A stretch of 64,000 nucleotides of DNA from Ypsolopha sequella (lineage: Eukaryota; Arthropoda; Insecta; Lepidoptera; Ypsolophidae): NCBI GenBank assembly GCA_934047225.1, contig OW204005.1, forward strand, positions 18,918,396 to 18,982,395. Reading direction: 5' to 3'. The position numbers were made by a program, and so were the translations under genes. How positions within the stretch are numbered: position 1 is the stretch's first letter; every line of letters starts with the position of its first letter. Positions 1-64,000 of this stretch are shown here, piece by piece. The notes under the pieces are model-generated. The model did not search any database. It was not told the origin of the DNA and was given only the letters and a program-made list of their open reading frames with translations.

Positions 1-45
1 AGCGACTTATCCAAAATATCCGAGCCTACAAAGGTGGTAGACCTA

Positions 46-344
46 AATTTGTGGATATATTAATAATTTGCAAAACGCTAAACACTCTTACCGACAGCAA
101 ATTTTCTTTGCTGTCGAGCGGTCGGGCGGACAACACATCTCGAGGATGCCTTGTTTAGAGGCGAAACACGTGTCGATAAGTTTTCTTGCTTGTTATTTAA
201 GATTGCTTTATTTTGTGCTCAAACTGCTTGCTTCGCTTGTTCATGTTTTATGCGGGAGGGCGGGCGGTGCTTGAGTCTGCATTTTGAATAGCATGGTAAG
301 AGTGTTTAGCGGAATATTGCAAATTATTAATATATCCACAAATT
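46..344. mobile_element. MITE with about 47-bp terminal inverted repeats
   Basis: The left end (46-92) and the inverted right end (295-344) share the stretch AATTTGTGGATATATTAATA and then the block GCTAAACACTCTTACC. The interior is about 200 bp, richer in GC, and has no convincing gene. This is the structure of a non-autonomous DNA transposon; the superfamily is not assigned because no clear target-site duplication was found. Confidence 0.6.
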
Positions 345-402
345 CATGATGGGACTTCCGCAATATAACGCCTTTTTCAATAAAGTGGTAGCCCTAGTTG
401 TG

Positions 403-1231
403 TTCAGTGTATGTGTATGGTCCTAAAATTTATAACAATATTCCAGACAACATTAAGCAGGCTGGATCATCACAAATATTTAAAAATAAGCTAAGGTGTT
501 GACTTATTCAGCGGGCTTTTTACAATGTTGACGAATTCCTGGGCTATTCTAAACTTATTTCTAGTTAGTTTTATCTTTATTTTTTATATTTTACATGACA
601 TTATAATTATTGCACATTTTTGAATTTATTGATTATTTCATTAATTTTAAATTAATTCAATTACTTGATGCATTGTCGTATTGTATGCATATACACCCTT
701 ACCCATGTACATATAAATATAATTTTGTATTCACTCCCTAGAAGTAATTTACTACTGATCCCAAAACCTTGGTCGTAGGGCTAGGGAGTCATGCACATTC
801 TAATATAACTCCTTTGTCATCTGTCTGCCCTTTATCATTTATTATTAATATTATATAATTTTTTTCAAAATTTTGTGTGTAAGGAAAAGTAAATGAAATT
901 ACATTATATAGTTAAAAATATATCACAATTAGTTAATATATACCATTCGCCTTAATTTCTTCTAAATTATATTTGTCATATTTTTTGCGTAGTTAACAAA
1001 TGTTTAAATTCATATCCATAGAATGAGCGGGCCTCTCCTATTACAGGTTACTAAACTTAAAAGGGGAGTCCCAAACCATGTAAACTGTGAATTGTAAACA
1101 ATAAACGAATTTTGAATTTTTTGAGTTTTTGAATGTTTTGTATTTGTTTAATCATATCAACTTTTGTATTTTAATAAGGGAAATTACTTGTAACATATCG
1201 TTATCAATAAATTGAATCTGAATCTGAATCC
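403..1231 (+). mobile_element. 3' end of a non-LTR retrotransposon (5'-truncated)
   Basis: A conceptual translation from about 415 reads like the C-terminus of a LINE reverse transcriptase ORF, with a block similar to GPKIYNNIPDNIK followed by FKNKL and a terminal FYNVDEFLGYSK. One in-frame stop interrupts it. An AT-rich 3' UTR follows and ends in a short tandem tail of TGAATC units near 1205-1231, as in CR1/L2-type LINEs that end in microsatellites rather than poly(A). The insertion lies about 30 bp beyond the last visible btz exon, inside the btz transcription unit. Confidence 0.55.
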
Positions 1232-1262
1232 CTATGGATGGACCCTGGATAAGTGGACTCAC

Positions 1263-1400
1263 CTCTGTCTCTTCCCACTGGTGTCCAGCTCAGGGAAGTC
1301 TTCAGGATTGGGCGGTTTTCGCGGCGCTGCGTTGGCGGTGGCCTGACGTCTATACGCCTCTTCGTCTTCCCAAGTACGAGTGTACTTATTTGGTCCTCGG
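1263..1400 (-). CDS. btz: btz coding exon 6 (last one in the window)
   Basis: Completes the split Gly codon and reads RGPNKYTRTWEDEEAYRRQ, then a Pro-rich stretch ending FPELDTSGKRQ. The donor AG/GTGAGT shows that the gene continues left of the window. The intron between this exon and exon 5 is about 5.4 kb and is mostly mobile DNA. Confidence 0.85.
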
Positions 1401-4400
1401 CTAGTTAAATAAATAAACATGTCACATTAAATTGAAATAAAACAACAAGTTTTCCAAGGAAGCTACCGCCTAAACGGACAGTAAATTGCACATCCATACA
1501 AAATGAACATCTGCCGCTAACTACAGTAGAGCCACTGAGTGATGGCGCCTATGACGTTTAAATGCCTACAAAGTATCGTAATTATTTATAAGCAAGTGGC
1601 TGAAGGCTACATTTTTATGCCTTTTGCCGTAGAGACCCTGGGGCCGTGGGGACCAGACGCAAAGCGCCTATATAAGGAAATATCGTCGAGGTTGGTCAAC
1701 GCTTCCGGAGACCCAAGGGCTGGGACCTATTTTGGTCAGCGAATAATCCTCGCAATACAGCGAGGCAACGCCGCCAGCCTATTGGGTACTCTCCCCGATG
1801 ATGGCGGTGATCTGGCTCACATATTTTATTTAATCTAGAGCCCGCTATGAGACAGGTTGGTATTTGTTTTTCTTTTTATATTTTATTTAATTTTAAGTTG
1901 GTTAAAAAAAAAATTATCATTATTTATATGTTATTTAAGTTTATAAATATATTTTTAAATATGATATGTTTGACAAATAAATTATAGCAAGTGTGAATTA
2001 AAAAATGTAATACTTCATTGTTGATAGTGATGTACTACTTGTTTTGGTTATTATTTTTCAATTTGAATGTTGCTTTATTGTGCAATATAATTCGTATAGA
2101 AACAGAGATTTTTTTTTTAAGTTTCTCATTTTTTATAGGTCGTGTTTGAGGTCGCCAAGTTACGCAATAATGTTTAATTAAAAACAAAACAATGACGAAG
2201 TTAAACTAAACGAAAATAAATGATAGTAAAATACTTTTTTCGATTTAGATATTTAAACATCTCTTGGCGGCCCCGGGGCACGACACCGCATAGCCCTCCG
2301 ATAGCTACGCCACTGGTTTTGGCACATTTTCCTGTTGTATCATTATGTTAAATGTTGAATGACGTGTCTAATGTTGAGTAAACTCACACTTGATTTTTAT
2401 TTTTAACCGAAATTTGAAATGTACCTCATCACTAAATGCAGCTGTCATAAGTGCCATCACTCAGTGGCTCTACATTACGTAAAGTAACTACTTAGTTTAA
2501 GTTATAGTGGACCGCCGATACCAACTCCAGGGTTATAAAGGGAGGTCCTCTGTAACTCGAAACCGAACTCGAATAAACCGAGTTCGAGTGATCACTTCCC
2601 CACCTAATGGTGGATTTCCTGAAGTTAATGACAAACTTCAACTACCGACAGCAGGGATGTAACGGAGGTCAGTTAACGGAGGCGGAGGTCTAGAACTCAA
2701 CCTCCGCGAAGGCGGAGGTTAACGGAGGCGAAGGCGGAGGTTAACGGAGGCCGAGGCGGAGGTGAAAAAAAAATACGAAAATTTACTATTAAACTTCTTT
2801 TATACTAAAAATTGTTTATAATTATTTAATTATAATTAAATTCCAAAAGAGGCAAATTATATTTCAAGAAAAGCAGCTTTGCAGCTTTATCTACATCCAA
2901 TCTATTTCGCAGTGGATCATAGATGAATCCAGCTCCACTCCGCTAAACCTCCGTTTTGAAAGTTGCGGAGACGGGTGCGGAGGCGGAGTTAAGTACCGCA
3001 CTTGCGGATGCGGAGGCGGGGCTCCGTTACATCCCTGACTGACAGTAGCGTAAATACAAAATTAATAGTGGTGTCCGCATTCGGTGTAGCGCATCTTAAC
3101 TTATTTGACAGGACTAAACTTAATTTAAGCGTTCTGTCTGTTGGAATGTACAAAAACAAATCAATATCATTTCAACACTATATTCTGTCTCTTTCTTACT
3201 TGTTAATATTTGTTTTTATGAACAAGCCACTTCAACCACTTGACTAAAAGTCCCTTGAATAGTTTCTTTTTACTGCCTGCGCCTTCAGCGAGCTATACGT
3301 GACACACCTCTCCTGACAAAATAACGATGAATAAATAGTATATTATTTGGATCGTTAAACTCTGCTTTTTACTGGAATACCTATATCCTAACACTGTCCT
3401 TGTATTTCCGAGAAAGAAAAAGCCAAGACGCCTAAATAAGGTTATTCCTGTCAAATAAGTTAAGTCGTGTTGCGCCGAATCGACACAACTATGTAGGTAT
3501 TTAGAATTAACAGGATTGATGTAAACAAAACGGCTCACCTCCATATAATATGTTGCGTACAATACGTATATTTTGGAACGTATCCGACAGTGGTCTGTTA
3601 ACACTTGGTTTTTTGTCTGTGGACACACTGATCTGTCACAAAAGGACTTGGCTGTAAAAACTTTGGTATTGAGGTGGACCTCGAAAATATTCTGGGAATA
3701 TAATTTGTAACTAATTAAAAACCGGGATAAAACGGACGTGGATACCGTGTAAACTTTTTTGGGTCAAGGTCGGACCATATTATTGCCGGGGAGGCACTTT
3801 TGGATGCTGTTTATTTTGGGTGAAATAACCTGCAAGCACGCGGTTTTACACAAGTGTAAAGACATTGGCCGGCTACAATATCTTCTGGGGTTTTGGATGC
3901 ATCCAGGGGATAGGTGGGTTACGTTTAGGGTTCGCCGTGGAGGTGAGCGACGTGGCACAACGCCGGCACGCACTTTGGCTGCCGTTTCGACACCGTGTTC
4001 GAGAGGGACTCGACTGCGGTCAGCTATCACTGGATTGTCTGGTAGGATAATTCTGTACCTACTTTAGTATATAAGTAAATTATCGCTGATAGGTTTGTTT
4101 ACGTGGACGTAGATTAGGGACAGCTGATGGGCCCCTGTTCCAAATTACCTAACAGCAGCTTATAATAAACATAACCATATATACAATATTTACTATGGCG
4201 TAAAGTCATCGGGTTAATATTTTCACTCGTCCTGAAGAAGGCAATCTGAATCTGCTGAAACTGGTCGGCTGGTACGATCATAATATATATTGAGGTGAGC
4301 CGTTTTGTTTACATCATTAATTATCTTCAAGTTTAATTTAATTATATAATAAATAGGATTCTTGGTGCTCAAACAAAAATCAATAAAATCCACGAAATAT

Positions 4401-7400
4401 CATGGAAAACTCTCCTGGGCAGCCACTCTATAAAGTCTTTTTCATTCAATAAGAACTATTACGAAAGACTTGACCTAAATGATGGTACATTGATATTTCA
4501 TGGAGCACCTTAATACTATCTGTATACCTAGCACGCGCCATAGATATGTATGTATCTGTTTTACGGGTTGTGTCATGCATACCATGATAAAAAAAACAAT
4601 AGTATTAAGCCTACCTGCACGATGTATGGTTATAAATGGGGCCATCTGAAAACCAGCGTTGTAGAATTGCTTGCAATCTACAGCAAACGCTGAGATGGTT
4701 TCATTTTGTCACAAATATGATTTTTGTGTGTACATATTGTAGATTATAATGTTTGCATGTGTGACAAATAAGTTATTTCTTTCTTTCTTTCATGTTTGTC
4801 AACGTGCGAGAGAGCAATTATAACGGAACTCTGTATCTATGCCGCGTGCTAGACCTCCTGGTATAGTAAGAAAAATAGATTGATCCAGATATTCCATGCC
4901 ACGAATTTTAATACACAAAAGGCTGACTATCAAAATAATATCTACAAAGTTATAAATAAATATAAAAAGCAGTTCTTTTACATACATTTATAAAAAGAAC
5001 CGACCATGTGCAAGGACCGAGGGTTCCGTACATGAATCGTGTTTGTGTTAAGGCGTTGTGCGGAAAAATACGGGTGTTTCTTTTCTGTGTATTTCATGAA
5101 ATACATGGAAAATTATAATCAGTTTCTGGTATATGCATTTTGACCATATAATCTAGGGATTTGATTTTGGAAAACATGATTGGAAATAATTTTATTGTTG
5201 AAATGAGGTCTTCTAACACACTTTTTGTCCTCGTTTAACGAGTAGCAGCCATGTACAGAACTCAAACATATTTTATTAGATGAGTTTAAACAATATCAAG
5301 ATTTTTGATTTTGGAAATTTTGCTAGCTAGTTTAGTTTTTATAATACAAATAAATATACACCAATTTTTTTCCCTTTTGCCCTGAATCCACCCCTCTCAC
5401 AATACGCGATTTTTCGCTTGGAGTGACAGTGACAAAAATAAAATTCGCATAGCCTCTTAATTGTTTTTCGTTTCTTTGAGTACGGAACCCTAAAAGTGAT
5501 ATAATAAGTGTTCAAGAACGAACTATTGATGTGAAAACTGGATTTAAATTCACGAAAAAAATTGTGAAAAACTGAAAGAAAAGCATGCATTTACATAAAA
5601 TAAAATACAATACTTATGTAATGACTAACCTACGCCAATGTCGCACGCTCCATTTTGAAATGCAACAGATTATTAAAAAGTTCGATTAATTGTTTTTTAT
5701 CTTATTTCATTACCAACATACACCAATAAAAATCTACAGTTAAATGTACTATTCACAACATCATGTATGTATTATTTTCTAAATGTGTTCAAATTTTCAT
5801 GTTTTTGCCAGTTTCATATTTATTAAGTTTAATTATTGGATTAAAGCTCATGTGTGTTATACAACGTGTAACAGAAAGGTGTAACCATATTTAAACAGCT
5901 TATTCAGTCAATGGTATAGAACAACTTTTACTATGGAACAAACCCTGTATCTCGAAAAAAAAAAAATAACTGGTTCATAGAAAAATGCAATGCCGCTCGG
6001 CTGAAATGTATAGAAGGGCAGATTTTTTTTTTGAGAATTCGGGTTTGGCTCAAAAGTTGTTCTATACCATTGACTGAATAAGCTCTTCAGATATGGTTAC
6101 ACCTTTCTGTTACACCTTGTATAATATTGTGAAGTTAAAAGTCGGAGAAAAAGAGCCGCGGCGGGAAATTGTGTTCAGCGCAGACAAGAGGATATATAAC
6201 ATGTAAGGGCCGTCGCTAATTACAACGGCTCGGCACAGGACAACCTCAAAGTGTACATTGAAATGTAAGCTTTAAATCGTGTTACGTACGTGACATTTTT
6301 CAAGTGTACGAGGCGCCGTCCACCCACCGTTCACTAGTACAAAAATGTCACGTAGGAACACGATTTAAAACTCATATTTCAATGCTTTACATTGAGGTGG
6401 TCTGGTACCGATCCATTGTAACGTGCGATGACCTTAAGCCAATCTTTGCCCAAGTCGTTAAAAGGACGTGTATCTCTCACTCTCTCGCACACTTTCAATG
6501 CAACATAAGCCCGCCCCCCTGCCCCTGTAGCGTTGCGGTGTTGATTTGGTAAGCAACTTCCGTCACAGGGTAGGTTGTGTTCACAATGCTTATTCCAAAA
6601 AAGGGGAAACAAAAGAAAACTATCGCATAAAAAGCAGAGCTTAAGCCCTTTTTTATTTGTACTAAAATTCTCTTGATTAATGGTCACTGCGGCACAAAGT
6701 GTTATAGCTTGACCGTGACCGCTATGCCCCGCATTAGGCAAATTATGTTTTTTTTTTTTAGTGACGACCCTGTGACGCAAGTTGCTGACCAAATAACAGC
6801 CTGTATAGTTAAATGTTATGAAGATGGTTGCATACCCATATCTGCGGTTACGGCGCGCGTGGGGTGGAGCGTCTTCATTCCTGATATCGTATCCATAGAT
6901 CGCCACTAGTTCATCACGTGACTTCGGAGCCTGAAACAAAGTAATTAGACAATGCTTACTATACAGGTTGTTAAGATGATGTCGCGGAAGCCGGGAACTG
7001 GCGATAGTACTCGTTGACACGAACAACTGGAAATGGAACAAAACAAAACAACCATGGAATCAACACTCTTTTAGCAAAAAAAAACAGACTGTATGATATG
7101 AAACTGTGCGAAGTATGCGAGTGCGGTGCGGGCTCTGAGGACCGGAATCACGTTCTGTGGCACTGTCCTCTTTACGAGGACGAGCGTAGGGATATGCTGC
7201 ATGGAGTATTGCACAGAGAGTCGCGCCCTTTGCACCACTGCGACCTGGTCTCTTTGCAGGCCAACTACAGGCTGCTAAGGATATTCACTCACGCGTGGCA
7301 CCGCAGGCGAAGACAGTGGGAGTGCGGCTAAGGGTTGGTCGATGGAAGGTGTTTATTTATTTAATAATATTTATATATATAAGAGAGCAGACTTACAGCA

Positions 7401-10400
7401 GCAGAAGATAAATGTTGGACCATAATATATTGGATGCGCTACATGTAGAATGTAATTGTTTAGCCCAGAACAGGCGGCAGCGTCTGAAACGCCCGCTCCC
7501 ACTCCTTCAGAGTGGGAGAGACGGGTTAGGGACATTTGTATAAATTAAAAAATAACTTGTAGGGGGGTTCAAGCAATGCAGAGAGCAGGGTAACCAGAAT
7601 GGTATTAAATCCCGAAGAGCCGTGCATACCCCCCGCGTTTGGGCATTATAACCATAGAGTTGGTATGGCCATGGGAAGGTTGGTGGGTAATTTCCTTCTT
7701 GGGGCTTTTTTTTAATTTTTTATTTTAATTAAATTTATATCGAATATTATATTACATGTATTCCTTATAATTGTTTATCTTTAATTAAATTTTTACTGTT
7801 ATTATAATTAAACATTTTAAATTTGATTTTTTTTTATTAACGTATATATAAATATATATTTATTTTCTTTCCTGGGGCACTGCTCGCTGCTTTACGTCTT
7901 GTTAGTTTGTGCCACTGCTTTCATGACGTCGATGCAGTATTCGGCAAATTTCGGTCCTGAACTCTTACCCTCCAGGAGGGAGCTCCAGTTTGAGGTTTCA
8001 ATGCTCATGTCGAACTCAAGTTCGAGCTGCAACCTCCTGGATCCGAACATTGGACATTCGTTCAGCGGGTCTACCGCGTAATTCTGATTTTCATCAACAT
8101 CAACTTGAGATTGAAATTTGACGTGCGTGCGACGACGCCCGCCTAACATGCCATCTCTTTTTCATAATGTGCGTTCCCGCCGTGACCAGCCTTCTCGGGG
8201 CTAGTTGCTCGATGGCCTCACCTGTTCATTCTCGTTGAACTTGTCGTGTGACCATTTGTCAATGATCTCGGACTTGCGCGGCGGTCGGCGGCGCTCTGTC
8301 GGGGTCTCGGATGATACTTCCTTCTTCTCGACCGTGGCGTCCGATGCTGTGGTGTTCGTCGTCTCTTCGCCGCTGGAAATAAAGTGCATTTTTGTTTGGT
8401 TCATTTCCAGATCTGACACTTTTTTTTTTTGAATGAGCGAGCTTTTCAGATTCAAGTTTATTTTGCAAAGTAGGTATATATATAATTCACTTTTTACAAG
8501 TCAAATTTAATCTAATAAAATTATATGTAATAAAATAATATGATTATAATTGTATAGAAAAACAGTTAAATGAAAATTTTTAGTGAGATATATTTCGGGC
8601 CATTCGGGCCCGGCATCAGTCACAATGAAATAGTGAAATTATAACAGATGGGTAAAAAAAATATTAAAAAATAAAAACTATTTACATTTAACCTATTTAC
8701 AAGATATTAAAAGAGTCACATAGCGCCATCCCACCGCATCGATGCAGACTTTTCTGATCTTAGTTATGTAGCAATGAGATGGGATGGCGCCACGCGGTGA
8801 ATGCATGAATGGCATGAACGGCATTCACCGCGTGGCGCCATCCCATCTCATCGCTACATAAGAACAGAAAAGTCTGCATCGATGCGGTGGGATGGCGTTA
8901 TGTGACTCTTTTAATATCTTATAAATAGGTTAAATGTAAATAGTTTTTATTTTTTAATATTTATTTTACCTATCTGTTATAATTTCACTATTTCATTGTG
9001 ACTGATGCCGGGCCCGAATGGCCCGAAATATATCTCACTAAAAATTTTCATTTAACTGTTTTTCTATATAATTATAATCATTTAAAAGACAAAAAGTCAA
9101 TTTTCAATATTTATTTAATAAAATAATAAATGTACATGAACTAAATTAAAGGTTTATTTAATTTATGTAGCAAACTATATATATATAAGATTAAAATGAT
9201 AGGTAATAATTTATATTATACAAGGGGAAATCCAATCTACCGCCCGAACCTATACCGGAGACCCGGCCAGTGACCAGGAACAAGGTTCAATGATCACCAA
9301 CTGAGCCCCCAGCACGAATCCAGGTGGATATCCCGTTGAGTGTGTAGCTGTAAGCAATGTTTTAAATAAAGCATAATTTGGGCCTTTTTTGTTACATACA
9401 TAAAAGGTTTTGCTCCTATACTGCCTATACTAGGATTTGTATTTGAACTAGTCCAGTGAGAATGGGAACAGATTTTTTAATTTCTTTTTTATGATTTCGA
9501 AAAAAGAGATCACTGAACCTTGTTCCGGGTCGCTGGCCATGTCTCCGGTATGGGTTCGGGCAGTTGATTAGATTTCACTTTGTATAATTATAGATTTTAC
9601 TTATCATTTGAATCGTATATACATTACATTGCTGGATAAATTAAATAAACCTTTAATTTAGTTCATGTATGTTTAGTATTTTTTATAGCACACCGTGCGT
9701 AAAATGACCACTTTACGCACGCGAAGTCGGCATTTTCCGCACTTGTGCTATAAAAAATTATACGAAACTCGTGCGAGAAACTTTTTCTCGACTCGTGTGA
9801 TTGCAGCACTCGCCTTCGGCTCGTGCCGCAAACTCACACTCGTCAGAAAACGTTTCATCGCTCTCGTATCGTAATGTACTAATGAAATATATTTTTATGA
9901 GATTAAATTTGACTCGTAAAAAGTGTATTATGTGTACCTATTTTACAAAATAAACTATTTGAATTTGAAGGTGATTTTGATTGATAAAGCCAAATTCATA
10001 CTGGAGACTTTTTAAGTGATCAGGACCAAGGTTCAATGACCCTTTTGTGATAAACGCAAAATAATATTTAGACTTCCTTTATACCAATTGACTTTGGTTG
10101 TTCTTAAATAAGTATAGGGGCACAAATAATATTTTTTGTATTTTACAAAAAGGGACATTGAACCTTGGTCCAAATCAATTACTAAGTCTCTAGTACACAT
10201 ATTCGAAACTATTATTATGTGCTAGGTTGTTAGTTTTACAGTCTGAGAAAGAATCTGTTAATGTGTCGGAAGCCTGCTTTGGGTATTATTAGTCCCAAAT
10301 TCTTTTTTTTCTCTATTTTTGTATTTTACTAACCCTAGGATAGGCCTAATTAAGTTTTTCTGTAATACTAACCATTTAAGTAAATAAATAAATTAATTAA

Positions 10401-13400
10401 TAAATAAATAAAATAAAAATAAAAAATAAAAGTATGAATTCGACTATCTCACTCAAAGTCATCCTATATACCTATTCGAAGATACTTTCCAAGAACCTGG
10501 CTATTTACAAACCAAATTTAAATCAAATGCAATTAGAAGTTAATTATGAAACTTTCTATTACTTTAGTAGGCATAAAGCTAATGTAACTCATCCACTTGC
10601 CGCTTGAGTGGGTATCCTGGTCACTGACACCAACTAATATGTGCGATAATATTGCACAAGGTATTAGAAACTATACTAAGCCTGTTATTTTTTTTTGGCC
10701 GGTTTCTTATGATACATCCTCAGGCCAACAAAAATGTTAATAGTAATTTAGAAACATCAAAGATGCAAAACAAAACAAGGTTAATCAGCACACACAAGCT
10801 TTGTCCTAGCGGGATGTGTCATATGAAACCGACCACCTAAAGAAAAATAAAAATAAATATTTGTGGAATAAAAGTACAAGAATTTTGTGTGTAATTGATT
10901 GAAGATGATATTCCACCAAGAACCATCAATCGAATCCATCGAACATTATATATGTCTTGACTGTTTTTCTGTGCATATTAAAGAATTAACTGAGTAATTT
11001 ATTTATTGCTCTTATGCCCGTGTATCATACTACGTTTTTCAATGCACAGTGTGAGGAAATAAAACTAATATAATCTTGTGAACTTTAAATTATAATTGGC
11101 TCAAAATGACTGTATCCAGAGCCGTTAAACAGTGGAAAAAAAAGTATAACATTTATGGTACACAGGAAAGGTTACAGGTTAGCCAACTTAAATAAAGCTC
11201 TAGGGCAAAATAATCGATTTTCTGTTCGGTTTTGATGCATAAAAAGTGGGCCTTTACGAGCACTTGCCTTGAAAAGAATCTTAAAGAGTTGAAAGCAAGA
11301 ACATGCAGCATTATACTTGCACAACTGGGGTCTTATAATCTAACTTCAATATCGATTGCTATCGCTTTCAAAGGTATTGTAATTGTCTAGAAATTATGTG
11401 TGACATTTTTCGTAACCAAACACAATACCTTTAAAAGCAATAGATGTTATAATAAGGCTGCAGGCCTATAAAAAACGGCAACTCAGGCAAACAAGGTTAC
11501 ACAATGACTTCCTGCTTCCCAGTGCAAAAACAAATTGACAAATTTGTCAATTCAGTGTCACACAAATAACTTATTTGACAGGACTAACATTATTTTAAGC
11601 ATCCTGTATTTGTCTTTACGATACAGAAAGAAAAAGATAGAATGTTTAAATTAAGTTTAGTCCTGTTAAATAAGTTAAATTGTGTTACACCAAATCGACA
11701 CCAATGTAACCTTGTTACAATGGCTCTGAACCATTTATTAAATCAGTCTGGCAAAATCTGACCATCTACCATGAGCCACATACAATTAATGATGAATATA
11801 AACAACAAATCTTATAACTAGTAAATGAAGATATTTACCTAGCAGCTGTGCGGTCATCATGCTCATAGAAAGTTCCTCGTTTAGGGATGTACTGCGGATT
11901 GCTTCGATCCTCATCATCGTCTACACGTCTCTCTGTCTCCTGTAATATGGTTACTTTTTATAAATGATGTAGAGTTTGTAAAAATGTTTCAGGCGCTCTT
12001 ATCCCAGAAGAGTGACTCTCTGTCTTTTTCTTTACGTGTAAGGAGTAAAGGAAATAACCACACTTTTGTACTTTTGCGTTGTTTTTATCGGTTTTTAAAT
12101 TTTTTAAAAATAAGGGATATGTTTATTAAAACCCACTTACGTGGTCGACCTAGAAAATTTAAAGAGCAATATTACCAGATATGTTTCGTTAATAAAAGAG
12201 TGGAATTATGGAAATGGCATGATTTGAAAGGTCTTATTACATGCAGTGTTCGTGAATTATTTCTATCGAGCAAAGTTTATCTGATCGTGTAACACATGCG
12301 TGGAAGACCTAGATAAAGATTCGAACTATACTGCGTAATTTTTTTTGAAGTTTTAGACGATATTTGAAAGTTCTATTTGACTTTGAAATTACTGATTTTG
12401 GGATAAGAGCGCCTTAAGTTAAAACCTTCAAGTACTTAAATTGTGTTATGTAGGTTTATCACTGTTCATTTGATACCCCCTTTTCAACCCCCTTTCAAAT
12501 ATCATGTTTTTAGTTTTTTTTTCTAAGAATTAATTAAATTTATTACTTATATAAAACTTAAGTAACAAAAAAGTAACTCAAATTTAGAACTAAATAAAAA
12601 TATATTTATACTAAATAGAAGACTTTACTAAAGTCATTGCTATCACTGGGCAGGGTACCCAAGACACTGGCTGCATTGCCTCATTGGATAGTGCCCGAGG
12701 TAAGCTCCAGCCCTTGGGTCCCCTGAGGCATCCACCAGATGCAATGCTATTTGTTTGAAGAGCTGTCGAGTTAGTTTAGTTGGAACCAGTAAAGTGGCAT
12801 GACAGGCAATCATGCCTCATGTCTATTGGTATGTCAATTAAGGGTTGGTTGCGCCAAACATGCTCTAGCGTTTGGACAATTTAGCATATTATAACAAAAT
12901 ATTTTTAACAAATAAAATTTGTGAAAGTAGTTAAGAAGTTGAACTACATTATAATTTTGATACTTTTTCGAGAAAAAAAATCGGAAAGATCACTAAAATC
13001 ACGAAAAACGTAAGTTGCTGAGTAAACTGACTGACCAGTGCGTGCATTTTGTCCAATGACGTCAGTTCATGTAGAGAGGTCGTTTTCGGTGTACAAATTG
13101 ATACTGGGTGACAAATGTCACAAATTTGTGCTCAAAAATTTGTAAAAATACTTAATTGTATATTGTCACAATAGCTATGCATGATTTTAAGTATATTTCG
13201 CTGTTTTTGTACCGTCTTTAATTAAAATATATAAAAATAAAAATGGTTTTTTGATTTTGATTGTGCATATTTTAGGCATATAAACAGTTTTTAGTGCATA
13301 TTTCAGCCTTTTTAGTGCATATTTTGGCACTTTGTTAGTGCATAATCTGATGTCTAATAATAATTTAGGTATATTCTTTATTTATTTGGTTAAAGATAGG

Positions 13401-14231
13401 TACTTGCTTTGATTCTACATCCTTAAATAATTAAAATAAGGATTATCAAAATTAATTAATGACATTTCCAGAGGGTTGTCTACACTATTTCTGACACCTG
13501 CTACTCTGACAAGTATTATTTGTATAATATAAATATATTGTCACTACATGAATCCCTGAGGGGGTGTCAGATGTTTTCCAAGGGTAAACTGTGAAAATGA
13601 AAGTCACGGACCATACTTGGTACCCCCACGTTTCACCAACAATGATTACTAGTACTTTTTAGTATTTGTACTCTTGGCTGTGGTGCAGATAAGGAGGCAC
13701 TTATTAAAGTCATCACTCTAACAATCTGACCGTACTTTTATCAATATATAAACTTTCTAGACACAAATATAAAACTATGAAGTACCTGACTTTCTGGATC
13801 CTTTTCTGACAAATCAGAGTCACTGCCTCTCGAATCATAGTCGGACTCCGGCGGCGCCGCATCCTGTAAACATTCAGCTACTTTCAGAAGTTGCATTTTC
13901 ACAATATTATGTTCCGAAACTACGTGGCGAGCTTCGAGAAGCTAAAATTGTAGTCTAAATAGACTGGCCGCTTCTCAGCGAGTGGGACCCAGCCGTGACC
14001 CCGATAGATCGCAAAGAAATGGACATTCCGACACGCAGAGCGCGGGAGAAAGTTCAGCGATGTGATTGAGCGACATTGAGCGGCAAATCGAAAGTTACTA
14101 GACGGTACATTCACTGTAGACTGCTTAGACGGTAAACTCACGTTTCCTGAGTTATTAAGCTCGTTTTCTTGAGATGCATCGGAATATTCTCCTGAGTCGT
14201 CGTGCTCTCGTCTTCTTGCTACGGACGTCAT
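1263..14231 (-). CDS. btz: barentsz (CASC3/MLN51), exon junction complex subunit; 3' exons outside the window
   Basis: Core component of the exon junction complex, which binds eIF4A3 and RNA after splicing and acts in mRNA localisation and nonsense-mediated decay. Six coding exons read right to left: 14231-14142, 13863-13786, 11939-11839, 8372-8222, 6930-6836 and 1400-1263. All junctions are GT-AG and all phases match. The acidic N-terminus is followed by the SELOR region: DDDEDRSNPQYIPKRG, then KWSHDKFNENEQAPKSRDEL, then IYGYDIR, then RGPNKYTRTWEDEEAY. These match the CASC3 blocks around DEDR.NPAYIPRKG, WEHDKF..DEQAPKSR and YGYDIR from memory. The start is placed at the ATG at 14231; the frame is open slightly upstream but has no other ATG there. 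The introns are filled with mobile elements. The C-terminal part must lie left of base 1263. Confidence 0.9.
1526..2473. mobile_element. DNA transposon-like element with inverted ends, carrying an ORF tail fragment
   Basis: The block GTAGAGCCACTGAGTGATGG starts the element and recurs inverted at its end; similarity runs about 30 bp inward. The interior holds a coding remnant at 1617-1838 and then AT-rich sequence. No target-site duplication was clear. It sits in the long btz intron. Confidence 0.5.
1617..1838 (+). pseudogene. C-terminal fragment of a repeat-encoded ORF (VETLGPWG family)
   Basis: The translation begins MPFAVETLGPWGPDAKRLYK and continues through GDPRAG, FGQR and AIQRGNAASLLGT before a stop. 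Two more copies occur in this window on the minus strand (about 12.62-12.80 kb and 48.99-49.20 kb), so it belongs to a dispersed repeat and is not a host gene. From memory, similar tails end reverse-transcriptase-type ORFs, but the parent family is not established here. Confidence 0.5.
2652..3037. mobile_element. hAT-type MITE with GGAGGCGGAGGTTAACG-like internal repeats
   Basis: Ends are CAGGGATGTAACGGAG and its inverse CTCCGTTACATCCCTG, flanked by near-identical 8-bp sites (ACCGACAG and ACTGACAG). An 8-bp duplication with CAGGG ends indicates hAT. GC-rich direct repeats of GGCGGAGG/TTAACGGAGGC lie near both ends around an AT-rich centre. Confidence 0.75.
3071..3489. mobile_element. MITE of the GTGTCGATTYGG family
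   Basis: Inverted ends share GTGTC..ATTCGG.G.A.C and then TTAACTTATTTGACAGGA. The same termini occur at 11.56-11.70 kb and at 34.96-37.05 kb, so this is a dispersed family. No coding potential was seen. Confidence 0.55.
3517..4316. mobile_element. inverted-repeat-bounded element
   Basis: GATGTAAACAAAACGGCTCA at the left end returns inverted at the right end, with about 35 bp of similarity. The interior is anonymous and has short open frames on both strands without recognisable motifs. Confidence 0.4.
4600..4797 (+). mobile_element. LINE or SINE 3' end with (TTCT)n tail
   Basis: About 200 bp ending in ACAAATAAG then TTATTTCTTTCTTTCTTTC, the microsatellite-type 3' tail of a truncated retroelement. 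No ORF remains. Confidence 0.4.
4990..5560 (-). repeat. dispersed repeat with AGGGTTCCGTA-type core
   Basis: Contains AGGGTTCCGTA and, on the other strand, a block around CGCGAGAGGGGTGGATTCAGG. Related copies are at 61235-61505 and 62095-62370, with a shorter one near 47.06-47.16 kb. The AGGGTTCCGTA motif recurs in lepidopteran repeats from memory. No protein is encoded. Confidence 0.4.
5862..6119. mobile_element. TA-flanked foldback MITE (CAAGGTG family)
   Basis: Arms of about 75 bp, starting CAACGTGTAACAGAAAGGTG and ending with its inverse CACCTTTCTGTTACACCTTG, flanked by TA on both sides as in Tc1/mariner-type insertions. Can fold into one long hairpin. Confidence 0.6.
6230..6390. repeat. 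foldback sequence
   Basis: TTTAAATCGTGTT.C...CGTGACATTTTT is followed about 50 bp later by its inverse, with ATTGAAATRT repeated outside it. Probably a small MITE; the ends are not defined. Confidence 0.4.
6836..6930 (-). CDS. btz: btz coding exon 5
   Basis: Thirty-one codons plus two bases, starting APKSRDELVAIYGYDIRNED, which directly continues the previous exon as in CASC3 (..EQAPKSR..). Acceptor TTGTTTCAG, donor GG/GTATGC. The acceptor side abuts a degraded LINE. Confidence 0.9.
7014..7870 (+). pseudogene. C-terminal remnant of an R1-like LINE ORF2 plus 3' UTR
   Basis: The translation ends with a Cys/His cluster, CEVCECGAGSEDRNHVLWHC, followed by PLYEDERRDML and a basic tail, then a stop at about 7331. 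A C-x2-C...H..W.C arrangement after the RT domain is typical of R1-type and related non-LTR elements. Everything upstream, including the RT, is missing. An AT-rich 3' region follows. It lies in a btz intron on the opposite strand. Confidence 0.55.
7892..8149 (-). CDS. hypothetical 85-aa ORF of unknown origin
   Basis: ATG-initiated frame with protein-like composition: a basic start (GGRRRTHVKF), then an acidic middle, LELEFDMSIETSNWSSLL, and FAEYCIDVMKAVAQT near the end. It lies in the btz intron on the same strand. An in-frame stop lies just upstream, and I found no splice junction that would join it to btz exon 4 in frame. It could be a TE fragment or an alternative exon; no family was recognised. 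Confidence 0.2.
   Translation of the reverse strand: MLGGRRRTHVKFQSQVDVDENQNYAVDPLNECPMFGSRRLQLELEFDMSIETSNWSSLLEGKSSGPKFAEYCIDVMKAVAQTNKT
8222..8372 (-). CDS. btz: btz coding exon 4
   Basis: One base plus fifty codons. A Thr/Ser/Glu-rich linker leads to RRRPPRKSEIIDKWSHDKF and NENEQ, the central eIF4A3-contacting stretch of Barentsz. Acceptor TTTCCAG, donor CAG/GTGAGG. Confidence 0.9.
8541..9080. repeat. 540-bp near-perfect palindrome (foldback element)
   Basis: Two arms of about 260 bp, centred near 8812 with a loop of about 16 bases, match almost base for base; for example TTCGGGCCATTCGGGCCCGG and CACGCGGTGAATGC each recur inverted. A transcript would form a very long double-stranded hairpin. 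It lies in the btz intron between exons 3 and 4, next to exon 4. Most likely a recently inserted foldback transposon. Confidence 0.8.
9221..9582. mobile_element. TA-flanked MITE, CAAGGGG...CACTTTG ends
   Basis: Inverted arms: the left contains GCCCGAACCTATACCGGAGA, the right GTCTCCGGTATGGGTTCGGG. A second internal pair surrounds AACAAGGTTCA. TA lies at each end. Related in end sequence to the copies at 27.99, 48.00, 57.59 and 61.53 kb. Confidence 0.6.
9672..9960. repeat. repeat with CGTGCGTAAAATGACC and CTCG-rich segments
   Basis: TAGCACA..GTGCGTAAA with a partial inverse GTGCTATAAAAAA, then CTCGTGCGAG and CTCGCCTTCGGCTCGTGCCG. Highly repetitive in appearance, no ORF. Family not identified. 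Confidence 0.3.
9968..10210. mobile_element. MITE related to the CAAGGTG family (degraded ends)
   Basis: AAATTCATACTGGAGACTTT on the left, TAAGTCTCTAGTACAC on the right, and an internal GACCAAGGTTCAATG/CATTGAACCTTGGTC pair show a foldback of the same design as the 9.22 kb element. Confidence 0.45.
10211..10989. other. anonymous AT-rich btz intron sequence
   Basis: Contains a (TAAA/TAAT)n low-complexity stretch at about 10381-10435. Otherwise no gene, inverted repeat or family was recognised. Confidence 0.4.
10990..11275 (+). repeat. dispersed repeat, near-identical to 63185-63482
   Basis: Starts GTAATTTATTTATTGCTCTT and ends GGGCCTTTACGAGCACTTGC. The copy near the right end of the window matches closely in the same orientation, with a small insertion. 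No coding capacity; probably part of a larger mobile element. Confidence 0.55.
11556..11703. mobile_element. 148-bp foldback MITE (GTGTCGATTYGG family)
   Basis: ACTTATTTGACAGGACTAAC on the left and its inverse GTCCTGTTAAATAAGT on the right, ending ACCAAATCGACAC. It is a compact copy of the family also found at 3071-3489 and, interrupted, at 34961-37045. Confidence 0.6.
11839..11939 (-). CDS. btz: btz coding exon 3 (start of SELOR domain)
   Basis: Thirty-three codons plus two bases. Contains VDDDEDRSNPQYIPKRGTFY followed by EHDDRTAA, equivalent to the DDEDR.NPAYIPRKGLFFEHD block of CASC3. Acceptor ATTACAG, donor AG/GTAAAT. Confidence 0.88.
11990..12414. mobile_element. element with 16-bp inverted ends AGGCGCTCTTATCCCA
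   Basis: Exact inverted termini about 425 bp apart. A 102-codon open frame inside has no recognisable motif and is probably incidental. The left end is about 50 bp from btz exon 3. Confidence 0.5.
12600..12800 (-). pseudogene. decayed VETLGPWG-family ORF fragment
   Basis: On the minus strand the sequence reads RQLFKQIALHLVDASGDPRAG and then loses frame. It is closely similar to 48987-49202 and to 1617-1838, and the shared flanks (ATATATTTA.ACTAAAT) show the same repeat. Confidence 0.5.
12801..13785. other. anonymous btz intron sequence
   Basis: AT-rich intron between btz exons 2 and 3. Contains a run of TTTTAGTGCATATTT-type direct repeats near 13.27-13.34 kb. No gene or mobile-element ends were recognised. 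Confidence 0.4.
13786..13863 (-). CDS. btz: btz coding exon 2
   Basis: Twenty-six codons (DAAPPESDYDSRGSD...DPESQ) between a TTTACAG acceptor and the donor CAG/GTACTT, phase 0 on both sides. Acidic low-complexity region of the EJC subunit N-terminus. Confidence 0.8.
14142..14231 (-). CDS. btz: btz coding exon 1
   Basis: Thirty codons starting MTSVARRREHDDSGEYSD and rich in Ser, Asp and Glu. It ends in phase 0 at AAC followed by the donor GTGAGT. Confidence 0.75.
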
Positions 14232-14450
14232 TGTTGACTCCTCGTGGCTCACTTGTAAGACTTCCAGGTTGTCGGTTTGATTAAAATTTAAATTGCTGAA
14301 AAGCGATCGCGATTTCGTACTTGATTTCAGTGGCTAATAAGAAATTCTTTCGGTGTACATAACCACGGAAAACCAACGAACGTCAAATAAACAGAAAGCG
14401 GCCATATAGATGCGTTTCATTTCACGCAGCATTCATTTCATAAAATTGGT
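14232..14450 (-). promoter_or_regulatory. btz: btz 5' UTR and probable promoter region
   Basis: About 220 bp upstream of the btz start codon, relatively GC-balanced and free of recognisable repeats, so it probably holds the 5' UTR and core promoter. No TATA box or defined initiator was identified; the assignment rests on position only. Confidence 0.35.
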
Positions 14451-15879
14451 ATTGGTAAATATACAAGGATAGCACAGTCATGTCATGCAACATCATATAG
14501 TCAAAAATTTCAACTTATTCTTTCAATTTTATGACGACCCTTAGCCCTTTACCGCATACTGTGACTTGGAACACTCACATTTTTGCGTAAAATAAAACTA
14601 CCAACGCCATCTCTGAAATTTATTTGGATTTAATTATACAAACTAATTGCAAGTGGCGCCTCTACAGAAGGCTTTAAGAACCAGAATCGGTCGGTAAACA
14701 GAGTGGTGCCAGATTAGGCGAATTATCGCCATTTAGGCTACCTTAGGGGGTCAAATGGCGACCAAAAAATTAGATCGGCTACCAGTAGCCATTAAGGCTA
14801 CCTAGGAAAAAATGGCTATTTCAGGATTAATATTTATTGAATAATTCCATAAAATGCTTGTAACAAAACGTAATGTACGTCCACAGTTCTTTCACGCTGC
14901 TTGCGTGCCATCTATCTATCTATCTTCTATATAAATAAAAATGAATTGCTGTTCGTTAGTCTCGCTAAAACTCGAGAACGGCTGAACCGATTTGGCTAAG
15001 TTTAGTCTTGAAATATTCGTGGAAGTCCAGGGAAGGTTTAAGCGATGAGAAAATGTGGAAAATTGCGAGGAAAATACTAAAAACGACAATTTTATTTTCC
15101 CATACAAACTGTTCTTACCTGTCAAACATTTGATGTTCGCCCCGTCGCGTCGGTTCGGTATTTTAGGAATAAAAACATGTAGATCTAGATTAAATAAGGG
15201 TTTGGAATCGACAACATAATATCCATAATAGTCTGATTATCGCGTATTTAGATTTAAAACATGTAAAATACTGACATTATAATGACACTTGATTGTTGTG
15301 TTGGGTGCGTTCAGAAATATACTTTGAAACAGTAAAGTTCGCTATACGATCTAAAATTGGGTACTTCCCTAAAAATCAAATCAGCGACTCTTTATCAAAT
15401 GTCAAAACGCCCCGATACTATGAAATTTGTATGAGGTTTTACCGGTTTTACCTCAGAATAAGGAATACAAATAGAAGCCTGGCTAAAATAAGAACTGGGC
15501 ATTAGCCATTGTACTCATCTAACGTAAATTACTCCTGTGTACGAGTGAATGAAACACCGGACCGCACTTACTTTATATTTTTTCCTGGTGTGTCACTAGA
15601 TTGAACCAAGCAAATGTCAGTTGGATGTAATTTGAATGTATTTTAAAAATTATAATACCATCAAATTAAATACGTCTCATCATTGTATCGTTTTGTTGTA
15701 ATATCGTTCGTTGCGTGCATCACATCTTAATTTGGTGGCATCGAAATGTCTATTGCATTTTGCGAAAGTTTACAGCTTCACCGAGAGAAATTAAATATTT
15801 TGGTGCTCTTCCTCTCAAAATTCGTGAAAGTGTGATTTATTATTGTTTGTGTTGATTGTTTTTTCAACATTGTAATAAA

Positions 15880-16670
15880 ATGTCTTGTGCGATTGAAGGC
15901 TGTAAATCGCATACAGGAAAAAAAGAAAACAACAATGAAGCAATATCATTTCACCAGTGAGTTCTGATAGTTTTTATGTTAATAAGTTGCAGGATCATAC
16001 CTAAAACTCAGTAACAATAATAGTAGTTCTTGTACATCATACTCGTGTTCAATTCTACACCGATATTTGCCTGTTTTATATAGATTTTCTGCCGACTATT
16101 AGAGGTTATGTTTTTTTGCATAGTGATGTACTGAAGTCCGAGTGGCAAACTATCGAACATTGGTTCCTGCGGCAGCCGTGCATAAAGGATAATACCGCAG
16201 ATTAATTGCAGTGCGAGTTAAAAGAAAAATAATGCCGAATAAATATCGCTATATTTTTTGTTACAGATTTCCAAAAAGGGAAGAATTAAAAAGTGAATGG
16301 CTTAGACGAATAATTAGACCAAATTGGGCAATTAAAAAAGCAGTCATATTTGTTCGAAACACTATGCCGGATTCTTTTGGACCAAACGAAAATTTAAAAT
16401 GGAGACGGTTAAAAGCAGATGCTTTACCGACGTTGTATTTACCAGATACAGACACATTGGTAACCTTTAAATAATTATGTATAATTGCATTATCAATCTT
16501 GTTTGTAGGTACGTGTTTGTACTATACTATAGTATATTAACTCGATAATTTTTCAATTTTAGGCAACAGAACCAGTACCTATGGATGTCTGTGGTGTAGA
16601 AAAGTGCATACTTCTATGTTCGCAAATCGTTCTGAAAGGCCTGTTCAGAACTTGTACGTTACTTCCATGA
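15880..16670 (+). CDS. truncated THAP-domain protein of the P-like element
   Basis: Three exons splice in frame: 15880-15956, 16267-16459 and 16563-16670, giving 125 aa. Exon 1 has the THAP start MSCAIEGCKSH and ends SFH; exon 2 continues QFPKREELKSEWLRRI, then NW, PDSF and LKADALPTLYLP (the AVPTIF-like end of THAP). The second zinc pair of the C2CH finger is not seen: the usual C-S-K-H stretch reads F-V-R-N. After THAP only about 35 residues remain before a stop, so no catalytic part is encoded. THAP domains bind DNA, and short P-element proteins can act as repressors. Zinc binding here is doubtful. Confidence 0.5.
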
Positions 16671-17042
16671 TCGACTTCACGAAAAAATTCCGCAGATCAA
16701 GACATTTTCGTACTTAGTGCGACTTAAAAAGTATCCACTTAAATAGTTTACGGTTGTATCTCTGATACAAGCTACAGCATTTTTTGTACCAGAAACAAGC
16801 ACAATTGTGGACTTAACTTATGTACCTGCCTACGATATAGTAATTTGTACTTAATAAAAAATTATGCTAAACGAAAGATATCCTTTTATTAATTCCTTAT
16901 TTACACAATATAACATGTGTCCCACTGGGGTAGACAGAGACCACTTTGCTATTAATTCTCTTGGCCTCCTTCTAAAGCAAGAGGATGTCACCAAAAAGGT
17001 CGGTGCCTCCTGCATTCTCTTTTTTTTCACACTGATACGATA

Positions 17043-18349
17043 CGAGGGGCATGCCAAAAGAAGTTAGATACTCTTTACTCCTTTGGTTGACACTGGCAAG
17101 TTATACATCACCTTATAGGCTGGTTGTTTGTTGATATATCTGAAAATAGAACGCACATCATTTCTTTTTTTTTTATTATGATGAGCATCATTTTTCCGAG
17201 AATCTGGCGGGAATTTGCTTGCAGCAATGGAACTCAGTCGAAGTGATTGTCGCGCTATGATTTATTATGACTATAAAAAAGTTTTAAGCCTCAAGAATGT
17301 TTTGAACTTTTGGCTACTACTTTTGGTGAGTCTGGTTGCTCACGAACAACAGTATTTAATTGGTTTGCTGAATTTAAAAGAGGACGGAGATGTCTCAAAG
17401 ATGAAGCGAAGACAGGTTGGCTGTTAACCGCGGTCACAGAAGAAAACGTTCGTGCAGTCGAAAAACTTATTCGCGAAAACCAACGAATTATGTAAGTAAA
17501 GCTGGAGCGAGAACAGGGAATTGGATCAGCAGCAATGCAAACCATAATTCACGACCACCTTTCTCTCCGTAAATGTTGTTTGAGATGGGTGCCGCACAAA
17601 CTTACCGATGAGCAGAAAGACCGTCGGTTGGATTGGTGCCTATTCATGATAGATAAATTCGACGGTGGCGAGAAAAAAAATGTGTATGATATACTGACTG
17701 GTGATGAAACATGGCTTTATAACTATGATCCCGAAACAAAGTGACATTCGACTGTATGGTGCTTTGAAGATGAGCCAACTCCAACGAAATGTCGCCGTGC
17801 ACGAAGCACACAGAAACAAATGGTCGACTCGTTTTTCAGCAAAACGGATCATATTGCTACTGTAGTGCTAGACAATCAAAGAACGATGAACTCCGAATGG
17901 TATGTGACAGTTTGTGCTCCAACAGTAATATCAGCTTGGTGTGACAAGCGACCGAAGTCAGGAATCCGACGCCTTCTCAAGCACCACGACAATGCGGCGT
18001 CGCACACGTCTGCCAAAACACTTGACTTTTTCAACTCAAAAAATGCGTCAATCCTCCCTCACTCACCATATTCCCCTGACCTAGCACCTTGTGATTTTAC
18101 CTGTTTCCAAAAATCAAAGAAAAACTAAAGGGGAAGAAGTTTGAAAGCAAAGAAGATGCACTGGCTGCCTATATTTTAGAGATTTCTGAGGTGTCTAAAG
18201 AAGAGTGGTCATTGGTATTTTCCAATTAGTTCAGACGTATGGAAAAGTGTAAACGTGCTCAGGGTGAATACTTCGAAAAGATCGATACTTGTAATAAAGA
18301 ATAAATTTTATAATTTTTGAGTATCTAATTTCTTTTGGCATGCCCCTCG
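17043..18349. mobile_element. mariner transposon, 1307 bp
   Basis: Inverted ends CGAGGGGCATGCCAAAAGAA extend to about 31 bp, with TA at the left junction and TG at the right (probably a mutated TA). Length and ends are standard for mariner. It is inserted in the P-like element, so it arrived later. Confidence 0.85.
17215..18230 (+). pseudogene. mariner transposase, disrupted
   Basis: Recognisable blocks in order: GCSRTTVFNWFAEFKRG (helix-turn-helix), VPHKLTDEQKDRRLDWC (the WVPH.L signature), TGDETWLYNYDPETK (first catalytic Asp), HHDNAASHTS (second Asp) and PYSPDLAPCDF (third Asp), the D,D34D arrangement. Frameshifts separate the blocks and a stop follows PETK where a Trp is expected, so the protein is dead. 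Confidence 0.85.
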
Positions 18350-18678
18350 TGTAATGTGTGGTAAGCAGATTGGTCTTGGTTCATTTTGATTTGGTTTATT
18401 TATCGTAGTCAAAAATCGACATCGTTACATCACTAGCAAAGCAACGAACTAGTGACAACCTACCTAATTAAGAAAAAACTAATACATATCCATCTCTCTC
18501 TAACGCACTAGAATGTCGTAAGAAAATCAAGGATAGGTGTCTTTCTCCGCGTATTATTTTAGCCAGGCTTCTATTTGTATTCCTTATTCTGAGGGTTTTA
18601 CATTATACACCGACATCTATGGTACGCGGGTGACAGCTTACGTATAGCTCCCGTATTTTTATGGTTTAAAAATTGAAT

Positions 18679-19527
18679 ATGTCATCGAGTGAGTTTAAGG
18701 AGTTTAGTGCATACTTCACTAAAGTGGTTTCAACGTTGGAGCAAAAAATATCGTCACTAGAAGATGTGATTAAGCTACAATCCGAAAAAATTGACCAGGT
18801 GCTGGAATCGAGCAAGGTATGTCAGTGCGCTAAATGTTTGAAAATATCAAACATTTGTGAGGTACATGCTAATCTCAGCACTGAGCAGTCTGAGAAGACA
18901 GCGTTGCCGATGGCGCCAGTGGTGCCACCTGGAGGGAAGCAACAGCTACGCTTCAACGTGGACCCCGCTAACATCACTGTGCGCAGGAGACCAGCTGCGA
19001 AACGTGTACACGCTATCGCAGCCGCTGATAGTGCCGACGGCAACGTTTCACGCAAGCCTGCCGAGCAGTCGACTTCGCCGAGTCCCCAACAGATGGCGGC
19101 AGTGGTCCATGCCAGAGACGATCTCAAGCTAACTAATGACTCATCTACCACGACAGGCAACCCTGTCACTATTGATTTAGACGATGTCGGTGGTTGGACC
19201 AAAGTTGAAAAACGCCGTAAGTTTACTTCAAATGAAAAACCTATTAATGGAGCAGGTCTGGAGGATGATGTGCTGAAAACTGTAGATATCCTGAAGTATA
19301 TTCATGTATGGGGTTTAAAGACGAATATAACCGTCGAGCAAGTTATAGATTTCCTTAAGAGAAAAAAAGAGTACGAAGGATATGAGGTGTACAAACTAAA
19401 CATACGAAGCACTAAATATGCTTCGTTTAAAGTAGGAGTCCCCGAAGACAGCTTTGATTTTTTTACGGATGCGGCTTCCTGGCCACCCCGTATAAGACTG
19501 AGCGTATGGCAGAATTTTCGTAAATAA
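18679..19527 (+). CDS. LINE ORF1 protein (nucleic-acid chaperone type)
   Basis: Starts MSSSEFKEFSAYFTK, followed by a predicted coiled coil (about residues 10-45: LEQKISSLEDVIKLQSEKID) and a Cys-rich turn CQCAKCLKISNIC. A Pro/Ser/Ala-rich linker follows. The C-terminal third has the RRM-like signature seen in insect LINE ORF1s: IHVWGLKTNITVEQVIDFL, then YASFKVGV and WPPRIRLSVW. ORF1 proteins coat the element RNA. It is unbroken and ends 73 bp before the first ATG of ORF2. Confidence 0.7.
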   Translation: MSSSEFKEFSAYFTKVVSTLEQKISSLEDVIKLQSEKIDQVLESSKVCQCAKCLKISNICEVHANLSTEQSEKTALPMAPVVPPGGKQQLRFNVDPANITVRRRPAAKRVHAIAAADSADGNVSRKPAEQSTSPSPQQMAAVVHARDDLKLTNDSSTTTGNPVTIDLDDVGGWTKVEKRRKFTSNEKPINGAGLEDDVLKTVDILKYIHVWGLKTNITVEQVIDFLKRKKEYEGYEVYKLNIRSTKYASFKVGVPEDSFDFFTDAASWPPRIRLSVWQNFRK

Positions 19528-19600
19528 GAGTCCAGATAGTATCTCGGCTATCTGTAGCACTGCCACGGTAATAAGTTTTTTATACCAGAATGTTGGAGGC

Positions 19601-22423
19601 ATGAAAAATAAAGTAAGCGAAGCGGAACTTGGTATAAGATCGAGTGGGGCTGATCTAATCGCAATAACGGAGACTTGGCTAGTAGAATCAGTGTTCGACG
19701 CGGAGCTGTGCCCGCCTGACTACTGCGTGCTGCGGCGCGACCGCGCCGACGGCCGTAACGGAGGCGGCGTGTTGCTGGCCGCGCGACGACCGCTTACACT
19801 GCGTGCATGCCCGGCCACCGATTTGCCAATCAAGGACGTAAAGGATGAATTTATTTGTGCAATTGTTTCGTACCGTGACATTAGGTTTCTATGCTGTGTC
19901 GTTTATTTACCTCCACATTGCAAGGACTCTCTATATCTAAGTTTTTTTAATTATACAGAAATATTATGTGATACTTTTAAATTGAAAATACTTATTTTAG
20001 GCGATTTTAATTTGTATTCTGCAAGTAAGACTGTGCGCGATCACTACGAGTATTTCACCGCACGTGTTGGATTGCACCAACATAATACAGTAGAGAACGG
20101 GTTAGGGCGGTACTTGGATCTCGTGCTCAGCGACATGGACGTGGGTCGTGTAAGCGTGTGCGCGGCTGTGGCGGGCGTTGTGCCCCCCACCCCGCGCGGT
20201 GAGCGCGAGCACCCGCCGCTTTGGATTGACGTGACGTTGGCGCGCGCGCGTCGTCCGGTTCCGGTCGCCTGTGGGGATGCTAGTGACGGCAACGACTGGA
20301 ACTTTAGGAAGGCTGACTTCCATCAACTGTACTCTAGATTGCAGTCTATTGACTGGTCACCAATTTACGAACTTAGTGACGTTGATAGTGCAGTTGAGTT
20401 TTTTTACGAGAGAATGGAACAATCCATGCATGGCTGTGTTCCTAGGAAAAAGCACATTACTGCCGATGAACAGTATTCGTATCCCGTTTGGTACACTGCT
20501 GAGATTATACGTGATATAAAGTCTAAATTTTATTACCTAAAACTTTATACAACTCACAAGACTACAGGTTTTTTTAGGATTTTTTGTCATTATAGAAAAT
20601 TAATCAAGTCAAAAATTAAGGTAGCTTTTCAGCGGTACATAAATAAAATGGAGACAAATATAAATAATAATCCTAATGAGTTTTGGACCTACATAAAAAA
20701 CAAACGTGCTGGCAATGGAGAAAGTGATTTTGACGACCCCCCTGCCGTAGTTACAGAAGCTTTCGCTAATAATTTCAAAGGTGTGTTTTTGAATAATGTC
20801 CCTAAGCTTTCGGTCCAGGAGACCCTTTCGTCTGAGTCAGGAAGGAACCCGGCGGCTCGGATGCACGTCGGCGTAATAAGTCAGACGGAGCTACTGATGG
20901 CGTTAAAGCGGTTGAAGCCCAAATTCTCATGCGGTCCAGATGGCTGCCCGCCTTATGTTCTGAGGGATTGTCGCGAGGTGCTCTATGCCCCGTTACTATT
21001 TATATATAATTCGATCTTAGCGCAATCAACTTATCCTGCCTCCTGGAAGTTATCAAAGGTCATTCCGGTATTTAAATCGGGATCGAAGTCCAATGTTTGC
21101 GACTACAGAGCAATCGCTATACTATCGCCATACGCAAAGGTATTTGAATCCATTCTGTACCGTCGTATATTAAACCAGGTATCACCCTGGTTATGTGACG
21201 CTCAGCATGGATTTTTGCCAGGTCGGTCTACAGCAACTAATTTATTGTCCTTCGTCCAGCATGCTTCTACAGAAGTTGATAATAAAAAGCAAGTTGATGT
21301 AGCCTACTTCGACTTTCGCAAGGCCTTCGACCGTGTCGACAACGATGTGTTGCTCCGCAAAATGGCTGCTATTGGCTTTACACCACAACTGCTGCATCTT
21401 TTTGCCAGCTATCTGTCGGACAGGATGCAGTATGTTCAATATGGCGGCTGTATCTCGAAGCGTTATTACACTAGGTCAGGAATAAGTCAGGGCAGTAATT
21501 TGGGTCCGTTGGAATTTTTAATATTTATTAATGATCTCCCCAAATTAATATCTGATGACTTCATGATATTAATTTTTGCGGACGATGTTAAATTGGTTGC
21601 GTCACTAAATACCATCGATGAATGTCGACGTTTTCAGCGTGAAATTGATGCAGTGCACTCGTGGAGTGTCAAAAACTGCTTAGAGCTGAACGTCGATAAG
21701 TCGTTTGTATTTACTTTTCACCGAAAGCGTGATCCTCTCCATTTTCCTTACAAGCTCGCTGGTTCACCGCTACCGCGTGCGCTGGATTTTGTTAAGGATC
21801 TTGGTGTACTATTTACTGCTGACTTGAAGTACAGCTACTATATTGAAGAGTTGAGTAAGAAAGCGAGGAAGGCTCTTGGATGGGTATTGAGGTTATCAAT
21901 GGATTTTAAAGACCCTCGCACGTTTCGTACTTTGTTTAACTCTTACGTTAGGAGTAGGCTGGAATTTAATTCGACGATCTGGACTCCATACGAGGCTAAA
22001 CATGTACTTACGATCGAAAAAGTCCAAAAACTCTTCCTTCGTAATTTATACAAACGTACCTTTAAGTATTATCCCTTTTTATACCCAACGATGTTCCTAT
22101 TGGGCACGTTAGGGTATAACAGCTTAGAGCTAAGAAGGGATTCCACAATGGCTATGTTTATGGTAAAAATTCTAAGAGGTTTGACTCATGTCCCATCGTT
22201 GCTGGCACTGATATATCTATGGGTGCCGGATCAGTACACGCGCGCGCGCAGTCATAGACTGTTCCAGTGTCCGGGGGCTCGCACTAACCTCGTGAACAAG
22301 GCCCCTCTCAGCCGCGTGCTTCGTTTACTCAACGGTATGGCTAGAAATCAACCAGAGATGGATATTTTCTCTGCATCACTGACCCAAATCCACACATGTG
22401 TGGTGAAATACTTGGAGCAGTAA
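19601..22423 (+). CDS. LINE ORF2: endonuclease and reverse transcriptase
   Basis: A 940-codon frame with no stops. Endonuclease domain at the N-terminus: LIAITETWL at about residue 19 and LILGDFNLY near 135. Reverse transcriptase: KVIPVFKSG, then QHGFLPGRST, YFDFRKAFDRVD, SGISQGSNLGPL and the catalytic FADDVKL at about residue 659. The frame stays open upstream of this ATG through FLYQNVGG, which belongs to the endonuclease fold. True initiation may therefore be upstream, by reinitiation after ORF1. Intactness suggests a young copy. Confidence 0.85.
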   Translation: MKNKVSEAELGIRSSGADLIAITETWLVESVFDAELCPPDYCVLRRDRADGRNGGGVLLAARRPLTLRACPATDLPIKDVKDEFICAIVSYRDIRFLCCVVYLPPHCKDSLYLSFFNYTEILCDTFKLKILILGDFNLYSASKTVRDHYEYFTARVGLHQHNTVENGLGRYLDLVLSDMDVGRVSVCAAVAGVVPPTPRGEREHPPLWIDVTLARARRPVPVACGDASDGNDWNFRKADFHQLYSRLQSIDWSPIYELSDVDSAVEFFYERMEQSMHGCVPRKKHITADEQYSYPVWYTAEIIRDIKSKFYYLKLYTTHKTTGFFRIFCHYRKLIKSKIKVAFQRYINKMETNINNNPNEFWTYIKNKRAGNGESDFDDPPAVVTEAFANNFKGVFLNNVPKLSVQETLSSESGRNPAARMHVGVISQTELLMALKRLKPKFSCGPDGCPPYVLRDCREVLYAPLLFIYNSILAQSTYPASWKLSKVIPVFKSGSKSNVCDYRAIAILSPYAKVFESILYRRILNQVSPWLCDAQHGFLPGRSTATNLLSFVQHASTEVDNKKQVDVAYFDFRKAFDRVDNDVLLRKMAAIGFTPQLLHLFASYLSDRMQYVQYGGCISKRYYTRSGISQGSNLGPLEFLIFINDLPKLISDDFMILIFADDVKLVASLNTIDECRRFQREIDAVHSWSVKNCLELNVDKSFVFTFHRKRDPLHFPYKLAGSPLPRALDFVKDLGVLFTADLKYSYYIEELSKKARKALGWVLRLSMDFKDPRTFRTLFNSYVRSRLEFNSTIWTPYEAKHVLTIEKVQKLFLRNLYKRTFKYYPFLYPTMFLLGTLGYNSLELRRDSTMAMFMVKILRGLTHVPSLLALIYLWVPDQYTRARSHRLFQCPGARTNLVNKAPLSRVLRLLNGMARNQPEMDIFSASLTQIHTCVVKYLEQ

Positions 22424-22826
22424 CCATATTTTTATTCTAAGTGTATGTATATTTTGATTTTTAGTGTATTAAAATTTGTTTCTGTTTTCCATGTATACGC
22501 ATTGGACTTGTGTCTGTAATGTATTCATGTGTATTAATAAATAAATAAATAAATTATGACTACAGTTTTCTGTGATCAAACTGCTTCCTTTTTTCTTAGT
22601 TTTTAGCAATTATAAAAATTGTCAAACCCTCGAATAAATCCGTAAAAATATTTTAAAGATTATTTTAGAAGATCACATTGGATTGTGTCAGTTATTTTAC
22701 TTTAACAGCAGTCAAGTATCAAAATGAACGGAATTGCATTCAATTTATCTATTACCCGCACACATTATGTTTTTAACACCTGAAAAAAGATTCAAAACTT
22801 GATTTATCATTCTGATACTGCTCACA

Positions 22827-23567
22827 ATGCCGAGGAGAAAACGACCTAACATAGGTCGTCGAAGTCGATCAAATGTGCGACGAGCTACCTCACGCGCTAA
22901 TCGCACTGATGACCAGCGAGAGACTGATAATGATAACAGTCGTATTGGTATGACAGATTTGCATTCTAGAGTGAATTACAATGAAGTGGAAAATAGGCAT
23001 AGAATGGAACGAGTTCGGGCACATCGATCACAACAGCAGCGAGCACGGGAAAATGAAATTGATCGATTCCGCAGACGCAATGTTCCTGTGAACCTGGCAC
23101 GAGGAGCATTCTCCTACGATCAAGAAATAGATTATAGTGCCGACAAATCTGTAACAATTGGGGAAATGTCAATCATTTGTCAACATTGTAAAGCTTTAAA
23201 ATACAGCGGTGAATTTGCAGGATTATGTTGTGCTGGTGGTAAAGTAAAATTGCCACAGTTAGTCCCACCACCTGATCCATTAGACTCATTATTTTTTGGG
23301 ATGACTGATTAATTGATTACAGGTGCTGAAACCAACAAAAAAGTCAGTGCTATGAATTTTTATTCAAACAGAATCCGTGAACGATTGACGTACATCCGTC
23401 TAAACCAACAGCAGCTTCGATCTGAAGAGTACACTCATCTTCGCGATGCTATTAATGCCGATGGCAATGCAAACAATGTGAGAAAAATGACAATTTTGCC
23501 GGCCACTTACATTGGAAGGCCACGCCACCACGGTGTCGTGCATTTGGGTATATTTGTTGACTAACAC
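22827..23567 (+). pseudogene. Helitron replicase (Rep-helicase) N-terminal remnant
   Basis: Opens MPRRKRPNIGRRSRSN and runs to the Helitron zinc-binding block CQHCKALKYSGEFAGLCCAG then GKVKLP. An in-frame stop at about 23310 follows. The same frame then resumes with IRLNQQQLRSEEYTHLRDAI and ILPATYIGRPRHH from the Helitron-like helicase/Rep region. The middle of that region, the Rep catalytic motifs and the helicase are absent. Confidence 0.75.
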
Positions 23568-23806
23568 ATATATGTCTGAACTAATATTCAATTTGATATA
23601 ATTCAAATATTTTTTATTAAAGACTATAAATCAACCTTTACGGTATGAATCATATTTTCTTAAATTTCCGCGATTGACACCTGAATCGGCAACATATCAA
23701 TTAATCTAACAGCAAATGCGAACCAGACTTGCTAAAGATGTCTTGACTTGCCTCGCCAGGACTTGACGGCGTGGCGAATATTGCCGATGTTGTGTTCATG
23801 ACTTTC

Positions 23807-24136
23807 TTAAATCTCATCCAAATCCTTTAGTTCATCGGCAGTTAAATTAAGTTCTGAAAATGTTATTCCTTCAGATGATGACACAGATGATGATGATGGC
23901 ATGGTTGAGACGAACTTCGGTTTTAATAACAGTTGTTGTTTCACTCGATTTTTTTGTTCCTTAGCCCTATTAATTTGTGAATAATACAAATTGTGATCGC
24001 ACTTTATACAAAACTTGAAGGTATCAGCGGTTATTGTGAAACATTCGTCGCATCTTTACAATTGTTTTGTGCAAATAGGACAGGTACTTCTGTTGTTCTG
24101 CCGTTCAATCCACTTTTTACAAAAGGGACAATGCAT
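23807..24136 (-). pseudogene. small zinc-ribbon ORF inside the Helitron, one internal stop
   Basis: From the ATG at 24136 the frame reads MHCPFCKKWIE, then CPICTKQL, a stop, and in the same frame RCDECFTITADTFKFCIKCD and an acidic tail. Four C-x2-C pairs suggest one or two zinc ribbons. Family not recognised. It runs opposite to the Helitron Rep remnant; it could be captured host sequence or an accessory Helitron gene. Confidence 0.35.
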
Positions 24137-24521
24137 TGTTAAAAGTTAACTATAACTTCTGAAAAATAGTTTTGAAATATCAATTATATTTTCTTGGAAA
24201 GTTAGGTGACAGTGACGCTGACAGTCAGTGTTGGCAGGTTACTATTACGTTTAGTAATGTGGCGTAATCGATACAGATAAAAAAAATAGGCTGGTACCTT
24301 ATTTGTTAATGTAAGTGTCTATAATCTAATATAATGTCTCATGCAAAATAATTATGAACATTAAGCTGGACATGTGTGCGTGGTTTGCCCACTCTTTCCG
24401 CCCACTATGGAGCCGATACTTAGACTATCTGATGATGCCTTTATAAAGCTGCCGGCTCTGAAATACATACATATGGTTTATATTAAGAGGTAAGTGATAC
24501 GAAGTTCACCGGGTCAGCTAG

Positions 24522-26156
24522 TCATAGATAATAATACACGCGTGCCATTGCGTCCACTAAATTTGTAGGAGTGAGATAGACAAACGCGTTTATCATAGAG
24601 AAAACAATCCTTCTAACTCGTTTTAACTCGCTGATCTTTTTAAGTTTGCTTCACAGTTATAATTGAAAATAAAAACTTGCAATTTTATAATAATCGATAA
24701 CGAATCTTTTAAAACAGTAATGAAATCTCAGTCAACATAAAATACTGGTTTTGTCAGATTTGTTAAAAAATATATTAATATATAAGTATTAATTAAATAT
24801 TTATATATTTATTTATTAAAAAATATATGGGTATTTTATTTTGATCCATACTTTTCATGATACGAATATTCAGAGAACTAAACAAAACAGAAGGTGCTAC
24901 AAGCGATGGTTACAGCCAATTTGATGACTTTAGCCCAGCAAATAAATGGTTTATCGTTGTTATTTTGGTCAGCTCCCTCGATTTAAATCGATTACCATTT
25001 ACATATCGTGCATTGCATTGTAAATGAAATGAAAAACTCGTGTCGTGTAGGTATTTACTATACAACTAGAGTGCGGTTCAGAAAATAGGTAACACGTCGT
25101 TATATTGGTTGCATTTATATCATCCAATCTAAAGATATGAAATTATATTTTATCCAATCATGTCGTAAAGACGTCGTTAATGCCAATATAACGGCGTATT
25201 ACCTATTTTCTGAACCGCACTCTAGAATAGTCATTCTCGGTGGCTTATAATTTGAATCGATTATAATAAAAACCCACTATTCAAAATGTATTATTCGTAA
25301 AGTCATTACGAATAAAACTGCATACTTATATAACTAAATTACTAACGGAGCATATCTCGTATCTTGGAACAATCGAAAAATGTCTCGATCATTCAACCGA
25401 TCAACAAGATAGACGTTTATCTCGATTGTAAATTTGATTGATTATGATTATCTCGATTGTTGAAATATCTCGTAAACGCGCATTACTACCATACGTCATG
25501 CTGCGGTATATATCGATATCGACATATCGACGTATATCTTTCCCTATTTTTATTTTTCGAATAATGGCAACACTCACTCTATCTGTCAATGGAGTTCCTC
25601 GAATTAAAAACTTTACTTTAAGTACTTACCTAAATTCTCGCAATATTATTATATTTTTTCCTGTTTTTAGATTAATCGTATTATACGAGTATTGTATAGC
25701 ATAAACATGCAAACATGAATCAGTCATTTAGATACCTAAAATTTTAGTTTACCGCAATCTTTTTGAAATGAAATTCAAACATAATGATAACTTTGAATAT
25801 ATGCTTATTTTTTTTTCTTTATGTTGTCTTTCTTTAACATTTCTTCTTTATTTAGGCAAATTTAGACGAATTAAGCTACTTGACAAAAATAAATAATTAG
25901 GCGATTTAGGCTACTCGGTAGTTAAAATTGGCGAATTGAGTTAGCTTGATATCTGGCAACCCTCGGTAAATCAGTTGTTACGCCATTTTGAAAAGTGACA
26001 TTGCGCAGCCCTTTAAATTTGTGTTTTTAATTGGTTTTTCGTGAAAGTTTAAGTAAAAATAGTAATTAACGTTGCAGAACGATGGATCCGCGACAATTCC
26101 ACGGCAAAACACTTAAGTGACAACCATAATATCATATTAATATTATCAATCCAAGT
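24522..26156. other. anonymous AT-rich sequence
   Basis: Mostly interior and right end of the outer hAT-like element, plus 190 bp beyond it. An inverted pair around AATACGCCGTTATATTGG lies near 25.08 and 25.19 kb (CTAGAGTGCGGTTCAGAAAA and its inverse), a probable 150-bp MITE. No gene was found. Confidence 0.35.
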
Positions 26157-26822
26157 TTGTTCCGAATTCGGAACAACATGCAGTAAATGGCAAAATCTAT
26201 TGTGACAAATATGGAACTGCATGCACTCCAGCTAACAGCGTTCAAATTCCAAATTTGGAACATTACGCAGTCTGGTACACAAATGGGAATTAATATAAAT
26301 TATTTATTTTATTTTATTTTTAATAATAAAAAGCTACAAATGTCATTCTGACCAGGAAAAATCTGACATTTGATATTTCTTGACTTGGCAGGTTTTTTTA
26401 TATTTTTCGCCTAGTTTTAATTAGCCATAGGTATCTTTTGAACGGCTGAAGCCGTTTTTTTGCCTACATGTTTTGACTCTATTAATTGGTATTATGGGTA
26501 CATTCAGACAGATTGATTGAACAGCTGTCAAAGTTTGACATTAGTAAAAAATGGTCAGAGTTGCTTATATGTTTAGTTTTATCTATTTCTATAAACAAAT
26601 CCAGTGCATTTCTAGTATAACTAAGAAATTGGAATAATATCAACTTTCAATTTTTTGTTCATGTAAATTGATAATTTGTAAGTTACACGTTTCTACTCTT
26701 GACTCTTATCTGGGGTCAATGTCCTCATATCCGGCCCAGACTAATAGACTGCATAGTGTTCCAAATATGTAACTTTAAAATTTGAGAACTGGAGTGCATG
26801 GCGTTCCATATCTGGAACAATT
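26157..26822. repeat. foldback region with repeated TTCCnnATnnGGAA palindromes
   Basis: GTTCCGAATTCGGAAC, ATTCCAAATTTGGAA and GTTCCATATCTGGAAC occur in one element, and CTGGAGTGCATG recurs inverted as CATGCACTCCAG. Ends near 26157 and 26822. Probably a DNA transposon remnant with an unusual short-palindrome motif. Confidence 0.4.
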
Positions 26823-26942
26823 AATTTTTTGTTAATAACTTTTAAACGAAGAATTTTTTTTTTCAATATTTTTTTTCGGTCCTATATAGGCTGTGTAATA
26901 ACATAAGTATATATTTTTTTCACGATTTAAGAAATCCATGCG

Positions 26943-27035
26943 GTAAAAGGTTAAAGCATTTAAGGGTGAGGTACACAAAATAGGTTCAGCACAATTTAAG
27001 GGTGAGGTACACAAAATAGGTTCAGCACAATTTAC
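26943..27035 (+). repeat. two tandem copies of a 41-bp unit
   Basis: TTTAAGGGTGAGGTACACAA followed by AATAGGTTCAGCACAA occurs twice back to back without change, so the duplication is recent. Confidence 0.75.
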
Positions 27036-27160
27036 CTTATCCAGGAATGCAAATTCTTAGACCATACAGCTTGTATTATGTAGATATATAGGTATTCATA
27101 GAAGTACTCAACTAAAACATTATAGAAGTTTATCAGGAACTATAACATTAACACTAAGTA

Positions 27161-27271
27161 CAGTGGAGACCACATCAAGCTATACACTTGCAGTACGACA
27201 TTAGCCCCTTAAGAGAAGAATATAAGATAGGTACAAAGTCCGATGTGTCTTACTTGATGCGGTCTTCACTG
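27161..27271. mobile_element. 111-bp TA-flanked MITE, CAGTGGAGACC ends
   Basis: CAGTGGAGACCACATCAAG at one end, the inverse CTTGATGCGGTCTTCACTG at the other, TA on both sides. A nearly identical 111-bp copy is at 32451-32561. Confidence 0.8.
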
Positions 27272-27689
27272 TACATAGCTAAATATTGCTATATTTTAAT
27301 ATTTCTTATATGTAAAAATTCTTTAACTTCATAAAAACAGTGCTTTGTTAGCCAATTAATTGGTTACAATTTCTTAAATAAATTATACTTACTTACTTAC
27401 CTACTTAGGGCTTTTCTTTGAGTTTGTCTAATAATTTATAAAAAAAAAATGCGAAAAATTGGTACCTATTTCTTTGGCAAAATTCAGTTCTATATTGTGG
27501 AGTTCTTGCTTAGTTGAATGATGATAAAAGTAAATTTTATTCATTGCGAAATAGTTTATAAGTTTTAGGAACAGAAGCTAAATTACTTTGGAAAATTTCA
27601 AGTTTTAACAGCACTAAAATTAAATCCTTCAGAATCGGCATTATTGAGTCACAGATTTAGGTGAGATTTTTCACAGTAAGTAAATAAGA

Positions 27690-27860
27690 AATGTGAAACC
27701 CAAGGGGTGTCCCCATACAAAAAGACTTGGCATTTCTTAACCCCTCCCCCGCCCCCCCTTATCTCCGAAACGAGAGGACCGAAAAATATGAAAATAATCA
27801 TGGTAATAGTGATTAAGTAAATACCTATTACAGGAAAAATATTTTAAGTAATAGCATAGA
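27690..27860 (+). repeat. dispersed repeat with CTTATCTCCRAAAC ... GACCGAAAAATATGAAAA
   Basis: This block also occurs at about 32670-32950, 41130-41420 and 41440-41760. AT-rich, no ORF of note. All four copies share the order of CCCCTTATCTCC, ATATGAAAAtaATCATGGTAATA and ACAGGAAAAATA. Confidence 0.45.
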
Positions 27861-27985
27861 CGAACATGGTATTATTTATTTTATTTAATATTTTTATTTA
27901 ATAATTTATTCAATTTTTATTTAATAATTTATTTAATTTATTTATTATATATATTTCGTCCATGGTAATAGCTAGATAAGATATA

Positions 27986-28258
27986 CAAGATGAATTAGTC
28001 AACGTGTAGTCAACATCGTCCAAATTCATACTTGAGCCTTGGTAAGTGATCAGCATCATGAACCAATATCGATTTTTGTAAAATTCATAAAATGAAATTT
28101 CGACTCCCCATAGTGATTCACTCAGGACTGGGAGTAAATTACTATGGGAAGTCGAAATGTCATTGTACGAATTTCACAAAAAATGTTAACGATTCATGAT
28201 GCTGATCACTTACCAAGTCTCCAGTATGAATTTGGACGATGATCAAAAAGTCACTTTG
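27986..28258. mobile_element. TA-flanked foldback MITE (CAAGGTG family)
   Basis: CAAGATG at the left, CACTTTG at the right, with GTCCAAATTCATACT and its inverse AGTATGAATTTGGAC internally, and a second inner pair around GACTCCCCATAGTGATTCAC. Same family as 47999-48241 and 57590-57851. Confidence 0.7.
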
Positions 28259-28434
28259 TATAAAATGTAAGGTATTGTGGTAGGTTTTAGAGAAAAATAT
28301 GTAGAATAATAAGATAGAATAGTAAAAGTGGAAGAGCTTACTCAGTAGTTTGGCGAAGATTCTTATTTGCCAAACAACTATGATGTTTTGAAAAAAAAAA
28401 GGTTAAGATTCCGTACGAATTGTAAGCCTATAGG

Positions 28435-29077
28435 CATTGGCGTATTTTAAGATTTGGCGCCCTGGACCCAAAGATTTCAAAAGTTTAGATGAGCCCTGGC
28501 ATCTAAAATCTATTGCATTGTTTTTGATTATGTTTTGAATGTGAAACATCACACTTTTGGCTTTATTCATATTTTTTGAAATGTTAGTGCACTTTAAACA
28601 TGCACACGACGGCATATTGAGACCCTTTTCTCGTAAAAATTCATTAACGCGTCCAACTATCACTGTGTTCAGATGAGCACTGATTCCAAACGTGTTCAGC
28701 GTCACCCATTTAAAGGTGAAAACATTTGATGGTGTCATACTACGGTAAGGGCTTATCTTTACTTTTGAAATCTGCCTGGACCTGTAAGATTTGCCGCCCC
28801 ATAAATGAATGAAAAAAAACAAAAATATTTCAATAATTAAATTAAATGAAACCCAGCAGTGTGTTGATTTGGGCTGAGAATGACGATATGAAAAATTTAA
28901 AAGACCATACAAAGATATATAAACGCCATTTATACAATAATTATTTTTTCTCTCAATAATTAATTGAACAATTTTTAAAAAATAATAGTACAAAGTAATA
29001 TAAATTAAAAGATAGGTAATTATTGATTATGAAAGGCGCCCAAAGCTGAGCGCGGCCCTAGGGTAAATATGCCACTG
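28435..29077. mobile_element. CAGTGGCG-type THAP element, copy 1
   Basis: Ends CATTGGCGTATTTTAAG and the inverse AATATGCCACTG, flanked by identical 8-bp CCTATAGG. Carries a THAP start on the minus strand (28615 to about 28535). The second copy at 62066-63051 shares the ends and a long internal block around CAGCAGTGTGTTG. Confidence 0.65.
28535..28615 (-). pseudogene. THAP-domain first exon, degenerate
   Basis: Reads MPSCACLKCTNISKNMNKAK then SVMFH, the first half of a THAP zinc finger (C-x4-C). The splice donor expected after FH is lost: TCAAAA stands where copy 2 has GTAAGT. Confidence 0.5.
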
Positions 29078-29185
29078 CCTATAGGGGAAATCCGGGGCTC
29101 GTTTTTGGGTTATCATTATCAACGATTACTTCAAATCCAGCCAGCCTACTTTGTGTACTCGGAAACAAGTTTAAAAATTATAGCC

Positions 29186-30780
29186 CAAGAACCCACCGTA
29201 AAATTCTGCACATATCTGTTTTGAATAGAAATGGATTTAAATGAAAGATTACACATGGAGTCATACACCGCTACAGGGTTGCCATGCAAAATCTTGGCAC
29301 AATATCCTTTAAGGCTGCATATAGAAAGTCAGATTTAGCACCTCATTTTGCAACAATCAGAACTGAACTCTATGACGTTTCCTTTTAGTTTAAAATAGTG
29401 CGCCCTCAGCCGTGTTTGTTACGACCACCAAGAAACACGCGCTCACGAAAAACTGCGTTTTTATTTAATAATTGGTTTCTAGATGAATTTATTAAAATGT
29501 TCTAAATTGGTTAGACGGAGTTATTGTTCACATATTTTTAATACAATTTCGAGGCTGTAAAATTCAAGAAAGGCCCTTTAACACTCGAAAAACGTGAAAT
29601 TCAGAGGTAGGTTTGTAGTTTTTTTCTATCAAGCGAGATAAAGCTTTTGCGCTTTTGCTAAATTGATTAGATTAGATTAGATCAGCCCTAAGTCTACTAT
29701 CTATACTATTTTATAAAACCGATTGACTAAGTTACACAATTTAAAATAGTCATTTTAAGTTGTGCATCTGGTTGAAATTGATGGGATTTATTTAATTATG
29801 GATGTACCTGATCTTTTATGTACCCAAATTCTGAGAAAAATAAATGATTTCTTCTTCATTTCATGAAGCGCGCAAATCATGAACAACACCGACCAACAAC
29901 AGACTTTCAAGAGTTCTTTGGAAGAAATTAGGTATATCCTCTCCTTGTATCCTCTCCTCATTCACCATACTGAAGACGAATATGCTCAAAATGTGTAAGT
30001 CCTTTAATATTAAACATAAAGCTAAACTATGTGCTAAGCATTTGGGATTACGCACTAACGGAGATAATCCAGTTTATATATCCGAGCAACTTACAGCTAA
30101 AGGGGGATCCTTGCATTTCCTCGGGCGTGAACTTATTAAATCCAAAGCGTATAAGTTCTGTTGGACTGCCTATGGCGAAGTTTATGTACGGAAAGATGAA
30201 AACACACCTATCATAACGATCAACAATGAGGCTCAGGTACATCAACTTACGCAGGGCTGAATTATTACAATACTCAAATTAAAAATACATATTGTGTCTC
30301 TTTTAGTAATTATTCGAAATTACAAGTGTATGCATATTGTATCTTTGTTAAAAACACAGCTGAATGCATACTTACACTTGTCAAATAAAACACACAAAAC
30401 AAAATGCATAACTGCCTCTATCAAAACCTAATAAAAATTTAGTAAAAAGGGCATGACATACTCTTAATACAGGAACATTACTGAATTAAATTTATTTAAA
30501 TCATTAATTGTAACGAAAATGACGTTTAATTAGCTGTAATTCATTCAACTAGGTACTCATTTAGTTCCCATTCGTAACTCTTATTGCTATGGCTTAACGG
30601 CTTGATTTGCTTGATTCGTGAAATGAATGGTATTTAAAGGTACTTGTGCCAAGATTTTGCATAGCAACCCTGCGGCGGTGTATGACCCAATGTGTAATCT
30701 TTCATTTAAATCACATTTCGATAAAAACAGATAGGTGTCAAATGTTACGGTGGGATCTTGGGCTATTATGACGACACCCT
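29186..30780. mobile_element. element bounded by about 120-bp inverted repeats
   Basis: The left arm (29186-29310) contains ACAGGGTTGCCATGCAAAATCT; its inverse is in the right arm (30640-30780) as AGATTTTGCATAGCAACCCT. The arms also share ATTTAAATGAAAGATTACAC. The right arm ends where the conserved caspase A promoter begins. The interior contains a LINE ORF1 remnant. Confidence 0.5.
29982..30260 (+). pseudogene. LINE ORF1 C-terminal fragment (FP-like domain)
   Basis: Ends with LIKSKAYKFCWTAYGEVYVR then KDENTPIITINNEAQVHQL, the pattern of the FP-like C-terminal domain in ORF1 proteins of many insect LINEs (K..Y.W...G.I..R..E..P...I.....L). The upstream part is out of frame or missing. Confidence 0.45.
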
Positions 30781-30957
30781 GGTAGCTGTTCGTATAAAAA
30801 CTTATCATTTGTTGTCTGTATTATCTCAAATGATAAAACAATTTTATACCTATTCCCTGCAATGCTTCCAATCATTATTGTAGTTACAACACAATACTTA
30901 TCGAGAACTAATGCGTTTAATTTCTTTCCGGATAATATTCCAAGTTTTTTTTATGTG
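30768..30957 (+). promoter_or_regulatory. caspase A core promoter and 5' UTR with three GATA-type sites
   Basis: Conserved with the same region of copy B. TATAAAAA at 30793-30800; GATA-type motifs TTATCA (30802), TTATCT (30821) and TGATAA (30831). A further block, ACACAATACTTATCGAGAAC, lies about 50-60 bp before the start codon in both genes. The spacings of the three GATA sites are identical in A and B. The transcription start is not determined. Confidence 0.55.
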
Positions 30958-31831
30958 ATGGGGTCTGTTTTTTATGGTTCTGGGAATGAAACTGCTGACA
31001 CGGTAGATGGAGAACATGACGAGGTATTTAATTTTGAAATTTCAAGGCGAAGCAAAAATTTTGACAAATCTCATGATATCGAAACAAAAGAAAGTGATTC
31101 GGGTGACGAAGACACAATTATGAATCATGCTGATATAGATCCAATAACACATGATAAGGATTATAGATTTTCGTTCAATAATCCAAGAAAGACTCTAGAA
31201 AATATTCAGCCTAGAGGTAACGTTGTTAGAGATGCGATGATGTTTGCTCGACCGGATCTTTCTGAAGACGATGATGGCTTAGAAGATGTTCCTAATGATA
31301 ATGATGAAGCAGTACAAAACAATGCAGTAGCTGCCAACCCTGTAGTAAATGACAATAATTCTGAAGAAAGAGACGACACTACGTCACCATCATCGGAAGT
31401 TGCATCATCCTCGAATCCTTCGATTCACGAAGATGGTATCTTAAGTTCTAAACCTACCGAAGAACACGAAGAAGAAGCCGAAGAAACTTTTCCAGAACAA
31501 GCAAACATCGTCAACTTACCGAAGGAGCTCATACCTATCGCAGACACTGGCAAAGGCAAACAAGTTGAATATGTTACTGACAAAGAGGTCAAATTTATAC
31601 GTAAGAATGATAGAGCCCTACCTAAACATGCTGAAACATATCAACTAGAAACTTTTGAAAAAAACGCTATGATTATTTTTAACCAGGAGAATATAGTTGG
31701 ATATAACAAGCCTAGAGAAGGAACCAAACAAGATGTTGATACTCTTAACAAAACATTTTTGCCGTTCGGTTTTGAAGTCGATCTTCACAATGATTTTCGA
31801 AGGGATGAGATTTTTAAAGAGTTGGATAGAT
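30958..31831 (+). CDS. caspase A exon 1: acidic prodomain and start of p20
   Basis: Starts MGSVFYGSGNETADTVDGE. Ends GAT AGA T/GTAAGT (phase 1). The last 67 residues align with the beginning of effector caspase p20 (FEKNAMIIFN...FGFEVDLH). Confidence 0.85.
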
Positions 31832-34800
31832 GTAAGTTTTGAAAACAATGTTAAGCAACTAAAAATCCATAGTTTTTTTTTTGTCAATTTGTTGCATAAG
31901 TATTCAAAACCCCATCATTTCTGCTGTGCATATACAGGAGAGTTTTGGGATGTTGTGTGTTAATTAATCAGCCTATATCGATGCATTTTGGTAGGTATTA
32001 AGCATTATCTTTGCCACGTCATTATCTCTATGTCATCCATTGTCCTCTACCAACCTGACGCTATCATCGCACCAACGTGCAATTGGCCAGCCTACACCAG
32101 TCCACTGTCCCACTTCCTATCTTACCATTTGACACATCTCGTGAGTCTACCAAATTATGTTTATCTACCTCATTTTTGCCAGTGAAACTAACCATAATCC
32201 CCACACGTTTCCAGTCAGCAAGCAAAACTTCACTGACTACGGCTGCATTGCGGTCGTGGTCCTCACCCACGGATCCGACATGGGCTCTCTGAGGGCCAAG
32301 GACAGGAGGTTCTACGAAACTGACGTCATCAACTACTTCAGGACTAGTGTCAACGATAACCATACGTTAGTCACCAAGCCGATCCTTATAATAATTCAGG
32401 TAAAGTTTTGTGCAGGGACCAGAATAATTTATTTATTTACGTTTATTGTACAGTGGAGACCACATCAAGCTATACACTTGCAGTACGACATTAGCCCCTA
32501 CAGAGAAGAATATAAGATAGGTACAAAGTCCAATGTGTCTTACTTGATGCGGTCTCCACTGTACATTTACACAAATTCATGAAAAAGGACATTGAAATAT
32601 TTCACAGTGTACAAAGGAGGCACTTATTGCTAGTAGCAATATCTTCCGGGCAACCTTTGGGTAAAAAGAAGATAAGAGAAGAACATAGAGAAATATTTTA
32701 TAAAAACACAATATTGGTATCAAGTTATTGTAAAAATATAAAGCCAAGCTCTATTTACTTGCATTTATTTCGAGAAATCCTCGAAAAACTACAAACAAAT
32801 GTATGTCCATTATCTCTAAAACTGGTGGACTGAAAAATATGAAAAAATCATGGTAATATGTACTTCCGTAAAGACTACAGGAAAAATATAGCGGTTGAGA
32901 AATTCACGAAAACAAAATGACAAAATTCCTAAAACTTTCAAATTACGGAACCCTAGGTAGGAACGCGAATCTGACTCGCAACCCAAAAGATTTATTTCTA
33001 ACTTTTTTTTAAGAGAGTTTATGTCTTTTTGGGACATTGTTTTCATTATTTGGGTATATCAATTAACCATTATTTGTCTATGATTTCTAGGAATTTTAGA
33101 CATTAATGTTAAATGCGATGTGTTATTGCTTATAAAAAAGTGGTCTGTATCTGTATCTACTCATCTGTCATTCATCTGTCAAATCAGTCGGAAGCAAATT
33201 ATTATATCTTGATAGCAAAGGACACATTTCTAAATAGCCATTTCTCAAGTAACGTCACACGAAGGCGAATGGAAGTTGCAGCTTTTTCATAAAAAAATAT
33301 TCATCATGAGGTTTTTTAGACCACAAGTTCTAAAATACGACTTATTGAACCTTAATCTCGAAATGGTTTTCGAAATCTATGCAAAATTTTTTTTCGCTAC
33401 CTGTCATTTATACACCATGACAGGAACATAAAATCTAATAACATTTTCTAATGATGATACTGACCAATTTTCCCATAGAAATTACCTTCGCAATCGGTGA
33501 AGAAAATAATCTAACAGCTGATTCAAAGAAAACGTGACTGGGCGGTGATGTCACACGGTCGCTAACAAAGTTTTTGGTTTTTTATTAAAATCTTTGTTTT
33601 TCTACAGGTTTTATCTGGGGGCACGGCAGTGCCCCCGCCGAGTCTCGCAAAAAAACGCGGAACGGCCGTACCATCCTTTTCTCGAAGCAACTCACGGCAC
33701 TTTCAACCCCCCTGTATCTTCATTGTGGGTAAAGCTAGAAGTCTGAAATTTCAGTTACCAAGAGTACTTACTGATCCTACTTCTGACCCCAAATTACAAG
33801 TTTGTACCTATATTTGATTACGAAATATCTCAAGTCAAATTTCCCTTATTTTGTCACTGACTGACTGACACATCATCAAAAGTCTAAAGGTGTTCTAGCA
33901 GGCCTACAAACTTAAAATTTTGCATGCGGTTAGTGTTAAGTGTACATTGCAACAAAAAAATCTAAAAATATTATTTAGGGTTCCTTACCCAAATCTGTGT
34001 TTTGGGTAAGGAACCCTAAAAGACATTTAGTCTATTTAAGAAGAGAAATATCAACATTTCGTAAATAAGTCGCTATTAAACCGGATAAGTGCAAGTCGGA
34101 CTCGCTCACGAAGGGTTCCGTACTACCATCACACAATATGGGTACGAAACCCCAAACCATTATGGTAAATATCAACAATAAAGATGACATAGCAACATAA
34201 AGGCGACAAAAAACAAGGCGCTAAAATGGTAGCGCCTGACAAACAAATCAGCACCTTTTGAACAAGGAACTCTAACATTTATCTGCCCAAAATTGTTATA
34301 TTATAAAGATAGAGCTGAAACAAATAACGTCGAATAATTAGACCCCCCTTGGATTTCCATTTCATATTATTATTTGCCGTGATAGAGGACAAAGTAACAT
34401 ATATTATGTGCAAATATTTACGCGCTATATTCACCTATAACGGCTGAAGCTGTAGACCCCTGTGAAAGATAGATAGACAGCGGAGGCTTAGTAATAGGGT
34501 CCCGCTTTTTCAAAGATGACTAATATTAATACAGTCGTTTATTGTTGGTAGGTAACTAATTAGGAAACAATTGATGATACATTTGTTAAATAGGTGCTCC
34601 CATACTAACTAAAATGAAAAGGTGTTTCCATACAAACTAAAATAACAGACTTGGCTTTACATAAGATCTCACAACTTTTTACGGTGGAAAGATTGCATTG
34701 CGAGACTTGACATTTTTGTACATTTTATGTTTTTGATGGGATAAACCTTACTCCGAGATATTTTGATGACTTACCATACTAACTTGCAATTTGTAATTTC

Positions 34801-37800
34801 GTCAACTCTCCGCTATCCCACTTTCCCATCCCATCCCATCCCATGCGAAAGTTTGGATGGATGTATTAAGTTTGTAACTTCTTTACGCCCGCCGTAACTA
34901 CAGAACCGATTGAGCTGAAACTTTGCACAAGTGCAGTTCTAAACCTAAAGTAAAATATAGGTATGTGTCGATTTGATTTAACACGTTTTAACCTGACAGG
35001 ACTAAACTTAATTTAAGTGTTCTGTTTTTTTCCTTCTGTATCGAAAAGACAAAGACAAGGACGCTTCTTTATCTTGGTGGGCTCGGTTTCCGCACCTAGT
35101 CTCTTACTTGGACCTTGTGCGTGGAAAGTATGGAGCCGGCTATTCCAGCCAGCCCATCTCTCGCCAGAATCCCAAGAGGCGACCTAGGTCGCCACAGGAT
35201 TGGCGAAGCGTCCCCGGTTCGGGTTTTTCCTCGAGGACCCCGATCCTTTAGGCCCCCGTCCTTTAGGACCCCGATCCTTGAGAACCCCGATAAATTTGAA
35301 AAAATGCCAATGTCGCTTAAAGTATAATCGCCAACAAAAGTGTTAAACTAACAAAATGAATAATCAGCAGTTGCTAATAAAGTGGCTCTTATTTCAGCGC
35401 CTTTAGGTCCATAATGCAGCTTTTAAATCACGCGTACTTTTTACTTTATTTAACTGCACTAGTGCTTTTACATTTACCTTTTTTTAATTCCAGCAAAGAT
35501 TTGTACATGTAAAAAATTGTAAACACAGTAAGTACATTGTAATGATTTTTAACGGATGTTGGATCTTTGGTATAAATGATAGGTTTAGTGAAAAATAATC
35601 GTATTATTATTGTTTCATTATAACTAGTTAGTGGCCAGGTAGAATTTTTAACAATGGTTCCACTTTTCTGGGTCGTCATTAGTATTTCTAGGGATCTAAA
35701 ATATGGAATAACATGAAATTATATCAGCTTAACTCTAAACTAGGTTGCATTAACCAAACTAACACATTATTTAATTAATGTACTTTGAAGCACTTTTTGT
35801 ATCGATGGTACACCAGCATGATAATAGCAAAATTAAACAAAAAAAAGATAATCAAATTTATCGGGGTTCTCAAGGACCGGGGTCCTAAAGGACGGGTGTC
35901 TCGAGGACTGGGGTCCTCAAGTATGAACCCCCCGGTTCACCGAGGATCTTAGCCCGTTGTGTGCTGACGCCTACGCAGTCTATCGTCACGTGGGTCGGCG
36001 TTTCTTTGGTCTCCATACAAGCTCTGCATAGAGGACTGTCCGTCAGACCTATATTATAGAAGTGTCTGCTGAGGTTACTATGTCCCGTAATTAGCCTTAC
36101 CATCATGCGAAGGTTCAGTCTATTGAGACGAAGTAGTTTCTTTGTCAGGCGACGGTTCACGGTGGGTAGAACCGCTTTCGTCTGTCTACAAGTTGTCATG
36201 CTTGCCCATCGCTCAGCATGTTTAGAGCTGGTTCTCTCACGCAGCCAGGTTCGATATCTGGTTAAAGGCCAGGGAACCAGTAGCTCAGCACCTACCGGTT
36301 CCATTTTTGCACCTTCCTTTGCCAGTTCATCTGCCGCATCATTGCCCAGCGATCCGCTGTGTCCTTTTATTCACTGGAGGGTGATTTTATTGTGCCGACT
36401 TACCTCTTCCAGTTGATTTAGACACTGTAGTATTAGCCCAGAGTTAACAATAGTCTTGCTTAGGGCTCGTAGTACCGCCGTGCTGTCAGAAAGTATACGA
36501 ATGTTGAGGCCTTTAACTTCCCTTCTGGGCACCGCACTTGTGGCCAGGATAATTCCTACGCATTCCGCTTGGAATATCGTGTTGAGCTTACCCAAGGCTG
36601 TTGACCTGTGAATGTTAAGTTCAGCTGAGTACGCTCCGGCCCCAGTACCCACCTTTGTTTTGGATCCATCCGTATATATCCTTACCTCATGGATATTAGA
36701 GTGATCTGCTGTTTCCTCAAATAGTTGGACGTTGTACTGTCTGTTAAAGAGATGCTTTTTAGGTATTCTGTCACACGGTGCGTCCATCATGGGTTGGTGG
36801 GACACGGCCAACTCAAGAATGCGCGTGTGTGGTGCCCTGTCATCGCTTTTCCACTGTCCAGCCGCCCTGAGTCTGAACGCTGGAACCGCCGCCTCCTGTT
36901 GTATGAACAGGTGTAGCGGCGGGACGTCCAAATGGTCTCAAGGGCCGCGGATGCCGTGGTTCGCATGCAGCTTGTAACAAGGACGCTTAAAATAATGTTA
37001 GTTCTGTCAAATAAGTTAAGTCGTGTTTCACCGAATCAACACTATTGGCTTCTTTATATCAAATCAGTAATAAAATACTTCTTTTGGAAACGCTTATTAT
37101 ATTTCCTTTGTGAGTATTTGTGTAATATCCAAATAAATCATCCCTTGATAATGCCAAAAAGGCGAAACTAGTTGGGAAATATTTACAATTTTCTTACATA
37201 TCCATGAGTTCATAGTTCATGTAATTCAATAATTTTTTTCATTATTTGTTTTTTGTTTGAAAGTTGATTTCAAGGATTTACATCAACGTATGAAATTTTG
37301 TTTTTGTTGTCAGTTTGATAACCAAAATTTCAAAAACAGTTCGTCCTAAATGCCATCAATTTCCATGATAAGATTCGTAATGATTTTTTACAACTGACAC
37401 TTTTCAAAAATTTAATGATGCCGTTAGCTTAATGTTGTCTCATTCGTATACAAATGAAGTTACAACTTACATAATTTGCATTTGCCATTCATAAAAAAAA
37501 TGCAAAAATGTTAGTACTGAAATTTGAGTTTCCTTCAAATTCTTTATAGAAAACGGCAATTTCATATGTAAAGGTTTAATTAATAATAGGTTGTGAAATG
37601 GTGAAACAAAACAAGTGTTTCATCCATGATGATGTTTCACCAAGAGCCGACAATCGCGAATATTAACCTTCTTCATGTGGTCTTATTAATTGTTTTATTC
37701 TATTTTTTGAAATAAGCGTCATGTATACTACCTAATATTCATGAGACGCAAGTTGTGCAGCAAATCCACATCTTGTATACCAGTGTTTCCCAATCCAATC

Positions 37801-40800
37801 AATGCCGGTCCGCAGACATTTTCTGCTGCCCCCTATTCTGTATCTCCGGTTGCACACGGAACCGGATACGTATCATCAAAAACATAGATAAAACAGAAAA
37901 TTCTAAATTGCCTTTAGTCGGTATTGAACTATTAACGAACTGTGTCGTTGCTTCAAGTGTGAACATATCCTTAGACAATCTGAATTCGATTGTATATGTA
38001 TGTTTTTGATGATAGGCACCCAGTCCATGCAGTTGGCAACCAGAGATACATAATAGGCCTGCTGCGGGCCTATTGTGTATCTCTAGTTGCCTTCTGTACT
38101 GGGTGCCTATCATCAAAAACATAGATATACTATCGAATTCAGATTGTCTAAGGATATGTTCACACTTGAAGTGACGACACAGTTCGTTAATAGTTCAATA
38201 CACACTAAAGGCAATTTTGAAATTTCAGTTTTTATCTATGTTTTTGATGATAGGCACCTCGTTCAGCTGGCAACTAAAGATACAGAATAGGGGGCTGGTC
38301 CGCGAAATATTATATTCAGTCGCCACTTTCAATTTTATAAAACAAAACAAAGAAACAGAATGGATGTCAATGCAACGCTTCTTATTTCCGAAACCAAACT
38401 AAAGCCACGGCTATCAAATATTTTGGCTACGAACGAATTTTGGAACGGCAACATATTTCAAATAAATTTTTTGTTTTTATATTTTTCGAGTATTTTTAGT
38501 TAATACTTAGCTCAAATAACAAAGCGCTCCATAACAAGGAATCAATGGTTTTATTTCCTACCGGTCTCTGAAAGGTTTATTTATTTTAAAAAAGGGACAC
38601 CAACAGCACAAGTATTGTTACACTTAAAAAGAGCTTACATTTTTATAAATATTCTGATACATGCGCCACTTATAGGTATACACAACATTTGCCAAGTAAT
38701 TATAAACAAAAGGGAGTAAATCATCACACTACAAAAAGGAAAAATACACAAAAAAATATAGTTTACAAACAATTTAAAAAACTACAAACTAAAATTACCT
38801 AACTAAACACTAAATATACTAAATTAAACCTTAACCTAAGGAAGCTAATCAAATATTAACAAATTGAAAGCTACTACCTACTGGTTACAAAAATACATTA
38901 AAGATTGATTTTTCATTTTGTTACCGGTCCGCAGGTAGAAAAGACTGGGAAACACTTCTGTATGGCACGGGTAATCCCGTGAACGAGTACAAGTGCCTTA
39001 CAACCCATCAACAAAGACTGGGAAACACTGCTGTATAGCACGGGTAATCCCCTGAACAAGTACAATGCCTTACAATCCATCAACAAAGATGAAATAATAA
39101 GTTCCATCGAGTGCCGACAATCACAACCATCAACAATTTTATTACTCATTCATAATCAATATCAATAAAACTAAGTACCCATATCACAAATGCACCGACT
39201 TGAGTACATATGTCAAGGAAAGCCTGCCTCTCCAATTTGATAAGATTAAAACATGATATTGATAAAAATGTATGGACGGATAAATAATGGACAAAGAAAC
39301 AGTAGGTAATGAGAACTGTGAATTTCTTAAGGTGAATGGATACGCCAACTGCAATTTGGACCTGTCTTTGAAGGCCTACTCCTCCCACACGGGTGGTCCA
39401 AAAAATATATGATAGGCATTATAGATTTAAAAATAAATTTGAAGTTTCATAAACTGTTTTTCTATTGTTAGTTTTGACAAAAAAAATCGAACGTCATCGA
39501 AAATTTTACATGATTAACACAAGAATTCTCTTACTCCTTCCAAACGCCTAAAGCGATTTTCATTATTATTTCACCAAATTATAGGAAATTTTTAGATCTA
39601 AAAAATTTAAGTTCAAATTTTTTTTTCCGTTCATGGCGTCCATGTGAAAAGTATTATTTTCTCCTATTTTGCGCTAGCCGGAGACGCAGTGGTTGTCGTA
39701 ACAGCCACTTTTCAAGACGCGCTGAAATGAACATTGTTTCAATGTCGTTTCCGTTGATATTTGTACCGACACACATCGAGTTGCTTATTTAGCGTGGTCT
39801 TACGCCTTAACTGTCTGATGCAACAGGAATTTTAGCGACGACAGCGCCTTCTGTTCAGAATGAACAAGGCGGGAAATCACATAACGCCCTAGTGATCGTT
39901 CAGTATGTGCATTACAAGCTGGTATATCGAGTAGATACAAATTAAATTCGATGTACAGTATGGTGGAAAAATTCGTCGTTTCATACGAACCTCGGTAGCG
40001 CAGTCGGTAGCGCGACTGTCATGTAAGCAGGAGGTCGCAGGTTCAAATCCTGGCCCGAGGAAGATTTTCTAAATATTTGTGCTTTTAAAAAAATTGTTTC
40101 TGATTGATTGCAAGTTTGTAATGCACTCTAATCATAATTAGAGAAATAGTTACTAGTAATTTCTTTGCTTTTTCTAATTTTAGCAGCCGGAGCTAATTCG
40201 GTAGGAGTTGAGAGTTTGAGAGTCCAGCATGGACCAATTAGTTTCTCGAAAATTATTAAAGGGCTGCACAATGCTAAAATTCAGTCCTGCTCATACTCAT
40301 ACTCATTTATTGGTAAAATACAAAAACATTTACAAGTCATTTTAAACAATACAATTATGCGGTATACAATTACAATTGATATAATAATAATACAGTGTGA
40401 TTTATTAGGAAATTAAATGTCAGATAAGGTCAAGTAGGAAATATTACAATGTCTTTCATGTTGTAAAAGGCATTTAGTGTGAGCCATGTCTTCAGCTTTG
40501 TTTCGAATTGTGGTTTTTCAGTTATAGATTTAATGCTCTAACGCTTTTATGTTTTAACTGTCTATCCTGCTCTAATCAGATGCCTCGCACGCAAAACTTC
40601 AGTTATTTTTAAATCGCGGCCACATTAGGACATTAACTATAATTTTTCTTTATGTAATAAATATGGTTTTTTCTAGTAAACATCTGGGTGTGTTCGTTTC
40701 GTTTCAATCAGGTTTAAAATATGGAAACTGAATCGCTTTTTCCGTGGAATTCGTGCTTTTTTAAAGTAATATAATTAAAAGAAGATTGAAAGTATGTTAA

Positions 40801-43800
40801 TTTATAAAGTGTAATTAATAATTGTCTTGAGTCAAGAAACACGCCATATTTTTTTCAAATTTTTACCATCTACATTGACGGAACTGAATCCAATGCAAAA
40901 CTGATGTTTAGCATAGTGGAGCCCCTTAAGTGTTTGACACCCCTTCCGTAGTACTTAAAATGTACAAAAGGAACCTTTATGGTGAGACTCCGTTGTTTGT
41001 CCTTCCTTCCGTATGTCACAGCCTCATAACTTTAGCACCGTTAAAGATAAAGAAATTTAGCACAAAAATTGCAGTAATTTGCCCACATATCAAGGTGTAA
41101 AAGAATATGAAAAATTTGAAATTGTTCTAAATATTTCCAAAACAAAAGTGAGAAAATTAAAAAGTATTGTCATAAAAATACAATATGGGTATCAAATTGT
41201 AGATATAAAAAGTTGATAGTAAAAATATATACTTTTACTATATTTACGCACTGGTTTCGAGAAATCTTTAAAAAACCACAAAAATATGTATTTCCCCCAA
41301 CTTATCTCCAAAACTGGTTGACCGAAAAATATGAAAAAAATGATGATCATAGATCATAACTGGCCAATTACAGGAAAACTATAGCAATTAAAAAAATTAC
41401 CATAAATGAAAAATATAAAAAAAGAAGTAAAATAAATGAAAAAAAATATTTTATAAAAATACAATATGGGTATCAAATCGTAGATATTAAAAATTTCATT
41501 GTTAAAATATATAGTTTGGCTATATTTAATTTCATCTATTTCGAGAAATCCTTGAAAAACCATAAAAATTGTATGTCCCTCCCCCTTATCTCCAAAACTA
41601 GTGGACCAAAAAATATGAAAAAGATCATGGTAATATGTGTTAACGTAAAGATTACAGGAAAAATAAAGCGGTTGAGAAATTCACGAAAAAAAATTACAAA
41701 ATTAATTTTATCATCCACAATACGGAATTTAAAAAAAACTTGCGAGCTCAATTACTCCCGGGTTTCGGCAAAACAATGTTTATTGCTCTGAATGATTTTT
41801 TTGCGTCTTGAAACTTTCAATTAACGTAAAATAGTTAACCCGAGTATACGCCGGCAGCTGGCAACCAAACGATACCGCAATGTAAAATTACACGCAGGCC
41901 ATCTTCTTTCATATATATATATTTTTTTAAGTATTTTCTTTATTTTCAAAAATCTTAACCTAGTTACAAAAATGCACAATCAACAAAAACCCACAGGGTT
42001 TATCAGTGATTGCGGAGTTCGGTACTTATATTAAATTATAGTAGCAATAGGTAATACAGGTTGCTTGGTAATTCGACCTATTCCTTTAAAGGAGTTATAC
42101 GAGGGATCATTTCCAACAAATAATGCCTATCAACTAGGGGTCGAAAATGATAATTTTTTTCAAATAAAACACGTCGATATTTCAAAAATTACAAAATAAA
42201 AAAGGTTTTCTTTCCACCTTTTAATTCTGAGATTATGGGAATTCAGTGCACGTATTTTTTTTTATAAATGGTCACTCATCTATCATTGATCAGAAATATA
42301 ATAAATAAGTGCTGAGAGAGGAATAGTTATTTTTAAATTATTTATTTTTGGTTATTAGTCTGAAAGTTTGAAAAATAATATAAAAACCTTCGTAACTCGG
42401 AGACCATTCATTTTCGACACCTAGTTGATATGACTTAATTCGTTGGAAATGATCTCTAGTATAAGCCCTTTCAAGGAATAGGTCGAATTACCAAGCACTC
42501 TGTATACTTATAAAATTATAATAATAATTTCATATTCGTGGAATTTATAAAAAAAAAATACCTTATACAATGATATTTTGCTTTCATTAAATAAGATAAC
42601 ATTTCAATACAAGATACGACATTTATTTCAATGGTTTAAAATGGTTTTCTTTGATTGTGATAGTAAGTCTAGTGCAATGTTAAATTGCTCTAAGAACAAA
42701 CTCTTGGAATAAATAAAGATTTGTCAGACAAAATCACATTCTCTCAAACTTACGACATATTTCAAGAAAATATATTTTCTCGATCGAAGAAATCCTTTTT
42801 ATCCGTGTAAGAGGATAGATATATCGGGACGATTTGTACAGGTATATTTTTCATTATTCACATCTGCATCTCTTTTCATGCTTTTATTAATGTATAAAAA
42901 GGTAAAATTGTTAAAATAAAAGTTAAGTAAAATTGTTAACCACTGCATGAATAAATAAATTTAATTAACTATATAAATTAAAATGTACGATATACCTATT
43001 AGAATAAGTTTTATGCATGGAAATAGCAAAGATTAGATTATTTGTACATACCTTATTTAATAATTATTATACTTAAAGTTATATTTTAATACTAAAATTA
43101 AGAATATTGTTACACCCAATGGGTAAAATTACATTGAGCCATAAGTATGTACATATAACATCTAAAACTGTCATTAAATATTAAAGATAACTTTTTTTTA
43201 ATTTTTTTTTATTCAGTTTATATTATATATTTATATAAAAACACTTATTAAAATAATAATTTGTATCTAATTCCACTGACGCCGACTGTATGTCGAAATA
43301 TATCTAAAACTGACATGTAATTTAATGCAATAAATATATTGATTGATTGATTGATATTCCCAGGCTTGCCGTGGCACAAAAGTATCGAAAACAAAACTGG
43401 TGGGACAACCTGGCACCGTCAGAAAAGACACAGATGACGATGAGATTCAGCCATATACGCTTCCCGTTGAATCTGATATGCTGGTGCTCCATAGTACTTA
43501 CCCAGGAAAAATATCTCATAGGTAAACAAACTTCCTTTCATCCACTTTTGTGTTCCGGCACGACATCATGAGAAGCTGTACCGAAAGTAATGAGCGGTTT
43601 TCCAGACTGACCTTGATCAAGCCTTCAGAGGTAAACATAGATGGCGTTACCCTGCTTTCAAGTGTCAAAAAACTAAGATTATTTTTTAATCTGTGGGCAG
43701 CAATATTTTGTGGGCTAAAAATTTCAAGTCAAGTGTCAAACCCAACAACACCTTTCACAAAGATATTCTTATTTTGTTTTGTATATATGGTTTTGTTTTC

Positions 43801-45417
43801 TACTTGGTGTTTCATTCAACTTTGAGCACGGTCAGCCGATGCGTTGTGGCTAATTGTAAAAATATAGGAACACACAGTTTCCCTAAGAATTCACAACGGA
43901 AAGAACAATGGATCTTAGCAATAATACATGTAAGGCATGGATTAATTAAAAAGAATCTAGTGTTGCCAAAACATTTATTGACACTTTTAATACAGGCTAC
44001 GCCATCTCTCGAGTCGTTCGGTACTACTTTTTCTTTTTTAATTTGATTTTGAAAACCCCTCATTCGTACACTAACAGCGCGTTCCGCATGACGCTAATAG
44101 TGCCAACACTACCATCAAACTTCTCACGTTCATCAAGTCGTTTCGAAAGGACAATGGCGTCCATCACTTAAATTTATGATCCATTCGGAACGCTTTTGAA
44201 CGCAACATGGACGATGACAGTTGAAATTGACAGAATTTGTAGGAATTTGTTTTAGGTTACGTGAATACAATGGGTATACTACTTTACTAGGTCCAAGAAA
44301 TTATTTCCTCTTACTTGAATTTTTGAATCATAGTTTAATAATAAACTCTTATGCTCCGAATAAATTCTTTTTAAAACTACCGCCAGCTGGCTGTCACTTT
44401 ACATAGATCAAACGCTCTAAAGCATGGACGATGATACGATGATAGCACAACATGGCGTCGTTCATGATGTCATCTGTGACGTCATAGCGACCATTGTAGG
44501 GCTATCGTTATCGCGCTAACACTGATCGTCGACGCGATAAAATCGATTATGTCTTTATTCGGAACGCGGTGTAATTGAGTACGGGTTCAAATCCCGTAAG
44601 GGTAATATCGTTCGGTCTGCACGTTAAGATGTGTTTCTATATTTGTGCTTTAAGTACGCTGATAGAGCTAACCACTGTAATATCGTATAAAACAAGTTTG
44701 TACTTTGACTTGCATTTTTGCAATACACGCTCCATACTCGAAAACACCTCTGACAATCGAGGATTCATGTCATAACGATAACTATGTTCTAATGGCGTCA
44801 TTATGTAATCTTGCAGAAACGATATCTACGGCTCCTGGTTTATTCAAACCCTCTGTGACAAGATCAACCAGCTGTCACCCAGCCAAGACCTGGACTCCAT
44901 CATGACTGCCACCAAAAGAGCCGTTGCCATTGACATGGAACATTCCTCGTGGAACAGAAAGACCAAAAAATACGAGATCAACAAACAAATGCCAATCATA
45001 ACGTCAACTTTGATAAGGAAGCTGTTTTTCAGGAGATATGATGGCTTTATTCCGAAATCGATAATGAGAGACTTTGAATCTCAAATTGATGGTTGTAGCC
45101 ACACCAGTAGCATAGATGATGCAGAATCTGTGACAAATAAGGAGCGAAATACTAATTGCAATTGCAGTTTAATACATAGATCCAGTTATTTTTGCTATCT
45201 GAAGGGAATGCTTCGGCATTTTGTTGAAGATCCCCGCAATTCCCAAGATAGTATGGCAAAAAGCTATTTGAGTCTGGCTTGCACGTACAAAGATAGTGCC
45301 GACTTTCATAACTCAAAGGAAGAAATGTCAAAAATAATAACGGAACATTTAAAGAAAAATGCTAAGCAACTTGAGTATTACAAGTTTTTATACTTGAATG
45401 ATTTTGCCAAAACCTGA
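30958..45417 (+). CDS. caspase-family cysteine protease, copy A (605 aa, four exons)
   Basis: Exons 30958-31831, 32215-32399, 43364-43521 and 44817-45417 splice in frame (phases 1, 0, 2) with GT-AG junctions. Residues 1-224 are an acidic Asp/Glu/Ser/Asn-rich region without a visible CARD or DED. The large subunit starts near 225 (AMIIFNQENI), with P1-pocket Arg253 in KPREGT, catalytic His310 in VVLTHGSDMG and catalytic Cys355 in QACRG. Asp375-379 in the linker (DTDDD) could be cleavage sites. The small subunit has YTLPVESDMLVLHST, Arg406 in SHRN, GSWFIQTLC and INKQMPIITSTLIRKLFF ending near 477. Caspases normally end here, but about 128 residues follow, including a helical-looking segment (528-605). 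The start was chosen because it aligns with copy B; an upstream in-frame ATG at 30862 is not shared. All catalytic residues are present, so it is probably active. The orthologue name is not assigned. Confidence 0.85.
32215..32399 (+). CDS. caspase A exon 2: catalytic His
   Basis: Acceptor CGTTTCCAG, then SKQNFTDYGCIAVVVLTHGS. Ends KPILIIIQ at CAG/GTAAAG. A nearer AG upstream would introduce a stop in this phase and is excluded. Confidence 0.88.
32451..32561. mobile_element. 111-bp TA-flanked MITE, copy 2
   Basis: Near-identical to 27161-27271 (CAGTGGAGACC...GGTCTCCACTG between TA dinucleotides). Starts only about 50 bp after the exon 2 donor of caspase A. Confidence 0.8.
32562..33599. repeat. 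caspase A intron 2: dispersed AT-rich repeat copy
   Basis: About 32670-32950 is a copy of the CTTATCTCC/ATATGAAAA family, followed by AATTACGGAACCCTAGGTAG. The remainder to 33.6 kb is anonymous, without ORFs of interest. Confidence 0.4.
33600..34530. repeat. composite of lepidopteran-type repeats
   Basis: GGGGGCACGGCAGTGCCCCC is a GC-rich palindrome at about 33617. TTAGGGTTCCTTACCC and its inverse follow near 33.98 kb, and then AAGGGTTCCGTACTACC and ACAGCGGAGGCTTAGTAATAGGGTCCCG. The latter motifs recur in SINE/LINE-like repeats of Lepidoptera from memory. No gene. Confidence 0.35.
35221..35920. mobile_element. Mutator-like (MULE) non-autonomous element, 700 bp
   Basis: Terminal inverted repeats of about 85 bp built from repeated GAGGACCCCGATCCTT-type units, flanked by 9-bp duplications CCCCGGTTC (35212-35220, 35921-35929). 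Long TIRs and a 9-bp duplication suggest the Mutator superfamily; no transposase is present. It interrupts the LINE ORF. Confidence 0.5.
35930..36931 (-). pseudogene. LINE ORF2 C-terminus: RNase H and Cys-rich tail
   Basis: RNase H signature YTDGSKTKVGTGAGAYSAE, then FQAECVGI and LSDSTAVLRAL, then GHSGSLGNDAADELAKEGA. A single TGA replaces the Trp expected before IKGHSG. The tail has LNRLNLRMMVRLITGH and CRACMETKETPTHVTIDC. The frame is cut at GEPG by the inserted element and resumes beyond it (TLRQSCGDLGRLLGFW...GWLE, about 35210 to 35130). Confidence 0.75.
37046..37772. other. anonymous intron sequence
   Basis: AT-rich part of caspase A intron 2. No ORF, inverted repeat or repeat family was recognised. 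Confidence 0.4.
37781..39030. mobile_element. hAT-type element with CAGTGTTTCCCA ends
   Basis: Left end CAGTGTTTCCCAATC, inverse right end CAGTGTTTCCCAGTC; GCCGGTCCGCAG also recurs inverted (ACCGGTCCGCAGG is near the right end). Flanks TTGTATAC and CTGTATAG match at 6 of 8 positions. No transposase; a 500-bp hairpin occupies the left half. Confidence 0.55.
37805..38310. repeat. 500-bp palindrome inside the hAT element
   Basis: Arms of about 240 bp, centred near 38057, match closely; for example AGACAATCTGAATTCGAT and its inverse, and GGTGCCTATCATCAAAAACA three times. RNA from either strand would form a long hairpin. Confidence 0.75.
38941..39085 (+). repeat. 74-bp tandem duplication at the right hAT end
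   Basis: AAGACTGGGAAACACT..CTGT then CACGGGTAATCCC..TGAAC occurs twice in tandem, so the element's right end plus its flank has been duplicated. Confidence 0.65.
39086..39989. other. anonymous intron sequence
   Basis: Includes a GC-richer stretch at 39.66-39.95 kb (GCTAGCCGGAGACGCAGTGG) that may be part of a SINE leading into the tRNA-like sequence. No gene was recognised. Confidence 0.3.
39990..40061 (+). tRNA. tRNA-like sequence, probable pseudogene or SINE head
   Basis: A cloverleaf can be drawn: acceptor CCTCGGT/CCCGAGG (one mismatch), D arm GCGC/GCGC, T arm with GGTTCAAATCC. The anticodon stem has a mismatch and position 33 is A rather than the near-universal T, with TGT at the anticodon position. 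These defects argue against a working tRNA. It lies in caspase A intron 2. Confidence 0.35.
40062..41129. other. intron sequence with a repeat fragment
   Basis: About 40.92-41.10 kb contains GAGACTCCGTTGTTTGTCCTTCC, related to the repeat at the right end of the window. The rest is AT-rich without recognised features. Confidence 0.3.
41130..41760 (+). repeat. two copies of the CTTATCTCC/ATATGAAAA repeat
   Basis: Copies at about 41130-41420 and 41440-41760 share ACAATATGGGTATCAAAT, AAAAACCA.AAAAAT and ACAGGAAAA.TA in the same order and orientation, so the repeat is locally duplicated. Confidence 0.5.
42057..42502. mobile_element. TA-flanked foldback MITE with about 100-bp arms
   Basis: The left arm contains GCTTGGTAATTCGACCTATT and GGTCGAAAATGA; both recur inverted in the right arm, with TA at each junction. 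Tc1/mariner-type MITE. Confidence 0.7.
42503..43264. other. anonymous AT-rich intron sequence
   Basis: No gene recognised. TATTTCAAGAAAATATATTTTCTCGATC near 42.76 kb recurs with variation at 47.37 kb (TTTCAAGAAAATTTTGTTTC), so part of it is repetitive. Confidence 0.3.
43265..43355 (+). mobile_element. retroelement 3' tail with (GATT)n next to the exon 3 acceptor
   Basis: ACTGACATGTAATTTAATGC then AATAAATATATT(GATT)n is typical of a LINE/SINE 3' end. It stops about 9 bp before caspase A exon 3, so it has replaced much of the normal acceptor region. Confidence 0.5.
43364..43521 (+). CDS. caspase A exon 3: catalytic Cys
   Basis: Begins exactly at the Ala-Cys-Arg-Gly of the active site and ends KISH with AG/GTAAAC (phase 2). 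The acceptor CCCAG has a short pyrimidine tract because a GATT-repeat retroelement tail ends about 9 bp upstream. Confidence 0.88.
43830..43930 (+). pseudogene. THAP-domain exon remnant
   Basis: Reads VSRCVVANCKNIGTHSFPKN then REQW-like KEQWILAI, the first half of a THAP finger (C-x4-C, F-P-K, W). The expected start codon is ACG instead of ATG. A GTAAGG donor follows (ACAT/GTAAGG). It lies in caspase A intron 3, within a repeat that ends near 44.57 kb. Confidence 0.45.
44076..44610. repeat. possible inverted-repeat element and tRNA T-arm fragment
   Basis: CGCGTTCCG near the left and CGGAACGCGG near 44.56 kb form an inverted pair. Immediately after, ACGGGTTCAAATCCCGT is a perfect tRNA T-arm-like stem, perhaps a SINE remnant. 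Confidence 0.3.
44817..45417 (+). CDS. caspase A exon 4: p10 and C-terminal extension
   Basis: Acceptor TAATCTTGCAG; reads (R)NDIYGSWFIQTLCDKINQ, then the p10 end, the linker and the helical segment SSYFCYLKGMLRHFVEDP ... YYKFLYLNDFAKT and stop. The 3' UTR has no exact AATAAA within 100 bp. Confidence 0.88.
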
Positions 45418-45916
45418 ATTATTTTTAACCGGTCAAGTTAATTACAATTTAAGTAATTGCAAAATTGCTCTAGTATAAATTTATTTATTTAGAACACTTT
45501 TTGCACATTTACATAAATTGCTACAATTAAGGCGATACCAAAACAAAATGGGGTTTTTTCGAATCCATATACTCCACTATAACGTCATTTACGTATTTCA
45601 TTTTTGGGTAAATGTTTATCAAGTATTTGATTAAGATTCTCACTGAAGGAAAACGCGATTGGATGAAATTTTTCTCGATAGAACTTAATTCCGAAAATAC
45701 TTATAAATTATAATATATATAATCGGGTCTACCGCGATCAATTTTTACCTTTTTACGAAAAGGGGACGCCCGACGTTTCGAGACAGTTGCATGTCTCGTG
45801 GTCTACGGGAAACTGGCAAGTATGGCGAGGCGCAGTGATGAGATGCAGGTGACGACCGAAGTATTTTCCTTGTACCCGTAAAACACTTTAGTCTTTAAAA
45901 TTAATTGTTATCTTAT

Positions 45917-46480
45917 TCACGCACGGCATACAGCGCTCACAGTATCCGGAGATGCACTAAGAGAAGAAACCCGCGATTTAAATTTCCCGATGACTGGCCT
46001 CCATGTGGGAGACAATTTGAAACCATCTTCCCTATTGAAATTATTTGGATGTTTCTTGATTTCAATCGCTTCACGCACAATTATAGGGTAGTAATGGCGA
46101 TCGGTGGAGAGAATTTTCGGGTTATGCAGTTCTATCCAGTGGTTGGTCCCGGATTCTAAAAGACGTTCTGCTATCGCTGATTTGTACATCTGCCGGTTTT
46201 TCACAGCTGCTATGTGTTCCTTGACCCTTTCCTGTACGCTACGTTTTGTTTGGCCAATGTAGGAACTTCCACAGCTGCATTTTATCTTATAGACACGTCT
46301 GGATTTTGAAAAGGAATCACATCCTTTGGTGTGCGTAAATGGCTTACCACTTTGGATAACGCAGTATATACAGTCTTAATGGAGTATTTATTTAATGCTG
46401 TTCCAATCTTATCCGTAATACCTTTGATATAGGGCATAAACGCTGGTTTTCTGTTAACCTCAGGACACTTTTCCTTTTTT
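45917..46480 (-). pseudogene. Penelope-like ORF 3' end: linker and GIY-YIG endonuclease, frameshifted
   Basis: Reading right to left: RRHPRPKKEKCPEVNRKPAF, a helical linker to FQNPDV, then after a one-base insertion YKIKCSCGSSYIGQTKRSVQ and RVKEHIAAVKNRQMYKSAIA, HWIELHNPKILSTDRHYYP, a stretch to SPTWRPVIGKF and stop. CSC..SYIGQTKR is the GIY-YIG core with its Penelope-type Cys pair. The reverse transcriptase is missing. Confidence 0.7.
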
Positions 46481-46488
46481 GGTCTTGG

Positions 46489-46707
46489 ATGTCGCCTCTT
46501 CGACTGATATTTCTCTCCACCGATCGCCATTACTACCCTAGAATTGTGCGTGAAGCGATTGAAATCAAGAAACATCCAAATAATTTCAATAGGGAAGATG
46601 GTTTCAAATTGTCTCCCACATGGAGTCCAGTCATCGGGAAATTTAAATCGCGGGTTTCTTCTCTTAGTGCATCTCCGGATACTGTGAGCGTTGTGTGCCG
46701 TGCGTGA
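46489..46707 (+). pseudogene. inverted duplicate of the Penelope-like C-terminus
   Basis: Encodes STDRHYYPRIVREAIEIKKH to the same terminal residues as the minus-strand copy, in the opposite orientation. It is part of the inverted terminal arm. Confidence 0.65.
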
Positions 46708-46947
46708 ATAAGATAACAATTAATTTTAAAGACTAAAGTGTTTTTGCGGGTACAAGGAAAATACTTCGGTCGTCACCTGCATCTCATCACTGCGCCTCGC
46801 CATACTTGCCAGTTTCCCGTAGACCACGAGACATGCAACTGTCTCGAAACGTCGGGTGTCCCCTTTTCGTAAAAAGGTAAAAATTGATCGCGGTAGACCC
46901 GATTATATATATTATAATGTGTACTAAACGCGAGAGTTTAATGTTAT

Positions 46948-47772
46948 ATACTTATAAATTGTTTTATTTTTTCCTGTAATTCTGAAAAGTGGATGTTATG
47001 TATTTGTAAAGTCTCCTTGAAAATATTTTTGACAAAATAGCTTATTACATTTTATATTAATAAAAAACCGACTTTTTGCTACTTTTCCACGAATCCGTCC
47101 CACTCGCACTGAGGGTTTTTTCGCTTATGGAGTAACAGGGACGCTAAAACTTTTACGTATCGCCTTACCAGACAAAACGCAATAAAACATGGTGTGCAGT
47201 AATTACTATTAGCAATACTTCTAGGCAACCTTTGAAAGCATATATAAAACTCGCAACCAAACAAACAATACCCCAATGTGAGGTACATGCTTTCATAGAA
47301 TTGAACTGATGTATAAAGCAATATAACTTTATAAAATTATTTCTTTACTTTTATATAGTAAAATAACATTTCAAGAAAATTTTGTTTCTCGATCAAAGTA
47401 GGTAATATTTTTTATCCGTGTAAGAACTTAATTATATTATGTATTGTCAGTGTATATTATACAAATAATTGTAACTACGAAAACGTACAACTTTTTAAAT
47501 TCAAAATATAACACCCGTTTCTGATTTTTCGAGGTCCTTGATGATAAATAATTAATTTTATTTACTTTGACAATAAGAGTACACATACTTAATTCATTAA
47601 TTAATTCAGATATATCTAATATTTAACTGTTTTATATTTATCCACTTAATTTTTTATCAAAATGTTTTGTCATTTCCATGTCAGTGTCAATCGATGTATA
47701 ATAATTAAAACGGCCAAAATACAAGTTCTAATGTTCAATGTAAGAGTAATTGTACCTATATACAAATAGTTT
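46948..47772. other. intergenic repeat-derived sequence
   Basis: Contains CCACTCGCACTGAGGGTTTTTTCG at about 47.09 kb (copy of the GCGAGAGGGG repeat). No gene recognised between the two caspase genes. Confidence 0.35.
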
Positions 47773-47925
47773 ACTATATGCATAGAAGTATTTTTAATGA
47801 TATTATGGTAGCTTTTAAAGTATATCAGAGCCAAGTTATAATTAAAAAATTCTAGCTTCAAAATCCAATTATTATTATTTTGAAGCTACCATATTATCAT
47901 TAAAAATATGTTTATGCATAGCTAA
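47773..47925. mobile_element. small foldback MITE
   Basis: TATTTTTAATGATATTATGG then TAGCTT on the left and AAGCTACCATATTATCATTA on the right form an imperfect hairpin. Confidence 0.45.
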
Positions 47926-47998
47926 CTATTGTTATAAGTTTTCTTAGCTAATATTGTATTTTAGCTAAGACAACTTTTAATATTAAGAAATATATATA

Positions 47999-48241
47999 CA
48001 AGGTGAATTTTTGATCATCGTCCAAATTCATACTGGTGGCTTAGTAAGTGATCAGTATCAGAAATCAGAGTTATCAGAAATTTCGACTCCCCATAGTGAT
48101 TCACTCGGGAGCGGAACTGAATTTCTATGGGAAGCCGAAATTACAATTTACTAATTTCACAAAAATTGTTACTGATCCAAGATACTGATCACTTATTAAG
48201 CCTCCAGTATGAATTTGGACGATGATCAAAAAGTCACCTTG
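47999..48241. mobile_element. TA-flanked foldback MITE (CAAGGTG family)
   Basis: CAAGGTGAATTTTTGATCAT and inverse ends (GATCAAAAAGTCACCTTG), with GTCCAAATTCATACTGG inverted internally. Close relative of the 27.99 and 57.59 kb copies. Confidence 0.75.
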
Positions 48242-48373
48242 TATATATTAATATTTTGTTACAAATCCGGAGAGTCGACCCTTAAGGATACAATAAAAGA
48301 AATTAATGAACTAAATCAATTTTATTGTTTTATTATTGCACATAACTACAGAGTTAAATGAAAGCGTCTAGAT

Positions 48374-48692
48374 CAGGGATGGGGAAACAACGGCCCGCGG
48401 GCCATCACCGGCCCGCGAAGCGTTGAAATCCGGCCAAAAATCAAGTGAAGTTTTCGTATTGTTAGAAATTTCGCAGCTAGCTTGAAAGTTTAATTTAATT
48501 GCAATATGCAATTTATTCCTTATTTCAATAGTTATTTTGTAATATTGCACATTAAAATAGTGTTTCAGAAAATACATAGGTACTAATATTTTTATTTCAG
48601 TAAATATTAAAGCCAAAAATGCATCAACTTGGCCCGTCATATATTTCGTTAGTAAATATTGGCACGAGAAGGAAAAAGTTTCCCCATCCCTG
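48374..48692. mobile_element. hAT-type MITE, 319 bp
   Basis: Ends CAGGGATGGGGAAAC and inverse GTTTCCCCATCCCTG; flanks GTCTAGAT and GTCTAGAC (7 of 8). The subterminal CGGCCCGCGGGCC is typical of Charlie-like hAT ends. Confidence 0.75.
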
Positions 48693-48780
48693 GTCTAGAC
48701 CAAACACAATATTAACGATTCAAGGCGCAGATTTGTGAGAGTCTGATGAGGAACAGGGCAGGCAGTAGTCAGGAACATGT

Positions 48781-48899
48781 ACAGGGGTGCTACTCCGAAG
48801 TGACGAAATTAGATCAAATATAGTTCGGTCGTAATATCCATCTCTACTATCACACTCTATCACGGTCTTGGCCCACGGGCCGTAGTTTGGATACCCCTG
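48781..48899. mobile_element. degraded hAT-type MITE
   Basis: CAGGGGTGCTACTCCG left, inverse CAGGGGTATCCAAACTACGG right, with GGCCCACGGGCC inside. No clear duplication. Confidence 0.4.
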
Positions 48900-48986
48900 A
48901 TCTAATCCACTACTTAAATCATTTCTTCAATTTTAGGTAGGCTGCTAAAATAAAAATATTACAAACTATACTAAATTAAAATATAT

Positions 48987-49202
48987 TTACACTAAATATA
49001 AGACTTTGTTGAAGTCATCGCTATCATTGGGCAGGGTACCTAAGTTCCCTCGTTGGGTAGCAAGACTAATGCGTTGTCCGAGGTAGGCTACAGCCCTTGG
49101 GTCCCCTGAGGCATCCACCAGACGCGATGCTATTTGTTTGTAGAGCGGTCGGGCACCGGGCCTCCAAGGCCTAAACGTCTCAACGCCAAACGGCACAAAC
49201 AA
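48987..49202 (-). pseudogene. VETLGPWG-family ORF tail fragment
   Basis: Reads VPFGVETFRPWRPGARPLYK, then DASGDPRAVAYLGQRISLAT and QRGNLGTLPND. Same family as 1617-1838 and 12600-12800. A 14-base C run precedes it on the plus strand. Confidence 0.5.
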
Positions 49203-49431
49203 TAGCCCCCCCCCCCCCCTAAAATTGTAGGTTTGTACTTAAATATACCTCCTAGGTAACTATTTTATAACACTAATAAAAGTCTTCTTGTACGAGTTCC
49301 ACTATTTTATTGACTTGATTATTGCGACTAGTTTCGTCTATTTGACATCGTCGGGCTAGTGGGAATAGGTAAACAGTAAAACTAGTAGGTAAACTATTTT
49401 ATAACCTACGTACTACAACAAGTTGAAGATC

Positions 49432-49631
49432 TATGACGTCACCCCGGTAGCTCGGCTTTATAGAAACTTATCATTTGTGGGCTGCATTATCTATATTGAT
49501 AAAACAATATTGTACAATTTGCAGCTAAAGCAATGGTCGAAACATTGTAGTTATAACACAATACTTATCGAGAACTAACGCGCGTGATATATATATTTTT
49601 TTCGGTTGATAAAACAAGTTTTTTTTATTTG
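49432..49631 (+). promoter_or_regulatory. caspase B core promoter and 5' UTR with three GATA-type sites
   Basis: TTTATAGAAA at 49458 stands where copy A has TATAAAAA. GATA-type motifs TTATCA (49468), TTATCT (49487) and TGATAA (49497) have the same 19- and 10-bp steps as in copy A. ACACAATACTTATCGAGAAC is conserved closer to the start codon. Confidence 0.55.
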
Positions 49632-50481
49632 ATGGCGTCAATTTCCTTTAGTTCAGGGGATGAAACTGCTGAGACAGCAGATGGAGAAAATTACAAGGAA
49701 TTTAATTTTGAAATTTCAAAGCTAAGTCAAAATGATGACAAATTTCAAGATATCGAAACAAAAGAAAGTGACGAACACACAAACATGAATAGTGCTGATA
49801 TTGATCCAAGTACACCGGATAAGGATTATGGATTCTCGGTCCAAAATCCAAGAAAGACTTCAGCAAATATTCAACCTGGAGGTAACATTGTTAGAGATGG
49901 GGTGATGAAAGCGCGACCAGATGTTTTTGAAGACAATTATGACTTAGAAGATGACCGAGCAGCAGAAACTAATAAAGAAGCTGACAACACCGTAATAAAT
50001 CACAATAACGCTGGAGAAAGAGATGCAACTGCGTCACTAACATCGGATGTTGCGTCATCCTCAAATAATTTGATTCACGAAGAAGGTATCTTAAGTTCAA
50101 GACCCACCAAAGAAAACGAAGAAGAAACCGACCCATTTTTTCCAGAACAAGCAAATATCAGCAACTTGCCGAAGGAGCTCACACCTAACGCAGACACATG
50201 TAAATGCAGTCAAGTTGAAAATTTTGCTGAACAAGAGGTTAAATGTACACGTTATAATCATAGAGCTCTACCTAAAGATGCCGAAACATATAAATTAGAA
50301 ACTTTTGAGAAAAACGCTATGATTATTTTTAACCAGAAGCATATAATTGGATATAAAAAGCCTAGGGATGGAACCGAAAAAGATGTTGAGATACTCAAAC
50401 AAACATTTTCGCAGTTCGGTTTTGATATCGATCCTCACGATGATTTACCAAGGGATAAGATTTTTGAAAAGTTAGATAAAT
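49632..50481 (+). CDS. caspase B exon 1
   Basis: MASISFSSGDETAETADGEN start, acidic prodomain, then FEKNAMIIFNQKHIIGYKKP and FGFDIDPHDDLPRDKIFEKL. Donor AAAT/GTAAGT, phase 1. Confidence 0.85.
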
Positions 50482-52458
50482 GTAAGTTAATTTGAAAACA
50501 ATCTTAAGTAACTAAAGGTCCATTGTTTTTCTTTCGTTAATTTAATGCATAATGGGTGTAGACCACGGAGAAACTGCTGGTGATATAATATTTTCATCGA
50601 ATATTATTTATTTGCTTTTAGACTTCTTTCTTATGATACTCTGGAAATCTCTATGATTTTGTTTGAATTGGATTATCATCGTTTGTTCTGATTTTATGTT
50701 CAATAGCTGTAGTATAGCTAAACTAATCTTCGTCAAATAGTAGAATTTGGCATTTTCTAATTTGCCTCAGCATATAGTAATTCTGTTAGAAGTATTCGCT
50801 CGGCTCCCAATATGTACTTACATGTAAATCTAACAGGCTCCTCCTCGCTCTGCTCGTCGTCGCACCTATTTTTCACTTTTTGGGGAAAGACTTTCGATTT
50901 CGGCTCTATAAAAAAATTACGAAGTCATTTAACAAACGGCGCGTATTTTTCAATTAGCATGTTTTCAGAAACTGACGACGCCGTTTGTAAACAGCTAAAT
51001 TTTACTATTTGCCTGCCACACCCATACTCACACGCGCTGGGTAGGCGGGTTGGTAAGCTGTGCCAAAACCCTTGCAACAGTAACGCTGGTGCCCGTCACC
51101 AATTTGTTTTGTTTTGGCTCGGCAATTGGAGATGGATATACCGCCATCAATCGGTGCCCGGCAAGGTGAGCTACCTGGTTTTGCCTGTTTGATAGCTGTC
51201 CTCTTACGCTCCGGGAGGTTTGCAAGTGAGATGGTGGTAAATACCTCCATAGTCTACCCTGGCACCAGCTCTACCACCTATAGTGAGTTCTGGGATGTGA
51301 CATGTCAATTAAGCAGGCCTCATCATCCATTGCTCTTTATTATCCATGCTACGCCATTACTTACATATCATCCATTGCTCTTTAGCAACCTGAAGGGCTT
51401 CTGGCCAACCGACCGAAACCACTATTCTACTGCCCCAAGGTATCTCTTCCTGTCTTACCAGAACTGACACATCTCGTGATTTTACAATATTTTTGTTTGT
51501 CTAGCTTATTTTTTCCAGTGAAACTAACCACAATCTACTCGCTTTTCCAGTCAGCAAGGAAGACTACACAGACTACGGGTGCATTGCTGTAGTTATCCTT
51601 ACTCACGGATCTGACCAGGGCTTGCTATGTGCCAAGAATGGATGGGACGAGGAATTCAACGAAACTGACATCATCGACTACTTCAGGACTAGCCTCAACG
51701 AAACGCTGGTCACTAAGCCGATCCTTTTTATAATTCAGGTAAAGTTGTGTGTGGGGCCCAGTTTTATCTCGGGGCTGACTGCATTGTGGCCTAGTGGTCG
51801 AATGTTGGCTAACTAATCCAGAGGATTTTAACCCCATGGGGGCAATGTGTGTGTTTAGTAAGAGATTAGTAGAAAGGTATTAGTTTCCTTATTTTAAAAG
51901 GTTATTTTAGCTTAGTACTGATATTCAAGGAAACTGTTTACTGTAACCTAACAAAGTAATAAAACTATCTTTTAATTGAATAATATTTATTTCTTAGTAA
52001 GTACAAAATTTTGTATTCAAAACAGATGTTCGAAGTGATGACCTCGTTGTGCGATACAATGTATGGGAATGTTTAATGTCAAAATTTTGGATACTCCTCT
52101 TTTGATTTTCAAAAAGTTAATGATGTCATTCTACTGATTAGGTAACGTACTTTCGATATTAAGTAGTTTAAATTTTTTTGATATCTGTAATAGTTATGGA
52201 ATAATCGCCTGGTCACACTTAACGATTACACCCTGTATAGTGTATACTATTTCCATAAGTTGCCTACAGTGAAATCTAACTTAATGGAGCCATTGCCTTC
52301 ACCCTGATGGCTTACTAATCCAGAGGATTTTAACCCCATGGGGGCAATATGTTTGGTTTGCTTCGGAAAGTATATACTATTTCCACAATTTTGCACCTCA
52401 ATTTGCCTACATTGAAACTGAACTTAATGGAGCCGTTGCCTTCACCCTGCCTCAGAAA

Positions 52459-52524
<66 letters not shown>

Positions 52525-55500
52525 GCCTCTTTGCACACTTAGTTGATCCAGCCACGACCCCGTGCATTGCTGACTCCGCCTTTTGCACCTCATAACTTTA
52601 CTCCAGTCGCGTATTTCTCGAGTGTAATGGCAACGTCGCTTCCTATTATGCAATGTTTCCTAACATATTCGTCTAAAGTACCTATACTCGATATATTTTT
52701 TTACAACAATTTCATGCAATAGTGGATCCGTAACGGCCAAATTTTTTAAATGCACTAAGACTTTTTGGCTCCGAATATATTACAAAAATCAATGACTTGC
52801 GTTGATCCATTTATATACTCGTATCTCCAGTAATACTTACTTTGATCCGATGCCGTAACGGTCGACAACGATCGATTTTGATACCTACGTTGATCTTGAT
52901 ATTTTATATTCGCAATGTTCCATACATTGTAAGATCCGCCTCGGGTATTACGGTGGAGAAGCGGGAGCAGCACCACACCCCGCGCCCTTTAGGCCTCGGT
53001 CTCTACGGCCGTGCCATTTTGCGTCTCAATTCGAATGCAGTGGTTGAACTGTGCGCATATCAACGTATTCATTTTTAATTTAAGGATGTATTTTTGTTTT
53101 TGTGAACGAAGAATGGATGAAGAAGACAAAAATGAAGGTCAAAGTATGTATTTGCTTCTACATTTAGTACCTACTTAAGCGATTTTTTTCCATGTTAAGT
53201 CCCCGCCACAAGAAGCTATAACTTTTTGAGTAAAGAACTTCTACCAAGTTACATAGTGACAGTTATAATAATTATAAATTCAATCTACTTAAAGTAACAT
53301 AATGTAATACGACACTAACGAATAATTAATACACCCAACATTTAGCTACATTTCTCGGTCATGATATGCAAGTGCATGCCAGTAACTACCGATTACCTAT
53401 TCAAACAGTTCAAAAGGGATTTGTGGGCAGCAAACTTTTAGAAATTGAAAAACATTCAAAAAACAAAGAGAATTTTATAGAAAAGGAGTCTGAAAGTGAA
53501 ATGACTGATTCATTTGCTAACAAAATTGAGGAACGAAATAAGGAAAGTGACAGTGACATACAAAGTAAAGAAAATGAAAACAGTAAATGTGATTATAGTA
53601 AGGACAAAAAAATCAACACTAACAAAAAAAAGAGAAAAAAACAAAAGCAGAAATAAACGATGATATAATCGAAGATAATGAAAGCGACAAAAGTAAATTC
53701 AATGAAGACAATAATAAAGAGAATGATCAGCAAGATGAAAGTGCTAGATGTGAAGAAAGAAGTGAAAAAATGTATTTTACTAAAAACAAACGAAACAATA
53801 ACAAGAGTGAGTATATTAAAGAAAAACTACTAAACAGAAAAACAAGGAAGACAAAAGAAATAAACAATTGATGAAACGAAAAAAAAAATGGTAAGTGAAC
53901 AAAAAAGAACTTCAAGCAAGTCATCGGATACCTACCGAAAATTCTATTGAAATTCTACTGAAACGAACAAACTATTCAAAAAAGAAAAAGTATATACCTA
54001 CCGATGAATCTGATGAAGAAATAACAATACCAAAAAGACGAAAGAAAACTCATAACAAATGGAGTAGCGATGAGGTTGAAGCAGTAATGCAACATAAAAA
54101 CAATTTATAAAAATGAAAAAAATCCGGGAAAAGCCTTATGTGAACAAGTATTGCCCAAAGAGCCAGTTTTGCATAAGTTAACTTGGATGCAAATTAATAC
54201 TTACATCAACAATATTTACAAAATATGTAATATAAAAATTCGGGTTCGCTTTTAATATAATGCAGAACTGCCTCTTTGCGCAATACTTCCTTTGAATTAA
54301 AGACGAATGTATTTTTGTCTATAGTTTCACGAAAAGGTTTGTTTCAGCTGAAAAGAGCTCGAAGTACTCAAGATAACAATTATTTTTAGTTTTCTATTAA
54401 TGCTAGCCACATATTTTATTCCTCTTTTTTTTATTTTAAATAAGATACCTACTGGGTCTATCTATTAGTCTGACTTTACTGGTATAAGATCCCAAGAGTT
54501 CATCTAGTAGGGCATATTGTAGACATGGACATTTAGTTTCGAGATTTGTTCTCTTAAAAAAACATGGCAATATTTTTGTTAAAACACAGACAAGAATAAA
54601 TGCATAAAACTGCATTGATTTTCCTATTGTGTTATAATAAAGAAAAACTATGGTTTGTTTTTAAGTTATATTTTAACTAACAATGTTTTCGATGTAACCG
54701 TTTGTTTCGTAAAATAAATAAATAACATTTATTATAATGTTAACCACTATACCAACACTTCGATCGTGCATAAAATATTAGCTGTTTCATTTATATTGTT
54801 TTTATGAATATGAGATAAATAAAAGCGAAATAGCTGAATTTTTACCATTTTAGGGTTGGTTACATATTATGAAAGGCCTCTTTCGTAATATTACCTACTT
54901 GAATTTATAAGATCATTATGATGACCCTTTGCGGGTTACTTTTTTCTATTGCAAAAGTATTCATTACGAAAATACGAAAATAAAATATCTTTCAAGCAAC
55001 ATACAGTTTTTTATTTGAAATCAACAGAATAAACATAAGCACTTTCATCACCGTCCTTTACTTCTTCACTCCACTCTGCTGTAGTTGCTGCGTCATCATA
55101 TGCTGTTCATTATTTCACTTTTCTGTAATTGTTGGTTCTTCATTCATTCTAGTTCGTTGTAACCGCTGCTGCGTCGTCGTCCACTGATTCACTATTTGCT
55201 GCAATCTGCTGTAACTGCTGCATCATCATCCACTGATTCATCACTCACTCCACTCTTCTGTAGCTATTGCGTTATCATTCGCCACAGCGGAGTGTAGAGA
55301 CTGGTAAACCAATGGAGGACAATGTAGCGACTATAACAAAGTGCAGTGACTGAAGAACGAGTGTATGGCAACCAACAGCTACAGCGGAGTGGAGCAAGTG
55401 AAAAACCAGTACATGACAACGCAACAGCTAAAGCGGAGTGGAGTGAATGTTGAACAAGTCTTCACTCACTGCATTTCGCTGTAGTCGTTATTTCGTCCCT

Positions 55501-58500
55501 TGGCTTACCAATCGCTCCTTTCTGCTATGGTTATTGTGTAACCATCCACTGGGTCTTTTCTCATGGCATTTTCTATAAACGATGCGTCGTCCACTGGTAA
55601 TTCGCTCGCTGCACTCCACTGTAGTCGCTCGTCACCTGGTACACCACTCGCTGCACTCCGTTGTAGTCAATGCGTCTTATTTCACTGATTCACTATTCAC
55701 TGCACTGTAGTTCACTCGTGCATCATTTTCTAGTCCGCTATCTCTTCACTCGCTCAGTAACGCTTTTATGAAAAGAAAGAGAACTCTTCCGTTCAAAAGA
55801 TAACAAGTATTGAGGTCAGATTCAGATCAGACTCCAGAGTCACGTTACTCCTGACCGAATCCGTATGATTTTTCCTTCTTTAATGACAAAATTCTCTACT
55901 ACCTAACTTTGAAGAGAATTTGAAATACTAGCTAGACATTATTATGTAATTTTAGCAAGTACTTAGCATAGTTGCCCAAACGTGCCAATGAGGAAGCCCT
56001 TAGCAAATGCTGCGCCCTGATTGGCCCATTTAAATTGGATCAACAACTGGTCAAAAGCAAAAAAGGTGGATTTGTATAAAAAATCCTTAATTATTGTTAT
56101 TACTCATCGTGACACTTGTGGCTCCGAACGGAGCTACATATTTATGGTCAGCTGGCATTGGATCAACAAAAGACAGCCGGATCAACAAGTGAAAATGGAT
56201 CAACAAATTACTACCTATACGGCACGTTGGAGCCACAAAGTGCCCAAAGGGATATCTATATATATATATATATATGACGGCGCTTTAATATTTCCCTTGT
56301 TGATTACATAAGAAAGACATTTCAGTCTTTAATGTAACACCGAAAACTAGAGTGTGGCAACACTAGGAATAAAAAAGGGAGAGAGGGTCTATGACGGGCA
56401 GTGTTGTTATTGATACGGCAATTGCCGTAATATACGGCATTCCATGACTTTTTTTCAGATTATACGGTATACGGCAGGCTTTTCACTACCGTATTATGAA
56501 ATACGGCAATTTGGCCTTTTGTAATAATTTAACCTTATAAAGTGTTTTACGCTGAGTGTAATGGAACGATTTGTTTGTATTTGTTGGTATGATTTTAGTG
56601 ATAAGGTCCTTCCGCTTCTCAAACATTTGTAACCGGTCAATTGCCACGCATCGTCAAAAATGAAACTGACCTGCAGCAAATTGATGACGATTGGAGAAGG
56701 CTTCCGAACATAAATAAATTTTCGGACTTGGAAATCGGCTCACTCAAAGCACATGAAAATTCATGAGACCACAGACTGCAAAAAATTATCAGAATTTGTT
56801 CTAGATACTCTTTGTCTACCGCATAGCAATACAGATTGTGAGCGAATATTCAGCGAGGTAAATAACATCAAAACGAAATTACGAAATAAGCTAATAACAT
56901 CAACGGTAAATGGTGCTCTATTAGCAAAACAAGCAGTTAGAAATCAAAAAGACTGCACAAAATTTCAGGTTTCTCGTGACATGTGCGACAAAATGAAAAA
57001 TAAAGAAAAATATGCTTTACAGAAACATCGTCGAGCGTCGAAGAAATCGTACCATCAATACGAAATCTTTATGGTGAAGATATTGCAGAAGAGATACTAT
57101 GATTTTTTTTTTATAAATGTAATAATACGGCAATTTTGTGTTTTTTTCCCTTAAATACGGCAATTTGAAACTTTAAATACGGCAACTCGAAATTTTTCAA
57201 TGGCAACACTGATGACGGGCAGCTGTCAGAGGGTCGATGACGAGCAGCGGTCAGAGGGTTTTTGGTGGCTTTTTCAAGTAAATGGAAAAAGACGGGGTTT
57301 TGGAGGAAGAACGATTGAATACGGGTGTAGCACGCGCTAAGTTTTCGGTGGAACATTATTATAATTTGAGGCCATAAGTTGGAATACGTAATTGGTTCGA
57401 ACTTTGTGATTTAAAGCGTTTTCAAGTGATTATTTATAAAGTCCAACTAGCAAGACTGATTGAAAGGAAACCTTTCTTGTATTCTCCTCACCCGACTACT
57501 CACGCCACATTGTAGTTCCGTAGTAATGAGAGACGACGAGGATCCGACTATTACTCGAAAAAAACACATATATATATATATATAATATACAAGGTGACTT
57601 TTTGATCATCGTCCAAATTCATACTGGAGGCTTGGTAAGTGATCGACATCATGAATCGATAACAATTTTTGTGAAATTCGTGTTATGAAATTTCGACATC
57701 CCATAGTAATTCATCCCCAGTCCTGAGTGAATCACTATGGGAAGTCGAAATTTAATTTTATGAATTTCACAAAAATTGTTATTGGTTCATGAAGCAGATC
57801 ACTTACCGAGGCTCAAGTATGAATTTGGACGATGTTCGCAAATTCACCTTGTATACTATTTCCACAATTTTGCACCTTCATTTGCCTTCAGTTAAACTGA
57901 ACTTAATAGAGTCATTGCCTTCACCCTGATGGCTTACTAATCTTACTAATGTGTCTGGTTTGCTTCGGAAAGTATATACTATTTCCACAATTTTGCACCT
58001 CAATTTGACTACAGTGAAACTGAACTTAATGGAACCGTTGCCTTCACCTTGAAAAACACTGCAAAGTGCAATCCCCAAAAAGCGTGTACATTTGTACCGG
58101 ACGTACAATGATAAGGATTACCCCCTATCACGTAGGAGATAAAAATCCTCGGTAAAAAGGGAGTGTACGATTGTTGACTGTTCTATTGATATTCCACCCT
58201 TGGAAAGACCTTTGACATCCGCTCGGAGATATAGGTATGTCGGGACCAGGGCTGCCACCTCCAATCGAGTGTTGCGCGCAACTCCAATGTAAAAAAGCGC
58301 TAGATTCCGCTAAACATACAATTTTATAAAAAGCGCCAGAAGATGCGCTATTTATATGTTGTATATTGGTGGCCTTATTGATTAGCTGATTGCATTTGAT
58401 TGGCTTTTCAGTAAAATACGTCATTTATAGAACCGTAAAGAATTATAAAAAGAAGATAATGAAATTTTGTACCAAATTAAATGAATTATCATCACTGAAA

Positions 58501-61188
58501 CAAAATACATTCCAAAATAGCACTAGATTTCCCAAAATTATTCCGAAAAAGCGCCAAAAATAATGAAACAAAGCTCATTTAGAAATAGCGCTAGATTTTC
58601 CGCTAGGCGCTAAAAACGAATTTTGAGCGCTAAGTGGTCAAAAAAAGCGCTAGATCTGGCAGCACTGGTCGGGACGATATCCTTTATATAACATCTGTAT
58701 ATTTTTGCATGCTTTTATTTCCAGGCTTGCCGTGGCACAGAGGTATCGAAATCAAAACAGGCAGGAAAACGTGGCATCGTCAAACAAGACTCACACAAAG
58801 AGAAGGATCAGTCATACACGCTTCCCATAGAATCAGATATGCTGGTGCTGCATAGTACATACCCGAAAAAAGTGTCTCATAGGTAAACAACCTTCCTTTC
58901 ATTTTTCGGCATGACGTCTTAAGGGGCATTCACGTCTGTATTTTTCTCAAGGCTCATACAAAGGGTAAAAACTGAATGTAAAGCCAACAGCGTATTTATA
59001 CTATAAATTAAAATAACCAGCCAAGTGTGAGTCAGGGCTCGCTCTTTTAGGATTCCGTATATATGACCAATTATTTAATGCTCTAATTCTGCTGCAAAAT
59101 TAAGTTTGTTGAGTATTCAGGGACGTTACCCTAAAAATACATTATAAATCGATGTTTTTAGTATTTGATGTTTAAATACAGCACATGGTATGGTACTTGC
59201 CCTTGTCCATCAAGGGCTGCAATGCTGACCGCGCTGTGTAGGCTACACTTTCGGCCATCATAAGCGCAGCCACCACCAAAGTCATTACAGACCGCGGCAG
59301 TAATGTACTAATAATAGAAAGAAAGAAAACCTTTATTTGTTGCTACACAAACAGAGAAAATAAAAAAAAAAACAAAAAACATTATACAAAAAAAAACCAA
59401 AGAAAACATAAAAGTAGTAATAATAATAATGAAACATTTAGAAGAAATAACGAATGTAGCAACAAAAAGGTCATTGGCTCAGCATAAAGCTCCATGAACT
59501 TACGACGCTGATTTTCAGGCAAAGCCTAAATAATTATCATAAGTATTATTAAATGTAATAAATATACATGCATAATTATTACTACATAGATATTGTGCAA
59601 GACATAGATATTGTGCATAAATACAACACGAAATTTATTATGTCAATGTCATTGTAGTGGACTGTATTGAAACTTCTTTTAGATTTTTCTTCTTTTATTA
59701 TTCTTCTTGTAATGCTCAGTACTGAATGACAAACCGCGGGTTAGGCCCGCCTTATATACTTGCCGTTTTGCACACGGCACTAATCTTATATCTATTTCTT
59801 TCTTACATATATGTGCATCCTTGTCTAAGGGTTCTATCTAGAAATCTCGTCATAATTTATTTATTCTTATAACTAGACATAATGCAATATTTTTCCCTAA
59901 TTCTATATGTTATTCTTAATCTATTTACATTTATTTATTTATTCTAAACTCATTATTTTTATGTTAAAAACGCAAAAAACATTTTGTTGTGTCTGTACGG
60001 TAACGCCGCGCTAGCAAACCCTAACTCTTCGTTAGTTCCTTTTCGTTGCCTGCAGAGGGCGTGTGAAGTTGACCTTTGCTGCACCCGTCGCTAACAGTCA
60101 TTATGTAATCTTTCAGAAACGAGCTCCACGGTTCCTGGTTCATTCAAACCCTCTGCGACAAGATCAACCAGCTGTCAGGGAGAGAGGATCTGGAGTCTAT
60201 CATAACTGCTACTAAGAGAGAAGTCGCCATTGACATGGAACACTTCTGTCGCAACAGAAAAACCTGTAAGTACGAGATCAACAAACAAATGCCAATCGCT
60301 ATGTCCACTTTGATAAGGAAGCTGTTTCTAACGAAATACAAAGGCTGTATTCCGAAATCAATCACGAAAGAATTGGAATCGCAAGTTGATGGTTGCTGCC
60401 ACAATAATAGCATAGATGAATTGGAAATTGGAATTGGAAATCCTGGTCCATCCCATACAGATTGGTCCAGTTATTTTGACTATCTGAAAGGAATGCTTCG
60501 GCATTTTTTGGAAGACCCTTGTAATTCAGAAGATAGTATAGGAAGAAACTATTTGAATCTGGCTAGCACATTTAAAGACAGTGCCAACTTTCATGAGTCA
60601 AAGAAGGAAATGTTAAACTTAATGACGGAACATTTAGCGATAAATGCTAAGCATTTTGAATATTACAAGTTTATATACTTGAACAATTTTGCCGTCGCTG
60701 TTAATTTGAAACACTCCTCGTTGAACACAGAAACCAATAAGAATGAGATCAACAAACAAATTCCAGCCACAATGTTAACTTTGATGACGAAGCTGTTTTT
60801 CTGGAGATACGAAAGCTGCATTCCGAAATCGATGTTGCTACAACCACCAACTTGCCTTTCTAAGTCTGAAACGCAAGATGATGGTTGTAACCACAATGGG
60901 AGCATAGATGAGGAACGAATTGGAAATCCTGGCCCATTCCATCCAGATTGGTCTAGTTATTTTAGCTATCTGAAAGGAATACTTCAACATTTTCTGCATG
61001 ATCCTTGTAATTCAGAAGATCATATGGCAAAAAGCTATTTGAGACTGGCTAGCACATTCAAAAACAGTGCCGAGTTTCATGAGTCAAAGGAAGAAATATC
61101 AAAAATAATATCGGAACATTTAAAGAAAAATGCTAAGCATCTTGAGTATTACAAGTTTTTATACTTGAACGATTTTGCCAAAATCTGA
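49632..61188 (+). CDS. caspase-family cysteine protease, copy B (755 aa, four exons, duplicated C-terminus)
   Basis: Exons 49632-50481, 51551-51738, 58725-58882 and 60117-61188 splice in frame with the same phases as copy A. Residues 1-216 are an acidic, low-complexity N-terminus. The caspase core has Arg245 in KPRDGT, catalytic His302 in VVILTHGSDQG, Cys348 in QACRG, Arg399 in SHRN and GSWFIQTLC. The inter-subunit linker differs from copy A (KQDSHKEKDQS). After the p10 core, the segment 435-591 (p10 end, linker, helical domain) is repeated as 592-755. The second unit has the p10 tail (NEINKQIPATMLTLMTKLFF) but not GSWFIQ. No frameshift or stop is present across 2.27 kb of spliced coding sequence. 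Probably an active caspase with a doubled C-terminal module. Confidence 0.85.
50482..51550 (+). other. caspase B intron 1
   Basis: About 1.07 kb against 383 bp in copy A. The last 300 bp align with copy A intron 1 (CATCATCCATTG, CCAGTGAAACTAACCA). The extra part holds an open minus-strand frame at about 51005-51250 with no recognised motif. Confidence 0.4.
51551..51738 (+). CDS. caspase B exon 2: catalytic His
   Basis: Acceptor CTTTTCCAG, SKEDYTDYGCIAVVILTHGS to KPILFIIQ, donor CAG/GTAAAG. One codon longer than in copy A. Confidence 0.88.
51739..52460 (+). repeat. tandem repeat units in caspase B intron 2
   Basis: TATACTATTTCCA..A, TTGCCTACA.TGAAA and CTTAATGGAGCC.TTGCCTTCACC occur twice at 52235-52460 and again twice at 57852-58055. 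AATCCAGAGGATTTTAACCC also repeats. About 130-bp units. Confidence 0.5.
52457..52520. repeat. (AT)n microsatellite
   Basis: About 30 uninterrupted TA repeats. Confidence 0.95.
53100..54240 (+). pseudogene. broken gene with tyrosine-recombinase-like C-terminus and acidic/Lys-rich tail
   Basis: An acceptor at about 53345 (AACATTTAG) leads into LATFLGHDMQVHASNYRLPI, which resembles the LGH...H..Y end of Crypton-type tyrosine recombinases. It then runs QTVQKGFVGSKLLEIEK, a long Lys/Glu/Asn/Asp-rich stretch interrupted by several frame changes and stops, and NKWSSDEVEAVMQH near 54.06 kb with EPVLHKLTWMQINTYI after it. The order (GH..VH..YRLP, charged linker, W.DEE.AV) is seen from memory in repeat-derived eukaryotic proteins. 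It lies in caspase B intron 2; upstream catalytic parts are absent. Confidence 0.4.
54241..55019. other. anonymous AT-rich intron sequence
   Basis: Part of caspase B intron 2; no ORF, inverted repeat or known repeat seen. Confidence 0.4.
55020..55780. repeat. degenerate minisatellite-like array
   Basis: Variants of CACTGATTCACTCGCTGCACTC, CTGCTGTAGT.GCTGCGTC and CATCATCCACTG recur every 30-60 bp, some inverted (GCGGAGTGGAG, CAACAGCTACAGCGG). Derived from a short Ser/Gly-codon-like motif; no frame is maintained. Confidence 0.6.
55981..56290. repeat. repeat with GTGGCTCC inverted pair and (TA)n
   Basis: ACTTGTGGCTCCGAAC and TTGGAGCCACAAAGTG form an inverted pair; GGATCAACAA occurs four times. 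A (TA)n run is at about 56251-56275. Confidence 0.45.
56399..57211 (+). mobile_element. hAT transposon, internally deleted (813 bp)
   Basis: Ends CAGTGTTGTTATTGATACGG and inverse CAGTGTTGCCATTGAAAAA, flanked by perfect 8-bp duplications ATGACGGG (56391-56398 and 57212-57219). ATACGGCAA occurs repeatedly near both ends as a subterminal motif. Carries the C-terminus of a hAT transposase. Confidence 0.85.
56645..57040 (+). pseudogene. hAT transposase dimerisation-domain remnant
   Basis: LQQIDDDWRRLPNI precedes a frame break. Then KLSEFVLDTLCLPHSNTDCE, RIFSEVNNIKTKLRNKL and a C-terminal GALLAKQAV. LPHSNTDCERIFS...KTK.RN.L is the hAT C-terminal dimerisation signature. The catalytic core is missing. 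Confidence 0.8.
57590..57851. mobile_element. TA-flanked foldback MITE (CAAGGTG family)
   Basis: CAAGGTGACTTTTTGATCAT left and CACCTTG right; GTCCAAATTCATACTGG inverted internally; an inner pair around GAATCACTATGGGA. Confidence 0.75.
58247..58667. mobile_element. hAT-type MITE with GCGCTAGA subterminal repeats, 421 bp
   Basis: CAGGGCTGCC and inverse CAGTGCTGCC ends, flanked by perfect 8-bp GTCGGGAC. Repeats of AAAGCGC(T/C)A and GCGCTAGAT.CCGCTA occupy both halves. Confidence 0.8.
58725..58882 (+). CDS. caspase B exon 3: catalytic Cys
   Basis: Acceptor TTATTTCCAG, ACRGTEVSKSKQAGKRG to YPKKVSH, donor AG/GTAAAC. Same length (158 nt) as copy A exon 3. A hAT MITE ends 57 bp upstream. Confidence 0.88.
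58883..60116 (+). other. caspase B intron 3
   Basis: Similar size to copy A intron 3 (1.23 against 1.30 kb). Only the last 25 bp (GTCATTATGTAATCTT.CAG) are clearly shared. Holds a minus-strand LINE 3' end and AT-rich sequence. Confidence 0.5.
59305..59530 (-). mobile_element. LINE 3' end, minus orientation
   Basis: On the minus strand: GCTGAGCCAATGACCTTTTTG, then AATAAAGGTTTTCTTTCTTTC. The (TTTC) tail and oligo(T)-like stretch mark a truncated retroelement. Confidence 0.45.
60117..61188 (+). CDS. caspase B exon 4: p10 and two C-terminal modules
   Basis: Acceptor TAATCTTTCAG, (R)NELHGSWFIQTLCDKINQ. Module 1 spans 60223-60693 and module 2 spans 60694-61185. Both contain a p10-like tail, IPKS, NPGP, W-S-S-Y-F.YLKG, and end YYKF.YLN.FA. 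Confidence 0.88.
60223..61185 (+). repeat. in-frame tandem duplication within caspase B exon 4
   Basis: Unit 1 is 471 nt, unit 2 is 492 nt. They start at equivalent GTCGC codons (VAIDMEH / VAVNLKH). The join replaces the last residues and stop of unit 1, whose natural end in copy A is FAKT. Divergence between units is substantial, so the duplication is not very recent. Confidence 0.85.
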
Positions 61189-61234
61189 AATTGCTTTCAG
61201 TTGCAATCAACAAAATAATTACAGTTAAGAGGCT

Positions 61235-61505
61235 ATGCGAATTTTATTTTTGTCACTGTCACTCCAAGTAAAAATGCGCAGTGCGAGAGGGGTGGATTCA
61301 GGGCCAAAGGAGAAAAAATCAGTTTGGTATTTTTATTTAAAAAAAAAACAAAATAGCTAGCAAATGTCCAAAACCAAAAATCTAGATATAAAATATGTTT
61401 GAGTTCTGTACATGGTTCCTATTCGTCAAACGAGGAGAAAAAGTGTGTTTGAAGACCTCATTTCAACAATTATTTTTATCAAGGAAATTTTATCCAAACA
61501 TGTTT
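61235..61505 (+). repeat. dispersed repeat (GCGAGAGGGG family), copy 2
   Basis: GTCACTCCAAGTAAAAATGC, GTGCGAGAGGGGTGGATTCAGG, ATGTTTGAGTTCTGTACATGG. Inverse of the 5.15-5.45 kb sequence; another copy is inside the THAP element near 62.1 kb. Confidence 0.55.
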
Positions 61506-61530
61506 ACCGAAAACAAAACCCTTGATTATA

Positions 61531-61943
61531 CAAGGTGAAATTTAATCAAACGCCTAAATGCATACTGGAGACTCTGCTAGAAACGAGGTTTGGAAATTGT
61601 AAAAAAATATTTTTGCTCCAATTCACACTGGACTAGTTCAATTACAAATCCTAGTATAGGCAATATAGCTGATTCTGAAGGCTTTAATTTTAGTTTTAGT
61701 GCTGTCAAAACTAAATTTTTATCATTGCAAAATAATTCATAAGTGTGAAGAACAGAGGCTAAATTACTTTGGAAAAATTTAAGTTTTGACAGCACTAGAA
61801 CTAAAATGAAAGCCTTCAGAATCGGCTTTATTATAGGAGAAAACATTTTTTTTTTCAAATTTCACCTTACTGGTGGTTAAACATTGTTCCTGATCACTTA
61901 CAGAGTCTACAGTATGAATTCAGGCGGTTGATTAAGTTTTACC
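61531..61943. mobile_element. TA-flanked foldback MITE, related to CAAGGTG family
   Basis: CAAGGTGAAATTTAATCAAAC at the left and AGGCGGTTGATTAAGTTTTACCTG at the right; the inner arms share TGACAGCAC and CCTTCAGAATCGGC. Confidence 0.55.
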
Positions 61944-62065
61944 TGATTTATTCAAAATGCATATACCAAAAATTTATTACAATTTTCCGTGTATTACGTG
62001 TACCTACTCAAGGGGCCAAAGACCCGCATGCGGCTCGTGAGCCAGACCACTTGGATTCTTAGAGT

Positions 62066-63051
62066 CAGTGGCGTATTTTAACGTGATATCTCGTCCGTAC
62101 AAAGGTCCCCGTTACTCCAAGCGGAAAGATCCACAGTGCGAGAGGGACGGAATCGGGGAAAATTGACAAAAAGTCGGTTTTAAATTAATACAAAATTAAC
62201 TAAAATAGCTATGAAAATTTCAATAACCAATAATTTAGGTATTGTTAAAACCCATCTAAATAAATATTTTTGAAGTCTGTATGCTATCCAGATTTGCCAG
62301 AATATAAAAAAGTGTAAATTTAGGTCTCATTTCATCAATTATTTCTATCAAGTGAAATTCCTCCAATCGGGTGTCTGATAGTCCAGAATCAAGAAAAAGC
62401 TCCCAAAATTGTTATACTAATTTATTTACCTTGGTTTGAACAGCAGATAAATAACTTTAAAAAAGTGTATATTTTGACGATATACCCCCTTAAGATTCGG
62501 CGCTCTGGGCCTGTAAGGCTTCGACCAAGATAAAATGAATGGACGGGCCATAGCGTGCGGATTTTTGAAGCCTGCAAAGTGAGCGCCGGCTCTCACTTCA
62601 TCTCAGTCGGTCTCTGTTTGTTAGAAGTGCGACACGTACGCTTATTATTACATGCAATCAAAATAACTGACGAAAAAATGCCTTCTTGTGCATTCCCAAA
62701 GTGCAAGAACACTACCAAAAAGCAAAATAAAAGTTCAGGCATCACATTTCACGCGTAAGTACATGTTTATCAATCTATTTTATCACAAAAGTAACTAATT
62801 TTATCTTGGTTCATTCATTTTATCTTGGTCGAAGCTGTAAGGTTTGCCACCCCATAGATGAACGAGAAAAAAGCAAAAATATTTTAATAATAAAATAAAA
62901 TAAAATCCAGCAGTGTGTTGTTTTGGGCTGAAAATTATGAAAGAATAAATAACTCAAAGAAATAAACACAATATATTCAATATTTAAATATGTTTTACGA
63001 TGGACAATTTTTTTTAAATAAAAGTATATAGTCAAAAAGCTTTCGCCACTG
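62066..63051. mobile_element. CAGTGGCG-type THAP element, copy 2
   Basis: CAGTGGCGTATTTTAA at the left, CGCCACTG at the right, perfect 8-bp CTTAGAGT duplications. Interrupted near its left end by a GCGAGAGGGG repeat copy (about 62.08-62.49 kb), after which AAGATTCGGCGCTCTGG resumes. Carries a THAP first exon in plus orientation. THAP plus 8-bp duplications suggests P-like affinity. Confidence 0.7.
62678..62754 (+). CDS. THAP-domain first exon
   Basis: MPSCAFPKCKNTTKKQNKSS then GITFH, ending GC/GTAAGTA in phase 2. Exactly the size and phase (77 nt, phase 2) of the first THAP exon in the 15.45 kb element. No second exon was recognised downstream, so the gene is incomplete here. Confidence 0.5.
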
Positions 63052-63112
63052 CTTAGAGTGACAGTGGCATAAATAAAATTTACATAGCCTTCTAATAGTA
63101 GTTTATGCTACA

Positions 63113-63482
63113 AGGGCGAAAAGGAATAAATTACGAGGACGATTTAAAACACGAGCGTAGCGAATGTTTTAAACGTAACCGAGTAATTTATTGCTCTTAC
63201 GCCCGTGTATCATACTACGTTTTTCAATGCATAGTGTGAGGAAATAAAACAAATATAATCTTGTGAACTTTAAATTATGATTGGCTCAAAAGGACTGTAT
63301 CCAGAGCCGTTAAAAACTGGAAAAAAAAAGTTTAACATTTATGGTACACAGGAAAGGTTGCAGGTTAGCCAACTTCTCGTAAATAAATTTAAAAAATATA
63401 TATATTAGAGCCCTAGGGCAAAATAATCGACTTTCTGTTCGGTTTTGATGCATAAAAATTGGGCCTTTACGAGCACTTGCAT
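63113..63482 (+). repeat. dispersed repeat, copy of 10990-11275
   Basis: TATTGCTCTTACGCCCGTGT through GGGCCTTTACGAGCACTTGC with a small AT insertion. Preceded by an inverse-like AGGGCGAAAAGGAATAAATT, hinting at a larger palindromic element. Confidence 0.5.
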
Positions 63483-63734
63483 TGAAAAATATGTATTAAG
63501 TATTTAAATCTTACAACTTTAAAAAAATTTATGATATTTTTATTTTACCAAAAACATAAATGTGAAAGAGGGGCCGAGTTCAGTACAAAGGCAGAGTAGG
63601 ATATGATAAACTTAATGAATATTGTGTCAAAAAGCAGTCGACATCAAAAAATTTAAGCATCTTGTAATTGAAGCCTAACAAAAGTAGATTCAAACATTAC
63701 TCTAAATTAATATAAAAATTGATATTTTTCACTG

Positions 63735-64000
63735 GTTTTTAGGGTACCGTAGTCAACAACAAGGAACCATTATAGTTTCGCCATGTCCGTCTGTCTGTCT
63801 GTCTGTCCGCGGCTTAGCTTAGAGACTCTGTTATTTGGCATTGGTATACAAATTTATCACGCCGATAAAGTGGTACAGTAAAATTTAAAAAAAGATTTTT
63901 TTAGGGTACTTCCCCTGCACGTAAGTGGGGATGATTTTTTTTCTCGTCTATCCCCTAGTGTGGGGTGCCGTTGGATAGGTAATTTAAAAATATTGGGGTT
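63735..64000 (+). repeat. lepidopteran-type repeat with (GTCT)n
   Basis: AGGGTACCGTAGTCAACAAC, GCCATGTCCGTCTGTCTGTC and TAGGGTACTTCCCC; a common repeat pattern with its TCTG microsatellite. Runs off the window edge. Confidence 0.45.

What the first reader, a model, noticed from the sequence alone, without database searches (positions are those of the whole stretch)
30958..61188. Tandem pair of long caspases with a C-terminal extension beyond p10
Seen: two four-exon genes with matching phases encode 605 and 755 aa. Catalytic His and Cys and both P1-pocket Arg are intact. Known: caspases normally end a few residues after the p10 strand represented here by STLIRKLFF. Inference: the 128-residue tail in A and the doubled tail in B form a lineage-specific module, perhaps for recruitment or autoinhibition. 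The extension and its duplication are not something I recognise from described insect caspases.
Basis: partly seen in the sequence, partly recalled or inferred. Interest (0 to 1): 0.88.

Follow-up and report, generated by a model that had tools for sequence, protein, structure and literature searches.

The report
Caspase-4 gene pair, one tail doubled
Two neighbouring insect genes encode moth-type caspase-4 proteases whose long tail is already known for that family, but in the second gene the tail domain is present twice, an arrangement not seen in the other family members examined here.

Summary
In detail: two head-to-tail four-exon genes, A (605 aa) and B (755 aa), with GT-AG introns in phases 1, 0, 2 and intact catalytic His/Cys and both pocket Arg. 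[quoted passage not shown] A tail profile built without A or B finds it in 64 of 99 related proteins (46 of them built the profile) and in none named as fly, beetle, mite, grasshopper or fish. AlphaFold predicts a four-helix domain. What is new is B: residues 435-591 (end of p10 plus tail) recur as 592-755 inside exon 4. None of the 99 other proteins has two tails; a genome search found the tail only at these three places. Both B tails keep profile scores that simulated neutral drift erodes, although dN/dS alone does not exclude neutrality. Most likely role, by inference: a C-terminal docking or regulatory domain, made bivalent in B.

The parts
30958..31831 (+). Gene A exon 1: prodomain and start of p20
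   Evidence: caspase match E 1.4e-5
32215..32399 (+). Gene A exon 2: p20 with catalytic His310
43364..43521 (+). Gene A exon 3: catalytic Cys355 and p20/p10 linker
44817..45417 (+). Gene A exon 4: p10 and single C-terminal tail, with stop
45031..45414 (+). Tail of A, residues 478-605
   Evidence: tail profile i-E 1.2e-22 on residues 530-599; coordinates
49632..50481 (+). Gene B exon 1: prodomain and start of p20
51551..51738 (+). Gene B exon 2: p20 with catalytic His302
58725..58882 (+). Gene B exon 3: catalytic Cys348 and linker
60117..61188 (+). Gene B exon 4: p10 and two tail domains, with stop
60223..60693 (+). B repeat unit 1, residues 435-591: end of p10 and tail 1
   Evidence: tail profile i-E 7.2e-21 on residues 518-588
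60694..61185 (+). B repeat unit 2, residues 592-755: copy of the end of p10 and tail 2
   Evidence: tail profile i-E 2.2e-21 on residues 680-749

Best explanation
A and B are tandem duplicates of Lep-Caspase-4, which the 2011 survey relates to fly Strica/Damm. Shown here: an intact caspase active site, a place in the Caspase-4 clade, and a C-terminal tail homologous to the family's tail, which is predicted to be a small four-helix domain. Also shown: in B a segment of exon 4 (last part of p10 plus tail) is present twice, copied at about the time of the A/B split (order not firmly resolved; shared loss of the CxC motif favours a copy made within B). Inferred: the protein is made as a zymogen and cut in the linker; the tail stays attached to p10 and acts as a docking or regulatory domain for a partner or a location, since no death domain is recognised in the prodomain. 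B would then be a bivalent version. The extra copy of the last p10 strand in B is probably a passenger of the duplication.
For:: residues 220-605 of A match 54 proteins; 48 carry a source name, each of a species that I know as lepidopteran, and 49 of 54 are covered over 95% or more of the query, that is, into the tail. A and B are sisters (SH-aLRT 96) inside a 65-row Caspase-4 clade (99), apart from two other caspase genes of the same genome (quick tree); a profile built from 46 members without A or B finds one tail in A, two in B, and the tail in 64 of 99 proteins, 18 of which were not in the profile; four helices at 423-496 of Bombyx Caspase-4, block pLDDT 81-96 over residues 421-490; the 2011 description of the long small subunit. 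B's tails score 78.1 and 79.5 bits against 83.2 for A, while neutral drift of 0.15 substitutions per site gives medians of 47 to 52; three tail matches in the genome, all in A and B.
Against: No transcript, protein or functional data. dN/dS between B's two units is 0.74 with a bootstrap interval of 0.46-1.21. B lost the CxC motif in both tails. A search with B residues 465-755 alone found nothing at E <= 0.001 among 599 candidates, so tail homology rests on the profile, on position and on full-length alignments. The whole Bombyx model is of middling confidence (mean pLDDT 70.1, pTM 0.54), so where the tail packs is unknown; structural matches of the tail were only middling. Some proteins inside the clade have no detectable tail, so it is not indispensable.
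Confidence: 0.8

Rival explanations
1. The second unit in B is a neutral by-product: after an internal duplication the stop simply lies further downstream, and unit 2 has no function.
For: dN/dS between units 0.74, interval 0.46-1.21. The p10-end part of unit 2 is 55.6% identical to A, against 80.6% for unit 1. Tail 2 alone would stay free of stops in 6.0% of neutral runs at 0.15 substitutions per site.
Against: All of unit 2 (164 codons) stays free of stops in 2.8, 0.4 and 0.1% of neutral runs at 0.15, 0.30 and 0.33 substitutions per site. Tail 2 scores 79.5 bits; from the three present-day tails, neutral drift keeps 71 bits or more in 1.6-8.2% of runs at 0.10, 0-1.0% at 0.15 and none of 500 at 0.20 (runs with stops left out). 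Tail 2 is closer to A (64.5%) than tail 1 is (59.5%).
Confidence: 0.15
2. B's second copy of the last p10 strand competes with the partner subunit at the dimer interface, so B is held monomeric or acts as a dominant regulator of A.
For: The duplicated segment begins upstream of the terminal p10 strand; that strand lies at the caspase dimer interface (recalled knowledge).
Against: This is the least conserved part of unit 2. The model of B exon 4 alone (mean pLDDT 68.0, pTM 0.38) says nothing either way: it makes the copied strand helical, but also the genuine one, because p20 is missing. Whole spliced B was not modelled.
Confidence: 0.07
3. The tails are untranslated or intronic sequence and the open frames are chance.
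For: No RNA evidence here.
Against: Tail homology in 64 of 99 related proteins, including a Manduca Caspase-4 record (P0038) from a species whose Caspase-4 cDNAs were obtained by RACE (PMC3141678 section 9), and the simulations.
Confidence: 0.01

Closest known systems
Lep-Caspase-4 (e.g. Bombyx mori caspase-4, P0020; Courtiade et al. 2011, PMC3141678)
   Same: Caspase domain, long prodomain without a recognised death domain, tail of about 100-140 residues after p10 in most members (lengths 102-167 in 49 rows)
   Different: A and B have a 4-residue insertion before tail helix 1; B lacks the CxC motif and carries the p10-end plus tail unit twice
Manduca sexta Caspase-4 duplicates (P0038, P0040; PMC3141678 section 9)
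   Same: Duplication of Caspase-4 within one species; the paper does not state the arrangement as tandem
   Different: P0038 and P0040 each have one tail
Pectinophora gossypiella 876-aa protein (P0001)
   Same: Lep-Caspase-4 enlarged by internal duplication
   Different: Whole caspase module present twice, one recognised tail; may be a fused gene model
Drosophila Strica/Damm
   Same: Related to Lep-Caspase-4 at about 20% identity according to PMC3141678
   Different: The same paper presents the long small subunit as unique to Lep-Caspase-4; the relationship was not tested here

Membership tests
Caspase (peptidase C14A) | C14 domain with catalytic His and QACxG Cys | tested here: met
   Exon matches to PF00656 in both genes; residue positions; A aligns to solved caspases at E down to 1.5e-36
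Caspase (peptidase C14A) | Two P1-pocket arginines | tested here: met
   Arg253/Arg406 in A, Arg245/Arg399 in B; 49 of 50 and 47 of 50 rows have Arg there
Caspase (peptidase C14A) | Proteolytic activity after Asp | not testable with these tools
   Needs expression
Lep-Caspase-4 | Falls in the Caspase-4 clade | tested here: met
   65-row clade, SH-aLRT 99; A+B 96 (quick tree without bootstrap, 83 of 98 domains used; the tool warned of long branches outside A and B)
Lep-Caspase-4 | Extended small subunit (tail after p10) | tested here: met
   Tail profile once in A and twice in B
Lep-Caspase-4 | Long prodomain without a recognised death domain | tested here: met
   In Pfam the exon-1 frames give only the caspase match, plus a sub-threshold SUKH match in A; a diverged death domain is not excluded
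Lep-Caspase-4 | Characteristic, not defining: conserved tail cysteines (three in the 2011 set) | tested here: inconclusive
   CxC is in the tail of 44 of 50 rows including A; absent from both B tails and from P0042, P0047, P0048, P0051. Which three cysteines the paper meant was not seen

The most novel reading that the evidence does not exclude
B is a caspase with a duplicated C-terminal regulatory domain that has become a bivalent scaffold or a built-in regulator of its tandem partner A, through the second tail and perhaps the extra p10 strand.
Probability: 0.15. Interest if true: 0.6.

Novelty: new variant of a known kind. Interest (0 to 1): 0.33.

Why it matters
Lep-Caspase-4 is a poorly understood lepidopteran caspase: its function was called unclear in 2011 (PMC3141678) and a 2016 paper, citing that work, says it is undecided whether it is an initiator or an effector (PMC4792459, passages). 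A tail that is predicted to be a discrete helical domain, and that has been doubled as a unit in one gene, looks like a separable module that can be tested by deletion. Beyond that it is an ordinary gene-family expansion.

Tried and rejected

Print: literature searches listed no paper whose title or abstract start describes a doubled tail; one search listed 20 of 39 and one search listed 20 of 38, 'duplicated c-terminal' occurred in none of the 20 listed, and only open-licence full texts are held. Papers: PMC3141678 seen as abstract, passages and sections 6 and 9, not its supplements; PMC4792459 as passages; all others as search listings only.

Rows dropped: one search aligned 47 of 54 proteins (without P0001, P0021, P0039, P0041, P0049, P0053, P0054) plus A and two forms of B; the profile used 46 of these rows, P0052 and the window rows being left out; the tree used 83 of 98 domains.

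Full report
What is there. Gene A (30958-45417) and gene B (49632-61188) are head-to-tail four-exon genes with GT-AG introns in phases 1, 0 and 2, encoding 605 and 755 residues. Exon frames match the caspase domain in both, the catalytic and pocket residues are intact, and all six exon joins fall in gap-free stretches of alignment to a Helicoverpa relative, P0004. DNA comparison of the two genes gives six matching pieces of 74-82% identity, lying at the exons and their near flanks except for one 55-base piece in intron 1. In the 867-Mb genome the caspase family matches at 10 places, 4 of them in this window. The tail matches at three places only: A, B tail 1 and B tail 2 (5 candidates were scored and the tool calls its counts lower bounds).

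What it is. A residues 220-605 match 54 protein clusters. Of these, 48 carry a source name, each of a species that I know as lepidopteran, among them Bombyx caspase-4, Lymantria caspase-4 and Manduca caspase-4-1b; 49 of 54 are covered over 95% or more of the query, so into the tail. A quick tree of 83 caspase domains (of 98 extracted) puts A and B together (96) within a 65-row Caspase-4 clade (99), apart from two other caspases of the same genome that I read as Caspase-1-like and Dredd-like. The species is not given; the tree and the company of names make it a moth, a butterfly or a close relative.

The tail is known. Courtiade et al. [quoted passage not shown] They also reported Caspase-4 duplicates in Manduca (section 9). 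A profile of the tail core built from 46 family members, without A or B, finds it in 64 of 99 related proteins: the 46 that built it and 18 others. It finds it once in A and twice in B. The 35 without it include records named as fly, mosquito, beetle, mite, grasshopper and fish caspases, but also lepidopteran records that are short, and wax-moth proteins inside the clade. AlphaFold of Bombyx Caspase-4 with 45 family sequences gives four tail helices (423-441, 446-457, 462-482, 489-496), block confidence 81-96 over 421-490, after a low-confidence linker; the whole model is middling (mean pLDDT 70.1, pTM 0.54).

What is unusual. B carries the segment from the end of p10 through the tail twice: residues 435-591 and 592-755. 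The single tail region of P0004 aligns to the first unit as part of the main alignment and to the second at E 1e-19. None of the 99 other proteins has two tail domains. Both B tails lack the CxC motif that A and 43 of the 47 relatives in the alignment keep (44 of 50 rows in all), which suggests that the copy arose within B after it parted from A. Divergence does not settle the order: dS is 0.30-0.33 between the units, against 0.42 for the A/B caspase domain and 0.44-0.52 for A against either unit, but 0.25 for the A/B prodomain. Third-position patterns lean the same way (25 against 17 and 15), while the p10-end part does not (7 against 17 and 12).

Is the second unit maintained? Against: dN/dS between the units is 0.74, bootstrap 0.46-1.21. 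For: unit 2 stays free of stops in 2.8, 0.4 and 0.1% of neutral runs at 0.15, 0.30 and 0.33 substitutions per site, although tail 2 alone does so in 6.0% at 0.15. Both B tails keep profile scores of 78.1 and 79.5 bits, against 83.2 in A, whereas neutral drift of 0.15 lowers the median to 47-52 bits; at 0.10 drift 1.6-8.2% of runs still reach 71 bits. These simulations start from present-day sequences, a simplification. The p10-end part of unit 2 has drifted more than that of unit 1 (55.6% against 80.6% identical to A), so the tail rather than the strand seems to be what is kept.

How it probably works. Shown: intact active-site residues, a family tail, the tail doubled in B. Inferred: zymogen cleavage in the linker (four Asp in A's linker segment, two in B's) and perhaps at a recurring prodomain site, with the tail as a docking or regulatory domain joined to p10, bivalent in B. 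In 50 aligned rows two positions that I assign to the S2 pocket from recalled caspase-3 numbering are mostly Pro (32) and His (37) instead of aromatic, which suggests an altered substrate preference across the family.

Verdict. A real pair of genes, a tail that is ordinary for its family, and one new variant: the duplicated tail unit in B.

Noticed in passing
P0044 (Tuta absoluta), residues 571-589; P0046 (Phthorimaea) ends similarly: A gelechiid Caspase-4 ends in a hydrophobic stretch after the tail that could be a membrane anchor (Kyte-Doolittle 1.52 in P0044; P0046 fell under my 1.4 cut-off; the same scan also flagged P0054, P0088 and P0099, which have no tail).
   Followed up: partly
P0001 (Pectinophora gossypiella, 876 aa): Two caspase modules in one predicted Caspase-4 protein, with one recognised tail; a real fusion or a fused gene model.
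   Followed up: partly
P0052, P0068, P0071, P0072, P0073 (Galleria, Achroia): Wax-moth proteins inside the Caspase-4 clade have no detectable tail: lost, diverged, or short models.
   Followed up: partly
A residues 92-99, B residues 89-96, and many family prodomains: A loose D-[AGS]-x-[ML]...P pattern recurs in the prodomain (41 of 99 proteins plus A and B; one match is an eel caspase, so some are chance). It could be a processing site.
   Followed up: partly
window 19502-22423: A 973-codon open frame with endonuclease and reverse transcriptase domains, a non-LTR-type retrotransposon.
   Followed up: no
window 29883-30260: Open frame matching baculovirus FP protein domain 2 (E 2.4e-10) just upstream of gene A.
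   Followed up: no
window 56714-57154, 36371-36937 (-), 43690-44046: A hAT transposase fragment in intron 2 of B, and sub-threshold RNase H and THAP matches in introns 2 and 3 of A.
   Followed up: no
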